A DNA stretch of 64,000 nt, from NCBI GenBank assembly GCA_949751835.1, contig CATKHK010000059.1, positions 242,150 to 306,149 on the forward strand, read 5' to 3'. Position 1 is the stretch's first letter; every line of letters starts with the position of its first letter. The stretch comes from Blepharisma japonicum. Taxonomy: Eukaryota; Ciliophora; Heterotrichea; Heterotrichida; Blepharismidae. The notes beneath the pieces were generated by a model. That model saw nothing but the letters and a program-made list of their open reading frames with translations, did no database searches and was not told where the DNA came from. This document shows positions 1 to 64,000 of the stretch, piece by piece. A program made the position numbers and the translations under genes.

Positions 1-1229
1 TGCCTACTTTGGTTAAGAGATGTGTCAAGCTCTTGAAGTGTTTTTGTAAGAGGAGAAATCGGTGGTTTGTCAGGCTTTTCAGTTTTTCTTATTGAAGACT
101 TGAATTTAGGAGATAGTGGAGGAACTGAATTTTTTCCATAAAATTTAGAAGCTAAGGATTTGACTTCTTTTTTTAGATCTTGCTGAGAATTAAAATATTT
201 TTTAACTAAATCGCCAATCTTATTGACTGTTTCAGTTACTTTTTCAGTTATATTTTTCTCAATTTCATCAGTATCAATAGGACGAATTCCTTGAGCAATT
301 TCTATTTTTTTAATTTCTTTTGCAGTGGCCACAAGAAATTGCTCTAAATCTTTCACTGCTCTTTCACAGTCAGAAATTTTACTTGTACAATCTTCAGCCA
401 GTCTATTGCAAGTTCTTTCTGAAGCCCAAACCATTTCAGTGGCTTCTTTAATTTCAGCATCCTTTTCCATCACTATTTTTTCAATGTAATCTTTGAAGTT
501 TCCAAACTCTTCAAGCTTGACTCATATTTGCTTTAATTCCGGCATATCCCCTTCTGCTCCAAAACTCATTAACCCTCTAATTTCTTTATTTCTTTCTGAT
601 TTCAGTTGAAACTCATTTAATTCTTCTTCTAATCCTTTATCCCCTTCATCAGTTAATCCTTCAAAATTCTTTTTGATGCTACTTTTTCTAATTTCTGTAT
701 TATTTATTGCATGCGTAAGATAGCTCATAACTTTTTCTTCTGTTGCTTTTAAAGCAGAGTTCACATCTTTGATAAATTTTTCATAAGATTTATTTCTTTG
801 ATCTTCAGAATTTTCTGTCTTCAGAAGAACAATTTTTAGTTTTTCTTCCAATTGAGAAATTTCTTCTTCAATATGATAGCTCCTATCTTTATTTTTGGGT
901 CCTTCCAATCCATAATATCCGCCACCGCCATCTATTCCTTCAAGCCGAGCTTTCATTGAATTAATTTCTTCTTCTTGGGTTTCTGCATAATTCTGTTGAA
1001 GCTTCACCAGTCGTGTCAAGTTAATAATTTTTTCTTCAGCAGAATTTAGTTGTGACTGCACATTTTCTATTCTTTCACTGAAGTTTTGAGTCAATAATAC
1101 AGCTTGTGAAACCCTTTCCAGCTGAACTTCTAGGAACGAAATATAGGATTGTTTGTCGATAAGATTTTCAGGGTTTTCCACTTTATGTCTTTCTCTATAT
1201 TTATCCCAATATTTGGTCACTGTTGACAT
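1..1229 (-). CDS. Large coiled-coil protein (C-terminal end beyond window)
   Basis: The start codon is at 1229 and the frame stays open to base 1, so at least 409 residues are present and the C-terminus is missing. One TGA at 522-524 is read as Trp; reading it as a stop would give a false 235-residue protein. The sequence is rich in Glu, Lys and Gln with long heptad-like stretches (roughly residues 25-110 and 125-330), then a Ser/Pro-rich part with two similar phrases (PPLSPKFK and PPISPLTK). No catalytic motif is visible. A cytoskeletal or basal-body role is possible but is only a guess. Its start lies 12 bp from the start of the divergent small GTPase gene. I do not recognise the family. 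Confidence 0.75.
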
Positions 1230-1241
1230 TTAAATTAATGA

Positions 1242-1751
1242 ATGAATAAAATGGAGCACCCTACTCTTAAGCGGATCATATTTATAGGAGATTGTCAAGT
1301 TGGCAAAACTAGCATTATACATCGGTACCAGCAGCATACTTTTTCTGAACCTTATGTCCCTACATATGGGCTTGATTTTTATTCTTTAGGAATAGAAAGA
1401 AATGAAGAGATCATTCATTTGCAAATTTGAGACTCTTCGGGATCTCCAAGATTTATTAATCAGATTAAAAATTATATGAGCAATTCAGAAATTATTGTCG
1501 TTGTTTATGATATACAAAATCGCCAGAGCTTTGAAAATACTGTATTTTGGATCGAAAAACAAATTGATAGAAATATGCAGTATAAATTGTTTATTGTTGG
1601 AAATAAAAGTGATCCTGGAGCACAAGAAAGAGTATTTTGAGAAGAAGGCTCTATTCGTGCGAAGCAGTATAATGCTTTTTTTATGGAGGTGAGCTCTAAG
1701 TCGGGAGAAAATATTAATCATCTTTTTCAATGTCTCGCTTTTAATGTATAA
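1242..1751 (+). CDS. Divergent Rab-like small GTPase
   Basis: A 169-residue Ras-superfamily GTPase (166 if Met at 1251 is used). Visible motifs are the P-loop GDCQVGKTS (about residues 17-25), a switch I threonine in VPTYGLDF, the G3 motif WDSSGS whose W is a TGA at 1428-1430, NKSD for guanine recognition and a final SSKSG. A second TGA-Trp lies at 1638-1640. The usual catalytic Gln of the DTAGQ motif is replaced by Ser, so GTP hydrolysis is probably slow. The protein ends CLAFNV without the C-terminal cysteines that normally carry a prenyl anchor. The family role would be membrane traffic or a ciliary switch. The stop is TAA, 36 bp before the next start. Confidence 0.8.
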
Positions 1752-1787
1752 GGCAAATCCTAACTTTTTAATAATCCTAGAATAAAA

Positions 1788-4337
1788 ATGCTTCGCTATG
1801 CAAGATGTTTGGGCCGCAGGTTTTTCAGAGACTATTCTTCGGCATCTGACATTGAAGAAGCTATACCTCCACCAAAAGCAGACAAAATGGGTGTCGTTAT
1901 AAGGCATCTCCCCAGAGGCTACTCTCAGCAATCATTATCTACCCATCTTTCGGCCCTTTTCAATTCAAATGATGTTTCCCTCTTTCCTAATATCAAAGGT
2001 GAGCCTGCATATGCAGTCGTAAAATTCGATGACCCAGTTCGCTTGGAGCAGGCTTTAAGCTTAAACAAAAGGCCCTTCCTCGGAAGAAAAATCTACCTTC
2101 AAGTAATTCCCAATTAGACAATTGAAGAATTTGTGGCGGCTAGCCCTGAAATCGCAGGAGGATTTGACCCTCGAAAAGTGATTGCATACCATTTAAGTCC
2201 ACTTATGAACGAAGAAGAAATATATAAGATGTTCTCTCAAGTAGGCGACATCATGGGGATGCACTTGCCTAGAGACTACAATACTCCTCCAATGATGATC
2301 GATGGTGGCATTAATATCCCAGAATCATTGAAAAAATTCCATTTAAGGACAGAAAAGCAAACCGATTTTAGTGGGTTTACCTCAAGGCACACTTTAAATG
2401 ATGTTAGGGTTTATATTAAAGATGAAATTTCCAACCTTCAGTACAGACTAGAAGAGCAAGATATAAGTGAAGAAGTCAAAGGAATTTTTGAAGACATGTA
2501 TGACCTTTGGGACTATATTCGAGCTGTCAAAGACTCTCTACACACAAACGCATCAGATATGGAAAAAGAAATTGAGGAAAAATTCAATAATTTGTTGGGG
2601 AAAAAGGCTTCAGCCAGTCTAAGAAATGAATTGCTTGACATTTTGATGATGATGAAACTTGACTCTAAAAAATTTATTGACTATTGGTTTATGACTAGAG
2701 GGTATGTGCATATCACATATGCCACAAGAAAACAAGCAGAAAGAGCCATTTATTTTGGAGCTGTGGCCAGACCAGAAGGTCGCAATCTAGAAGTAGCTTT
2801 TGATAGAGGAGTTCCTGGATATTTTTACTGTGATAAACTCGTAGGAGAAGCATTTTTCCAAGAATTCACTAAACAGAAAGATACAGAGAGAAAAGATATG
2901 CAAAGAACCTTAATTTCTCAAAAGCACCATGAAACAGCATTCAAAGACATTTTTTATAAAAAAATTGCTCAACAAACCCACTATTATGGGAGTGACGAAG
3001 AAAGAGATCCAGTTTTACAAAAAATTGTAGACAGCTATGAAGATTCAAATGAAATAAGAGAAGCTATTGATCATATTTACCCATATGGTGCAAACGAAAG
3101 AGAAGAAAAAACTAAATTTAGCAGCCCTGTAACTGATCTTGCATCTTCTGATGACGAAATTCTTAAATTGCCTGAAGAGACAGAATATTTTGAAGATCAA
3201 AGCAGAGGAAGGCTTAATGATCCAAACCATCCTTACACTAAAAGGCTTATGGATAAATACCTTATTAATAATAGCAGCTTGCCAAAAACCACTGATGAAA
3301 TTAATATGATGAGGATAAGCCCTGACTTTTTTGGCCCAAGAAAAATTCCTCCAAAGTCTGTCTGGGCAAATTTATCTGAGAAAGAAGAATTCGGAACTAG
3401 GATAATGGATATCGAACAATTCTTCCACGAAGCAATACCAAGTGAACTGAAATTATCTCCTGAGCTCCTCACGAAAGCAAGATTTAGCGATTATCCAGAA
3501 GTCCGATATGTCTATAAGAGACCATTTAACTACTCAGATATGCCTGCTCCTAAAATGTCATCAGACACAGCTAGTAGATCTGCAGTTAAAGAAGAAATGA
3601 TGACCTTTTTAAGAAGCTTGACCAGTGAGAATGCTCCTTCTGAAAAAACCCCTGAACCTCGCAACTTGTTTGGAGAAGAAGAAAATAAATTATTTAACCA
3701 AGAAACATGCAAACAACTAAGTATCCACACCGATTCTGATGAAGAAGAAAAATTCCAAGCATGGATTAAAACAAACGTAGTTTCAGATACAAACACAAAG
3801 GACATAAGAGTGCAAATAGCACAAAATTATATGGAAATTGAAGGGTTTTTGGCAGAAATCGTTACGAAAAGTGACGTTGCCTATACAAAAAGATATATTT
3901 ATGAAGGTGACGACGTGGAGGAGCATGTTAAAAATGTCAAAGAAAAATTCCCTGAGTTAGATATTACACATGCCAAGGACAAATTTGACCAGAATGTCGT
4001 CTTATTAAAATATGAGAAAAAATTCAAATTAAATCTAGACGAGGTTGAAAAAATGCACAGAAAATATTTCCAGCAGGTAAAAAACAACCCTGATGAGCTA
4101 GAGATTGATGAAGAAGATGAAGAACTTGTGCAAAAATTCAATAACATTGAAATGAATACAGTGGATATTTGCAATGACTTGATGAATCAAATTTATGAAA
4201 AGGCATGCAGAGAACATATGGCAAGTGAGTACAATATGGAAGATCTTGATAAATGGGGCTCAATAATTAAGGACTTAAAAGAGCATGCAGAGAAATTGGA
4301 TGCAGAAACATTTGTGGAGTTTTTGAGAAATAGATAA
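1788..4337 (+). CDS. RRM protein with possible mitochondrial presequence
   Basis: An 844-residue protein made by joining two exons across a 15-nt intron at 2103-2117. The N-terminus (MLRYARCLGRRFFRDYSS) is basic and amphipathic like a mitochondrial targeting peptide, which is an inference. An RRM fold covers about residues 33-105. A second RRM appears to start at VIAYHLSPLM (about 121), is broken by roughly 135 helical residues, and resumes at RGYVHITYAT (about 299). The rest is charged and helical without a recognised domain. A role in mitochondrial RNA handling or the mitoribosome would fit, but nothing proves it. The downstream exon alone would lack an ATG, which supports the joined model. 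Confidence 0.72.
2103..2117 (+). other. 15-nt intron
   Basis: GTAATTCCCAATTAG. Removing it joins the first RRM exon to the long downstream frame (LQ|TIEEFV) and removes the in-frame TAG. A lies at -6 from the 3' end. Confidence 0.85.
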
Positions 4338-4544
4338 ACTAGGTTAAAATAGAATCTTAATATATCAGTTGCTCTTTTTCAATTAAACTTAATTATCAAT
4401 TCAGCACATTAACTACCAATAGTAATGAATTAGCATCAATTGTCTTTAGATCCTACTAAATTGCAAGATAAAAATTATACTCAGACTGATTTTTATAAAA
4501 AATTCAAGCTTCCTAATTTTTCTTGTTTCAAAACAGCTATATAA

Positions 4545-5537
4545 ATGGATCAAGAGCGTGTAATAGAGCATGAACGAACAATAGTTGAATTAGATGCAAA
4601 TGTTTTTGCTGTGAAATGGAGCATGGATGATTCGCAAATTGCGACAGCAGGCTCAAATGGCACTATCAAAATTTATTCTGCAGCTACCGGGAACTGGATC
4701 AGAACCTTAAATTGTCGAATAGGAATAGATGCCTTACCAGTTACATCGATTCAATTCCGACCCTTAATATCTCAAGCTAAAACTAAACATATTCTAGTAG
4801 CAACTACAGCTGAAGGATATATTATCCATTGGCATTCTACTTCAGGGAAAATCCTGCATACAATTGGTGTGGAAAACAGTCAAGTGCTTTCTGTCAATTA
4901 TGACTCCGAAGGCAAATATTTCGCAGTGGGCTGTGAAGATATGCACGTTAGAGTTTATGATGAATCAACAAAAACTCTTATTTCTGATATGCTACCTGGC
5001 GAAGGAGAAAGATCTGGGCACGGAAATAGAATATTTAAAGTCAGATGGTTTGGAGACCAAACTGTTATCAGCGGTGGATGGGATAATAATGTTTTGATAT
5101 GGGATGTCAGAACCCATAGAGCGCAAAAGTGTATTTATGGACCTCATATATGTGGAGACGCTATTGATGTGAAAGGAAATGAACTATTAACAGGCAGCTA
5201 TACAAATAATGACCAAATCCAAATCTGGACTCTTCCTAATGGAGAAAATGTATTCACATCCACTCTCCGAAATGAAAATAAGCCTTGCATGCTTTATGCA
5301 GCTCAATACAGCAAGTTTGATAGTGGTGCTATTTTTGCTGTGGGTGGATCAGGCAGTAACGAGGCTTACTTTTATGACTCATTGACTCTGAGACCATTTG
5401 CAGTGCTTTCGAACTTAACTAAGTCAGTTTATGGGATTGACTTTGCCAATACATCAAATAGGGCAGCTATATGCAGTGGAGACGACACTGTGCGAGTATT
5501 TGAAATAAGTAAATCTCGGATTGTCTCAGAAGTTTAA
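4545..5537 (+). CDS. WD40-repeat protein
   Basis: A 330-residue protein made almost entirely of WD40 blades. Repeats end in typical strands such as GTIKIYS, MHVRVYD, NNVLIWDV and DTVRVFEI, giving about six or seven blades and so one complete propeller. No extra domain is present. An in-frame TAA directly precedes the ATG, which fixes the start. Propellers of this size are scaffolds in many complexes, and the sequence does not point to one of them. The upstream gene ends 207 bp away and the downstream flippase starts 65 bp after the stop. Confidence 0.85.
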   Translation: MDQERVIEHERTIVELDANVFAVKWSMDDSQIATAGSNGTIKIYSAATGNWIRTLNCRIGIDALPVTSIQFRPLISQAKTKHILVATTAEGYIIHWHSTSGKILHTIGVENSQVLSVNYDSEGKYFAVGCEDMHVRVYDESTKTLISDMLPGEGERSGHGNRIFKVRWFGDQTVISGGWDNNVLIWDVRTHRAQKCIYGPHICGDAIDVKGNELLTGSYTNNDQIQIWTLPNGENVFTSTLRNENKPCMLYAAQYSKFDSGAIFAVGGSGSNEAYFYDSLTLRPFAVLSNLTKSVYGIDFANTSNRAAICSGDDTVRVFEISKSRIVSEV

Positions 5538-5602
5538 GGTGAATTCATTAAAACTAATCCTTAATATACTAATTAGCTTAAAAGCTCTCATATTTGTTTT
5601 AA

Positions 5603-8600
5603 ATGGCCGAAGTTTCTGATTCAAATACAAAGCGCATTCTTTATGTCAATGGTTTTGAACTCAATCAAATCCATGATTTCCAGTCAAATTATGTAAGCAC
5701 AACCAAGTACAACCTAGTGACCTTTTTCCCACTGAGTCTTTTGGAGCAATATAAAAGACTCCCAAATGTGTATTTCCTCATTATTGTAATTCTTCAATCA
5801 ATTCCTCAGATTACTCCTTTGAGGTCTTGATCAGGCTTGGTTGCAGTTGTATTTATTTTGGCAGTCAGCATGATTAGAGAAGGGTTTGAAGACTATCTGA
5901 GGTATAAATCAGATAAAGAAACTAACTCAGCCAAGACTATGATTTACCTTAATGGGAAATTTGAAGAAGCAACCTTTAAAGAAGTGCAAGTAGGCAATGT
6001 AGTTTTAGTGCAGAAAGATGAAGCTTTCCCATGCGACCTCGTTATGCTATCTTCTTCAGCTGATAATGGCATTGCGTATATTGAAACGTCAAGCCTGGAT
6101 GGAGAAAAAACTTTAAAACCGAGGCAGGCGGTAATTGCTACAATGAATGATACGAGAAAAGATGATATCATAAGGATTTTTTCACTTATTGAGTGTGAAC
6201 ATCCCAATGCAAGGCTTTACCACTTTTCAGGATCTTTGGATTACAACGATAAAAAGCAACCTCTCGATAAAAACAATTTGCTGCTAGCTGGAGCATTTCT
6301 TAGAAACACTGCATGGGTAGTTGGAGCAGCTGTTTATACTGGAAAAGAGACAAAGTTAAGACAAAACCTTATGTCGAGAAAATCAAAGCAGAGCTTTATT
6401 GAAAGGAAGACTAATCAATATATTGTAGGCATTTTAGCAGCCCAGACTGGATTTTGTGTGATCATGGCTATTTTATATGGAGTTTGGAGCTATCAAGAAT
6501 ATGATGACCACTACTACCTGTCAGATCCTGACTATAACGCAGGTCTTCAAGGTTTCTTGAATTATTTTACTTATTTTTTGCTTTTGAATACGATGCTTCC
6601 AATATCATTAATAGTTTCTTTGGAAATAATCAAAATAGCGCAAGGGTTCTTTATGCAGCAAGATCTCGAGATGTATAGCACTATTAGAGACCGCCCCTGC
6701 CATGTATCTGCATTCTCGCTAAACGAAGAGCTCGGGATGATTGAGCATATTTTTTCTGATAAAACTGGCACCTTGACGTCTAACAGGATGCAATTCAAGC
6801 TCTGCACTGTTGGGAATAAAATGTATGGGGAGAAGCAATTCTTAATCAGTCGACAATATAGCTCAAAAGTAACTAGAAAAACCAATCAAATTATTTTTAC
6901 ATTTAAAGTTGAAGAAATAGAGAATGATTTATATGGAAAAGAAGGAGATGCTCCCTTGAGTACTCCAGTGGTTATGGAAATGTCATATGGAAAAGAGGGA
7001 CTTTATAGCCAAAAAGAGCTGCTTGATCAATTTGTCAAGTGTATGTCGATTTGCCATGAATGCTTAATTGAAGAAAATGAAAATAAAGAAAGCAATTATA
7101 TAGGTCAAAGTCCTGATGAGATCGTACTTGTAGACTTTGCAGCACACATAGGCTATAAATATGATAAGCTAAAAGCAGGGGTTATGGATATAAAGAGGCT
7201 CCATTTTGGTATGGAAGATCAATGCGATTTACTGCGGTTTGAAAAGTGTGCTACGCTGGAATTCAATTCTGACAGAAAAAGAAATTCGGTTATAGTTAAA
7301 GATTTACAGACAAATAAAATTATTCTTTACACAAAAGGAGCAGATAATGAGATAAAGAAGCGTTTATCTCATGAAAATCTTAAAGCTTACCTTGATAAAG
7401 TTTCTAATGATTTACAGACATACTCAGAAAGAGGATATCGTACGCTGATGTTTACATATAAAATATTAGAGGAAGCAAACTATATAGAGTGAAAGCGACG
7501 ATTTGACGAAGCAAGCACCTCAATTGAAGGAAGAGAAGAAAGAATCGACAAGCTTGCAGAAGAAATTGAGCAGGATTTATTCTTATTAGGCTGTACTGCA
7601 GTTGAAGATTCTTTGCAAGATGATGTCCCTCAAACTATCCAAGCACTTCTTTCGGCTGGAATCAACGTTTGGATGTTAACTGGTGATAAGCTAGAAACTG
7701 CAGAAAATATTGGCAAAACCTGCTCATTAGTTGATGAAAACATGGTTGTCGAAAGATGTCCAGGAAATTTATCTTTAGATGATTGTTTAGAATGTATGAT
7801 ATACATAAACAATAGATTTGAAAGTGAGAAAAAAGATAAACCCGCAGCTTTATTAATAGAAGGCGGAGCTTTAGAAAAAGTCTTATTTGATGAAGGGGAT
7901 CCTATTAAAATAGCGAAATACCCAGAGCTCTCAAAAAACCAAGTTACGCTTCAAAAAGCAAGAGAAATAAAGCAGCTATTTTTAAAAATGGCATTGGTAT
8001 GCAAAACTGTTATTTGCTGCAGAGTAACGCCTGGAGAAAAACGAGAAATCGTGAAACTTATGAAAGATAATACTGGAATTAAAACACTTGCAGTTGGAGA
8101 TGGCGCTAATGATGTCTCAATGATTTTGGAAGCTCATATAGGGGTAGGAATTTATGGAGAAGAAGGAATGCAAGCTGTTCAAGCGAGTGATTATTCTATT
8201 GGGGAATTTAAATTTCTATGAGAGTTGCTTCTTGTCCATGGAAGATTTAATTATATAAGGCAAAGTGAGATGATCATGTATTTTTTCTATAAAAACTTGG
8301 TCTTTACTATGCCTCATTTTTTCTTTGGATTTTATTGTGCATATAGTGGGCAAGCATTTTATGATGACTGGTATATCACATTCTATAATCTAATTTTTAC
8401 TGCATTACCTCTATTAATGAGAGCTCTTTTTGAAAGAGACATAGAAATCCCAAAAAGATCAGAAGTAGGGCAAACAGCTCAAACTAAAAAAGACTTATTG
8501 AGACATCTCATTCCAAAAGTATACGAAGATGGGAGAGATAATCGGATATTTACTCCTTTCCACTTTTGGACATGAAATTTAATGGGTTATATTCATGCAG

Positions 8601-9037
8601 TAACTGTTTTCTTTATCCCTCTATATGCAAGTGAAGAAGGTATTATGAATAGCAAAGGTTATAACTATAGCCAGTGGGGCCTATCTGTGACTTCTTTTTC
8701 TTGTATTATTTTTGTTGTCAATTTTAAGCTAGGTCTTCACACAAAACTATGATCTGTTTATCACTTTATTGCAATACTAGGGACAAGCATACTCTGTTAT
8801 TTCATTTTTATTGTAGTTTATGACCCTTTTACTACTCTTCCAACCGCAAAAACGCTTTATCAGATGCTTACAACACAATATTATTATATTTGTATTCTGG
8901 TTGCAATTGGCTTTGTTTTTACATTAGATTATGGAGTTCAAATATCCAAAAAAATTCTTTGGCCTTCAATTTCAGATAAAATAATGAAATTCTCAATACA
9001 AGTTCGAAAAGAACAAGAAAAAGACAATTATTCATAA
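5603..9037 (+). CDS. P4-type ATPase (phospholipid flippase)
   Basis: A 1144-residue protein in one frame with no intron and several TGA-Trp codons (5828, 7490, 8219, 8573 and 8750). P-type ATPase signatures are clear: the actuator region with DGEKTLK (about residue 167; the family form is DGETNLK), the phosphorylation loop FSDKTGTLTSNRM (about 384), GYRTLM, TGDKLETAENIG and the hinge GDGANDVSMI (about 831). The P4-type motif PISL in the fourth membrane segment is present at about 334. Several membrane segments follow the hinge, as expected. P4-ATPases move phospholipids to the cytosolic leaflet, often with a CDC50 partner; no such partner is seen nearby. The length is normal for the family. 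Confidence 0.93.
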
Positions 9038-9345
9038 AATATTTTTTTTAGTTCTAAGATAAACTAAATTTTAAATTAATCAAATATTTTGCAAATTTTT
9101 CTTAAGTGTGACTTATTTCCTATATGATTATTTTTATAGTCAATTAATAATAATCACCATTATTTAACAGTTTTGTAAAGATTTTTTTTATTTGCTCAAT
9201 CGATGAATTTAATAATTTTAAGAGTTTTTGCATAGAGCATCCCAACTGTGGCAATCAAAAGCACTTTCCATATTATCTGTTTAATACTAAAAAGGCTTAT
9301 TTATTTAAAAAATATAAATAATTAGATACTTTCGTTTGAACAATC
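9038..9345 (+). other. AT-rich spacer, nothing recognised
   Basis: 308 bp between the flippase stop and the kinesin start. It is AT-rich with no sustained open frame, repeat or RNA gene visible. It must hold the terminator of one gene and the promoter of the next, but neither can be pinpointed. Confidence 0.6.
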
Positions 9346-12213
9346 ATGGAAATTCAAGAAACACAAGAAGCCGATATACAAATTATAAGACAAGAGTACC
9401 AAGAGTAATCCATAATTAGGTTTCAAGAACAAGCAAAAGAATACGAAGAAGCCCTTGAAGCTGAAATTACAGAAAAACAAGAAAAGTTAGAAAGTGCCTT
9501 AAGGAAAATCGATGATCTTAAGGAATCTTTAAGTCAAATAAAACAAAAGTATGATAAAGATGAAAAAGAGTTAGCATGATATCAAGGGGAGTTGGAAAAA
9601 TTAAAAAGCACTATAAAAAAATGTGAAGAACAAAAACGAGCTCTAGAACAGTTAAATGATCAATGGGAAAACACAGTAAGGGCATTAGAGTTTTCAAAAC
9701 AAGATTTAGAAGAGAAGCTCTATCAAGCTGAGGAAAATTCTATATTACATCAAGAAGAGCTATCCGAATTCAAAGTACAAACAGAAATAGAAATTCAAAG
9801 GCTTAAAGATCAATGCAATGAACTAAATCAAGAAATAGAATCTTTACGATCTCAAGCTGACATGAATCAAGTAAGTTCACTTGAAAAAGAAGTTTCAGAG
9901 CTTCTGTATCAAAGGGACGAACTTCAAAAACTCCTAGAGCAAAAAGAAAATTCCATATCTCTCAATCATTCTTCAGCCTTTACTCCTAGAAGTATACAAT
10001 CGAATTTATCCTTTCCTGAGCAAAAAAGGGCACAGATTAAAGTGCTAGTTAGGATTAGACCAGCACAAAATAAGCTGAAGCCTTGCAGTTTGACATGCTT
10101 TTCTGGGGAAATCCAAACAAATCCGACAGTTGAAAAACTGAAAAATCAGCGGAAAACTTTTTCTTTTGAAAAAGTGTTTGGACAAAACGCCAGCACAAGC
10201 GAAGTGTTTCAGGAAATTATGTCGAGTATTGAAAAAGTCAGTTTAGGCGGCAGGACTTGCATATTGGCATATGGACAGACTGGTTCAGGTAAGACACATA
10301 CTATGAGTGGGCTAATATCAGAATCCTTATCGCATCTCAGTAAATTGCTGAAATGCGAAGAAACCAAAGTATCTATACAATGCATTGAAATCTATAATGA
10401 GCAAATAAAGAATTTACTCAGGCAAGAGCCTAACATAAAAAATTGGACGGAAAATGCAAATATCGCTGACATGAAGTTTGAAGGAAATTGGGTGCCAGAA
10501 GTGATTAGAACAGTAAATGAGGCTTTTTCTAAACGGACTACTAAATCTACTCAATCAAATGAGAACTCATCAAGAAGTCATATGGTTTTCACCTTGATAA
10601 TTTCATTTAGAAATTATGAAGGGACAATTCAGTTTGTAGATCTTGCTGGTAGTGAAAGGCTGAATAAAAGCCAAACTAAAGGCGACACTTTGAAAGAAAC
10701 AGTCCAAATAAATAAATCTCTTTCTGCACTAGTTGATGTAATTGGTGCACTAGAAAGCAAGCAGTCGCATATTCCTTATCGGAATTCTATGCTGACAAAA
10801 GTGTTAAAGCCAACTCTAGGAGAAACTGAAACTGATGTAAATGCTATTATGAATTGCAGCCCTGAAATAGAAAATTATAATGAGACAATCTGCACACTTG
10901 AGCTTGGTTCTCGACTAAAGTCTGTCGATCTAGACTGGGTAGTCAAAAGAAATAAAACAAGCCAAGAGTTGGAAAAAACTTTAAAATTACTTGGAAAAGA
11001 AAGAGATGAGAAAGCTCTGCTTGTGGTGAAAGTGGAAAAAATGGGGAAAGAGATTGCAGAGTTGGAGAAAGGGATAAAAGAAAGGGACACAAAATTGAGT
11101 GCTTTAATGAATAAAATTAAAGAAAAAGACAAATCAAATATTGAAGATGTTGAGAAATTGAGAAAGGAGCTGATAAATATGAAAAAATCTCAGGAATTAA
11201 ATGTTTCGAAAGCCAAAGCTGCAGCTATAAAAACAGAAACGGAAGTAATAAAAAAGAAGCAAGAAGGGGTTATTGTGAAGCATAAACCTAAATCTAGCAA
11301 AACTGAAATTGAGATCTCTAAGTTGCAACTTGAAATTGTAAATAAATCTTCAACAGATCTTAATAGAAAGAAACCTTTAGAGCCAAAAAATAAACCATCA
11401 ATATCTGGCAAAACAGAGTTAGAAAAAGAATTTAAGAAAGCAATAGAAATCAAAAGGCAAAAAGCAGAGATAGAAGAATTCAAAAAGCCAGTTGAAAATA
11501 AAAATCGAACACTGTTAAAAAATGAAGATAGTCAAGATTTTAACAAATCATTAGAAAACAAAACCAAGATTCATATAATCAAAAAGGTTAAAGAAGACAT
11601 GAACAAATCCACTGAATCCACAACAAAAATACAAGCTATTAAAAATAAAGGAAATGAAGAATCAAACAAAAGTACAGAAAATATATCCAAAATATCATCT
11701 ATAAAGAAGGAAGAAAATGAAGGATTAAATATAAAAGTGGAAACAAAAGAAAATGTAAATAGAATAGGTAAGGAGGAATTCAAGGAGCAAGCTGAAATCG
11801 AAACACCAAAGTATAGGGTTGTTAATAAAATCGCTAAAGATGAAGTAAAGAAGATACGAGAGGAAAATAAATCTAGGGGGAAAATAGTTAGAAAACTAGG
11901 AAAAGAAAATCTGGAGAAAGAGCATTTGGACAATAATCAAATTATTGAAATAAATTCAAAGCAAGAATTTGAGATTCAGCCTAAATTCATAATAAAGCAT
12001 GATTCAATTGCGAAGAAGGTCAGCTCATCTATTTTAGAAAGCAGTTCTGAATTTAAAAACTCTGTTCTAGTATCACAAGCTTCATTTGAACATAAAAATC
12101 ATACTTCTGAGCAGCAAGCTCCTCTTGAATTCAAAAGACCAACTTTTGGGCCACAAGCACCATTTTTAATTCAACCTCAAGGTCGTTCAAAAATTCCTGC
12201 ACCCAAAAGGTAA
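9346..12213 (+). CDS. Kinesin with internal motor domain
   Basis: A 950-residue kinesin. The first coding exon (9346-9404) is joined over a 15-nt intron, and a TGA-Trp follows at 9578. Residues about 1-215 are coiled coil. The motor spans about 225-515 and has KVLVRIRP, the P-loop GQTGSGKTHTM (about 305), switch I NENSSRSHMVF, switch II VDLAGSERL (about 426) and the microtubule-binding HIPYRNSMLTKVL. A coiled coil before the motor resembles kinesin-14, but the motor is central and is followed by about 430 Lys/Glu-rich residues with a roughly 21-residue repeat. The protein ends in a basic Pro-rich stretch. It moves along or organises microtubules; the subfamily is not settled. Confidence 0.92.
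9405..9419 (+). other. 15-nt intron
   Basis: GTAATCCATAATTAG splits a Glu codon after 19 codons of the kinesin. Splicing restores ...EYQEFQEQAKE and removes an in-frame TAA. A lies at -6. Confidence 0.88.
11535..11730 (+). repeat. About 21-residue tandem repeats in kinesin tail
   Basis: Three successive units start DFNKSLEN, DMNKSTES and ESNKSTEN. Each continues with a K-I/x-x-I-K pattern, giving a coding period near 60-66 bp. A shorter QASFEHK / QAPLEFK / QAPF repeat lies close to the C-terminus (about 12075-12170). Confidence 0.7.
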
Positions 12214-12397
12214 AATTTTGATTAATAATTAAATTGGCATCATTAATTATCACCAAAATTTCTGATTTTATAATAGTCTTATTAGTGTATCATATTTCCA
12301 ATGGAATAATCTTATATTATTTTTCCTTATTATATTGGCGAAATAACTATCTTATTCCATTTTTGACTAAGTATTAATAAAGTTTTGAGTTAATAAA

Positions 12398-13930
12398 ATG
12401 ATGCCAAGTGAGTCTCTAAGCAGTGAAAACTTTATTGCAGAGTGCCAAGAAGCTATAAACTCTCATATAAATAGATCATCACCTTTGAAGGAGCTCAAAA
12501 AATTGAAATTAATAAAACTAAAACCCTATAATGCCAATACAGAAAGATTAAAAAGAAACAATAGATATCAATCTCAAAATAATAAATCTATTAGCGAAAG
12601 CCAAGACGATATAAGAATTCATCGTAAAAAAGACTCTACAGACTCATTTCGTTCTAGCCCTGTTCAGTTACTTTTCGCAAATGCTTACAATATGAGAACA
12701 ATAGCTTCAAGCAAATTAGGTCCAGGGCATTATCATTATGACCTAAATACATTTGATGGGCCTTCCTTTCATTTTTCCACAATCTCCAGGTTTTCCAATA
12801 ATCTAACACAAACATTAGTTCCGAAATTAGATTTCAGTGATTTATATAAAAAACAAGAAATTTTAAACGAAAATAAAGACATGAAAAAATATCTCCCAAG
12901 CGAAAGGATTAGGCATTTGAGAGACAAAGCAAAATCTGATTCTGCAAAAATTCTCGAAATTAAGGAAAAGAAACAAATGATTTATACAAAAAATAAGCTA
13001 GAAAGGATATTGAAATTGGAGTCAAAGGAAAGGAGATGCGAAATAAAACAGAAAAAATATGAAATAATTGCAATTGCTAAAGCTTGGTCGGTGCTTTACT
13101 CTATTTGTTGGTCTTCAAATAATATTCATAGGCAAATAATTGAAAGAAAAGATTTGCATAGAAGATCGAGAAAGGTTCTTATGTGGCTTATAAATTTCTG
13201 CAGAGTAGTTGGGAAGTTCAAAATAATTTTAGAGAAAATAAGAATCAAAAGAGCTTACAAAATTTTAAAAAAGCATTTACCACTATATCTAAAATGGACA
13301 GGGAAAATTCGAACTAAATGGGCAGAAACGACTGCAGATATATGCGAAAGAGTTCTTGCTGAGGAGCAAATTGCAAAACTGATGAAATCTTTTATGAATA
13401 AAGTTGTTTTCATACAGCGTACCATAAGGTCTATTTCTATTCAAAGGAAAAGCGCATTAGTAATAAAAAGATTGCTTTGAAATAAAGTAGAATACAAAAT
13501 GTATATTGAGAGTCGAATAAAAAAGCGGAAAATTCCGCCATCAGAGCTTGAAAAGCATATTAGTTTTGAAGCAATTAAAGGGAGGTCATCAGTCCCAGAC
13601 TCAGTAAAAGATTTCAAAATAATGAGTATTATTAAGATGAGAATGGGTGAATATAGAGAAAAATTAAAAATTTATAATGAAGAATGCAAAATATTAAAGG
13701 AAGAATTTACAAAAAATTTATATAAACTAGAAGCTCAAGCAGTGCTTAACAATATAAAGCTTCAAGGGCCAAATTTCCCCCCAAGACCAAAGCCAAATTA
13801 TTTGATTACAGAAGCTGAATACAGAAAAATTATACACGAAACCATACAGAAACGAAAAGAATGAGAAGCTATAGTGAAGAAAAAGAGAAAAACACAAAAG
13901 ACTAGTTCTGTTATAAAAGGTCGTAGCTAA
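12398..13930 (+). CDS. Basic helical protein with PG-rich (SHIPPO-like) motif and IQ-like segment
   Basis: A 510-residue protein in one frame; TGA-Trp codons at 13478 and 13862 must be read through to reach TAA at 13928-13930. At about residues 108-130 it carries LGPGHYHYD followed by FDGPSFHFS, which resembles the sperm-tail PG-rich repeat of ciliary microtubule proteins. The middle is a long basic helix. An IQ-like calmodulin-binding pattern (FIQRTIRSISIQRK) lies near residue 345. The C-terminal part is Lys-rich and has a PPRPKPNY motif. A microtubule or axoneme role is an inference from the PG motif. I do not recognise an orthologue. Confidence 0.72.
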
Positions 13931-14054
13931 TTGAATTTTCTCCATAATTATGATAAATTAATTAATTTAAGATTTCAATATTAAAATTCATATAAAAAAT
14001 AATATTTTTAAATGAGCGAGCAAATCTTTTGCTCGATTATAGATGGCGGAAGAG

Positions 14055-14597
14055 TTAAAAACTTTTCATTACATTTATAAAATCATTTATCGTGATTGGG
14101 TTATTTGGGTCAATTCCGGCCATTTCAAACATCTCATTAACTTCACTTTCAGTAACGGGTACTTCAAGTTTGCTCTGCAAAGCCGCTTTAATATCAGCCA
14201 CATTAGCGTATCCTCTTTCTCTTTTGTCAAAAATTTTAAAAGTGTCTTTGATTTCTTGCTCTCTCCCTCCTTGGTGGTACCTTCGAGTAACAATATTGAG
14301 AAGTTCATTCCATTCTAAATAAGTCCTTCTAGGATCAATATCATGACTCTGTAGCTCTTTTTCGAAATCTTTGCTTGTCATACGCCAAAAACCGAAGTTT
14401 CAGAGAATTCCTCGCACATGGTTCATTTGAATAACTCCAGGTTGGTCTTCAGTTTCATATAAAGCAACAGCTGCACGCAAGTCATCAAGCTAAATAAAAG
14501 TTACCAAAAAGTCAGGAAGCTTATATCCTTGCTTTTGGGCTTGTGCTTTGGCCTGAGCCTGTGCTTGCCGTCTTTGAAAGTTTCCTTTTGTTGCCAT
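14055..14597 (-). CDS. Calmodulin-like EF-hand protein
   Basis: A 175-residue protein joined over a 15-nt intron at 14490-14504, with a TGA-Trp near 14398. The N-terminal 25 residues are a Gln/Ala/Lys-rich tail. The remainder has the helix-loop-helix layout of the calmodulin/centrin family, but the loops are degenerate (DKRERGYANVADI and DPNNPITINDFINVM), so calcium binding is doubtful in most of them. It could be an axonemal light chain or a centrin-like linker; that is inference. Starting at the internal Met at 14381, as a standard-code reading would, removes the first third. Confidence 0.8.
14490..14504 (-). other. 15-nt intron
   Basis: Read on the minus strand: GTAACTTTTATTTAG. Splicing joins LPDFL to LDDLRA and removes a TAG. 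A lies at -6. Confidence 0.87.
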
Positions 14598-14749
14598 TGC
14601 TGAAATTAAATATTGTGTCTCCTCATAGTAATGTAATGCAAATACGCAACAATTTGTGATTTATAGATTTCTTAATTCAGAAACACTTTTTATATACTCT
14701 GAAAATTACATAAACCAAACTATTCATGCTTCTTACATTAATTATATAT

Positions 14750-15949
14750 TTATTCAATAAAAGATTGTTTTAAAGCTCTCACATCTTGTTTTCTCTTATT
14801 ATCAAACTCTTCAGCAATAGCTTTGATTTCATTTTCCATATCAACTTTCATTTGCCCTACAATCATTTGAGCGAGGCCTCCTTGCCCTTCCAGCTCCTTC
14901 ATTTGAGATTCATACCTTAGCCTTACTTCGCTCATCTTTGCCACTTTTTCTGAGAAATTCTTCTCCATCAATTCCTCAAGTTTATTTTCCAAGTACTCTA
15001 CCATCCTAAAATCATTTATCCTTGAATTTTCTTCCTGCTCATTTATTCTTGATTTATTCAAAGCAGTAGACAGAAATGAGCATTGTTCAAAGGTTTCTTC
15101 AGTATCGCTGAAATGTATATCAGAAACTGAAACATTTTCAGCTGGAGGCATAAATTCGATGCTTATGACTGATTTATTCATAGTCACCTGCTTCCTTGAG
15201 CTGAGCCTTCGGCTTAAATCCGAGTCTTGGGATCTGAAGTCTGAGACTGCTTTTGCAGCTGTTTCCTTCGTATTTGCTTGCACAAGACCAATAATTCGGT
15301 CAAAAAATTTGGTTGCTTTGTAGGAGACATCACTTATTGTTTTGGATAGTTCTGCGGAAAGGGCTTCTTTCATTTTAGCTGAGTCTTGTTTTCGCTTCTG
15401 GATATCATTTAAATTTTGAGTCGGGATTTTTGAGGGCGTGGTTGAAACTGTGTGATGCCTTGATCGTGATCTTTGAAGCTGATCTTCAGAGAGCTCGTCT
15501 AAATCTTGTATTTTTCGCTCTTCTTGCTTTAGCTCAGCCTCGCTATTGATTGTGCTTGTTTCGGTAGAAACACTTTTTGGAGATTCCAAGTCTTCAAAAT
15601 CTTCAAGCCTTCTTGCTTTTCCTTCTGTATTTTGGCTTGAAGAAGATTTATCTAACTTTAAGGCATTTTTTGTTTTGTTATCTTCTCGCATAGAGTTTAT
15701 GACTTGAGGCTTTACTAGCATTTTATGCATTCTATCTTGAAAATCCAAGTATTTAGGGTCTTTGTGGTATTCATAGTATTCGATCATTTCTGTATACATA
15801 TGAACAAGCTCATTAATGGTTTCAATATTTCATGATTTTTCTAGTTCTAGTTCTTTTTCAAGTAGTTTCATTCCAAAATCAGCTCCAAGCACAGGAGGGC
15901 CTCTGCATACCACTCGAGAGGTTTTTCCTTTGGCGATACGCTTGGCCAT
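14750..15949 (-). CDS. Conserved-looking coiled-coil protein, function unknown
   Basis: A 399-residue protein with the start Met at 15949 and one TGA-Trp at 15831. The first 80 residues are well structured, with a basic start, a GPPVLGADFG turn and a Tyr-rich helix (MYTEMIEYYEYHKDPKY). They are followed by a Ser/Glu-rich disordered middle with an RSRSRHH motif. The last 110 residues form a coiled coil (ENKLEELMEKNFSEKVAK and onward). Similar layouts occur in ciliary and basal-body adaptor proteins, but no known family is recognised. A Met at 15799, used by a standard-code reading, would drop the structured start. Confidence 0.72.
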
Positions 15950-16212
15950 TTTAATAATTCTCCTGGCCAATTGTTCGGATCAATATTAAGTGAAATTTAA
16001 AATCATGAGTAAGTTTGGGTGTTATTATAAAATTAAGAATCAAAACTAGGAATTTTTATTTATAATCATCAATATTTAATTATTTTTATTACTACTATAT
16101 CCTGACTATCAAGCAATTTAGGTTTTATATATCTCAAAACTTAATTAATTATAATTTGATACGCCGGTTTATCTATTTTTTAAAAGAGTTATATCAAAGC
16201 AAATTTATTAGA
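15950..16212 (+). other. AT-rich spacer next to TTLL relic
   Basis: 263 bp of AT-rich sequence between the coiled-coil gene start and the relic. No open frame, RNA gene or repeat is recognised. Confidence 0.5.
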
Positions 16213-16659
16213 TTAATTTGCAGTCATTTCCTTAGTTACTTGCTTGACTAGTCTTTTTAGATTCATTGCTCTATAGCTATAAGTGCAGAAAATTTTTATC
16301 ACTCTATTATTTTCTTTTAATGTTTCTAATTTGAAACTCAAAATTTGAAACAAATTTCTAAAATCTATATCATCATATTATTTAACAGGCAGAGCCCAGA
16401 GCAGACCTTTTATGGGTTTTCTTAAATAATATAATAATCAATTCTTTTTCTTTCGTTTCTTCCATTCTTCATCTCCTCCATCAGCTTCTCCTCCAGCTTC
16501 ACATCCAGCATTGCCATCAGTTCTTCCAACAGCTTGCTTAGCCAATTTTTGAAGCTTTATTTATAAAACTCTTAATGCTCTTCTTCAAAGCTATGCAAGG
16601 ATGGACTGGGCAGTTTTATTTCTTTATATATTTCCTAAACAGATCAGAAAATTACATAT
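16213..16659 (-). pseudogene. Decayed, internally deleted TTLL9-like gene
   Basis: The minus strand starts at 16659 with a run that matches the start of the intact TTLL9 gene at 35868-37151. FRKYIKK is shared and is followed by N/E-x-P-V-H-P, but TAA codons fall at codon 2 and after the KYIKK segment. After about 35 codons the catalytic region is absent. A piece beginning LAKQAVGRT resembles the TTLL9 tail (LAKQAAQRM). Near 16213-16290 a second tail-like piece (TYSYRAMNLKRLVKQV) matches the tail TYNQRATTLKKLAKQA. About 55 bp upstream of the start also resemble the TTLL9 5' flank. This is a dead duplicate that kept its ends and lost its middle. Confidence 0.72.
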
Positions 16660-16740
16660 AAATTCAAAGCAAATATTTATTAAAGAGAATTATTATCAAA
16701 ATAAGAATCGTGATTATATAGATTTATTAAATAATATATT

Positions 16741-17238
16741 ATGGAAAGAACTATGCTGAATTGTTCCTTTTGTGGATCTCAGATTAGAACTAATAGCACT
16801 GTATGCGAATACTGCTGAGCCATTATTGACGAAAACCCAGAAAGAATGATGTTTTTTACAGTCATGGAAATAATGAAAGAAAAAATAGAACTTTACAAAT
16901 CACTTACAAGGGAAAGGCTATATATGCTCAGAGAAGACATTATTTGCTCTATTGATGAGGAATACCAAAAATACTACAATCTTCTCTGCACAAATATTAA
17001 AAAATTCGAAATTTTTGAAGAATTTCTTTTAACTTTTAATGAATGCCCTATACCCGATTGGTTAATTAAAAAATGATCACAAAAAGAAGAAATGATGAAG
17101 CTGCTAAAAATTGAAAAATTCAAAATGATGCAAGTAAATTCGCAAGAAATTCAAGAAGGATTTCGACAAGCTGCAAATGGTGATTTTGTTTTCTTTAGAG
17201 AGATTTTGAAATCAATTAATCAAGATATGTCAACTTAA
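16741..17238 (+). CDS. Small zinc-ribbon protein with helical C-terminus
   Basis: A 165-residue protein. Four cysteines in a CSFCG...CEYC arrangement (residues 8-26) form a likely zinc ribbon. The residue after the last Cys is a TGA-Trp, and another TGA-Trp is at 17074. The rest is predicted helical and charged, with no other motif. Zinc ribbons like this mediate nucleic-acid or protein contacts; the function is unknown. The stop lies only 9 bp from the convergent stop of CFAP206. The duplicated TTLL 5' flank lies just upstream of this gene, so the relic may have supplied part of its promoter, which is speculation. Confidence 0.72.
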
Positions 17239-17247
17239 ATAATAATT

Positions 17248-19203
17248 TTACTTTTTAACTTTTTTCCACTTATCAGCGCCTCTTACTCCAACAATATAAT
17301 TAAGCTGTGTTTCTAAGCCATGGGTTTCAGCAGTTGCTTTTTCTCCAGGCTTTAAGTCCATTCTATTTAAGATCCAATCCATGTCAGTCCATTTGGTGAT
17401 GTTTGTTTGTGTTTCCTCTTCCTTTGGCAAATAGACCTGAGTTTCGTTGTCTCGCTTGAAGTTGCTTTGGTCGGTTTGAGCACCAGTAGTTTGTCGTTTT
17501 CTTATATCTGCCATTTGAAGAGCCTTTTTTCTGAGAACCCATTCATTCCAATGGTAATTAGGGTCGATGTGGCTTTCAACAAAGTGTAAAGGTGTTTCTA
17601 AGCCTTGATCTAGCATAAGCGGGGCTGTAACAGAAAAAAGAGGAGTACCATCTTTGCCTTGAAGAAGATGGGTAAGTGAGCAATTGGGAAATTCCTCTGA
17701 CATCCTTAGCAAATGAATAAGCTCTGGTCGGATTCTTGCCATCGCCAAACACTCATCTAAGAAAAAGTTTGGGTTTTCCATAAATTCCAGCATAGCTTGA
17801 GGAGAAGAGAGGACAAAATGTCTGTCTCTATATCTTACTACTCCTAATGTTGGCTTTCCAGGTACCAATAGTCCATTTCTTCTAACTAAGCTTCAAATGC
17901 AAAATCCTTGATAATCAAGTGGTAAATGCATAAATTCTGGAGTATTTTCATTTGTCAACCTATTAACACCCTGATGGATTCTTGATCCTTCATTCTCAAG
18001 CCTATCTGGAGTCTGCACATTTCTCTGTTTCGCCCCCAACAAAACTTCTTGTGTCATGGTTAACGGTACTTTAGCTTTATGCTCATTTAAAATTCTATAG
18101 AGTTCTTTTCTTAGGATGCAATGATTTTTTTCTTCATTCATCTGTGTGTATACTTGGCACAGGGTATCAAACTTAGGATACACTTGGTCTTTAGGTATTG
18201 ATGTCTTATTACCTATTAATTCTTTTAGCTCGACCAATTCACGGATATATCTACTATGTAGTCCTTCAATTATTGCTTCGGAATTTTGGACATCTTCTTG
18301 AAGCGCTAGCAGATAGCTTAAATGCTGCCTCCTATGTGTCAGTTCATCTCTTCATGCTTCCCACTCTGGTCCATGATTATCTTTTAATATATTTGTATAG
18401 TCTTCACAGAGTTCTACAGTCAAAATCACTTCTTTGTTTAGAACGTTTATAAGATCTCTTGCTGGGTGTGATACAAGTTGCTCAAAAGATTCAAGACCTG
18501 CACCTCCTTTGCCGGTTTCTTTATTATAAAGCCGGATCCCAATGACGATGTTTGATAATTCCATTAGTTGGCTGACTTTTTCTGGTGTAGACATTGCAAC
18601 AAAAGGTCTCAGCCCAGGCCTTGGAAGCACACTCTCTAGAGCTGCAGCAACTTCTCTTTCGATCGTGCTCAAAATATTATTTGAGATGTTTGGATTCAGA
18701 ACAATATTTGTGATAGCATTTAAACTGCCCGCACCCCCACCTGGTCTAATAATTGCTTGGGCGTAATTAAGACCCATAAGCTTGTTTCTAAAAAGTAAAA
18801 AGCTGAAAATCTTTTTATATAAAAGTGTGATTCCTTCGAAATCGTTTCCACTGCGAGTTTCACAATTTACAATTTCATCAATGTACCCATTTGTTTCTTG
18901 GTTTTGCACCCCTTGAAAATGCTGCTGAAAGGTTTCTTGCTGGACATAAGCAGAGTCATAGGCGATTTGCATTCTCAAAGTTTCCATGGAAGCCTGTCCC
19001 TCCAGTTTCAGTTTCCCAGCTGCAATGTCAACTAGCTTCCTCGCTTCTGCTTCGGATGACAATGCAGTTTCCAAGAAAAATCGCTGGGTATCTGGGTTTA
19101 TGGTAGTATGGGCCACATAAGCAGCAAGAGCTTCGGTAACCGGATGTCCTTCTTCTCTGCATTTATAGACAATCCACCTGACTACATCTTCAACATCAAC
19201 CAT
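17248..19203 (-). CDS. CFAP206: Cilia- and flagella-associated protein 206
   Basis: A 651-residue protein, close to the usual CFAP206 length. The frame runs through TGA-Trp codons near 18350 and 17890. I chose ATG at 19203 (MVDVEDVVRWIVYKC) rather than the GTG nine bases upstream. The N-terminal helical domain, the IIRPGGGAGSLNAITNIVLNPN segment in the middle and the conserved C-terminal half with a Tyr/Phe-rich core (GVVRYRDRHFVLSSPQAM) are recognisable. CFAP206 acts at the base of radial spoke 2 and supports ciliary beating. The gene converges on the zinc-ribbon gene with 9 bp between stops and follows the coiled-coil gene at 19272-20951 on the same strand by 68 bp. Confidence 0.87.
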
Positions 19204-19271
19204 AACTGTCACTCGAATTAATATGAATTATTATGATTACATCATAAAATTATTTCTTTTATGTTATGACT

Positions 19272-20951
19272 CTAAGGTCTTCTGAAAATATTGCTGGGAA
19301 AGCCTGCTTTATTGGCCACAAGGGGCTTCGCATCTTTTCTAGCAATTTCAAATGTTGTACAGGTGAATCTTGCTTTTTCTCTTTCGTCTGCTACGCTTCT
19401 AGCAGAGTTGAATTGGGAGATGTAAGGACTTTTTTTATTGTGCTCCTCTACAAATTTGTCAAGCTCGTCTGCTTGCGAGCTTCTCAGCTCGTCTTCTTGC
19501 AGAAAGCTGCTCAGGTGTCCGGATTCTTTAAGCTTATTATCTTGTCCTAAACCGACGTTAAATGAGCCTTGCGAGTCAGGATAAATAAAATAGCTTTTTC
19601 CGGCGGAATCGAGATTTTGTCGGTCAAATGACATTTTGGGGGATAATTCGTGTATAAGAAAGTTGGTTTGTGAGGAATTCGGAAGCTCTGGAGAGTCTGG
19701 AGGCAGAGTAGGTGTAAAGGCACTTTGCAGTCTATAAAGCTGATTGCTCTGCTTATATATTTCTCTGGAGTCAGGTCTGGCTTCAGGTACTTCACTTATT
19801 CTTCTATTATTTACAACTGTTTTTGGCTTGGCTTGCTGGGTTTCACTGCGTTTTCTAAATTCTGCTTGTTTAGCAAGTGCCTGAGTTTCTCTTTGTTCTG
19901 CTTTTTTCTTTCTAGCATTTTCAATCTTATCTTGAATAGCTGCAATTTTTGCATTTTCAAGATCATGCTGCTGCTTAAGCTTATTCTGACTTGCCTTTGT
20001 TGGAGGAATATTAACCTTCGCTGGAGGTTTTCTCCTTAGAGCTGAATTATTATTTGGTGCTCTCTTAGGCTCATCTCTGCTTTGTTTTAAATCTTCAATG
20101 ATGTCTTCCTGACTTTTTAATTTACCTCTTAACTGCTCTTGCTCTTCCATCAGCTGTTTGCATAGTTGGCTTAAATAATCCAAGGACTCATTAGGAACTT
20201 CTTTTTTTGGAGAAATAGGGGGTGAAGTGAATGTCTGTTGTTGTGGCTCTTCCACCACTTTTGTAGTTGAAAACACAATCATTGATTTTGGAGGTGCTTC
20301 AGCATTCAAAAATTTTGGTTCAGGAGATTTTTCTTGCTGCTCTTCTCTCTTCAAAATCTCTCTATCTTTAATTACTCTTTCCTCATCCTGCATTTCGTAG
20401 CTCATCCTTGCTTCTTTTTCTTTCTGAGCTTTTCTGTTTTTTTCTTCAATTTGGGCATTTAAAATCATCTGCATTTGTTTTTGCTGTTCTTCTTTTTTTA
20501 ATTTGAGAAGAAGAGCTTCATCTCTTTGCAGTGGGCCACCTAAAAAGTGGCTTCCATTTACACTTAGACCTAGGTGGTTTTCAATTTCGTGTTTTTTTTG
20601 GTATCTCGGAAGTGGCTTATTGTTATCAACCCAAGGATAAGGAAGTTTTTTTAAGTCGCTGCTAAAATCAGTAGAAGTGCTGGGTGATGGCTCAATTTGA
20701 GTTGAAGCTTTGCTAGAAATAAAGGCTTCGATAGGTTTATCTTCTTTTTTTTCTTGAATTTGCCTTGTGAGCTCTTGAAAGTAAGTTTTTTGTTGTAATT
20801 GTTTTTGTCTGCGGGACTCTTCAGTACTGTGCATTGAAAATATATGACCTCCAAAACTAGAGGTAGCGGTTGATGACTCCGGGGCTGGACGAACTGGCGC
20901 TGATTTTGGATGCGTGAAGGGTTTGTATTCTGAGTTTACTTTTTCTGCCAT
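19272..20951 (-). CDS. Coiled-coil protein of CSPP1/CCDC66 type
   Basis: A 559-residue protein without internal TGA. It begins with a Pro-rich segment, then an ESRRQKQLQQKTYFQELTRQ helix (about residues 45-70) that resembles the Gln/Arg/Glu helix of CSPP1 and CCDC66, the microtubule and ciliary-tip proteins. Two further coiled coils follow (about 165-215 and 265-295), then a Lys/Ala/Gln-rich helix (about 325-375). The C-terminus is disordered and ends with a TAG stop, an uncommon stop here. The family assignment rests on composition and one helix, so it is tentative. CFAP206 and CFAP52 on either side fit a ciliary role. Confidence 0.68.
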   Translation of the reverse strand: MAEKVNSEYKPFTHPKSAPVRPAPESSTATSSFGGHIFSMHSTEESRRQKQLQQKTYFQELTRQIQEKKEDKPIEAFISSKASTQIEPSPSTSTDFSSDLKKLPYPWVDNNKPLPRYQKKHEIENHLGLSVNGSHFLGGPLQRDEALLLKLKKEEQQKQMQMILNAQIEEKNRKAQKEKEARMSYEMQDEERVIKDREILKREEQQEKSPEPKFLNAEAPPKSMIVFSTTKVVEEPQQQTFTSPPISPKKEVPNESLDYLSQLCKQLMEEQEQLRGKLKSQEDIIEDLKQSRDEPKRAPNNNSALRRKPPAKVNIPPTKASQNKLKQQHDLENAKIAAIQDKIENARKKKAEQRETQALAKQAEFRKRSETQQAKPKTVVNNRRISEVPEARPDSREIYKQSNQLYRLQSAFTPTLPPDSPELPNSSQTNFLIHELSPKMSFDRQNLDSAGKSYFIYPDSQGSFNVGLGQDNKLKESGHLSSFLQEDELRSSQADELDKFVEEHNKKSPYISQFNSARSVADEREKARFTCTTFEIARKDAKPLVANKAGFPSNIFRRP

Positions 20952-21152
20952 AAATAATTTTGGTTTTGAAATATTTTAGTTATTGTTTGTAAGTAAACAT
21001 TCATTTTCTTGAAATTTTTACTGTTTCTAAACCATTTAATGATTAATTAGTTAAGTATTATTTAAATACTGCAGTTTTTTACAAAGCAGGGTTCTCAGCA
21101 ATCTCAAAAACCTTTTTAATTTCAAATATTAACTTAACGATAATTATTACCT

Positions 21153-23024
21153 TTAAGCATAAAAGTTCCACAACGCAATCGAGCAGTCATCACTCACAGT
21201 AACCACCTGCTTTTCATCTGGGCTCCATTTTAGTCTGTTAATTCTTGAAGAGTGGCCAATTCCTTGAGCTATGCATTGCAAATTTCTAATTTCAAAAATA
21301 AAAAGTTCTCCTTCTTCTGATCCTGCTGCTAAATATCTCCCTGATGGAGATACATCAAGGGCATTTAACTGTCCACGATATATAATTTGCTGCACAGGGT
21401 TTACTTCATCACAGTCCCAGAATAGAATAGCTCCTCCAATTCCGCAGGTTATAAGTTCATTTTCATTATCTTTTCTTTGTGACATATCAAAGATAGCTCC
21501 ATTGCCAATTTCATGCCTTACAACCCTTCTTTCAAGCTTAAGGTCATAAGTGTTTATAATCCTGTCAATGCCACAAGAATGAACTAAATGTGGTTGAATT
21601 ACATCAGGCATTACTCTAGTAACGGCACGTCTATTATCAGTGAACTGAGTAAGAAGTTGGTGGTTTTGCCTACCCCAAAGTCTAAGAGTTCCATCTTCTC
21701 CTCCAGATAAGATATAATTTTGATTCATAAATACAGAGGTTACTGCACCTCTGTGGGCATTTTGAATTTCCCACCTTAATTGTGAGTTTGAAGGATCATA
21801 GCATCGAATAAAGCCATCTTTCCAGCCAGTTAGTACACTTCCATCATCGCCAACTGCACAGCTTATACCTTCTGCTCTTGAATTAGGCCCAGCTCTAAAT
21901 ACAACCGAATAGTCACTGCTATCCCAAATTCTCGCAAACCCAGCAGCATCGACAACTAAAAACATGTCGCTTCGGTTTCCAAAAGAAACGTCTTTTACAG
22001 ATCCTACAGGGCTTTCTGAGTGTAAAACATTGCTCAAGTTCTGAGGAGACATCCTAAAAATGCAGCCTAGCGATGTAGCGCATAGTATTTCCGACCGATC
22101 ACTCTGTGATGATAAGGACATAACTCGTCCAGGGACTTGTATTTCCGCAACAACTGCCCATTTCCCATCCCTTCCAGTAAGTTGTTTTACCTTTCCATCA
22201 CCAGAGCCTGCATAAATGACTCCGTTGATTTCCAAAAGTGCCAATAATCCATTACTTGAGATAGGAACACTCCCTCTAAAGACTTGATTCGTTATATTAT
22301 AAACGACTAGCTCCCCACTTGGAGTGCCTGCAAATAAATAATCTCCAGAAGAGTCGATTATTGAGCACGAAAAGTTTCTATTCATGCCGCTGCTGGGCTG
22401 CTGGCAATTCGATGGGGAAATCCTATAGGACATAGATGCAATATCATAATCAAAGCGATTTACCACGAGTTGGCCTGAGTAGCTCATGACTAGCTTATAA
22501 GATGGGTGACGACTTGCCCCTGGAAGTCCTTGTCCAGAATCGCTAACTGGTCCCCAGGCAAAAGTAGAGACTGGGAATTCAGATCTTCTATTAAACACAA
22601 CAGAGCCATCTCTGCAGTCCCATACTTGAAGTCTTCCATCTTCTGTAGATGCTGCTAAGAACATGCTGTCTGCAGTGAATTCAACCTTCGTTACCTTCCC
22701 TGACATGCCACCAAATTGAGTAACTGGAGCGCGGTTACGGTAATTCCATAGAATTACTGGAGCTTCGTGGTTCTTTTGAAGCTGAGAACCAATTTGGCCA
22801 GATGCTATCAATAGACCATTTCTTGAGATGGCAAGTGCAGAAATATCATTATCATGGCCTCTGAGAAAGAACTGAGAATGCTTGTCATTAATATTTTCAA
22901 TAACAATCAGGGCACCAATAGTGTAGAGAATGAAAGAAGGATCTGTTGAGTGAAACAAAGCTGTTTGTTGGTACCTGCCACTGTATCCAAATACGTGTTC
23001 TAATTCTAGTAAGTCTGCTTCCAT
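21153..23024 (-). CDS. CFAP52: Cilia- and flagella-associated protein 52 (WDR16)
   Basis: A 623-residue protein, the usual length for CFAP52, without intron or TGA. It is made of two WD40 propellers. The N-terminus shows the family hallmarks: ELEHVFGYSGRYQQ, GALIVIENI, QFFLRGHDNDISALA and LLIASGQIGSQ. Blades end in strands such as PVILWNYR, GRLQVWDC, GTLRLWGR and CSIALWNF at the C-terminus. CFAP52 is a microtubule inner protein of doublet microtubules. The spacer of 89 bp to the coiled-coil gene upstream is AT-rich. Confidence 0.92.
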   Translation of the reverse strand: MEADLLELEHVFGYSGRYQQTALFHSTDPSFILYTIGALIVIENINDKHSQFFLRGHDNDISALAISRNGLLIASGQIGSQLQKNHEAPVILWNYRNRAPVTQFGGMSGKVTKVEFTADSMFLAASTEDGRLQVWDCRDGSVVFNRRSEFPVSTFAWGPVSDSGQGLPGASRHPSYKLVMSYSGQLVVNRFDYDIASMSYRISPSNCQQPSSGMNRNFSCSIIDSSGDYLFAGTPSGELVVYNITNQVFRGSVPISSNGLLALLEINGVIYAGSGDGKVKQLTGRDGKWAVVAEIQVPGRVMSLSSQSDRSEILCATSLGCIFRMSPQNLSNVLHSESPVGSVKDVSFGNRSDMFLVVDAAGFARIWDSSDYSVVFRAGPNSRAEGISCAVGDDGSVLTGWKDGFIRCYDPSNSQLRWEIQNAHRGAVTSVFMNQNYILSGGEDGTLRLWGRQNHQLLTQFTDNRRAVTRVMPDVIQPHLVHSCGIDRIINTYDLKLERRVVRHEIGNGAIFDMSQRKDNENELITCGIGGAILFWDCDEVNPVQQIIYRGQLNALDVSPSGRYLAAGSEEGELFIFEIRNLQCIAQGIGHSSRINRLKWSPDEKQVVTVSDDCSIALWNFYA

Positions 23025-23113
23025 TTATCTTTAGTAATTTTAAACATAAAATTCATATTGGGTCATCTATATAGTAAAATTAAAAAATTAAATTGAAGCG
23101 CTAAAATTTGTGA

Positions 23114-24460
23114 TTAAAAGTCTTCAGATTGATTTGATTTTTCTTTTAATTTGGTTTTAAATAAATTTTCTGTCTTAAAATATGCGTCTACAGACTGTGC
23201 AAGTGATTCTTTTAAACTATTCAAAAGTTCATCTTTATACTTCATATGTTTTTTTATTTCTTGGTTGATGATTTCTGCTGAATTTTTATTCAAAGCTACC
23301 CCTTCAAGAACATTACTTAACTGCTCTTCTTTTCTTCGAACTTGATTGTCGTATTCATCAGAATTTAAACTAATAGTCTGCTTATTTCCCATAATATTGC
23401 TTAGCTTTGATATTGAGAGTTCATAGCATTTATAAAGCTCGTTTCTTTCTGCCAGGGTTTCATTATATTTTTCTCTGAGAGCATTCCATTTTTCTTTTTT
23501 CACTTTTAGATCCTTTTGCAATAAATCAATTTTTTCTTTAGTCTCCCTTAGATCTTCTTTATTTTTTGCTCAGTCAGAAAGTCTTGTTTCAAGCAAAAAG
23601 AGCTCATACTTGATTTCTTTTAATGGCTTTTCAAGCTCAATATTACTTTGCTGAACTTTTTCTATTTCAGCAGCATTTTCATTGATATTCTTCTTTATTT
23701 GTAGAATTTCTTCTTTTTGTTTTTCTATTGCTTTTGCATTTTCAAGCTTAATTTCATCGAAATAATTTCTTAGAGCTTTTGAAGCATTTCCATGCTTTAT
23801 TATATGCTGTTTTTTAATTTCATTATATTTTTGCTCAGTTTCATAAATAGCAATTTTGAGTTTTCCTTCTAAATTATCTTTTAACTTGCTGTATTTAGTT
23901 TTATAAGATTTCTTTAAGTCAGCAATAATTTTTTCTAATTCAATTCTCAAGTGAGCAATAGAAATATCAGAGCTTTTCTCAATTGATTCTTTATTGATTT
24001 CATTAGACTCTTCAATAATTTCAGGAACATATTGAGTTTCTCGTATGATGCCTTCAATTCCATTCTTAAGTTTCTCCTCTTTATTGCAGTCAGGCAAAAA
24101 ATATTCATTTTCTTTATTGATTTCATCAAGCGTTTTCCTCTTTTCTAAGAACGTAATTTGGTTATAATAAGTCTGCAGTTCTATTTTATTCCTTTCTTGC
24201 ACTTGTATAAGCTCTTCTTTTACTTTTCTCGTTGAAATATCAAACGCTAAAATGCTTTCTTTCATCTCTTTTAGCTCATCTTTTATCCTCATTTTTTCAA
24301 CATGGTTGGCATTATTAATCTCCTTGACCTTCTTTAATTTCTGCTTCCACTCTTGGATTTCAATCTGAAGTGTGGGAATATCCATAAATGTAACTTCATA
24401 AGGGATATTTACTTTTAAGTGCTGATTTTTAGAAGAACTTCTTCTAGCTCTTGGCTTCAT
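23114..24460 (-). CDS. Long coiled-coil protein
   Basis: A 448-residue protein. The start is taken at Met 24460 (MKPRARRSSSKNQ), which is preceded by non-coding sequence shared with the HMG gene promoter. A TGA-Trp at 23570 links the two standard-code fragments. Almost everything after residue 30 is heptad-rich coiled coil (for example IEIQEWKQKLKKVKEINN and IRIELEKIIADLKKSYK-type runs) with no catalytic motif. It could belong to the axonemal or basal-body coiled-coil proteins, but no specific family is recognised. Its start is 53 bp from the divergent HMG-box gene. Confidence 0.75.
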
Positions 24461-24513
24461 ATTTAAAAATAACCTCTTCAAGCTCAAAAATCTAATTAAA
24501 ATAATATCTTGAA

Positions 24514-24930
24514 ATGGAACAAAAACGACCAAGAGGTAGACCGAGAAAACAAATAGAAGATCTTCCCTGTGAAGTCTTCAAAGTTTTGCCGCCAAGGAAA
24601 AACAAAAGTGCTTTAACTTTCTTCTTGATGGAGATGAAGCTAAAAAAGCAAGAAAGCAACCGTCAAATTAGCTATGATGAATTAATGAAAGAGCTAATGG
24701 ACAAATGGGCAGGTCTAAATACTAAAAATAAGATGATTTACACTGAAAAAGAGAAAAATGACCTTCAAAGATACCGTCGACAGACAAAAGAGTATAATGA
24801 ATTTGGTGTTTACTATGGCGATGATGGAAAGTTGGTACATCCGCCAAGATCTTTGAAGAGGAAAAGCTCCAATTCAAATTCTAGAGAAAATGTTAAAAGG
24901 AAAGCAGAAATTAAGTCTAATAAAGAGTAA
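24514..24930 (+). CDS. AT-hook plus HMG-box chromatin protein
   Basis: A 138-residue protein. Residues 4-12 (KRPRGRPRK) are a textbook AT-hook that inserts in the minor groove of AT-rich DNA. Residues about 26-95 form an HMG box: PPRKNKSALTFFLMEMK, LMDKWAGLNTKNK, and Y-x-E-K-E-K-x-D near residue 80. The C-terminus is basic and Ser/Asn-rich. Small proteins of this type bend or package DNA. No intron or TGA is present, and the stop is TAA. It is followed by 240 bp of very AT-rich spacer in which I see no gene. Confidence 0.85.
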   Translation: MEQKRPRGRPRKQIEDLPCEVFKVLPPRKNKSALTFFLMEMKLKKQESNRQISYDELMKELMDKWAGLNTKNKMIYTEKEKNDLQRYRRQTKEYNEFGVYYGDDGKLVHPPRSLKRKSSNSNSRENVKRKAEIKSNKE

Positions 24931-25170
24931 TTAAAGCTTCTATTAATACCGCCAAAAAATTGATTTTCTATTTTAGCATAATTTTTATAAATATTCTAAA
25001 TCGCTTTTAGATTATCTTTAATTATTAATTTATATAAAAAGTAAGATTTATGTATTGAAAAATAGAAAGGTATCTAATAATTAAATAATAAAAATATAAA
25101 TAATAATTTCAACGAACTATTAGTCCAAAGAATTAAACTTCTATTACTACTAGAAGCTTGAATAGCTAAT

Positions 25171-25956
25171 CTATTTGATTGGTTTATAGTAAATAGTCGT
25201 CACATACTTCTCCTTATACCTTTGGGTCGTTGTCAAGCCAATAACTCTTTCATTTGCCCTGATTCCTACATGATTCAATATAACATGAGATGGAATTGGC
25301 AGCTCATTAATCGGCAGATTATTTTCTCCAGCCAGCTCTCCATTCGTCAAATGTATCGGAGAGTTGCTTGGGACTGTATCTTTTTGTCTATAATCAAAAG
25401 AGGCCGAATGATTTGCAAGAACATAACAAAGATGCAATGGCAAAGGGTCAGGATCCATAGTGGTTAAATCAGCATAAAAATCCTGAGAGTATTTTTCTGG
25501 ATTTTTTGTATTCAAAGCACTATTTTCTTCCTCATTAATTGCATTAGTATCAATTCAATTGTTTACATTTCCCATAGGATCTCTTTTAATGGGCTGCTCA
25601 TGTGCAAATCTCCATTCTCCATCAACTAAAAATTTATAATCATAGATAGTATCTCTCTTAAGTAAAACGTCTATAGCAAACTCGTTCCCTCTTCTTTCCA
25701 TTTGAACCATTTCTCTTCAGTCATTAAATGCCCCTACAATTGAGACTTCTTGTCCTCCATTATTCCATTTAAATGTATAAGTGATGATATTAGGATCTCT
25801 AATAAAATTATCATTTTCTGTCAGAGACGATGCTAGCGAGCTTTCTCTGCTTGTGTCTTCTAAATTTAGCCGGTCTTCGGTTCTATCTTCTTCAAATCCA
25901 TGAATAAATGAATTGGTTTGGCTACTTTCCAGATGCCTGCTTGTCTGAGAACCCAT
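25171..25956 (-). CDS. PRKAB: AMPK/SNF1 beta subunit
   Basis: A 261-residue protein. The start MGSQTS is a myristoylation signal like that of animal AMPK beta. A glycogen-binding CBM48 domain covers about residues 55-135 (FKWNNGGQEVSIVGAFNDW, whose W is TGA; then YDYKFLVDGEWRF). The ASC domain that binds the alpha and gamma subunits occupies the C-terminus (PLPLHLCYVLANH, VILNHVGI and the YVTTIYYKP end). A second TGA-Trp is at 25558. The protein scaffolds the energy-sensing kinase. The length is normal. The start lies 68 bp from the TPR gene stop on the same strand. Confidence 0.92.
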
Positions 25957-26024
25957 TTTAAAATTAAATAGAAGATATATATCTGATCAGGCTCAAAAAA
26001 TAGCCATTAATTCATAAAAGTAAT

Positions 26025-28694
26025 TTAAATATTGTGTCTAGCTTTAAAATCCTTAAATAGCTCATATTTCTTCGCCCATTCCGCCTGGCTTATTATAGGA
26101 TCAATTTCAGCTGCTACCGCTGCTGCTGCATCAATATTATTGAGTTGGCAAAGAATAATGAATTTAAGAAGAAGGGCTTTTACAGCAGACTTTTCTTTTA
26201 TTGCAATGGATTTTTCGAACTTCAACAATGAAAGGTAATCTTCAATCGCATAAAGTCCATCCATTAAATTAATTCCATGCATGGCAGCAATTTTCCCTAT
26301 TTTATATAAAAATATAGGGTCACTGCTGACAGCAAATTCTGTGCATTGCTCGTTATCTGAGTGAATAGGTTTCATAATTTCTTGTTGCCGTAAATCTTCA
26401 TTGTTAAAATCAAATTCTATCGATAAATTTTGAAATTTTTTGAATCCGCTAATATCCAGCTCGTCATTTTCTTGTAAATCTGGATTGCTTTCTAAAATTT
26501 CTTCTGGGTGAGGAGCATCTTCGCCAATTAATAAAGTTAGGAGCTCTTGGTTTCTTCTAAACGTGTTCTTTTTAGATTGATCTTTGAAAGACTGACTATA
26601 TGTTGGGGCAGAAATGCTGGCATAGGAGTTTCGTGAGCTTGAAAAAGAATAAACGCCAAGTGAGTTTCGAGGCAAGTTATTTGCTTCATCTAAATCTTGA
26701 TATGTAGAAGACTCTTGCAGTTTAAGAGTGAATGGAATATCGGCATATCGGGTTACTGGAAATATTTTAGCCAGGGCTTTTAAGATTCTTAAAGCTCGCT
26801 CAAGCTCGTTGTTTTTTACCAGTATTTTTGCAAATATAATATTAGCTTTAACTCAAGTTGTGCATGGCAGCTGACTATTCATACACTTTGCAACCATTTC
26901 TTTACCATATGTTCTCATTGAAAGATAATCTTCGCTTAATTTGAGAAATTTAAGTAGCTCAAAATAAGGTGCTATTCTAGTACTTGCCATATATGCAGAC
27001 GATTCTAATTCCCTGATTGCTTCTTCTTTGTGTCCTTCAGTCCAAAGAATTTTCGCTTGCAATACTTCTCCAGAGAGTTTATTTAATCCTTTGATTTTAT
27101 TGCATAAACGTTTGCATTTATCAATATTTTTCAAAAAAGATCCATTTTGCAGGATTTCTTCAACTTCTTTCAACGCTGATACACCTTCTGTTAAGCTTTT
27201 CATAGCGGTTTTTAAGTCATTGGATTTTTTTTGATCTGAGTTTTCTAAATATTTGTAGGATTGCTTCATGGCGCCATAAGCTTCCACGTGCTGCTTTGAA
27301 TTTAAGTAAGCTTTAGCAAGCCAATAATAAATGGGCCCATGCCAACATTTGTCACACTGTCTGATGCACTCTTCAAGAGTTCCAATTGCTAACCCATTAA
27401 GAGTTGGCTCTTCTGATTTTGTAGATAATCTGCCAATATGATATAAAAATATAGGAAACTCTGGATTTTCAATGTACTTTTGTTGTAATATTTTCAGAGC
27501 ATAATTAATTTTTCTCATTTTGAAGCATGACTTAGCATAATTTATGCATAATAGTGCAAAATATTCATTATCATCAGAGCCGCAAACCCTGATGAAAGCT
27601 TCACATGCAATGTCTTCTGACTGTTCATAGTCTTTTACGTTATAATAATAGTATTGTCAAAGCTTTATATATGCTTCTGGTCTATTTGGGCATTGAAATA
27701 TACATTCCCTTAGTGTGTCTCTCCCTTTAGCTTCTTGTCCTTCTTCGCTAAATAATATATCGCTCCAAGCTACATATCCATAATAATTATCAATTTCCCT
27801 AATTTTTGCTGCATAATATCTCGGGCTCTCAATTTCTCTTCCGATTTCAAGACAGTTTTTCAAAGATAATGTCATCAGACATCATAAAACATCTATTTCT
27901 CCAGGAAAACTTATGAGTTTCTCTATCAGTTGTGGGAATATCACAGAGAATTGTACAGCAGATCTTGATCCACAACACCACATTCCTACTTATATCTTAC
28001 GATTTCCAGATTGCACTGGCTTCTGAGAAATATTATCAATCTCAAGAACAGTTTTCATGTTCAACATAGCATATCATAAATTATATAGCTTGTCATTTGG
28101 AGAAATTTGTAATGCATCTTTTATATAAATCATTGCCAGTCCATATCTTCCTTCATAAGCATACAATCTACACATCCCGAAATAAGCTTCATGGGATTTT
28201 ATATTTTTAGTTAAAATTTCATTAAAGATAAGTTTGCATTCCTTGAGCTCGAAGTCAGGGATGATTGATTTTATCCCATTATTCCTTATGACAAATCATG
28301 ATAAGCAGGAGTTTTCCTCTGGTTTATGTCCTTCATCAAATTTCTCACTGAGTAATTCATCTTGGAAAAACCGCTTTTTCCTTTTGGAGTCCAATTGCTT
28401 GATGGTTCTTTCATTGATTTTTTCTGGAGAGAAATGAGAAGGTCTTGGAGTTTCATCAATTTTAAAGATGGGCCTCTCTATTTTTTGCTTCAAAAAAGAG
28501 TTTCTAGCTGAAATTTTTAATTGAGATTTGCAATAAAGTGCAAAAGTATCGTCATCAGCTCCAACAAGAGGGGATTCTTCAGGAAACTGGAAAAAATTGC
28601 TATTGATGCTTAAGCGGTCTGAAAAGAAAGGATTATGAGCATCAAATCCATTTGTTGCACTTTTTATAGCAATAGAAAATTTTGGAGTTTCCAT
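26025..28694 (-). CDS. TPR-repeat protein
   Basis: An 884-residue protein assembled in one frame from 28694 to 26025. It has several TGA-Trp codons (near 28296, 28080, 27887, 27657 and 26853) and a 15-nt intron at 27986-28000. After a disordered Ser/Phe-rich N-terminus of about 130 residues it is built of helix pairs typical of tetratricopeptide repeats, for example AYIKLWQYYYNVKDYEQSED, YYWLAKAYLNSKQHVEAYGA and ALRILKALAKIF. This is the pattern of APC/C subunits and of ciliary TPR proteins such as BBS8, but no subfamily signature is seen. The C-terminal 220 residues contain another helical block. Confidence 0.8.
27986..28000 (-). other. 15-nt intron
   Basis: Read on the minus strand: GTAAGATATAAGTAG. 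Its removal rejoins QSGN|RMWCC and deletes an in-frame TAA. A lies at -6. Confidence 0.82.
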
Positions 28695-29187
28695 GATGTG
28701 GGAGTTTCCAAAATGGTATAATAATGAAAAAGGAATTTATAATAGAGACAAATCAATAACCCGATGGATTGAAATTGGAATAAAAGATTTTAAGGCATTT
28801 TAGAGCTTAATTATAATAAATATAATTTTATCAATAAGTATTTATAGTTTAATTCTTAACCTCCTGCATAATTTGTGCAAGAGCTGTATTATGTTTTAAT
28901 TTCCTACTTTTAATCACTGGTTTGACGATATATCTTATAGCTTTTATTTTTCTCCATAATCTTAAAACATACCGCCATGCATATATGGATTCATTATTTT
29001 TTCTTTTGAAGAAAAATAGATTGATCTCTAATTATTGATTTTTTTTAGCATTCAATACTAGAAAAATGATATTTATCGTTCAATTACATAATGTTCAAGA
29101 CAGCAAACCAAAAAATAATTTCTTAATCCTATTTACTATTAATTCCGCTTCTTATTTACTTATTTGAATAAATATAAATTTTTTACT
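28695..29187 (+). other. Spacer of about 490 bp with only doubtful open stretches
   Basis: AT-rich spacer between the TPR and the CEP350-like genes, which diverge from it. A 61-codon minus-strand stretch (28849-29031) is open and has codon use that looks partly coding (YAWRYVLRLWRKIK), but it has no start codon and no acceptable splice into one. It may be a relic. I see no tRNA or repeat. Confidence 0.5.
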
Positions 29188-32100
29188 ATGATAACTTCAG
29201 AACCTCATGAGATATTTAAATCATTTGGATCACAGCGCCCTCCTTCAGCGCCAGTTCTCGGACGAAAAATAACAAGTGAAGCAGTAGTTGCATCAAATCA
29301 AGAAAACGGGACTCGATACCCAATTCCAATTGTTATATCATCTGCAAAGCCAAAGCCAGCTAAAAAGCCAAAGGATAGATACCTAGCTGATATCTCAAAT
29401 AAGCCAATAAAAAGGACTCATGATTTAAAGCCCAGGTTCAAGTCAAAAACACCTGATCCAATGCAGCGCATTCAAAAAGCCCCAAGCACCAAATCAATTC
29501 AAAAGCCCACCACTGTAGTAAAAAAGTCTGCAGTGCCAAGACGTTCTTCTGTTACTCCTCAGCCTAGAATAAACGTTCACAAAGAAGTTCCTGATATAAA
29601 GCAAACCCCTATTCAAGAAGATCATGTGAAGTCAATCGACCACATAATTCAAAATTCTATCAAGAAACAAAAAGTCAATAGAGATTTAGCAGAAAAAAGG
29701 AAAAAGCAGCTGAATGAGAATAAAGAAAAAGCCAAAAAACAGCTTGAAAAGCTGAATCAAGAAACGAGAAAAGAAAATCAAGTGAAATTCAAGCAAAATA
29801 AATTTAAACCAAAGATCGCGTGAGGAGTAGATGAAAGAAGGCTTAATGGCAAAAATGATGAGAAGATTAGGAAGGAAAGCGAAGAGATAAGGAAGAGAAG
29901 AAGGGAAGAGATTGAAAGAACAAAAAGCACAGGAAGAGCAAGAATAGGGCTTGATGTGCTCTCTTCATTAGTACCAAATTATAGATTGCGCAGCCATAGC
30001 AACCATGAACATTCGTCAACGCCAGAAAAAAAGCATGTAAAAGAGCATAATCCTGAAATCCTTCTCTACATGAAGCAGCAAAAACGGTTGAGAAAAGAGC
30101 ATGAAAGGATAGAACTTGAAAGGCAAAGAGAAGAAGAAAATAGAAGACTTGAGCAACTAAAAAGACTAGAAGCCATCACCAAAAAGAAGCAAGGAAAATC
30201 AGCCAAAAAGAAAGCCAAGCCAAAGAAAAAGGTAAAATCTAAAAAAACATTAAAAACATATGAAGAGCCTCAGTGGGTTGATGAGAGTGAATCAAATATT
30301 CCTGAAGACGAAGAAGTTTTAGGCATAATGGAAGGAATGAGGCTCGAAGATCCATATGATTACAATCGAGAAGGCAGAGAATGCAAAGTCTTCGGGCACT
30401 TCTTAGAAGAGCCTAACCTAAATGGCAGAAGAAACTCTACACAAAAGGTTAATGATATCGTTGAAAAAAGGATAAAACCTGGACTTGACCTTCCAACAGG
30501 AAGCGTGACAATGCCAGCAATGGATGTTAATGATGATACTCCAGTTTTTATTGACTCAAGAGAAGAAGAAGAAAAATACAAAGACCTGTCAAGCTCAGAT
30601 ATTTCTAAAAGAAAAGATGGAATTAAGAAAAAACTTGCAGAGCTTAGGAGTAGAGTGGAAAAAGCAAGGGAATATGCAAGAGAAGACTCATCTGGTAGGT
30701 CAGCTTTAAATGAAGAAGAAAGGAAAAACGCAGCAATAAAAATTCAAGCATGGGTAAGAGGATGGCAAACAAGAGAAGCAATTAGACATTATTTAGAAGA
30801 AAACGAAGAAGACTCATATGAAGAAGAGTATGAAGAACACTCTGAAGATCACTATGAAGAACCCTCTGAAGATCATTATGAAGGGCCCCACTATGAAGAG
30901 CCATCTGAAGATCACTATGAAGGGCTTTATGAAGATCACTTTAAAGGAAATTATAAAGAGCATTTTGAAGAGCATTCTGAAGAACGAACCGAAGAGCATT
31001 ATGAAGAACACTCTGAAGAACATTCTGAGGAGCACCATTCTGAAGTTGAAGAAACAGATGAGTGGCTGTATAAACGACAATATGGAAGTGACAATGATAT
31101 ATCATACTATGAAGAAGAGGACGAAGAAGTCCAGAATATTTTAGGCAAAATTAAAAAGCCTAAACCTATTAATGTTGAATCTTGGGGAGAAGAAGAGTCA
31201 GAAAGGCTCGAAACAGATCCACAGTTCCAAAGGCTATCCCCAGTTCCAACAGGCCACCGAATTTCTTCACAAGAGCTAGAAAAGCGACTTGCTTCAGAAA
31301 GAAAAAATCTCGAGCTTGCTAAGAAAAAACAAAAAGAGATAGAAAGTATATTGAAAACCCAAATGCAATGGAGAGTCCAGCAGAAAGAAAACTTACTGAA
31401 ACTTAAGAAAAAAGACCTTCAAGACATGCAAAAAGTCGCAGAGAAGCTTGGGACAGAGTCAGGAGCTATGAAAATCTTCCAAGAAATTATTGATCGAAGA
31501 TATGCACATCTTGACCATTTATTTGATGAAAATATTGAAGCAGTGAAAGCTGCACTAGCAGAAAGAGTAGATAGTAATGATGAAGGGTCTCTTCTGAGAA
31601 CTTTTGAATTCCAAAAAGCCTTAGCCAGCCAGCTGATGGAAGACCAAACAAATATGAGATTTGACTCACAAAGCGAAGATATTGAAAAAATCATTAGCGG
31701 TATGATGGCTGCTCAGTCATCCAAAGAAACTGAAAATGAAGAAATTTGGCATGAAAACCTTGCTGAATCAAAAGGAGAAAGAAGTGTCCGGATAAGTGAG
31801 TTGGAAATAGAGAGCTCAAAAATAAGAGATGACTCAAAGTCTAACGAAAAAAGCTCACAAATAAACGTGAAAAATATCCCTTATATTCCAAGCCTCCCAA
31901 AGCATGATATTTCAGATAGTTTTATTGATCAGATAAAAGGCCTCGAAACTCCTTCAAATAATTCTTTTATTATTTCTCCTCAGCCTGATAGAGATGAAAT
32001 TTATATTGAATCCCCTTGTGAAGGAACGATAACCTCAGAAGAGCCACTTGTGGAGGACCCAAGGATTTCAACAGAGGCAGGAGACGAACCTTATCTAGAG

Positions 32101-33597
32101 TTCTCACATCCAGCTCAAATATCAACAATCCCCACAATCCCTGATGAGCCATCAATGCCAGAATTTGCAGCTTCTGAGAAATCTGAGTCAGAGTCGATGG
32201 CTTCTTTTCATAGTGAAATTTATATTGACTCTAAAAGGTCTTATGAAGATTTTGAGAGTGACCTTTATCATCTACAATTTAATGGCAATCAAGTTAGCTC
32301 TATTGAAAACAGCGAACAGCTTGATAGTGCATCTTCTGCATATAAAGAAGAGAAAAAAGAAAATATCGAAAACCAAGATTCGTTTGATGATATTCATAGT
32401 CCTCCTGCTGAAGCTTCGTCTTCACTTTTATCACTGGATCCAAACCCTCCTGAAGCATCTATTGATGATACCAGCAAGTCTTCTTCTGGCCGCGATATCC
32501 CAGACAGACCATTACCAGCAAATCCTAAAGGTAGCCCACAGAATTTTGACATTAAAGATGTCAACGAATTCGAGACAAGAATCAAAAAGTCTCCAGAAAT
32601 TCCAAAATTGCAAATTAATAAAACTTCATTTGAAAATGAGCAAAGTTCTTCAAGTTTCCAGAGTCCTGAGCCTTCTCCACAAAAATCTGATACTTCGATA
32701 CCTTTGGAAACTAAAGGAAAAAATAAAAACAAAAAATTTGATGAAGATCTATATGAATTGGATATTAGTACAGAATTTCTATTTGAGCCCGAAGATGTAG
32801 CAAATATTTCTGAAGCGCTGCTTAAGCAACTCTTATCAGAGGAAATTGCAAACGCAATAAAACCTGAAGTTCCGTTATTAAAAATAGTCAAAATTGACAG
32901 TCAGCCTTCTGAACCAGCAGTTGACACTGATGCAAAAGCAGTTGGCAGCTACCTCGAGAAACTTCTGACCTTAATTCATGATAATGCTGAAGACATCGAA
33001 TATTCTTTATCTACTCCTGTGCCTAACAGTCCAATGGAAATGCTCTCCAAAATGCAAGAAAATGAAATAGGAACAGCTGTGATCCCTGACATCCCTCCTC
33101 CAATCCTTAACATCGACATGTATTTAGAAATCGAAAAACAAATTTCCGACCGATCTCTTGACCCAGCAGTCCAAGAAGCCCAGCACATCCACAATAAAAT
33201 GATTTTTGACTCTTTCAACGAGAGTCTACAAAAGCACCGCATCTATGGTGAAACTGGAGAGCCACTACCTTGGAGCTTTGATATCCGTGCCATTCACCAC
33301 CAATACCCTAACATAAAAGAAATTTGTGAGAAATCCAAAGAAGAAGTTTTGCTTTGGAGTAGTATGCAAGCAGGAAAAGTCCCTATTTTAGAAAGCAATA
33401 AGAGTTCTGGAAACATTGATGAAGAAATGCTTCAAAATATAAGGGAAGATAAATTAGCCAGTATGCTTGCATTAGAAGTGGTAGAGCGAGACCATCAGTG
33501 GGTGAATTATGAATTCGAAGAAAATCAGGTGAAGCTTGATATTGCTGATATGGTGCTTGAACATTTGGTCACAGAAGTGATCACTATACTTGAATAA
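29188..33597 (+). CDS. Giant IQ- and acidic-repeat protein, CEP350/TRM-like C-terminus
   Basis: A 1469-residue protein. ATG at 29188 is preferred over the TTG upstream in the same frame; TGA at 29821-29823 is Trp. The N-terminal third is basic with Lys-rich helices. An IQ motif (AAIKIQAWVRGWQTREAI) lies at about residue 516. It is followed by a repetitive Glu/Asp/His/Tyr-rich region (about 540-620), a coiled coil (about 690-790), then a long Ser/Pro/Glu-rich disordered part. The last 110 residues, ending with ERDHQWVNYEFEEN and HLVTEVITIL, resemble the C-terminal domain (DUF4378 type) of CEP350 and plant TRM proteins. Those proteins bind centrosomes and microtubules. The assignment is tentative. 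Confidence 0.72.
30808..31050 (+). repeat. In-gene acidic repeat, SEDHYEE-type
   Basis: About 80 codons made of variants of EHSEDHYEE, PSEDHYEG and EHSEEH units. The unit length varies, so it looks like a slippage-prone repeat with a codon bias for GAA, GAT, CAC and TAT. Confidence 0.8.
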
Positions 33598-33632
33598 TTT
33601 AACACAAGTAATGATTTTATAAATTCAAATAA

Positions 33633-34682
33633 ATGGAACTCGTCAAAAAAGATATTTCTGGCTATGACCTGACTCGACCTTCTCTTGAGGAAATTGCAAA
33701 TAATACAGCAAAAACAAAGCAAGCACTTGAGCAAACATTAAATGGGACAATTATTGCTGCAAAGGTAGGGGGTGAACCTTTGAGAAAAACGCAAGATCCT
33801 TATTATGTGAAGCATACAGGTCTAGATGGCCAAGAAAGGATTATCCGTATGCATGAGCAGCAAACTGATCCTATGGAATGTGTTAAGTTTTCACACCGCA
33901 GAGTTCCTCGTGGTCAAGTAGATGATCACGTTAGAATTGAAAGATCTCCGCCTAGGCAAATCACTTCAAAAGACCAAAAAGACTGAAAAATCCCTCCTTG
34001 TATATCAAACTGGAAAAACTCAAAAGGTTACACAATTCCAATCGAAATGCGTCTTTCAGCAGATGGGAGGTATTTAAGGGACACAACCATATCTGAAAGA
34101 TTTCCCAAGCACTCTGAAACTCTTTTCCAAGCTGAAAGAAATGCTAGAGAAGAAGTCTCAGCGAGGGAAGCGATTCAGAAAAAACTTGCTCTAAAAGAAA
34201 GCTTAAAAAAAGAAAATCAAATGAGAGAGTTGGCTGCACAAGCCAGAGCTGAGAGAAATAGCTTAGTGAAGACTGAGCAGCCAAAGAAAAGAGAACGTTC
34301 TTCAAGTGTAGAGGAAAGGGAAAAAATAAGATTCGAAAGAAGCAGAGAAATTGAAAGAGACAGAAGGATTGAACATGCTGGACGAAAAGTGCAGAAAAGG
34401 GATAGAGATATGGAAAGAGATATAAGCGAAAAAATTGCATTGGGCCAAGCGCAGCCAACTAAAAGCAAACTTCTTGATGAAAGGCTCTTTAATCAAAATG
34501 AAGGGGTAGATGCTGGATTTGGATCAGAAGATGAATATAATGTGTATGATAAGCCTTTGTTTAATGATAGATCTGGGGCAAATATTTATCGTAATATCAA
34601 AGGAGATCGAGAAGAAGGCGATGTAGCACTACCCAAAGGAAGATCAAATCCTGTTCAGTTTGAAAGAGTTCGAGAAGAATAA
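33633..34682 (+). CDS. SNW1: SNW domain splicing/transcription factor, short form
   Basis: A 349-residue SKIP/Prp45 homologue. The conserved SNW block is clear: YDLTRPSLEEIAN, RIIRMHEQQTDPME, WKIPPCISNWKNSKGYTIP (the first W is TGA) and EMRLSADGRYL. It continues with the AREEVSAREAIQKK helix, a charged helix, then LFNQNEGVDAGFGSEDEYNVYDKPLF as in the family C-terminus. The protein works in the spliceosome and as a transcription co-factor. Human SNW1 has 536 residues; here the roughly 170 residues before YDLTRP are absent, and only 35 bp separate the start from the previous stop, so the N-terminus is truly missing or lies elsewhere. Confidence 0.9.
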
Positions 34683-34914
34683 AATTTTTAGAATAATTAT
34701 ACTAGCGATGAATAAATAATTTTAAAATTTACGTATCTTAGCTTTGAATATAAATCTGAGCGCTGAAAATTATGTCTCAATATCATGAAACTAATTTCTA
34801 AATATAATTTTTGTATAACCTGTTTGAGGCTTATACAATAAATTTATCGGCAAACAATTGCCATTATTAGCTTGCATTCTTACATATTTCATAATTTAAA
34901 GATAACTAGTAAAT

Positions 34915-35547
34915 ATGTTTCAGAATTACTCAACTACATCGACGAATTCTAATCAGGAGCAAAATAAAGAATGGTCGAGCTGAATAAAGAATTGGTTTAC
35001 AAACAAAGAGAACAAAAATGAAGAAACTGGCCTATTAGGTAATATAGCGCAAGCTATCAAAAATAAAGCATCAGAAAGTGTTGCAATATTTCAAACAGCT
35101 GAAGATCGAGCTGTGAGGATTAGAAAATCATTAATTTGCCTTATAATTGCAGTTATTCTACTATTCGGATCATTATCATTTTTACCTACATTTATTTTAT
35201 TCCCAAAGAATTTTGCCATACTTTTTAGTGCTGGCTCTCTTTTTATTCATGCTGCACTTAGCTTTACAAAGCCAACATTTTTAGCTTATTTTAAAGAGTT
35301 ATTTACAGGAAAAGAAAATACAATTGTTTCATGTGTATATTTTAGTTCTATTACTTGCACTCTTTTTGCAGCATTAATCTTAGGAGATTATGTTATAGTC
35401 ATATTTTCCACAGTTTTTCAAATTTTAGGGCTTGGCTGATATATTTCAAATATGTTTCCAGGAGGTTACACAGGCTTTTTAAACTTGATCAAATATGGTT
35501 TCAAAATGTGTCCTTGCTTCTCTGGTGAAACACTTTTGCCTATCTAA
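34915..35547 (+). CDS. SFT2: SFT2-like Golgi membrane protein
   Basis: A 210-residue protein. A soluble N-terminal part with a TGA-Trp pair region (EWSSWIKNWF) precedes four hydrophobic segments. The family hallmarks are a basic stretch before the first segment, SFLPTFILFPKNFAILFSAGS, and a Gly/Trp-containing last segment. TGA-Trp codons are at 34978 and 35437. SFT2 proteins aid fusion of endosome-derived vesicles with the Golgi. The length and four-segment layout match. The start was set by the first ATG of the frame, 232 bp after the SNW1 stop. Confidence 0.85.
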
Positions 35548-35867
35548 TACTTGATTAATATATTTGATAAGCTAATTTTAATTATAATTTCTCACATATT
35601 TGATTACTAGATAAAAATATTAGAAAAATCCCTAATATAATAAAGATATTATATTAAATTAATATAAATCGTCTATATATTTTATTTTAAAATTAGACAT
35701 TTAATTTATTAAGCTAATTATAATAAAATATTCTTTTATTTCCAATATCCTGATATTAATAAAATTTATATTTAATGCATAAAATATGGTTTTAATTAAT
35801 CTCAATTCTTTCGAAAATGTTTATTCGTTTCATTTTTATGTTTTAGCTTTAACTATTTTTAAAAGAA
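35548..35867 (+). other. AT-rich spacer between convergent stops
   Basis: 320 bp of very AT-rich DNA between the stop codons of SFT2 (plus) and TTLL9 (minus). No open frame, RNA or repeat is recognised; it must contain both 3' ends. Confidence 0.6.
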
Positions 35868-37151
35868 TTATTTAGCAGCAACTTTAGTAGCTTCATTTGC
35901 AGCCATTCTCTGAGCTGCTTGCTTCGCTAGTTTTTTCAGAGTCGTTGCTCTCTGGTTATAAGTGCCCAAATAAGTTTGGTAAGTTGAATTAGCTGGCATT
36001 GGAAATGGAGTTTGTCTATAAATAAGATCAAATCCTCCTACTTGCTCTTCATTTCCTTGCATGACCCTCTCCATATCCACAATTGTAAAGACATCATCCA
36101 GTAGCCCAACCTTTAGCTCAAAATCATGAGGGGTATTTGAAGTCATACTTGGGGCTGCGTTGACTTCCAATAGTCAAGGCTTCAAATTTGAATCTATAAG
36201 GATATCATATCCATACAGCTCAAAACAATGTTTATCATTTATCATGGATTTCTGAACAGCTAATAAGCTCTTAATGAAAATTTGGTGAATCTTATAAAAA
36301 CATTCAGCAACTCGGTCTTGGCCATATTTTGACATGAGATAAAGCTTCAAAAGCCTTAAATCCCATTTCCCGCCTGTTTGAGCATCATAATTTTCACTTG
36401 TTTTTTGAACTGCAACATTTGTTAGATGGATATAGCTGTTGCAAATATCTTCTGGGTTGCTTGAATATCTATGATGGGTAAAACGCGCAAATCCTGTTCT
36501 ATACAGATAAGCGGTCAGTGGTGAATAGCAAGTAACCAGCACATAAATTCTCATATCAAACTTTTTTCCACCAACAAGTAGCGGGTTATTAATATATCTC
36601 TGCACGATATAAGGCTCAGCCTGAGGATTGTCAGGCTTCCATCTAAAATCGCTTTTCCACTGTGAAACCTGCTGAAGTTTCTGAAAAAGAAAAATTCCTT
36701 TGCCTTGAGATTTCCCTATTGGCTTCATAATCCACACTGTATTCGGATTTCTCTTGAATTCTTCTACAAATAGCGAGTATTCTCCAGGCATGTTATAAGT
36801 CAAGGGGAAAAAATCGACCTCAGCCGCTTCTTCTAACTTTCCTTCTTTTTCAAGATTTTTCTTATATCTTTTCATGTTCTTTATCATTAAGTCTTTTCTA
36901 CAAAGCTCAGCGTAATTTCTGAAATGGTTGACTCTTTGGTGTGGTTGCAGATGAACATGGTCGAATACTTCATGTATCCATTCTTTTTCTGACCACATTA
37001 TGTCCCACTCCATTTCTGAGTCAGTTTCCCTCCAGCCTCTTCTTTTTAAAGCTTCATATATACAATTCTTGAAGTTCGTCTTGAAAGCAATATTTGAAGG
37101 ATGAACTGGGTAGTTTTCTTTCTTTATGTATTTCCGAAACAATTCAGACAT
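35868..37151 (-). CDS. TTLL9: Tubulin polyglutamylase TTLL9
   Basis: A 427-residue protein, near the length of animal TTLL9. It shows the TTL fold: DLMIKNMKRYKKNLEKEGK, DFFPLTYNMPGEY, the nucleotide-binding TVWIMKPIGKSQGKGIFLF, QRYINNPLLVGGKKFDMRIY and HLTNVAVQKTS. DKHCFELYGYDILID and PWLLEVNAAPSM carry the metal-binding Glu and Asn; this W is a TGA at 36171. The ELYGYDILID and VGGFDL motifs are TTLL9-like rather than TTLL1-like. The enzyme adds glutamate chains to axonemal tubulin. A related decayed copy lies at 16213-16659. The tail after the catalytic core is Ala-rich. Confidence 0.93.
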
Positions 37152-37318
37152 TTAAATATAAATTCAAAGCAATTATTCATTAAAGAGGATTATTTTACAA
37201 AAATAAAATCATAATTACTGATTCTTTCTCTATTTGAGAGAAAAACTTTTGAAATCAATTTATTTCTAGAAATTAAGAATAAGCATTTTACAATTGGTTA
37301 TTTATAAAATCACTGTTA

Positions 37319-38869
37319 TTATTCTTCAATTAGTGGTAGAGATTTTCGGCAAGTAGGACATTCCATTTTAATAGCCATCCAATTCATTAAGCAATCTTCA
37401 TGGAATTTGTGTCCACATGGGGCATGCATGGTTTTTGCTAGATTTACTGTTCCTTCAATTTCCTTCCCTTGTAGATTTAATGGAGTCATGCATATAATGC
37501 AATCAGTGTTTTCTTCAATCTGTGCTTCTTCTTCTAGACCCCTATAATAGCTGTATATTTTTGGTCTTAAAAACCTCGGAACAAAAAAACGAGGTCCAAC
37601 TTTTGAATTTTGGAGAAGCAAAACTATTAGTTGTAAAGTCAAATAAATAGTTAATATTGTGCAAAATCCAATATTTGGTGTAAGTGCTAAAAAGTTTGCT
37701 GGGCAGCCAAAGAAATATAAAATTGTGCTTAGCCTTGTGGCAAATATTAATAACAATATAGGAGTTCTTACCGGAAACTTGTATCCTTGCCTGGCATTTA
37801 ATATTATTTGAGGAATAAAAAAGCTGTGAATAAGAAGGATTCAGTAGAGAAAAAGGACATCAAAAATAACAGAGAAAATCACAGTTGATATGATGAAAGT
37901 TAAAAACTTAGTTTGAAAGCTGCTATAGTATCTTCTGAAATTTTCTATACCCTCAGCATAAAGCTCAGGATGCTGAGCTTTTCATACCAAAAGTGTTAAT
38001 CTTCCTTGAATAATCATAAAAACAGCAAAGCACCAAAATGAAGCCAGCATTAAATAATCAAATGAGTCTTCATAACTAACTGCTAGATGGCAATGATATA
38101 AGCAAAAAAACAAATCAATTGTTGCCTGCATCCCAAGCATTCATATAGACGTCTTTTTTGCAAAGTTTTCAGAAATGCAGTCCTGTGTATGTCTAGCAAA
38201 TCCAAAAATAAGTAAAACTGACGTGCATGAGATTATAAAACTATAAGTCACGATTGGCTCTTGTTTAGCTGAAGCAGTTAATTCATGCAGTATAAAATTT
38301 AAATCTAATGAGCAATCATCACTCTTTACCTCTCCATAAATTTTGTATAAATCATTTTCATCTAATGTAAAGTTAAACAAACTTCTGCACGAGCATCCTC
38401 TTAAATCAATTGGATTCTTCTCAGTAATCATTGGACAAGCATCACTAGTAAGTGATTTGGTATCTGGATCATAATAAGCCTTATGGAAAACTAGCTTATA
38501 ATAAATATTACTTTCTCATACTCCATCGTAAAGGAATATCTTAAATTTCCTGACTTCTGTAGCATTTTCTTCTCTAATGTGAAAATATGCAATGCCAGCA
38601 AAATTCATCATACCATGAAGAGAAGTGCTTTGGTTTCTTGCTTGTCAACTTCCTCTGTATAACTCAGATAAAAACTTAGGGGGAAACTGCGAAGTATAAT
38701 TCTTTTCCAGCTCAGATTCGTTTGAATTTGTTGCATTGAAGTCAGCCCTAAAATATGATCTTGATATTTGTTGATCTGAAGCAGGAGGACCAAAGAATGA
38801 AAATAGAGCGTAAACTATAGCAAATAGACTAACTAAAGCAACAATTTTCTTTCTTATTGAATCTACCAT
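37319..38869 (-). CDS. TUL1/FLY1-like multi-membrane RING E3 ligase
   Basis: A 516-residue protein in one frame with several TGA-Trp codons (near 38645, 38517, 38142 and 37839). An N-terminal signal anchor (KKIVALVSLFAIVYALFSFF) is followed by a luminal domain of about 170 residues with CSCRSLFNFT. At least six hydrophobic segments come next, including the PQIILNARQGYKFP turn typical of the TUL1/FLY1 family. The C-terminal RING (CIICMTP, HAPCGHKFHEDCL and CPTC) lies at about 450-516. Yeast Tul1 works in the Golgi Dsc complex, marking membrane proteins for degradation. The call rests on topology plus the turn motif. Confidence 0.82.
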
Positions 38870-39514
38870 TTAATATACTTAAATAAATTAGCTGGGCGAG
38901 AAGCCAGTTTTTGAGAAATTTTAATGATATAAGCAGAAATTTCAAATTTTGATTTGGAGTAAGAAATTAAAAATAATTGCACTATAAAAGCAAATGCTTA
39001 AGGTATCTATTGATAAAAGCTAGCATTCAGAAAATTATTTTTTGATAAATAAGAATAGTAATTTTTTTAATTTAAGTTTTTATTTGAAAATAAAAAGACA
39101 ATCTAAGTTTAGTAAATCAGTTTTTTAATTTTTATTTTTTAAATAAAATGCTTTTATGTATGATAAAGATAATCTGAACTGATCTTATTAGAGAGTTAAA
39201 TCACTTTAATGAAGATTTATTAATTTACTTTTATGATTCAATGGACAATGCTAATTGAATAGAAATATTATAATATATCCTTTCCAATTAATCAATGGAT
39301 AAAGGATGATCTTTCTCCAAAAAGCAAACCAGCAGTGATAAATGCGATTTGATGAATAATGAATCTATAAATAAAATTTGCCCAAACTTCTCTGCTGCCA
39401 TAAAAGCGAGGTTTAAATTGCCAATTAGCATTTTGAATTACTTTCTTGCTGCTAAATATAATCTTTCAAACAATTTAAAATAATCCTTAAATTATACCTA
39501 AACACAACACAAGA
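38870..39514 (+). other. 645-bp AT-rich stretch, one weak small open frame
   Basis: Between the start of the RING gene and the stop of the HCF101-like gene. It is AT-rich and mostly without open frames. The only candidate is the 62-residue frame at 39295-39483 (listed separately). No RNA gene is recognised. Confidence 0.5.
39295..39483 (+). CDS. Doubtful small open frame
   Basis: 62 residues from ATG to TAA with one TGA-Trp near the start. The product would be basic with a short hydrophobic part (PISIFNYFLAAKYNL). It converges on the HCF101-like stop with 31 bp between. No family or upstream signal supports it, so it may be chance in AT-rich DNA. Confidence 0.22.
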
Positions 39515-40831
39515 TTATGATGACTTAGCTATAGAAATTAAATTAGAATATGGATAAAGTGAAGATCTATGCCCATCTGACCAAGTTACTGCGACAGCAT
39601 AATTTCCTTTAGACTCCATCTTCAAAGGATACACGTCTTCTGGTATTTGTTCAGGTTTAAAGAGCTGAACTCCTGAAAATTCATCAACGCATGCTGCGCA
39701 TTGGCAATTAGTCCTTAACTTATAAGGAGAAATAGATAGCACTTTATCTTGCTCCACATAAATAAGCGAATCCTTTGGAGAATATCAAACTTTTGGATTT
39801 TTTATATTTTTCACAGTCTCAGTTTCCTGTATCACTTTTCTGCCCATTTCAAGGAATGTTTCCACCAAGCTTGATTGAGGAGGATGGACAAGGACAACAG
39901 GGGCTCCTAAATCTCCAAACTTGGAATAGTCAGGGTGCATTGGCAACTCAAAAGAATTTTTAATACCAAATTGCTTAACAAGCATATCTTTATATCCCAG
40001 GCCAAATGGTCTATGCTTTTCTTTGCAATTTGAACACTCAAAATAGCTCATGTTTTCAACAACTGCAACTGTCGGAACTTTTAATTCGTCGAACATTTCT
40101 ATACCTTTTACAACATCTACAAAGCTGAGTTTTTGAGGAGTCGTCACAATGACTGCTGAAGAAATAGGTAATTCTTGGCATAATGTAATTTGTATGTCTC
40201 CAGTGCCTGGTGGAGTGTCTAGTACTAAATAATCTAATTCATCTCATAGAGTGTTAAATAAAAGTTGCTGAATGAGTGCAGATACAATAGGACCTCTAAA
40301 TATTGCTTTTTTGTTTGCTGCAGCATAGCCATATGACATGCATTTTACTCCATTGTAAACTATAGGAATAATTGATTTTGGATCTTCCTGAGGGCTTTCA
40401 AGATAAGTTTGAGGAGAATTAATGAGAGTTGGCAGGCTTGGTCCATAAATATCAGCATCAAAAATCCCCACACTATGTCCTAGTAGCGAGATGCTGAATG
40501 CTAAATTTACAGCGACTGTTGACTTACCTACTCCTCCTTTGCAGCTTGCTACAGCAATAATATTTTTTACTTTCTTTAAATTCCCATAATCCTTTGTCTT
40601 CTGTTCTGCCGGAGCTATTGTGACTTTACAGTCATTCACCCATGGCAGTGTCTTAATATGATTAAGCAATGCGGCTCTATTTTTTCTATAGCTCTCGTCT
40701 AATTTCAGCTGAACTTCTACTTTTCCCTCATCAATGCTGTATTTAGTCACTGAGTTGCTTATTCCTATTTGTGAAAGGAAGCTTGCAAGCTCATCTTTAT
40801 GCCCAAAAAATCTCCTCGCAAATTTTAGCAT
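39515..40831 (-). CDS. HCF101: HCF101-like Mrp/NBP35 Fe-S cluster carrier
   Basis: A 438-residue protein with three parts. A MIP18-type N-terminal domain (DUF59, about residues 12-75) comes first. A ParA/Mrp P-loop ATPase follows (about 90-345) with the deviant Walker [32 protein letters not shown] and [11 protein letters not shown]. The last is a DUF971 domain with CQCAACV and [12 protein letters not shown]. This order is that of plant HCF101, and eukaryotic relatives occur in alveolates. It assembles or hands over 4Fe-4S clusters. The start [11 protein letters not shown] could be a weak mitochondrial signal; location is undecided. TGA-Trp codons are near 39785 and 40244. Confidence 0.9.
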
Positions 40832-40900
40832 TTTTATAATCTAGAAAACAATTGTCATTGACAATAAAATTACGATTATGGTCTGATTTATTAGATAAAT

Positions 40901-42133
40901 ATGATAGTCTTCTCGCTTCTTCTGGTCTCAGTGCTTGGAAAATTGATCTCAAACACACTTACTCTAGCTCCAGATAGCAATTGAAAATACGTAACAAAGT
41001 TTGCATGCGATATAGGACGTGGGGAGTGGGAAATGAAAGCGAAATTTTTAAAAGTATTAAATGAGACATATCCACAAAATGTAAACTTGTTGGCCACTGT
41101 TTATCTTGACGATAATTGGGATGATGTAATAAATGCTGATGATTGCAATGAAAAACTTAAAATCGCAAAGAGAAATAAGCAGATTTCTATCCCAACTAAT
41201 GGAGATTGGTCAGAGCAAATTACAGGTGCTGTTTCCCAGAAGCAAAGCCCTCATGTATGGTATTTTGCGATCTCTGACTGTGATAATGCTTTAAATGACA
41301 AGCAAAGGATCAGAGTTGAGATGCATCTTACAAATTCAGATGGATCTGAGTTCTCAGTCGAACGTAAAGGTCTGGACTATTTTTATCCTATGCTTTTGTT
41401 TATCTACTTGCTAACCCTATCTGGGAATATGATGAGGCTAATTAGGATGTTTAGAAAAACAGATGATTTAGAGACAAATTTAGTTATTTTTAATATTGCG
41501 ATTGCTTCACAGTTTTCAGGGATTTTTTGTCAAATCTTGCATTATTGGATTTATTCTTATAATGGAAAAGGCTTTTCAGTTTTAGATTTTCTATCTCAAG
41601 CATTTGAACTGATAGCCACAATGCTAATCACTATAGAACTGATTATTATGGCAAATGGATGGACAATCAAGTACAAAGATTTCCCAGATCCTGATATCTA
41701 TATTCCGATTTCACTAATAGTCATCATGTTTAATCTTTTGATTGTAGGACTTGGGCGTATCACTGATGATAGCTATTATAAATTTAGCGATTATGAAGGA
41801 ATTCCTGGATACTTGCTAATGATAATCCGCATTGGTATATGGATATGATTTTTATATTTGATTAAAGGGCTTTATTCCAATACAAATGAAAAGGTTAAAT
41901 CTTTTATTTTATCATTCAGCATCTTAGGCTCAATTTACTTACTTTCTCTGCCAATTGTAGTTTTCTTTTCTTGGATCTTTGTCAGCTATGTCAGATCAAA
42001 AGTGGTGACTATAGGTTTATCTCTTATCCAAGTTGCAGTATTCTTTTTATTTACACACCTTTTCAGCGAAAAGAGTTCATTTTATAAGATTTCCACGATG
42101 TCTCAGAGTGTTCTTCCAGGAAAATATAACTAA
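40901..42133 (+). CDS. GPR180/TMEM145-like seven-helix membrane protein
   Basis: A 410-residue protein that starts with a signal peptide (MIVFSLLLVSVLGKLIS). A luminal beta-rich domain of about 145 residues is followed by about seven hydrophobic segments from GLDYFYPMLLFIYLLT to FFLFTHLF. This is the layout of the GPR180/TMEM145 family (rhodopsin-like GPCR transmembrane domain), with a conserved aromatic start of the first helix. Two TGA-Trp codons at about 40970 and 41846 are needed. The family is poorly understood; animal members have been linked to signalling at the cell surface. The start is 69 bp from the divergent HCF101-like start. Confidence 0.75.
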
Positions 42134-42254
42134 TTCAATCTTTAAGAATATTTAAATTATTTAATTTGCTCTCAATTATTGTCGAAGAAACTTAAAGAGT
42201 AAAAATTAGAAAGCTAACCCATAATCCATGAAATTTAGATTTAATTAGTAAAAA

Positions 42255-42503
42255 TTATTGCAAATCTTCACCTGAAATATCTTGGATATGCTCAAGTACA
42301 TCACGAGAATTATCGTTCTGTTCAACTGCAAATAATGCAGGATCTGAAAATGTAGGAGGGAGTTTCAAGGTTGATTCAGAAGAAAATCTTGACTTTGCAA
42401 AGGTGAAATTTGAAGAAGGTTTTGGAAGAGCATGAGGTGGATTAGGTTCAGGAGGATTCTAAGTTGTCATTACATCCATTTGTTGTCTGCAGCAATTTCC
42501 CAT
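42255..42503 (-). CDS. Small lipid-anchored protein (MGNCC), split by intron
   Basis: A 77-residue protein that appears only after removing a 15-nt intron (42459-42473). Ten codons (MGNCCRQQMD) precede the intron and 67 follow it. The start carries a glycine for N-myristoylation and neighbouring cysteines for palmitoylation, so a membrane tether is likely. The rest is Pro- and Ser-rich and ends with an acidic segment. No family is recognised. Support comes from the perfect intron match, one continuous frame after splicing and stop-free coding; length makes it the least certain of the spliced genes. It lies between the GPR180-like and EF-hand/WD40 genes. Confidence 0.62.
42459..42473 (-). other. 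15-nt intron
   Basis: Read on the minus strand: GTAATGACAACTTAG. It lies between codons 10 and 11 of the small MGNCC gene, and removal opens the frame. A lies at -6. Confidence 0.72.
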
Positions 42504-42634
42504 AATATTAACTCGTAATCTCTTTCTTAAATTTATTTATGAAATCTCTAATATCTTTATCGTTTTATTTAAATCTAAAATACATAAATAGATATAGAGC
42601 AGTTATAGAACACTGAAAAGTAAAAACATATAAA

Positions 42635-45352
42635 ATGGAACCAGCTGAAATTTCACAGCAAGCCCATAGTGAAGACACAAGCTATGAAATAAATGAAGAA
42701 GAGATTGAAGTTGACGAAGTCCGTGAAAGAAACTCAATTGTGAATATGGATATCATGTCTCTACTTAATCATGTTTTACTTGCCAAAATCAAAAAAGATT
42801 TCAAACTATGAGATAACCAAAGTCTAACCAAAAAAGATTTCATTATTATCATGCTTCACCATCTCCCTGATATTCAAGATAAATTAAGATTAGTTGGCTC
42901 TCTCAATGAATTATTTGAACAAATTGATGTAAATCATGACGAAAATTTAGAATGAGAAGAATTCTCTAACCATATTATAGAAAAAGGCATGATCAAAAAA
43001 GACAGAACATTTATTGATGCTATCAAAAATTATTACCCAACCGAATGGGTCGATAAAGCCAAACATACAAATGAAATTGAGCATATGTTTTATCTCCCTG
43101 CAATAAGACATTTGCTGGTCATGGAAAGCAACTGTAGTAGCTTCAAAATTTATGATATGAAGAACGGATCATATGTTAAAGAGGTCAGCGGACACCGAGG
43201 GGCGGTCATTGCAGCAACTCATGCTCAATCCCCTCGAAGAGTCGTAACTTCTGCTAACGACCTAACAATTAACTTGTGGGATGATTCCACCTATCTTCTA
43301 AAGCAGCGAATATCATGTCCAGCCATTCCTCTTACTTTAGCATGGAGCGAAGACTGCAAAACTCTCTACAGCTCAGGCACTGATGCTATCATATATGCAT
43401 GGGATGTAGTAAGTGCCAGAGAAAAAAAAAGCATAAAAATGTGGAATCCGTTTAAACCTGAGAGAGAAGACAGAAAAGAAGACGATCTTGAAGAAATTGA
43501 AGAAAACGAAGAGTACGATGAGGAAAGGAAAAGGAGAAGATATAGGAGAGATGAAGATGAGGAGCATGGACACAAAACTGTTGTCATGGCTTTGCTTTCT
43601 ATTAAAGAAATGAGCATTTTAGTATCTGCTGACCTGCATGGGAAGATTTTTTTGTGGGATATACCCCAGAACACGTACAGGAGAAAACTTAAAGGGCAGG
43701 AAAAAGGGATTTATTCTTTGGACTGGCATGCAGAGTCTGCTTGCTTGTTTTCTGCAGGACTGGATAGAGAGGCTTATGTGTGAAATCCATATGTAGAAAA
43801 AGAAATTTTCAAGCTTACTGGGCACAATCACTCTTTAGTCGGGGTAAAATGTGTTCCATTAACTTATCAAGTGATTACTGCAGATATTTCAGGGATGTTC
43901 AGAGTATGAGATATTAGGACATTTACTTCAATACAAATCTTTAATGTCCCTACTCCTGAGCTTAACTGTTTTGATGTTTCTTTCCCAGAGAAAAGGATAA
44001 TAACAGGATCAAAATATATGTATATTTTTAAGTATGATGAGCCCCAAGACCATCATTTGGCTGATGAAGGTCATACCATATGCACCCTTTATAACTCTTT
44101 ATTCCAGAATTTTATTACTGTACATCCTAAAACTGTAAAGATTTGAAGTGCAGTGACTGGGCAGCTTCAACATGTTTTCAGAGATATAATCAAAGGAGAT
44201 ATTTGTGCCGCTGCAATGGATTCTCGGCAGAGGAAACTTTATATTGGAGACTCTCAAGGAAGAATAAGATCAATTAATGTGAAAAATGGCGCAAAAATAA
44301 AGAAGTTTGTCAGGCATTCTGAAGAAATAACTGGCCTGATTTCTTCAGAAAAACTCTTGATTTCAAGTTCATGGGATAAATCTGTTAAAATTCACGATGA
44401 CTCTAAAAGCGATAATGTCGGCGTCGTGAGATATGATAAAATACATCACAGAGAAAATGTAAACTCCGTGAGTCTTCACATAAATGAAGGAATTTTAGCA
44501 TCAGGAAGCGATGATGGTGTTATTATTCTAACAAAGCTAGCAAGCTTTCGACAAGAAGCAATTATTGAAGCTAGTCAAGTCGAAATCAGAACCTTGATGT
44601 TCCTAAACCCTTACGAATATTTAGTTACTTGCGATGCTGACGGGAATATTTATTTTTGAATGACTCAAGAATCCAAATTAAGGCAGCATCCTCTACTGAA
44701 ATTTGAAAATGTTGGCATGAAATCTGAAACAGGCCAACCTTTGAATTCTCCAGTCAAAGCTTTAGCATATAATCACGCAAATGAATTTTTTTTCACTGGT
44801 GATGAACATGGGTATTTAAAGAAGTATAACATAAAAGCTCTTGTTGATAAACTCTCCATTATTACGTTATATTTCAAAAGTGATGAGCAAAGCCATAACT
44901 CCACATTTCTGACAGATCGCATAGTATTTTCCCACTTTTCAAGAAATGACCTTGAACTGTTTTGGTCAGTCAGAGCACATAGGGATGGAATCATCCACAT
45001 TTCAATTGTGGAGGCACCATTTTTGATCATTTCTTCAAGTTTTGATTGCAATGTGCACATTTGGGATGAAAATGGAATCAAAAAAGGGACTTTGATACTT
45101 GGAGGAGATCCTCAATGGAGTGTGAATCTTGATATTAAATCAAAAGTAGAAGAAGATAGAGAAAATGCAGAAAAGCTTCTTAAAGAAGCAAATGCTCAGT
45201 CTTATGAACAATTAATTGCAATTAAATCAAGAGGAAAAGATCCGTACTCAGATGAAGATGAGATGATTGAAGAAGAGGAAGATGAGATAAGGGAATTTGA
45301 AATAGCCAAGAGCAAGCATTTTCCAAGGATCCAGAAACTTCTGAAAAAATAA
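42635..45352 (+). CDS. EF-hand plus WD40 protein, WDR49/CFAP337-like
   Basis: A 905-residue protein in one frame with TGA-Trp codons near 42809, 42953, 43781, 43907, 44144 and 44657. An N-terminal helical domain with one EF-hand-like loop ([13 protein letters not shown], about residues 97-109) precedes two WD40 propellers (about 150-800; for example LTINLWDD, YEVxGH-like turns and VHIWDENG). A highly charged insert of about 40 residues ([15 protein letters not shown]) sits in the first propeller. The EF-hand plus double propeller order is that of WDR49/WDR64, axonemal proteins of the radial-spoke region (CFAP337 in Tetrahymena). The Glu-rich C-terminus is disordered. Confidence 0.78.
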
Positions 45353-45419
45353 TAAAATCGCAGAAATAGTTATAACATTAAAATAGCAGTGAAATATTAA
45401 GATATTTCTTAAATAAAAT

Positions 45420-45863
45420 ATGGGATTACTTGATCCATATAAAGAAACTCTCGAATCATGGGAGTCTTATGCGTTGAGCTCAATAAATCAGGCAGCAATT
45501 GACTCACAAATCTGGCTGAAATCTCAAGCAGAGCAAACCAAAGCTTCATTTAAATCTGGACTAGTTTATTCAATAGAATGGGGAAAAATAGCATATAAAG
45601 AGGAAAAAGAAGATCTTAGGAGACTATACCGATCATTCCGCCCTGATTGGTTTGATTATTTCAATGTAATAAAAGTAAAAAGAACAAACTTTTTAAAAGA
45701 CGCAGGAATTGCAGATAGAATTGTTGGCTTTGTTTTTGTTTCAGCTTTGATTTTTGGGCTTTCTCATGGAATAAGACCGAGAATTAGAAATACCTTGCTA
45801 TTTGGAACAATTGGAGGAGCAATTATTGTTCCTGAGCTAATAAATCCTTTTAATAGAGTATAA
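45420..45863 (+). CDS. Small membrane protein, possible MICOS MIC26/27-type
   Basis: A 147-residue protein. Residues 1-85 are soluble and helical with aromatic pairs (WESYALSSINQAAIDSQIW). Two short hydrophobic segments follow (RIVGFVFVSALIFGLSHGI and LLFGTIGGAIIVPEL) separated by a basic turn (RPRIRN). A charged segment, then a helix, a basic turn and another short helix near the end is the layout of the apolipoprotein O / MIC26-MIC27 subunits of the mitochondrial MICOS complex. This is a weak similarity from memory of the fold, not from a match. No intron or TGA. Confidence 0.65.
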   Translation: MGLLDPYKETLESWESYALSSINQAAIDSQIWLKSQAEQTKASFKSGLVYSIEWGKIAYKEEKEDLRRLYRSFRPDWFDYFNVIKVKRTNFLKDAGIADRIVGFVFVSALIFGLSHGIRPRIRNTLLFGTIGGAIIVPELINPFNRV

Positions 45864-45904
45864 CTTCATAATTCGTTATTTTAAACTTCTAAATACAATT
45901 TAGT

Positions 45905-46765
45905 TTATCTACTTCATACACTTATGTTTATATGTATATAATCTTGCAGCAGAGGCTCTATTTCTATTTCATTTATATCGTTTCCTATTAAATTGACTTC
46001 AAAAAGAGCTTTAAGATTGTCAAATAGTTTTCTAAGTACGGATACACCAGAGTTATCGATTAAGTTGAAGGACAAGCCTAGCTTTTTGAGGTCAATTAGA
46101 CCTAAAAGTCCTTGACTGACTATCTGAAGTTGATAAGAAGTCATTTCAGTGTTATCTAAATATACATTCTCTAGCTTACGTAAAGATCCAAACGCAGATG
46201 CTAATCCCAGAGCTCCTTTCACCCCAATTTCATTCCTGCTGATAGAAATAACTTTCAAAGCCTTTAAAGTTTCCAATCCTTTTGCTAAATATTCAATTCC
46301 TTCTTCATCAATATTATTTTCCTCAAGGCTGAGCTCAGTTAAGCTTGACACATTATGGAGCACCTTTGTGACATACCTGGCTCCATTATTTCCAAGCTCA
46401 ACATTTCATAGATGTAAATGAGTTATATGGAGACAATAAGGAAGCAGCAAACTGAGATATTTGGTTTGCTTTGTTCTTAATGGGTGGCATTTAAAACTGA
46501 CTTCAGAGATTTCTTTCTCGTTATTAGTGATGATCTTTTGGTAATAGTGGGCAACTTCAGAATGGATTTTATTCCTATGAAGTTCAAAAAAAGTTTGGAT
46601 GTGTTTGAACTCTGGATCTTTTTCTGGTGATAGCAGCTTTGATTCAATAACAATTGTTTTTAATAAGGAATCAGGATTTTTCTTCATGCTATCGAATTTT
46701 TCTCTTGAGTGGCAAATCAATAGAGCATCTTTTAATTCTTCGATTTTTATTTGGCAGGATCCCAT
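45905..46765 (-). CDS. Leucine-rich repeat protein
   Basis: A 286-residue protein. The frame crosses TGA-Trp at 46404 and another TGA at 45914 near the end, so the true stop is TAA at 45905-45907 and the C-terminus is WSR, three residues longer than a standard-code reading. Residues about 105-265 form five or six leucine-rich repeats of the RNI type (SLTELSLEENNIDEEG, ALKVISISRNEIGVKG and LKKLGLSFNLIDNSG). The first 100 residues are helical. LRR proteins of this class are protein-binding scaffolds, and no specific partner is indicated. The stop converges on the previous gene with 41 bp between. Confidence 0.82.
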
Positions 46766-47035
46766 TTATTTATGCCTTTGTCTCTATAATTATAATGATA
46801 TATATTTTATTAAATTAGCAATCAATAAACAGATCTTAAAAGAAGCTTAAAACATGGCTAGAAGGATTTATTCATTAATAAATTGTGTGAGATTGTATTA
46901 GATTCAGCATTTAGGTTCCCCAAAAGACTTATTTTATGAGATTCTCACAGTTTTTGAAATCACAATGGGTTTACTCAAAATCTATTTTAATCCTTAATTA
47001 GTCAAGTTATAACGAATCAATTCACAGATAAAAAT

Positions 47036-48406
47036 ATGAATGGACTTAGCTTAGACGCTGATTTACGTGGATCAAGCCCATCAATGGAGGACAGAATCAG
47101 CAAGCTAAAGAAGCAATTCAGAGAAATTGATATAAATGAAGACAAACAGTTGACTTTTGATGAACTTCATGCTTATTTATCTAAGAAATCTGGAAAAACT
47201 TTCAATGATATCCTTCTAGCAGAAATATTTAAAACATTAGATAAAGACCAAAATTCAATCATGACTCTTGATGAATTTGTTCAAGGCTATTATCAAGCTG
47301 AAACAATTGTGAAATCAAGAATTGACGTTTTGAAAAATAGCATCATAGAAAACACAAAAAAACTATCTGATACAAAGCGCCAGCAGATAGAAGCAAAGGC
47401 AAGCAAGGGAAAAGACCAAAACGTTTTGAGTGTTACTGTGAAAAAAGCAGAAGGACTCAAATCAGGAGGGCTAACTGGCAATAGAGCCCCAGTAGTCAAA
47501 GTTTCCTGTGAAAACCAAGAAATCACAACTCAGCCAGTCCCGAATCCAACCAATCCGTCTTGAAATGAAACTTTTACTTTCTTTGTAACTAAAGGCACTG
47601 AAGATATTTCAGTTGAAGTATTTGATACTGAAAGAGGCTCGCCGACTACTTTCTTAGGAGAAGTATCAATCCCATTCACAGCTCTATTTGACCAGCAGCT
47701 TCATGAAGACACTCTTGAGCTTAGGGGCAAAAAGCTAGGAGACAGAATTTCAGGAACAATCCAGCTGGCTTTGCAATGGATTCACAATTTGCCACTTTAT
47801 CTTGACGGAATTATTAAACAATTTGAAGATGCTATAAATGAGGATAAAACAGAACTCCTTGAAATGGAAAAGTATTATAATGACCTCCATAGTGCTCTTG
47901 GAGCTACAACGGGACCTGATTGGCTGCTTCTTAATCCAAAATTCAAAGAAGCAGAAAATCAATTTTCAGCAAAAATGGACGAATTTAAAGAGAAAACATT
48001 AGGTAATTGATATGAAGGAAATATAAAATGGTCATTTGCAACTCATATGTCAACATATTTACTTCTGGTCTTTTCAGTTTTGGCAATGTTTGTAAGACCC
48101 GATTTCTTCAATGTAATACAAATTTAGCTTTCAATAGGAATTTTAGCTTTATATTATTTCTATACCGGAGTAGGAACAGGTCCAAAATATAAAATAGTGC
48201 TTTTGGCAATAATTGTATCAGAGCTTTATGATCTTATTTGACTCTACCTAAATATGAGCGTAAATTTCACTTAGAATTGGATCAGTGGCACAGGAGATGG
48301 TGGCGACGGGATAAAAAGATTTTCCGTGGCAATATCAATCATAAATTTAATTTGTAAGTTGGCATTTGGAGCGATATTCTGGAAGAACTCCATTGAGATG
48401 GCTTAA
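47036..48406 (+). CDS. EF-hand, C2 domain and membrane-segment protein
   Basis: A 446-residue protein after removing two 15-nt introns (48113-48127 and 48260-48274). Two EF-hands lie at about residues 33-45 (DINEDKQLTFDE) and 70-82 (DKDQNSIMTLDE), both with good calcium ligands. A C2 domain (about 123-235) follows with NVLSVTVKKAEGLKSGG and a PTNPSW core whose W is TGA. Then come about 80 helical residues and three or four membrane segments at the C-terminus (MSTYLLLVFSVLAMF and onward). The combination suggests a calcium-regulated membrane protein. The introns are needed: without them the frame would stop in the middle of the membrane part. Confidence 0.82.
48113..48127 (+). other. 15-nt intron
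   Basis: GTAATACAAATTTAG. Its removal joins RPDFFN to LSIGILALYYF and deletes a TAG. A lies at -6. Confidence 0.87.
48260..48274 (+). other. 15-nt intron
   Basis: GTAAATTTCACTTAG. Removal joins YLNMS to NWISGTGDG and deletes a TAG. A lies at -6. This is the second intron of the same gene. Confidence 0.85.
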
Positions 48407-48506
48407 TTTATTTAACTGGCTAGTTTATATTAAATTCATATTTACTAAAATAATTATTTTTCCGTAAGTCCCCCCATTTTGTTAACTTTAATATTTATCC
48501 AAGAAA

Positions 48507-51500
48507 ATGAAAAACTCCGAAAAGGACTCTGATTCATCAAAACTTTTACTTTATTGTGTTACACAATATCTCTCAAATTTTCCTCAACTTCATGAAGTTA
48601 TGAAATCTCTAAAAAATAAAGTAAATTTTTATTCAGTGTGAGGAGCATAATTTATATCCTCAAAGAACAACTTTTAATGGTAAGCCTGCAAAGAGGACCT
48701 ATGAAGATTTGCTAATTGCTCACCCTCAGCTTAACCCAAAACAGATTTTTGAAAGAGCTTTAACTCTCCCGCCTACATTTATGCCATCATTCAATAAAAA
48801 CTTACATGAATGGATAAATTCCCGAGAACTTAACCAAACAGCAGATCTTCCTCCTAATCTTTTCCACAAGTTTGAATGGAAAAAGACTTTTCTTGGGCAT
48901 ATCAAACAAACATATGACAGTGATTTTTGCCCAGTTCTGTGCGTTAGGGCTGATCATCAAGGAAATAAAATTCTTACAGGCGCAGACGATAAGTTAATCA
49001 AAGTGTGGGATGCTAATAACGGAACTTTACTTTACACAATGAAAGGTCATAGAGGAGAAATTGCTGATATTTTGATAACTCCTTGTAATCGATATGTTAT
49101 TAGTGGATGTACATCAGGAGATTTGATTGTGTGGGAACTAGAAACTGGTGATATAGTTACCCAAAATAATGATGCAGCTGGAGAGATATCGTCACTAGAG
49201 TTTTTTAAGTCCTATGAAGGAGATTTATTTTTTATTTCTTGTAGCAAATCAGGCAGAGCTTGTGTGTATAGCGAGTCTATCTTTGATGGGTCTGAAGACT
49301 CCGGGATGGTCTGATATTATTCAAATGACTCTAATAAAATGCTTTGCGTTTCTCCTCATCCTGCTGGGAATTTTGTAGCAATTGGAACTAGAAAAGGATT
49401 ATTACAAATATGAAGCTTAAAGCCATTAGAGACAAGGGCTGAATATGACCCTAAAAACCATTTAATGTGCGTTCTAACTGAAAAAAAATCATCAGATATC
49501 AACTTTATTGAGTGGTCACCTTGTGGGAACTTTTTAATTACAGGAAGCCTCAGTCATCATGCAGTTCTGTGGAAATTTGACAGAAGTCTTTACAGAAAAT
49601 TTGTTGAAAATAACCGAAATCCTATTGAAGCCTCTTTAGTGAAAATCACTGAGATAGCAGATAAAGGGAAAACGAAGTGCTATTCAATTTCTTGGAATTT
49701 AAGTGGTGATTATGCACTCATTTGTGCAGAAAATACATTTTCAGTCGGCAGAAAAGGAGCAAGCACTCCTCCTCAGTTTAGCTTAAAGCTGTGAAGCAAA
49801 AAAGAGATGAAAGTTGTTTGTAACTTGGGTGATGAAAAATATAAGCACAAAAATAAGATCCTTGCTCTCAGAAAGCATCCAACTCAAGATCATATAATGC
49901 TATCAGCTGACTTTGACGGATTGATAATCATATGAGATCTTTTTCACCGAATGGCAGTGAAATCATTTAAAGAATCAGGGAACTTTATTTTAGCACCCAT
50001 TTTAGATCTTCCATTAGTTGATTGCAACTGATTTGAAGATGGAACTGGATTTATAGTTTCAAGCCAAATTGGAACGTTTTCAATTTATGGAGTGGGAGGT
50101 CGAGATGAATATATAGCATCTCCAATCCAGCAGTTTTTTACTTCAGATTACTTATTAGATAATGCAATGCGATGTGTACTTGCAGATAAGTTTATGCACC
50201 CACATCCATATCAGCCTCCCGTTCCGATTTATTATTTATCAAGAGGAATTTCTCAAAATCAGCCAAGCCCTTATCAGCAGAGATATGAATACGGGCTTCA
50301 AGAAGAGAAAAAAATTGAATTTCTCCAAGAAAGAGATGAATTCCATCCTCTCTTTATAGACACCAATAACCTAGACGAATCTGAAGAAGAAGAAGAAGCT
50401 GACTCAAGCATCTCATCACCAGCCTCTGTGCCTAATGATGAAGAAATAACAGTACCAGAGCATGATAATGTCCTTGTTGTCGAAACAGATCCATACTGTG
50501 CAAGGTGCAAAGGAATCCTTGACGTTCAGACAATGTGATGCTACGAGTGCAATCAAATTTATCATCCTTCTTGCCTTAAAGCTATTGAGTCGCAAGCAGA
50601 AAAAAATGTTTGTATTTTGTGTTTCAAAAAAGCCATTGGGAATATTAATGAAGTTCCTCATGCTAGAAGAAAAATGATAAGCAGAGATTTTCTAGAGCTT
50701 GAGGATAATGATGTATCAAGATATATACCTCAAGTAGGCGACCAAGTAGTTTTTTTCTTGCAAGGATATGAATCATTTTTAAAGCACCACCAAAATTATC
50801 CTCTTTTAGACAGCGAACTATTATCATATATCCAGCCAACTTATATGGAAATAGAAGCTATTGAATACATTTGGCCAGGTGAACAAAATCTTGATTCCAC
50901 TACCTCACATATCATTATGAAGCTGACGCTTAAAGTTTATAAGGAAGATAAGCTACACAAAGCATTGTATATGCTAGATGATTTTTTACCAGAATATATT
51001 GTCCTTAAAGATATTTTTGACAAAAAACTTCGTCATGTCTACCCTAAGTTGAAGCCAGGAAACGTCATATATGCAAAAATTGATGGAGGACTTTATCGGG
51101 CAATTATTAAAGAAATATCATGCAAAGAAGAAGCCTTTAGAGACTCTCCATGAGAAGCAATCGTTGTCGAATATCTTGATGATGTGCAGCCAGTAAATCA
51201 AAGATCTCGAAGAAATAGCAAAAACTCTCCAAGACTCAGCTTTTGGGAAATTGAGCTTTCCTCAAGCTATGATGTATCTTTGATTTGCCCAATTTCTTCT
51301 GAAGAAAGCATTCTTGAGTGTTCAGAACGAATAAGAAGCTTGATGAACGACACAAGAGCTAGTTATTTTAATCAAAAAATAAGCTCGACTGAAATAAAAA
51401 ATTACTATAACGAAGTTATGGTGCCCTCTTATATAGGATTGATTCATGATCGGATCATAAACAAATATTATAGGACTCAAAATGCCATTATTGAAGATAT

Positions 51501-51804
51501 TGAGCTGATGATTAACAATTCAATCAAAATTAATGGTGAAAGAGCTAAAACAACGAGAAATGGAAACTATATAACCGACAAACTAAAAATGATTATTAAT
51601 AAATATAGCTCAAAAGAATTACCATTTAGAGAAATTTCAACACAACTGCCGAAGGCTAGCAGCCATGTTGTGGGGTATGAGTACCCTTGGAATGTTGAAT
51701 GGTGCATGCCTAGAGAGATTGTGGAACGTGAAGACACAGAAGTGGAAATTCCTAAAAAAGAAGATAGTGGAAGAAGAAAACTTAGGAAGACAAGAGAAAG
51801 ATAA
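48507..51804 (+). CDS. BRWD: BRWD/PHIP-like WD40 protein with PHD finger and bromodomain-like end
   Basis: A 1093-residue protein after splicing a 16-nt intron at 48621-48636. The N-terminus is BRWD-like (LLLYCVTQYLSNFPQL, then LYPQRTTFNGKPAKRTYEDL). An eight-blade WD40 region covers about 115-560 (DKLIKVWDAN, GDLIVWELE and so on). At about residues 655-705 a PHD finger has CARC, CYEC, H-x2-C and CILC, with a TGA-Trp in front of the second pair. A BRWD-type crypto-Tudor segment follows (YIPQVGDQVVFFLQGYE), then a helical C-terminal part (about 945-1020) like a bromodomain. BRWD proteins read histone marks and act as ubiquitin-ligase adaptors. The PHD finger is not part of the animal proteins. 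Confidence 0.87.
48621..48636 (+). other. 16-nt intron
   Basis: GTAAATTTTTATTCAG. Because it is 16 nt it changes frame; removal joins SLKNK to CEEHNLYPQR. A lies at -6. Confidence 0.88.
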
Positions 51805-51858
51805 ATAATAGTGGTTATATTTAATTATATTTGGCTTTTTTGGACTATTATGATAGTT

Positions 51859-52479
51859 TTATTGATCTTTTTCTGGCTCCTCTTCGATATTTTCTTCTCC
51901 TTCTTCCTCAGAAGAATCACCTGGTGGGAATGTTGGCACATTTTGCTGCTGCATGTTTCCCGTTTCTTGAAACTGTGCTTGTGCTTCAATAACCTCTTGC
52001 TCGTTTTCTGCATTTAAGTAGCCTTCTAATAAATCTTGATTAATTCTTATAAATTCAGGACCCCATCCAAATGACTCAAGCAAAGGATTCGCAGCCTCTT
52101 GCAGTCCACAAATTATGAGTGAAGCTGCTATAGCTTCCACGCAGGTCAATTTCATAGGCTTTCCATAATTCACTGAATTTGCAGCAATTAATAAAGGCAA
52201 TATCCTTTCATTTCCATTATGTAGCTTTCCAAAATTTATTTCTTCCAATCGAGCTCATGAGCAGTCAATCACACATATTCCATGCTCAAGAATTGTGTTT
52301 GTATCTTCGCATGAAATTGTTTTAGTTGCCAAAGGACTCAGAATTACACCACTGAATTTTTTGTAAGGCTTTATTAATCGAATTTTTCCTTCTCTTGCAA
52401 GTTTTCTTCCTGTGCATCGTTTGGGGTCGCAATGTCCGAAATCTCACATGGCTACTTTAATGCGTCTTACATTTTCCAT
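51859..52479 (-). CDS. TSR3: 18S rRNA aminocarboxypropyltransferase Tsr3
   Basis: A 206-residue protein. The start is Met 52479 (MENVRRIKVAMWDFGHCD, with TGA for W). The family hallmarks are HCDPKRCTGRKLA, VILSPLATKTIS, CVIDCSWARLE (W is TGA at 52256) and NFGKLHNGNERILPLLIAANSVNYGKP. The C-terminus is acidic and Gln-rich, as is common in Tsr3. The enzyme transfers the acp group from SAM to a conserved uridine/pseudouridine of 18S rRNA late in ribosome assembly. The length is normal. It converges on the BRWD gene with 54 bp between stops. Confidence 0.93.
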
Positions 52480-52602
52480 TTTGTTACTTAGATGCAGACA
52501 GCTTATTAAAAGCTTCAGATGCCAGTTTAGTGACTCACCTCCAAATTTGCAATTAATTAATAGCATGACAAATAAAAAATATAAAAACATAAAGATCTAA
52601 AA

Positions 52603-53550
52603 ATGCAGACTTTAGAAGTAATAGAAAATTTGAGGAATCTTAGACAAGAGTATCTATTTAACTTAACGCAAAATTTCAGAAAATCATTAATAGTCTTTGA
52701 AATACGTCAGAAAGAAAAATTTGATGCCACACATTTAAAAGAAAGTCTGCACATTCCTGTGCAGCATCCTTTCACTTCTAATTTTACCTTGAAAGACGTG
52801 TGTTCATTATACCCACAAGAAAGTTCTTTGACAAAATTAAGGAGATATTGCATAATCATTGGAAGTGATAGCGAAGGAGCATTGATAGCTCAAAATCTTG
52901 AAAATCTGTTGAAAGGACAGAAATGCAGAGAAGTTCATCTGTTTGACAATGAATATGAAGAATTCCTAATTAAATACCCTTTTCTAACAGAGGGATCTTC
53001 TGTACCTCATTATCCTAGCATTCCTTGTGGTTTTCCTAATGAGATTATTCCAAAGTTTTTATACTTAGGAAACCACGAGCATGCAGAAAATTACGATGTT
53101 TTGAGAACACTAGGCATTACACACGTCTTAAACTCGACAAAAAACGTAAAAAATGCTTTCAAAGAGCACGGGATAAGTTACTGCAGAGTCTTTGTAGAAG
53201 ATAAAGAAGAAGAAAAAATCCACTATCACTTCCAAAAAGCCTTTAAATTCATTGATGAAGCGAAAGAAATCATGCTCTCTGGAGGCAGCGCAGCAGTCCT
53301 TGTTCATTGTGCTCAAGGAATTTCTAGAAGTGCCACCATTGTAACGATGTTTTTAATGAAGGAGTATGACATCCCTTTTGAGCAGTGTGTAGAATACTTG
53401 AAAAGCCAGCGATATATTGTAGAACCCAATCAAGGGTTCATCAAGCAGCTGAAGCTTTTTGAAGCTAGACAGGGGCTTTTTGCAAGATCACACACAATTA
53501 AAGAAAACAATCGCAGAACACCTCCGAAAAGAAGAATCATGGACTATTAA
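52603..53550 (+). CDS. Dual-specificity phosphatase with rhodanese-like domain
   Basis: A 315-residue protein. Residues about 15-130 look like the rhodanese/CDC25-like (CH2) domain that MAP kinase phosphatases use for docking (LIVFEIRQKEKFDATHL and RYCIIIGSD). The catalytic domain (about 150-295) carries NYDVLRTLGITHVLNST, VFVEDKEEEKIHYHF with the general-acid Asp, and the P-loop VHCAQGISRSAT with the nucleophilic Cys and Arg. All catalytic residues are present, so it should be active, unlike STYX proteins. It may act on MAP kinases. No intron or TGA. The stop converges on the next gene with 7 bp between. Confidence 0.88.
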   Translation: MQTLEVIENLRNLRQEYLFNLTQNFRKSLIVFEIRQKEKFDATHLKESLHIPVQHPFTSNFTLKDVCSLYPQESSLTKLRRYCIIIGSDSEGALIAQNLENLLKGQKCREVHLFDNEYEEFLIKYPFLTEGSSVPHYPSIPCGFPNEIIPKFLYLGNHEHAENYDVLRTLGITHVLNSTKNVKNAFKEHGISYCRVFVEDKEEEKIHYHFQKAFKFIDEAKEIMLSGGSAAVLVHCAQGISRSATIVTMFLMKEYDIPFEQCVEYLKSQRYIVEPNQGFIKQLKLFEARQGLFARSHTIKENNRRTPPKRRIMDY

Positions 53551-53557
53551 TTAAGAA

Positions 53558-54181
53558 TTAAATGCAATGCCGCATTTTCATGTGCCGCTTGTACTTGTCT
53601 CTATTCATATATCGATTGCAGCGATCACAGAAAATCATATAGCCTCCTAAGTGGCAGATTGCGTGGTCATGCCAATGTCGCTTGTTAATGTCTCGTAAGC
53701 AGACATAACACTGGATATAATTCCCTTCTGTTTTAGGATATGACGCGGCTTTTGCTGGTTTCTGCTTTTCTTCATGCAAATGGTCTTTTATTCCATTAGC
53801 TTCAATGTATTCTTTCTTTTGCTGTTTATCATAAAAGTGAGCAGTCCTAAGGTGCTCTTTTATATTAATATAGACTCTTCCTGAACCGCAAATTTTGCAG
53901 GGTGCTTCATATTGAGTTATTACTTTCTTTATCTTTCTAGGGATGATCTGGACAGTTAAATTGTCTAGGACTTCCTCAGTAATTTTTAACTTGGACATGA
54001 TTTCTTCGTCATTTAATTTTAAGCGAAAATAGGATATAATTGCAGGTAAGCCAAGCAAAAAAGGGGTAGAATTAGCTGAGATGAGGTTTATTATTTGTGA
54101 CTCAGGAAGTTCTGTGATGGTGTTTGCATGGGAAATACTTGTTAGAAAACTTATATCGATAATATCTGATTGTGTGTACAT
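53558..54181 (-). CDS. C2H2-type zinc-finger protein
   Basis: A 207-residue protein. An N-terminal helical part of about 90 residues precedes three zinc-finger-like units: CKICGSGRVYINIKEHLRTAH (about 93), CYVCLRDINKRHWHDHAICH (about 155) and CDRCNRYMNRDKYKRHMKMRH at the C-terminus. The spacing is close to C2H2 but irregular, so it may bind RNA or protein rather than DNA. No intron or TGA. It begins with MYTQSD and does not match a family I know. The gene lies 7 bp from the phosphatase stop. Confidence 0.8.
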   Translation of the reverse strand: MYTQSDIIDISFLTSISHANTITELPESQIINLISANSTPFLLGLPAIISYFRLKLNDEEIMSKLKITEEVLDNLTVQIIPRKIKKVITQYEAPCKICGSGRVYINIKEHLRTAHFYDKQQKKEYIEANGIKDHLHEEKQKPAKAASYPKTEGNYIQCYVCLRDINKRHWHDHAICHLGGYMIFCDRCNRYMNRDKYKRHMKMRHCI

Positions 54182-54353
54182 TAAATTGAATACCAGGGGG
54201 ATCTAAATTATTTATTAAAATTATAATTCATAAAATTTTATATTATGCTCTTATAACTTCTATCCTATTGGGAATTTGTGATTTAAGCTTTATTTGGTTA
54301 ACTGCACTATTATTCTTTAGAAAGTCAGCTATTTAATGATATCGCTATATCAA

Positions 54354-57300
54354 TTATTTTGGCACAATTCTTAAGAAATCGAAATCCTTCTCTGCGGCGT
54401 TTCCATCGATATGGATAACTCCAAAAGTAGCATCTTCTTCATCTATTTGGTTAAGACATGGGCCTCTGAACTTCTCCACTGTTTTAATCGGCGGAAGCTT
54501 CTTTGGATTCATTCTTCTTGCTTTAATATCCCCCAGCTCTTTTAAGGATAAAGTTTCTTTGAGCTTTTTCTTTCTATTTTTAAGTGCTGGAGCTACTTCT
54601 ATTGCAGCATCACCATCAGCTTCTGCAATATCTTCTGCGACCAAATCCTTCACATCTTTAGCTTTTGAATCTCTTGTGAAAATTTTCTGCATAAACCAGG
54701 GATCTGTAGCTTCTTTCTTCTCTTCAGGCGTAAATGCTCGGGGAGTTTTAGGAATTTCAGTATCAGAATCAGAATACTCAAAATCCACAGATGGCCTGCT
54801 GAATGAGACATCAGAAAATTCTTGATCTCCACCTTTGAAACTCATATCAAGGGTAAAAGGTGTAGAATTTTCTGAGGAAAACCTCGGACTTGGGATTTCT
54901 GACTCAGATAGCGCTATTAGTGGATCTTCGTTTTTTTCAAAGCCTGAGAAGGTGGAGTCTGCATCTAGCTCAATATCTGGAGTATTATCATAAAGGTCCA
55001 CGATCTTTGCATCTTTGAAGTTTCTTCTAACTTTGACAGTTTTTCCATCTATAGTAAGAGTAGCAAAATGAATGTTTGATTTATTCACATTAATTGTTGA
55101 TGGATTGTAGCTATTGACAATGCTCTTGGTGGGCAAATTGGTTCTAGCATCCAGTATAGGAAACCCAGTAAAAGGCTTTTTAATTTTTGCTATGAGTCCA
55201 GTTGGAAGATGGGTTACTAAAACGCATTCAAAATCGTTCTCATCTACAACTCCATTATTAAAATCAAATTGCTCTTCATTTATTACATTTCTTCCAATTA
55301 AATACCCTTTCTTATCTTCTTCGATATCAACTATTTTGCCTCCCTTATAGTTTCTGCAAACCTCAATTTCTTCTTGGCTTATTTTATTTATAAAGATGGC
55401 AGCTCCAACATCATATCTAATTAATTCATAATTCTTCAGATCAATGTTCGTATTATTTTGAAAAGGCTGCTTTACAATAACTTTTTTATTTCCAGGTGTA
55501 TAGAATACTGAAATACACTCGGGGTCATTATTATCTACAACTGCAGTATTCAAATCTAATTCAAGGTCATGCTCTATGACAGTAAAAATTTTTGCATCCT
55601 TAAATTGAATTTGAAAATTATCAATATCTGATTGACTTGTTTCATTTCTTTCACACATTGCTCGATTAGTCTCTATTTGTGATTGAGTTTCACCCATTTC
55701 CGACTCAAAATTGGTATTTGTGTCTTTAAATTCATTGGGAAACTCAGAATTTATGGTATTATTTGCCTCAGTTAAATTTAGCCATTTTTTCCCTGACCGT
55801 GATGTGGCAACATCTGCAGACATAGGCATAGAATCATATGTGTGATCAGGAGAAATAGATATTAGAGCTCTATGTTGGAGTGTTTCTTTACCTATTGTAT
55901 AAGACATTAGAACAGATTCAATAAGCGACAAAGATGCCACTAGCAAGGTGAGTGTTAAGCTATCCAATGTTTGGGAGTATATTGAATTATCAATCGGATA
56001 TTTATAAAGAATATATACAAGAAGGATCAGCATCGGGACTGTAGTCAAAATTGTACTGCTAAACATAAAGATGATAAGAGGTAAATAGACTGTAGAATAC
56101 CTTCCAAATTTGATTTTATATGGTGTGCTGGAATAAAGCAGTCTCATGAACTTAAATGAAAATACAGAAAGAATAGTAATCGAGCTAGTGATTCATTTAT
56201 GATTTTTTATTCACAATTTATGCTCCTTATCAAGCTTTGTAAAGTAGCCATGGAAAAGGGCTATAAACAATATATTGAGGCAAATGTGCAGTGAGAATAT
56301 AATCACTAAAGTAAAGAATATATCATTGGCATCAAAATTGGAGATATCCATTAACCTCCTCCCAGTTTTGACATCTTGCATTTCTATTAGCGAAATCCCA
56401 ATAGCACCCCAAGAGAAAGTCTCTAATATTCCCCATACTCCGACGATTGTCGGCATCATCAATGTTCCAACAGCTAGTTTGGCTACACCAGCAAATATAA
56501 TAGAAGAAATCCCTGCTATTGTAGCAGGAAAAGGAACCTCGCCTATTGATAATTTTTCTGATGAATCTTTATCAGTATCATTATTAGAACTTGAATTATT
56601 CGTCTGTGCTGGCAAGCAAAGCTCGTTATCATAATTACAAGCCTTGACATTGCATGCAGGATCGCAGACAGTATTTTCAAGCTCAGCAGATCCGCAGCCG
56701 GATGAGCACTCGTCAGGGAGAAGACCGATAACAATACAAGAGCTATTGTATAATTGATAGCCTGATGGGCAGATATCATAGCAAGATCCTTCATAAAAAA
56801 TAAGATCATTGGCACATGTAACACAAGTTTTTGTCGAGTTAATGCATGTGAGGCACGAAGAGTCGCATTCTAAACACTCACTACCAATCTTAATTGTAGA
56901 TGAGGGGCAAGAATCATAACAAATATTTTTATAAAGAATTTTGGAATTGCTGCAGCCAGTACATTTTGTTTTAGAGCTTTCACAGGAGTAGCAATTAGAA
57001 TCACAGTTTTCACAGTTCCCACTAATTCCGATTGTCCCTTGTGGACAAGCACTAATGCATTGATTCTGATAAAAATAATATCCGGATGAACACTCCACAC
57101 ATGAATCCGGACTCCCGCTACAAGTTTTGCATGATGTAATGCAGTCTACGCACTCATTTTTGACAGGAATAGCTGTGTTTTGAGGGCATGAGCTTACACA
57201 AGTTCCTTGGTAAAGGTACTCATTTTCAGGGCATGATATGCATGAATCTACTGTTTTTGAGCACTCCTTGCATTTATCAGAACATTTTTGGCAAGAGTCT

Positions 57301-60300
57301 TCAATTCTTCCATAGCCACTTGGACAAGCACTTAAGCATTGATTTTCATATAAAAAAAATCCATCAAAGCATGATGTACAGTTGGCTGTTGTTACAGAGC
57401 AAGTGCTGCATGAGTTATCACAATCCAAGCAGCTTGCTCCTACTATAATAGTTGTATTTTGAGGACATTTACTGATACAATTATCTTGATATAGAAACAT
57501 ACCGTCATTGCATGAAGTGCATTTGTTTATATTTTCAATGCATTCCTTACAGTTTGTGCTACAATCTTGGCAAGCATTTCCAAGAGTAATCATGACTCCA
57601 GTTGAGCAAGAATTAATGCATGTACCTTTATATAAATACATTCCAGAGCTACACGATTTGCAAGTATTTATATCAGGTCCACAAGTTTTGCAGTTCGAAT
57701 TGCATTGCAAGCATTCCTTTGATGATGTGGTAAGATAGCTACTTGGACATGAAGATACACATACACCATTTTTCAAGTAAGGCAATGATGTTGAGCAGGA
57801 TTTGCAGTTAGAAATTGACTGTGAGCAAGTCAAGCAGTTAGAGCTGCATTGAATACAATTTAAGGAGCCATCTATATCTACCCATCCAGGCTGGCATAAA
57901 GAATGGCAACTGTCGCTTCAGTAATATGGAGTGGATGACGACGGAGAGCAAGAAACACAGCTATCTGGGAGAGTATCGCATTCTTGACATGGAGAATTGC
58001 AAGTAAAAACTATGACATTGCCGTTAATTGTATCAATTGAATACCCATCTGATGTCTTTGTAGTTAGCACAAATGGACTTGAGGCTGTTGTATATTGATA
58101 ATTTTTCAAATTTTCTACTGAAAAACTCAGGCTTTTACTAGTCGACTGCCCAAAGAGAAATATTTGAAGAATGTTATTCCCAGCCACGTTGCATTGCACA
58201 TAGTTGATTTCTTTGCATTTTATATTAGAAGTCATAGTAATTTGGCTTGGGATTTGTATCTCAACATATCCACCAATTGGAACGTCATGGTTGAGCTCTA
58301 AAGTAAATGTGTAATTTGTGGTAACTGAAATGCCTGTATCTTGAGCAGAGACAGATGCAGAATTTAGCTTTCCAGGTGTTGTCATTTGAATACTTAGACC
58401 TGATTGCAGCGAATCAACTGAATACCCTTCTGAAGTAGTAGTTATTCCAAAGGACTGAGTAGGCTTAGTTGAGCTTGGATTACTTATTTGAGAAATCTGT
58501 AAGGAAAACTGAGAAGTGACTTGTGCTGAAAAAGTCAATTCAGCAACCAATAAACCTCCTTGAAGTGTGCAACTAACGGCAAAAGCTGTAATTCCACTTG
58601 CCTGGCATTGTACTGATGGCAGAATTACCAAATCTGATGGAGGAGCAATTTGAAGCCCAGAGTTGGCTGGTAAGGCATTATAAGGAGTTATATTGACAGT
58701 AAAGGTTGTAGTCTCTCCAACTATATAGCTCGCTGAACTGATTGAAGCTTGGAGAGCATGAGGAGTTTGCATCTGAATAGTTCTTCCTTGTGTCATTGAG
58801 TCAATAGTTAAGCCTGAATAAGATGTGTATACTTGAAACGACTTTGAAGCCTTCAGAGAGCCAGGATTTTTTATTGAGCCTATTGTAAAACTAATAAGTC
58901 CAGGCTGAAATGAAGATGATAAAAATCCATTAGATATAGTAATTGAGTTATAAGTATTTGTACAGGTAAATGATGAATCGATTCCTACAGCATTTTGACA
59001 TTTAGCTGTCGTGTCTTGAATTGATATTTCTTCGGGGAAGACAATTTTCAAGCCTCCTCCTTGAGGAATAGTATTTCTAGTATTAATACTAAATTTGTAT
59101 GTAGTAATATCTCCAGTAGTTAATGAAGATGGTACAATCGTTACTCCATTTAAAGAATCAGATGCCGCTGTTATAGTTGCGGAAGCATCATAATCAATAA
59201 GATACAGAAATTCATTGCTAGTAAACGTTTCTATTATAAAAGGATCACTTACTTGTATTGTCCCAGGATTTAAAACATTCTTTAGTTGAAGGCTAAGAAC
59301 TCCGCTACTATAATCACTCGAAAAAGCATTCGTTATATATAAATATTTTGAGTCCTTAACTTCGCATTGAGCATTAGAACTAAGCCCAGATATTATATTG
59401 TAGCATTGACTAATAGCAGAGTTAGTAAATGAGATTTGTGTTGGAGCGATCACCATAATTGCTCCACCCTGAGGGATTGGATCTGAAGGCTCGAAGGCAA
59501 ATGAATAAATAGTATTTGCATTTATAGTATAAGAGAGCGGAGTAATAACAACGTTTTTAATATTTCCTGAAGTTGATTGTAAAGTATATATTGTTGAAGT
59601 TTGGCAAATCAATCCATAAGTGCTTGTCTCAAGGAGAACATTAATTGCCCCAGTAGTTTTCATTGAGGAAGGATTTTTTATATTAGAAATTTCAAATTGA
59701 ATGGATGATAAGGCAGCTACATAGCTTGTAAACCCATTGGTTACCGTGATAATATTATTTGATAAGCTTGAGCCCAAGCTATAAGCAATCCCATAGACGC
59801 CATCAACTGAATAGTCGTCAGTGACTATAAAATCTGATGGAAGAGATACTATTAAAATACTACCTGATGGTAGAGGGTTTGAGCACTGAATACTAAACGA
59901 CATCGTTGTGATCTGGTTTATTTGTGTCTGCTGCAGCGACAAAGAAGAAACCGTCAAAGTGTTTGGCAGAGTAACTTCTACGGAAATTCCTGAATAATAT
60001 TCAACAATTCCACCGTTTAATGAAGTGTACACTGAAAATCCTGACATCGTATCCGTAGTTGGTGGATTTAAAATCCCACTTGCAAGAATTTGTATCTTTC
60101 CAGCCGTAGTTGAGCTGCCTTTAATTGATAAAACTCCATTCGAACATATGCACGTTGAAGAAAGCGAAAAATCTAAATAATTCTATACTGGTAACTGCAG
60201 TGCAAGTGATAGCCCCATTGCAAAACTGAGTCAAGCTAACTTGTGGAGGATTCAAATTTTGGTTTCAATAAGGAAATTTTACATCAATTTCTTGAGTAGT

Positions 60301-60846
60301 TTGATAATTGGTTTCTAAATTAATGGTTCAGGTCGACTTAGCCCCAGCTATTTGAGATCCAGGCGTAAGTGATGCTGTTTTAAGTGAAATGTACTCATAA
60401 ATCACAGTCATCCCTGAACTCATGTCATCAAGAATATTATTAGATGCTGATAAAGTATAAATTATGAATGAGCTTGAAGTGACTGCAGATAATGGGTTTG
60501 TAATTTGATTTATAGTAAAACTTATTGCATTTCCACTATTACTACTGTTAGGAAAACAATTTGTAATCAAAACGTATTGGCCTGAAAAAGAACATGCTAC
60601 TGATGATGGGGATGAGACACCTGAGATAGAGCATTGGTTTGATCCTGAGGGTAGCTGAGTAAAAATTGAAGGAAAAATCACTTTAATAGAGCCTCCACTC
60701 GGAATATTTGTAATAATTCGAATTGCAAAGGTGTAATCTGCGACTTGTCTTATTGTTTTTGTTGTTGTGTATATAGAAGATGTTGTAATGGCAACACCAG
60801 ATACAAGAGAAACCAGAAAAAGCAAGATTGTAACCCTCTTGATCAT
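54354..60846 (-). CDS. Giant surface protein: beta repeats, Cys-rich repeats, LNR-like motif, membrane helices, repeat tail
   Basis: A 2158-residue protein with a signal peptide (MIKRVTILLFLVSLVSG), one 16-nt intron and several TGA-Trp codons that join otherwise separate frames (near 60328, 60276, 57918, 56209 and 56179). Seven beta-rich repeats of about 125 residues (P-x-G-G, then I-x-N-P; residues 25-930) are followed by about ten furin-type Cys-rich repeats (930-1350). A Lin-12/Notch-like motif (CDPACNVKACNYDNELC, about 1375) comes next, then five to seven membrane segments (about 1415-1630). The cytosolic tail of about 520 residues contains repeats. It could be an adhesion, receptor or mating-type protein. 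No family is known to me for the whole. Confidence 0.8.
54960..55610 (-). repeat. Roughly 100-residue repeats in cytosolic tail of giant surface protein
   Basis: Two copies contain the phrases NFQIQFKDAKIF/VVDNNDPECISV and YKGGKIVDIEE/VVDENDFECVLV, each followed by a ...VIVKQPF or ...AKIKKPF end. A third partial copy ends NFKDAKIVDLYDN. They may be beta domains that bind a partner in the cytosol. Confidence 0.72.
56640..57970 (-). repeat. Furin-like Cys-rich repeats
   Basis: About ten units with the pattern C-x2-C-x3-C-x2-C then Y/L-x5-C-x3-CP. They resemble the growth-factor-receptor Cys-rich repeats found in many ciliate surface proteins. Confidence 0.82.
57990..60780 (-). repeat. Seven beta-rich ectodomain repeats
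   Basis: Seven copies of about 125 codons. Shared features are T-x-Y-x-F-x-I at the start, P-x-G-G in the middle with I-x-x-P, a pair of Cys, an I-x-N-P-x-S turn and an end with Y-S/T-x-G-x-x-x-D. Copies differ widely in sequence, so the expansion is old. Confidence 0.7.
60173..60188 (-). other. 16-nt intron
   Basis: Read on the minus strand: GTATAGAATTATTTAG. Because it is 16 nt it shifts frame and joins the signal-peptide exon to the rest of the giant surface protein (TAVTN|FSLSSTC). A lies at -6. Confidence 0.85.
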
Positions 60847-60927
60847 GTAATATTTTATCTCTAAATTTCATAGACCATGGACTAATTAAGTAGAGATTAA
60901 ATATACGCAATACAAGATGAGACTTAC

Positions 60928-61875
60928 TTAATAAAACCTTATATCCGAAGGAATTCCTGCATAGTCTCCGATTCCGAACATCCAAGACATTTCTTGAGGC
61001 CCAATAGCTTTTGCCTTCCTGCACATCAAGCAAACTCTTTTCATAGTGGCATTTCTTCCCTCATTATAAGCATTTAAAGAATGCTTGACGGTTTCTTTAA
61101 AATCGTTTGCTTTTCTCTGCAAAGCTTTAACTATATCGAGTGCTTTATGGACCTTAATGTTATTTTCTGCAATTTTCAGCCCTGATAAGTTCAATCTGCT
61201 GCCTGATGTAAGATGAATTTTCTTATTTAATCTTTGGGAGAGTAAGAAATTGAGGTTATAGAGTAGAATGTTCACATCTTCTTCTACTCCATTTAGGCTC
61301 TCCATCAATGAATCCCAATTTTTTAGCACAGGAATTACCTGTTCAGGTAACTTATCCCTTGCAGTATCATTTAAAATTACGAATGGTGGAAAATTTTGAA
61401 TTTCTGTGATATAAGGATTTATCACGACTAAAAAAATGTTCATAGCTGTTGGAAGAGAGCAAGACCGTATGTAGAGATAAGAAAGACAGCGAATAAATTC
61501 CTTTAAATGCAAATCAAAACTGGAAATTTTCTCCAAAAAAGTATTAAGTTTATGCCCTACTACTTTATAGTCTTTATCGACTACTTTATTTTCTATAGGA
61601 TTAATTCTGAAAATGTCAGTGATTTTTTCAGGATTTACCATCAGTATTAACTGAGTTTTTTTGATAAAAGTCAAATTTTTTCATGCCTCTTCGTCTGGGA
61701 TTCTGAAAGCATTTCCGCCATCACTCAACGAAAGAATTGTTGAGCTGTTCCCAATTTTTTGGGAAATGAACTCTAATATTTGTTTATAGCTGTAGCTTGT
61801 GCTAACATTGAATAGCTTGCCATTATAAAGTACTGTCAAGTCACAATTTGAATTTGTGCTAGCAATGCATCCCAT
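60928..61875 (-). CDS. Myristoylation-motif protein, function unknown
   Basis: A 315-residue protein with one TGA-Trp at 61678. It starts MGCIASTNSNCD, a strong N-myristoylation signal with a Cys for palmitoylation, so it is probably bound to a membrane. The first 80 residues are beta-rich with a ubiquitin- or PB1-like feel (DLTVLYNGKLFNVS). The rest is helical (for example LNKKIHLTSGSRLNLSGLKIAE and VKALQRKANDFKETVKHSL) and ends with a CxxC motif (VCLMCRKAKAIG) and GIGDYAGIPSDIRFY. The layout resembles regulatory proteins such as ATG11-like or ELKS adaptors in no clear way, so I leave the function open. Confidence 0.72.
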
Positions 61876-62244
61876 TTAATTTATATTGGGAGTCTTCCAT
61901 ATAATGCAAAATAGATGGATGATTTTTTATCAGTTTTTTCGATAAATTATAAAACAGCTAAGAAAAAAGGCAAAGATTAATTAATTCTGATTTAAATATT
62001 TTTATTTAATGATTAGACCATAATTATTTTGATTATAGATCTGTGCAAATTTATCAGTTTACTATACTCGAAATAATGACATTACTTTATAAAAATGTAA
62101 AAAAAATATTAAACAATTTTTAATTGTTTTCCTTCCTAATAATTTGGATATTTTCAAAATTTATTTTCTAAATATTTTAAAGTGTAAATAGCTTCATAAA
62201 TAAGCAAAATTCATTTTTAATTTCGATTGTAATAAATATCATCC
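61876..62244 (+). other. AT-rich spacer
   Basis: 369 bp between the divergent starts of the myristoylation-motif gene and LEO1. Very AT-rich, with no open frame, repeat or RNA gene recognised. It must hold two promoters. Confidence 0.6.
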
Positions 62245-62934
62245 ATGGAAACAATACCTAAATCTGCATGTGAGAAAAAGAGCAAGCCTGTTTTCCTTGC
62301 AAAACTCGGAAATGTTATGTCAGTTCAGCCGAAAAAGTTTGACCCAAGCACTTATACTCTTGAAAATCCGATCATGTACACAGATGAGCAAGGCAAAAAG
62401 CAGGTAAAAGGCTGTTATCTTGGAAGCTACATCAGATGGAGACAAGACGAGAATGGTCAAATGCAAAGCAACGCAAAACTCGTTAAATGGGAAGATGGGA
62501 GCTATACCATGTTTATAGGAAGTGATGCATTTGAAGTTACTCAAACTGAGAATCCACACACATACAGCTACTTGAGAATCAAGGATATGTATGTCGAGCA
62601 GCAAGAAGCTTCAAATAAGCTCATGTTCAAGCCATGCTCCATCAAGCATCAGTCTCACATCAGAAAGCTCGAAAGCACCTTGAATCCTGCCAAAACCATG
62701 CAGGTAATTCACAGCTTTGCAAACCATGAACTGAAAAAGAAGCATCTAGAGCAGCAAATTGAAATGAAAATCAGAGCAAAGGAAAAGGAAGACCAGAAAA
62801 AAGCAAGCAAAGAGCTTAGTGAAGATTTCATAGAAGAAGGAGCTTCTATCAGTGAAGAAGAAGAAGAAGAAGCGATTGAAAATTTTACGAGTAGCGAAAA
62901 CAGCAGCATGGACGAGGATGAAAATATAATTTAA
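62245..62934 (+). CDS. LEO1: LEO1 subunit of the Paf1 complex
   Basis: A 229-residue protein. The conserved LEO1 core is present: FLAKLGNVMSVQPKKFDP, YIRWRQDENGQMQSNAKLVKW, EDGSYTMFIGSDAFEV and a C-terminal helix. It is shorter than animal LEO1 because the long acidic N-terminus is missing; the acidic region is instead at the C-terminus (SEEEEEEAIENF). LEO1 works with PAF1 in transcription elongation and histone modification. No intron or TGA. The next gene starts 101 bp downstream. Confidence 0.88.
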   Translation: METIPKSACEKKSKPVFLAKLGNVMSVQPKKFDPSTYTLENPIMYTDEQGKKQVKGCYLGSYIRWRQDENGQMQSNAKLVKWEDGSYTMFIGSDAFEVTQTENPHTYSYLRIKDMYVEQQEASNKLMFKPCSIKHQSHIRKLESTLNPAKTMQVIHSFANHELKKKHLEQQIEMKIRAKEKEDQKKASKELSEDFIEEGASISEEEEEEAIENFTSSENSSMDEDENII

Positions 62935-63035
62935 GGGAAGGGAATGAGTTATTGAGATACTTCAATTAATAAGATACTTCATCCATTTAAATTAATTTCT
63001 TTTCATTTGCTTAAACAGATTTCAATAAATTGTAA

Positions 63036-64000
63036 ATGGAAGAGTTCTGGGATAATCTTGTAAAAGCACTGGGTCAAGTCGAAAAAACAAGTCAAATTAA
63101 AGATACAAAAGCCTGTGCTTTGCTGTTAAAGCTTCTGCCTTCGTTACGTCGATCAGCTAGTATTGAATCAATTGCTAATGCTTACAAAGCTTTTTATGGT
63201 AGAGATCCAGCATGGGGGCAGTCTATTTCTTCATCTCAGCTACCATTCACTTCTTCTGAAGCAGAAGCCTTTCTCAATATTCTGATTTGCATGGTCTTGA
63301 TAAAACAAAATCTTGTTAATGATAGCAAGCAGATTGCTTTAGAACAGATTGAGAAGCACCAAGCTCACACTTCACAGCCATTTGTTGCGAAGCTTTTTTA
63401 TTATTTAGCTCTGTCATGTGAAATAAAACAAGATTTTGATGAAAAACCATTTCTCGATTGGTATAGGCAAGCTTGCTTAAGGCATGATAATTTTATTCAA
63501 GCTACATTGATTAATGTGATTCTACGCTTCTTTTTATTGAAAAATAAGGTTCAACAGGCACAAGACTTCGCTGACAGAACAGGATTTCCCGATAATGCCC
63601 CATATGCTGAGATTGCAAGAAATCAATTCTATTTAGGAAAAATAAATGCCTTAAGACTAAACTACTCTGAAGCTTTAAATCGAATAATCCAAGCTCAAAG
63701 AAAAGCTCCCGAAAACAGCGGTGCAGGGTTTAAGCTTGCTGTAGAAAAGCTAAAAGTTGTTGTCCAGCTGCTGATGGGCGAAATACCTGTCAGAAAAACA
63801 TTGGTGGGATATAAAGGACTTGGAGCATACGTTGACTTAGTTAGAGCAGTTAGATCTGGAGAACTAGAAAGGTATAATCAAGTTATCACAACTTACCAAA
63901 ATTCGTTTAATGAAGACATGAACCTTTCACTTGTAGCAAGACTCAGACATATTGTAATTAAAGCTGGACTGAAGAAGATTAACATTGCTTACTCAGCGAT
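63036..64000 (+). CDS. PSMD3: 26S proteasome non-ATPase subunit Rpn3 (right end beyond window)
   Basis: 321 complete codons of an Rpn3/PSMD3 homologue; the C-terminus lies past base 64000. It is helical and TPR/PCI-like. Family signatures are FYLGKINALRLNYSEALNRI, AQRKAPENSGAGFKLAVEKLK, QLLMGEIPVRK and RLRHIVIKAGLKKINIAYSA near the end. These correspond to the PCI domain start, so about 150-180 residues should follow. Rpn3 is a lid subunit of the proteasome. No TGA codon or intron was needed. Start was set by the first ATG. Confidence 0.92.
   Translation, partial: MEEFWDNLVKALGQVEKTSQIKDTKACALLLKLLPSLRRSASIESIANAYKAFYGRDPAWGQSISSSQLPFTSSEAEAFLNILICMVLIKQNLVNDSKQIALEQIEKHQAHTSQPFVAKLFYYLALSCEIKQDFDEKPFLDWYRQACLRHDNFIQATLINVILRFFLLKNKVQQAQDFADRTGFPDNAPYAEIARNQFYLGKINALRLNYSEALNRIIQAQRKAPENSGAGFKLAVEKLKVVVQLLMGEIPVRKTLVGYKGLGAYVDLVRAVRSGELERYNQVITTYQNSFNEDMNLSLVARLRHIVIKAGLKKINIAYSA

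Follow-up and report, generated by a model that had tools for sequence, protein, structure and literature searches.

Introns of 15 and 16 nucleotides with a conserved interior adenine in Blepharisma japonicum

Nine very short introns in the window

The window, i.e. the whole stretch of 64,000 nucleotides of B. japonicum contig CATKHK010000059.1 that was analysed, carries genes for an RRM-domain protein, a kinesin, two EF-hand proteins, a TPR-repeat protein, a WD40/BRWD-like protein and a large protein as well as a small reading frame, in which an initial annotation had listed nine introns. All nine segments, seven of 15 nt and two of 16 nt, were located, and their ends were as described: all nine start with GTA, eight end with TAG and one (48621+) with CAG. 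The sixth base from the 3' end (-6) was said to be A in every case, and this is so in all nine.

2103..2117, + strand: 15-nt intron GTAATTCCCAATTAG, phase 0, in gene 1764-4334 encoding an RRM-domain protein
9405..9419, + strand: 15-nt intron GTAATCCATAATTAG, phase 2, close to the 5' end of kinesin gene 9322-12210
14490..14504, - strand: 15-nt intron GTAACTTTTATTTAG, phase 0, in an EF-hand (calmodulin-like) gene
27986..28000, - strand: 15-nt intron GTAAGATATAAGTAG, phase 1, in gene 26028-28736 encoding a TPR-repeat protein
42459..42473, - strand: 15-nt intron GTAATGACAACTTAG, phase 0, in a small reading frame of 77 aa
48113..48127, + strand: 15-nt intron GTAATACAAATTTAG, phase 0, in EF-hand/C2 membrane-protein gene 46991-48403
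48260..48274, + strand: 15-nt intron GTAAATTTCACTTAG, phase 0, second intron of EF-hand/C2 gene 46991-48403
48621..48636, + strand: 16-nt intron GTAAATTTTTATTCAG, phase 0, A at position 11, in WD40/BRWD-like gene 48492-51801
60173..60188, - strand: 16-nt intron GTATAGAATTATTTAG, phase 1, A at position 11, in large protein gene 54357-60885

Since the bare motif GTA N6 A NN TAG occurs seven times in the window compared to 5.37 matches expected by shuffling, such matches are no evidence for introns; motif counting in the window was rejected as a test, and the evidence is supplied by the reading frames. Retention of 2103..2117 gives an in-frame TAG and its removal a joined frame of 852 codons, with RRM_1 (residues 44-110) ending before the junction at residue 113. 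A second copy of GTAATTCCCAATTAG was considered as a paralogue marker and dropped, as nothing significant aligns beyond the 15-mer. Removal of 9405..9419 yields a joined frame of 958 codons. Its junction falls at residue 28, upstream of the kinesin motor (E=3.4e-70); a coiled-coil match spans this junction but is below its cut-off and was hence not counted. In the calmodulin-like gene, the joined frame comprises 196 codons, EF-hand_7 (E=7.5e-12) lies downstream of the junction, and calmodulin matches start only past it. The TPR-repeat gene has 245 codons upstream and 652 codons downstream of its intron, retention of which places a stop inside the intron; the TPR_14 match (residues 183-223) is upstream of the junction at residue 245. 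The first intron of the EF-hand/C2 gene is preceded by 374 codons, which include both domains, and removal of the second carries the frame on to a stop just past 48403. The intron at 60173..60188 is preceded by 232 codons and followed by 1938, its retention causes a frameshift, and no Pfam match was found within the first 570 residues of the gene product. The weakest of the nine is 42459..42473, where an ATG lies 10 codons upstream, 67 codons follow and retention gives a TAG; a Pfam search of the 77-aa frame returned no match.

Protein homology across a junction was obtained for 48621..48636, retention of which breaks the frame: Pfam BRWD1_N matches residues 6-79 (profile positions 5-77 of 90) through the junction at residue 43, scoring 29.3 bits (cut-off 27, E=1e-6). 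The other eight introns have no domain match above its cut-off that crosses the junction, and rest on their frames. These restored frames and the BRWD1_N match through a 16-nt junction bear out the proposal that the segments are spliceosomal introns near the minimum size.

Length and adenine in scans of the genome

The pattern GTA...[CT]AG was searched for in 264 kb at lengths of 10-40 without requiring A at -6. The splice test was passed by 17/38 15-mers with A at -6 compared to 7/95 without it (Fisher p = 2e-6), and by 64/1154 segments with A at -6 of lengths other than 15 or 16 (p = 2e-11 against the 17/38). Length 15 was the only one among 10-40 to stand out clearly, the 16-mers being shown by single cases. 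Four of the nine window introns were recovered in a first scan, which applied a stricter score to shorter flanks, eight in the 264-kb scan, and all nine in a looser scan of the window whose anchor was either an ATG or an open frame upstream; the small-frame intron 42459..42473 is listed in the first and the looser scan and did not pass the 264-kb one. The looser scan also returned seven extra sites, one of which (3952-) has A at -6. None of the seven was convincing, six being inside or antisense to long open frames and the seventh being 38863-. Likewise, none of 13 non-A 15-mers from the first or the 264-kb scan was convincing on inspection by eye; one of the non-A 15-mers, L018:7389-, overlaps the better-supported A-bearing 15-mer L018:7400-. 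In a targeted frame test of 15-mers in a stretch of contig C1, for which sites were taken from the genome-wide count lists minus those within loci L003 and L029, 15/24 with A passed compared to 2/20 without. Frame scans undercount introns, because phase-1 15-mers without an internal stop escape frame tests.

The adenine was further assessed by unselected counts over the whole genome (45.2 Mb, 224 contigs). As reversed-pattern controls alone are not matched to the forward pattern, controls of 18 and 19 nt in length were used. GTAA..A..TAG 15-mers numbered 4920 compared to 1138 for the 18-nt control, an excess of 3782, whereas GTAA..TAG 15-mers without the A numbered 2300 compared to 2273, an excess of 27 with a counting error of about 68; reversed-pattern controls agreed within about 2% (3478 and 6713 at 15 nt; 3534 and 6626 at 18 nt). 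Given these two excesses, A at position 10 (-6) of 15-nt introns is close to invariant genome-wide in the GTAA..TAG class, as the initial annotation had anticipated.

It appears very unlikely to us that the nine include false introns, either GTA..TAG strings that occur by chance at gene ends or errors of the assembly. The near-random frequency of the bare motif and the 77-aa frame at 42459-, which lacks relatives and failed one scan, would speak for this, but the pass rate of 17/38 is to be compared with a background near 6%, and domain homology reads across junctions, one of them that of a 15-mer of locus L013 within a kinase domain matched from profile position 1.

Two registers of the adenine in 16-nt introns

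The spacing between A and 3' splice site had been described as fixed at five bases. This fits the 15-mers according to the genome-wide counts, but fails for two 16-mers with protein homology, in an inosine-triphosphatase gene (L019) and a mitochondrial-carrier gene (L004), where the A lies at position 10 (-7), -6 is occupied by C or T and six bases are left to the intron end. In L019, a Ham1 domain (E=2.4e-52) covers 1-185 of 186 positions across the junctions of a 16-mer and a 15-mer, and the full reading is obtained only if both introns are removed. Thus, some 16-nt introns put the A at position 11 and some at position 10. Both 16-mers of the initial annotation, 48621+ and 60173-, happen to be of the A-at-11 kind.

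Genome-wide, 16-mers with A at 11 numbered 790 compared to 698 for the 19-nt control, which is not clearly above it since the reversed-pattern controls of this pair (1653 and 1494) are 11% apart, enough for most of the difference; those with A at 10 numbered 871 compared to 880. The 19-nt control counts are probably somewhat too high, as they take in true 15-mers with another AG after them, examples of which were listed. Because these counts are not clearly above the controls, the 16-mers rest on frames and homology. A frame test on the first-listed genome-wide sites was passed by 5/21 16-mers with A at 10 (p = 0.02) and 3/20 with A at 11 (p = 0.16) compared to 7/118 without A at -6, the latter set coming from the 264 kb, and suggests, short of proof, that such 16-mers are introns. 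Frame tests also missed homology-supported sites: L004:9785 and L019:3927, both with A at 10, are in the first-scan list and absent from the 264-kb scan, and the targeted frame test was failed by the L004 site (there as L043) and by L058, whose PROPPIN match crosses the junction.

Splicing machinery and interpretation

TGA is read as tryptophan in this genome, occurring at 4.2 per 1000 codons in 88 training frames selected for being open when TGA is read through. Stentor differs in using the standard genetic code. The canonical pairing boxes for branch site and 5' splice site are preserved in three U2 copies (AAGUGUAGUAUCUG) and in U6 (AUACAGAGAA), and Cwc25 lacks the Gly plug, as reported for Stentor. 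No telomere repeat CCCTAACA is visible at the contig end where the window stops, the one end looked at.

We are highly confident that the segments are ordinary heterotrich-type spliceosomal introns, mainly of 15 nt and otherwise of 16 nt, in a genome with TGA as Trp. The A at -6 is probably the branch point, which fits the Stentor literature and the U2/U6 boxes found here. This A would be bulged from the U2 helix and would attack the GTA 5' splice site, giving a lariat loop of 10 or 11 nt and a tail of 5 or 6 nt; the major spliceosome would do so in introns too short for a polypyrimidine tract, and the missing glycine plug of Cwc25 may free the space that so tight a loop needs. It is a tentative and rather doubtful extension that the heterotrich spliceosome tolerates one nucleotide on each side of the branch A, with a loop of 10 or 11 nt and a tail of 5 or 6 nt that are never both long, so that 17-mers are excluded, and that the plug loss in Stentor and in this genome is an adaptation fitting the 10-nt loop.

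With little probability, the A at -6 is constrained for another reason, e.g. as a base for 3' splice-site recognition, and branching occurs at a different nucleotide. Branching at this A is a prediction from sequence, and in the L019 16-mer a further A, at position 13 (-4), could on sequence alone serve as branch, but in the L004 16-mer the sole interior A beyond GTAA is that at position 10; the requirement therefore seems to be an A near position 10 and not a base at -6. In addition, the A is preceded by U-rich sequence, with T in 22/31 introns at position 9 and 20/31 at position 8 and G in 0/31 at both, in a set hand-picked from the scans and the targeted test in which all have A at -6; this agrees with the U2-pairing model put forward for Stentor (PMC9505925). 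That the segments are internal sequences eliminated at the DNA level and kept in the assembly is hardly credible: DNA elimination does occur in heterotrich genomes (PMC9942856), but the GT..AG ends and fixed 15/16-nt length agree with the published introns of Stentor and Blepharisma, the latter identified from mapped RNA (PMC9942856).

The branch-point reading is in line with Stentor coeruleus, for which a main class of 15 nt and a minor class of 16 nt that start with GUA and end with AG, an A at position 10 of the 15-mers (8005/8173), conserved U2/U6 boxes and Cwc25 without Gly plug are described (PMC9505925). Its 16-mers have A at 11 in 442/633 cases and elsewhere in 191/633 (PMC9505925), compared to some shown at position 10 here. 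The macronuclear genome of Blepharisma stoltei likewise has 66% AT, UGA as Trp and mainly 15- and 16-bp introns, in an assembly of 41 Mb (PMC9942806) compared to our 45.2 Mb. Loxodes magnus, of the sister group of heterotrichs, also has very short introns, but with a mode of 17 nt and a negligible share under 16 nt (PMC11441545). A conserved A was reported for Stentor, two Euplotes species and Oxytricha and as absent from the other species examined, which need not include Blepharisma (PMC10946202).

The main facts are thus already known, the branch-like A from Stentor (PMC9505925) and the 15/16-nt introns from Blepharisma (PMC9942806), and a supplement on tiny introns of B. stoltei may already give branch-A positions (PMC9942806). 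With this much published for Stentor, our work confirms the pattern in a second heterotrich-type genome and adds one correction; modestly new are the homology-supported 16-mers in two registers and Cwc25 without Gly plug in this genome. These introns are among the shortest known and define how short a spliceosome substrate can be. Owing to the fixed A, the DNA sequence is enough to read their likely branch geometry, and the 16-mers, which carry the extra base before or after the A, show which distance is tolerated.

Tiny introns of the window and a frame test on a larger sample

All nine segments proposed by the initial annotation were recovered with their GTA and AG ends, seven of 15 nt and two of 16 nt on both strands, and every one carries an A at the sixth base from the 3' end (-6; 9/9). 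They are distributed over eight genes. In each of the nine, one phase links two open frames and the retained segment leads to a stop or a frameshift. The window is an AT-rich sequence (AT about 66%), in which the 15-nt motif count alone is unremarkable (7 observed versus 5.37 expected). The proteins of all eight host genes, five of them as partial sequences, were searched against Pfam, and a match above the family cut-off was obtained for six; none was found for the gene with the 15-mer at 42459 or for the gene with the 16-mer at 60173, whose protein was searched in part. A single above-cut-off match in this search crosses a junction, and the best-supported intron in the window is the following:

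48621, 16-mer in a WD40/BRWD-like gene; Pfam BRWD1_N, residues 6-79 (profile 5-77 of 90), crossing the junction at residue 43

We then scored segments of the form GTA...[CT]AG with lengths of 10-40, A at -6 not being required, by a codon-usage score trained on the B. japonicum genome. The sample of 264 kb comprised the window and 20 stretches of 10 kb, one per contig C1-C20. The scan passed eight of the nine window introns. For 15-mers, 17/38 with A at -6 passed versus 7/95 without it, compared to 4/26 versus 7/118 for 16-mers and 0/30 versus 5/62 for 17-mers; among all lengths other than 15 and 16, 64/1154 segments with A at -6 passed.

The window (C59:242150-306149) belongs to an assembly of 45.2 Mb in 224 contigs. 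Its end at 64000 coincides with the contig end, where the final 300 bases show no telomere repeat. TGA is present within long reading frames of the window, and in the 88 training frames, which were selected as open with TGA read through, it occurs 4.2 times per 1000 codons versus 7.4 for TGG. The use of TGA, the AT content and the 15/16-nt introns agree with the description of Blepharisma stoltei in excerpts of PMC9942806 (66% AT, UGA for Trp, predominantly 15- and 16-bp introns), whose genome of 41 Mb is smaller than the assembly used here.

The A of 15-nt introns and the splicing machinery

Across the whole genome, the pattern GTAA N5 A NN TAG was counted 4920 times (2390 + 2530), versus 2300 times (1150 + 1150) for the same 15-nt pattern when the base at -6 is C, G or T. 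A control pattern three bases longer gave 1138 (587 + 551) with the A and 2273 (1146 + 1127) without it. The excess over control is therefore 3782 for the A class and 27, with a counting error of about 68, for the non-A class, so that A at -6 is nearly invariant in 15-mers of this kind. GTAA..TAG 15-mers without the A, if read as introns, make up at most about 4% (27 plus twice the error), compared to 168/8173 Stentor 15-mers without A at position 10 in excerpts of PMC9505925. The commonest Stentor intron of the same source, GTAATTTTTATATAG, was seen at least three times here among the places listed, all on contig C1. On that contig, near 56-59 kb, two adjoining copies (L091 and L092; 94% identity over about 1.2 kb) have both tiny introns exactly alike.

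Besides one U6 gene, the genome yielded three U2 genes and a homologue of the splicing factor Cwc25:

L023, L024 and L025 (contigs C41, C12 and C33 among them), U2 snRNA genes with a common branch-site box
L107, C47:48854-48958, minus strand, Cwc25 homologue, the genome's single reported Cir_N match

AAGUGUAGUAUCUG is kept in all three U2 copies, of which those on C12 and C33 are 91% and 80% identical to the C41 copy over the aligned parts, and AUACAGAGAA is kept in U6. GUAA would pair with U1 and subsequently with U6, and the U-rich stretch upstream of the A with U2, so that the A would be bulged; its attack on the 5' splice site would give a loop of 10 or 11 nt and a tail of 5 or 6 nt, and the interval between A and AG would leave no room for a pyrimidine tract. 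The Cwc25 homologue (E=6e-28 against human Cwc25) has the N-terminus MGLKFLNKKSWHT. In-frame TAA codons lie directly upstream of its start, and the interval from 80 bases before to 60 after it is free of 15- or 16-nt GT..AG segments. Gly2-Gly3-Gly4 of human Cwc25 is lodged in the active site and is missing in Stentor, according to excerpts of PMC9505925; the homologue here likewise lacks this plug, with one Gly, at position 2.

Position of the A in 16-nt introns

T-preceded A at position 11 was counted 790 times in the genome-wide 16-nt pattern versus 698 in a 19-nt control, and T-preceded A at position 10 871 versus 880 times. Since the counts of the reversed patterns also differ (1653 versus 1494 and 1847 versus 1776, respectively), the background itself differs by 4-11% between lengths. 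Genome counts do not separate 16-mers from background, and homology is more informative. Two 16-mers with the A at position 10 came from a first scan with a stricter score on shorter flanks and were missed by the 264-kb scan:

L019:3688-3942, minus strand, inosine-triphosphate pyrophosphatase gene with the 16-mer GTAAATTTTACCATAG and the 15-mer GTAAAATTTATGTAG
L004 (identical place to L043), mitochondrial-carrier gene with the 16-mer GTAATTTTTATTTCAG

With both introns out, the Ham1 domain encoded by the pyrophosphatase gene is complete (E=2.4e-52, profile 1-185 of 186), and the alignment of the human enzyme to the joined protein (E=1e-50) spans both junctions; with either intron retained, the full reading is missing in all three frames. 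In its 16-mer, the base at -6 is C and the A lies at position 10, with a further A at 13. The gene offers a compact natural comparison, as its 16-mer and its 15-mer each have A at 10. The 16-mer of the carrier gene, whose sole interior A past GTAA is at position 10, interrupts HPL|DTIKVRMQ, which we take to be the mitochondrial-carrier signature. The joined protein matches Mito_carr (2.4e-36) in two stretches, the range shown being that of the downstream (second) one, and two uncoupling-protein entries, given as ranges rather than alignments, match it from residue 4 onwards, upstream of the junction at residue 20.

A at 11 likewise occurs in genuine 16-mers, as the BRWD1_N match crosses the window junction and a PROPPIN match crosses that of another locus, L058. 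Because both kinds are supported, the extra base can either precede or follow the A. The fixed spacing of five bases between A and 3' splice site, as initially proposed, holds for 15-mers and fails for some 16-mers. Separately, five 16-nt strings GTAAATTTTATRRCAG lie on one strand of G000:C4:104997-122182 at a spacing of about 4-5 kb, perhaps in a gene array, as intron or coding sequence.

Tiny introns as such are already known, since excerpts of the literature report the lengths, ends and A positions of Stentor introns (PMC9505925), 15/16-bp introns of Blepharisma with a supplement on them (PMC9942806), and heterotrich introns of which about 95% are 15 bp and the remainder 16 (PMC11441545). 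What the present analysis contributes beyond this is the correction on the 16-mers.
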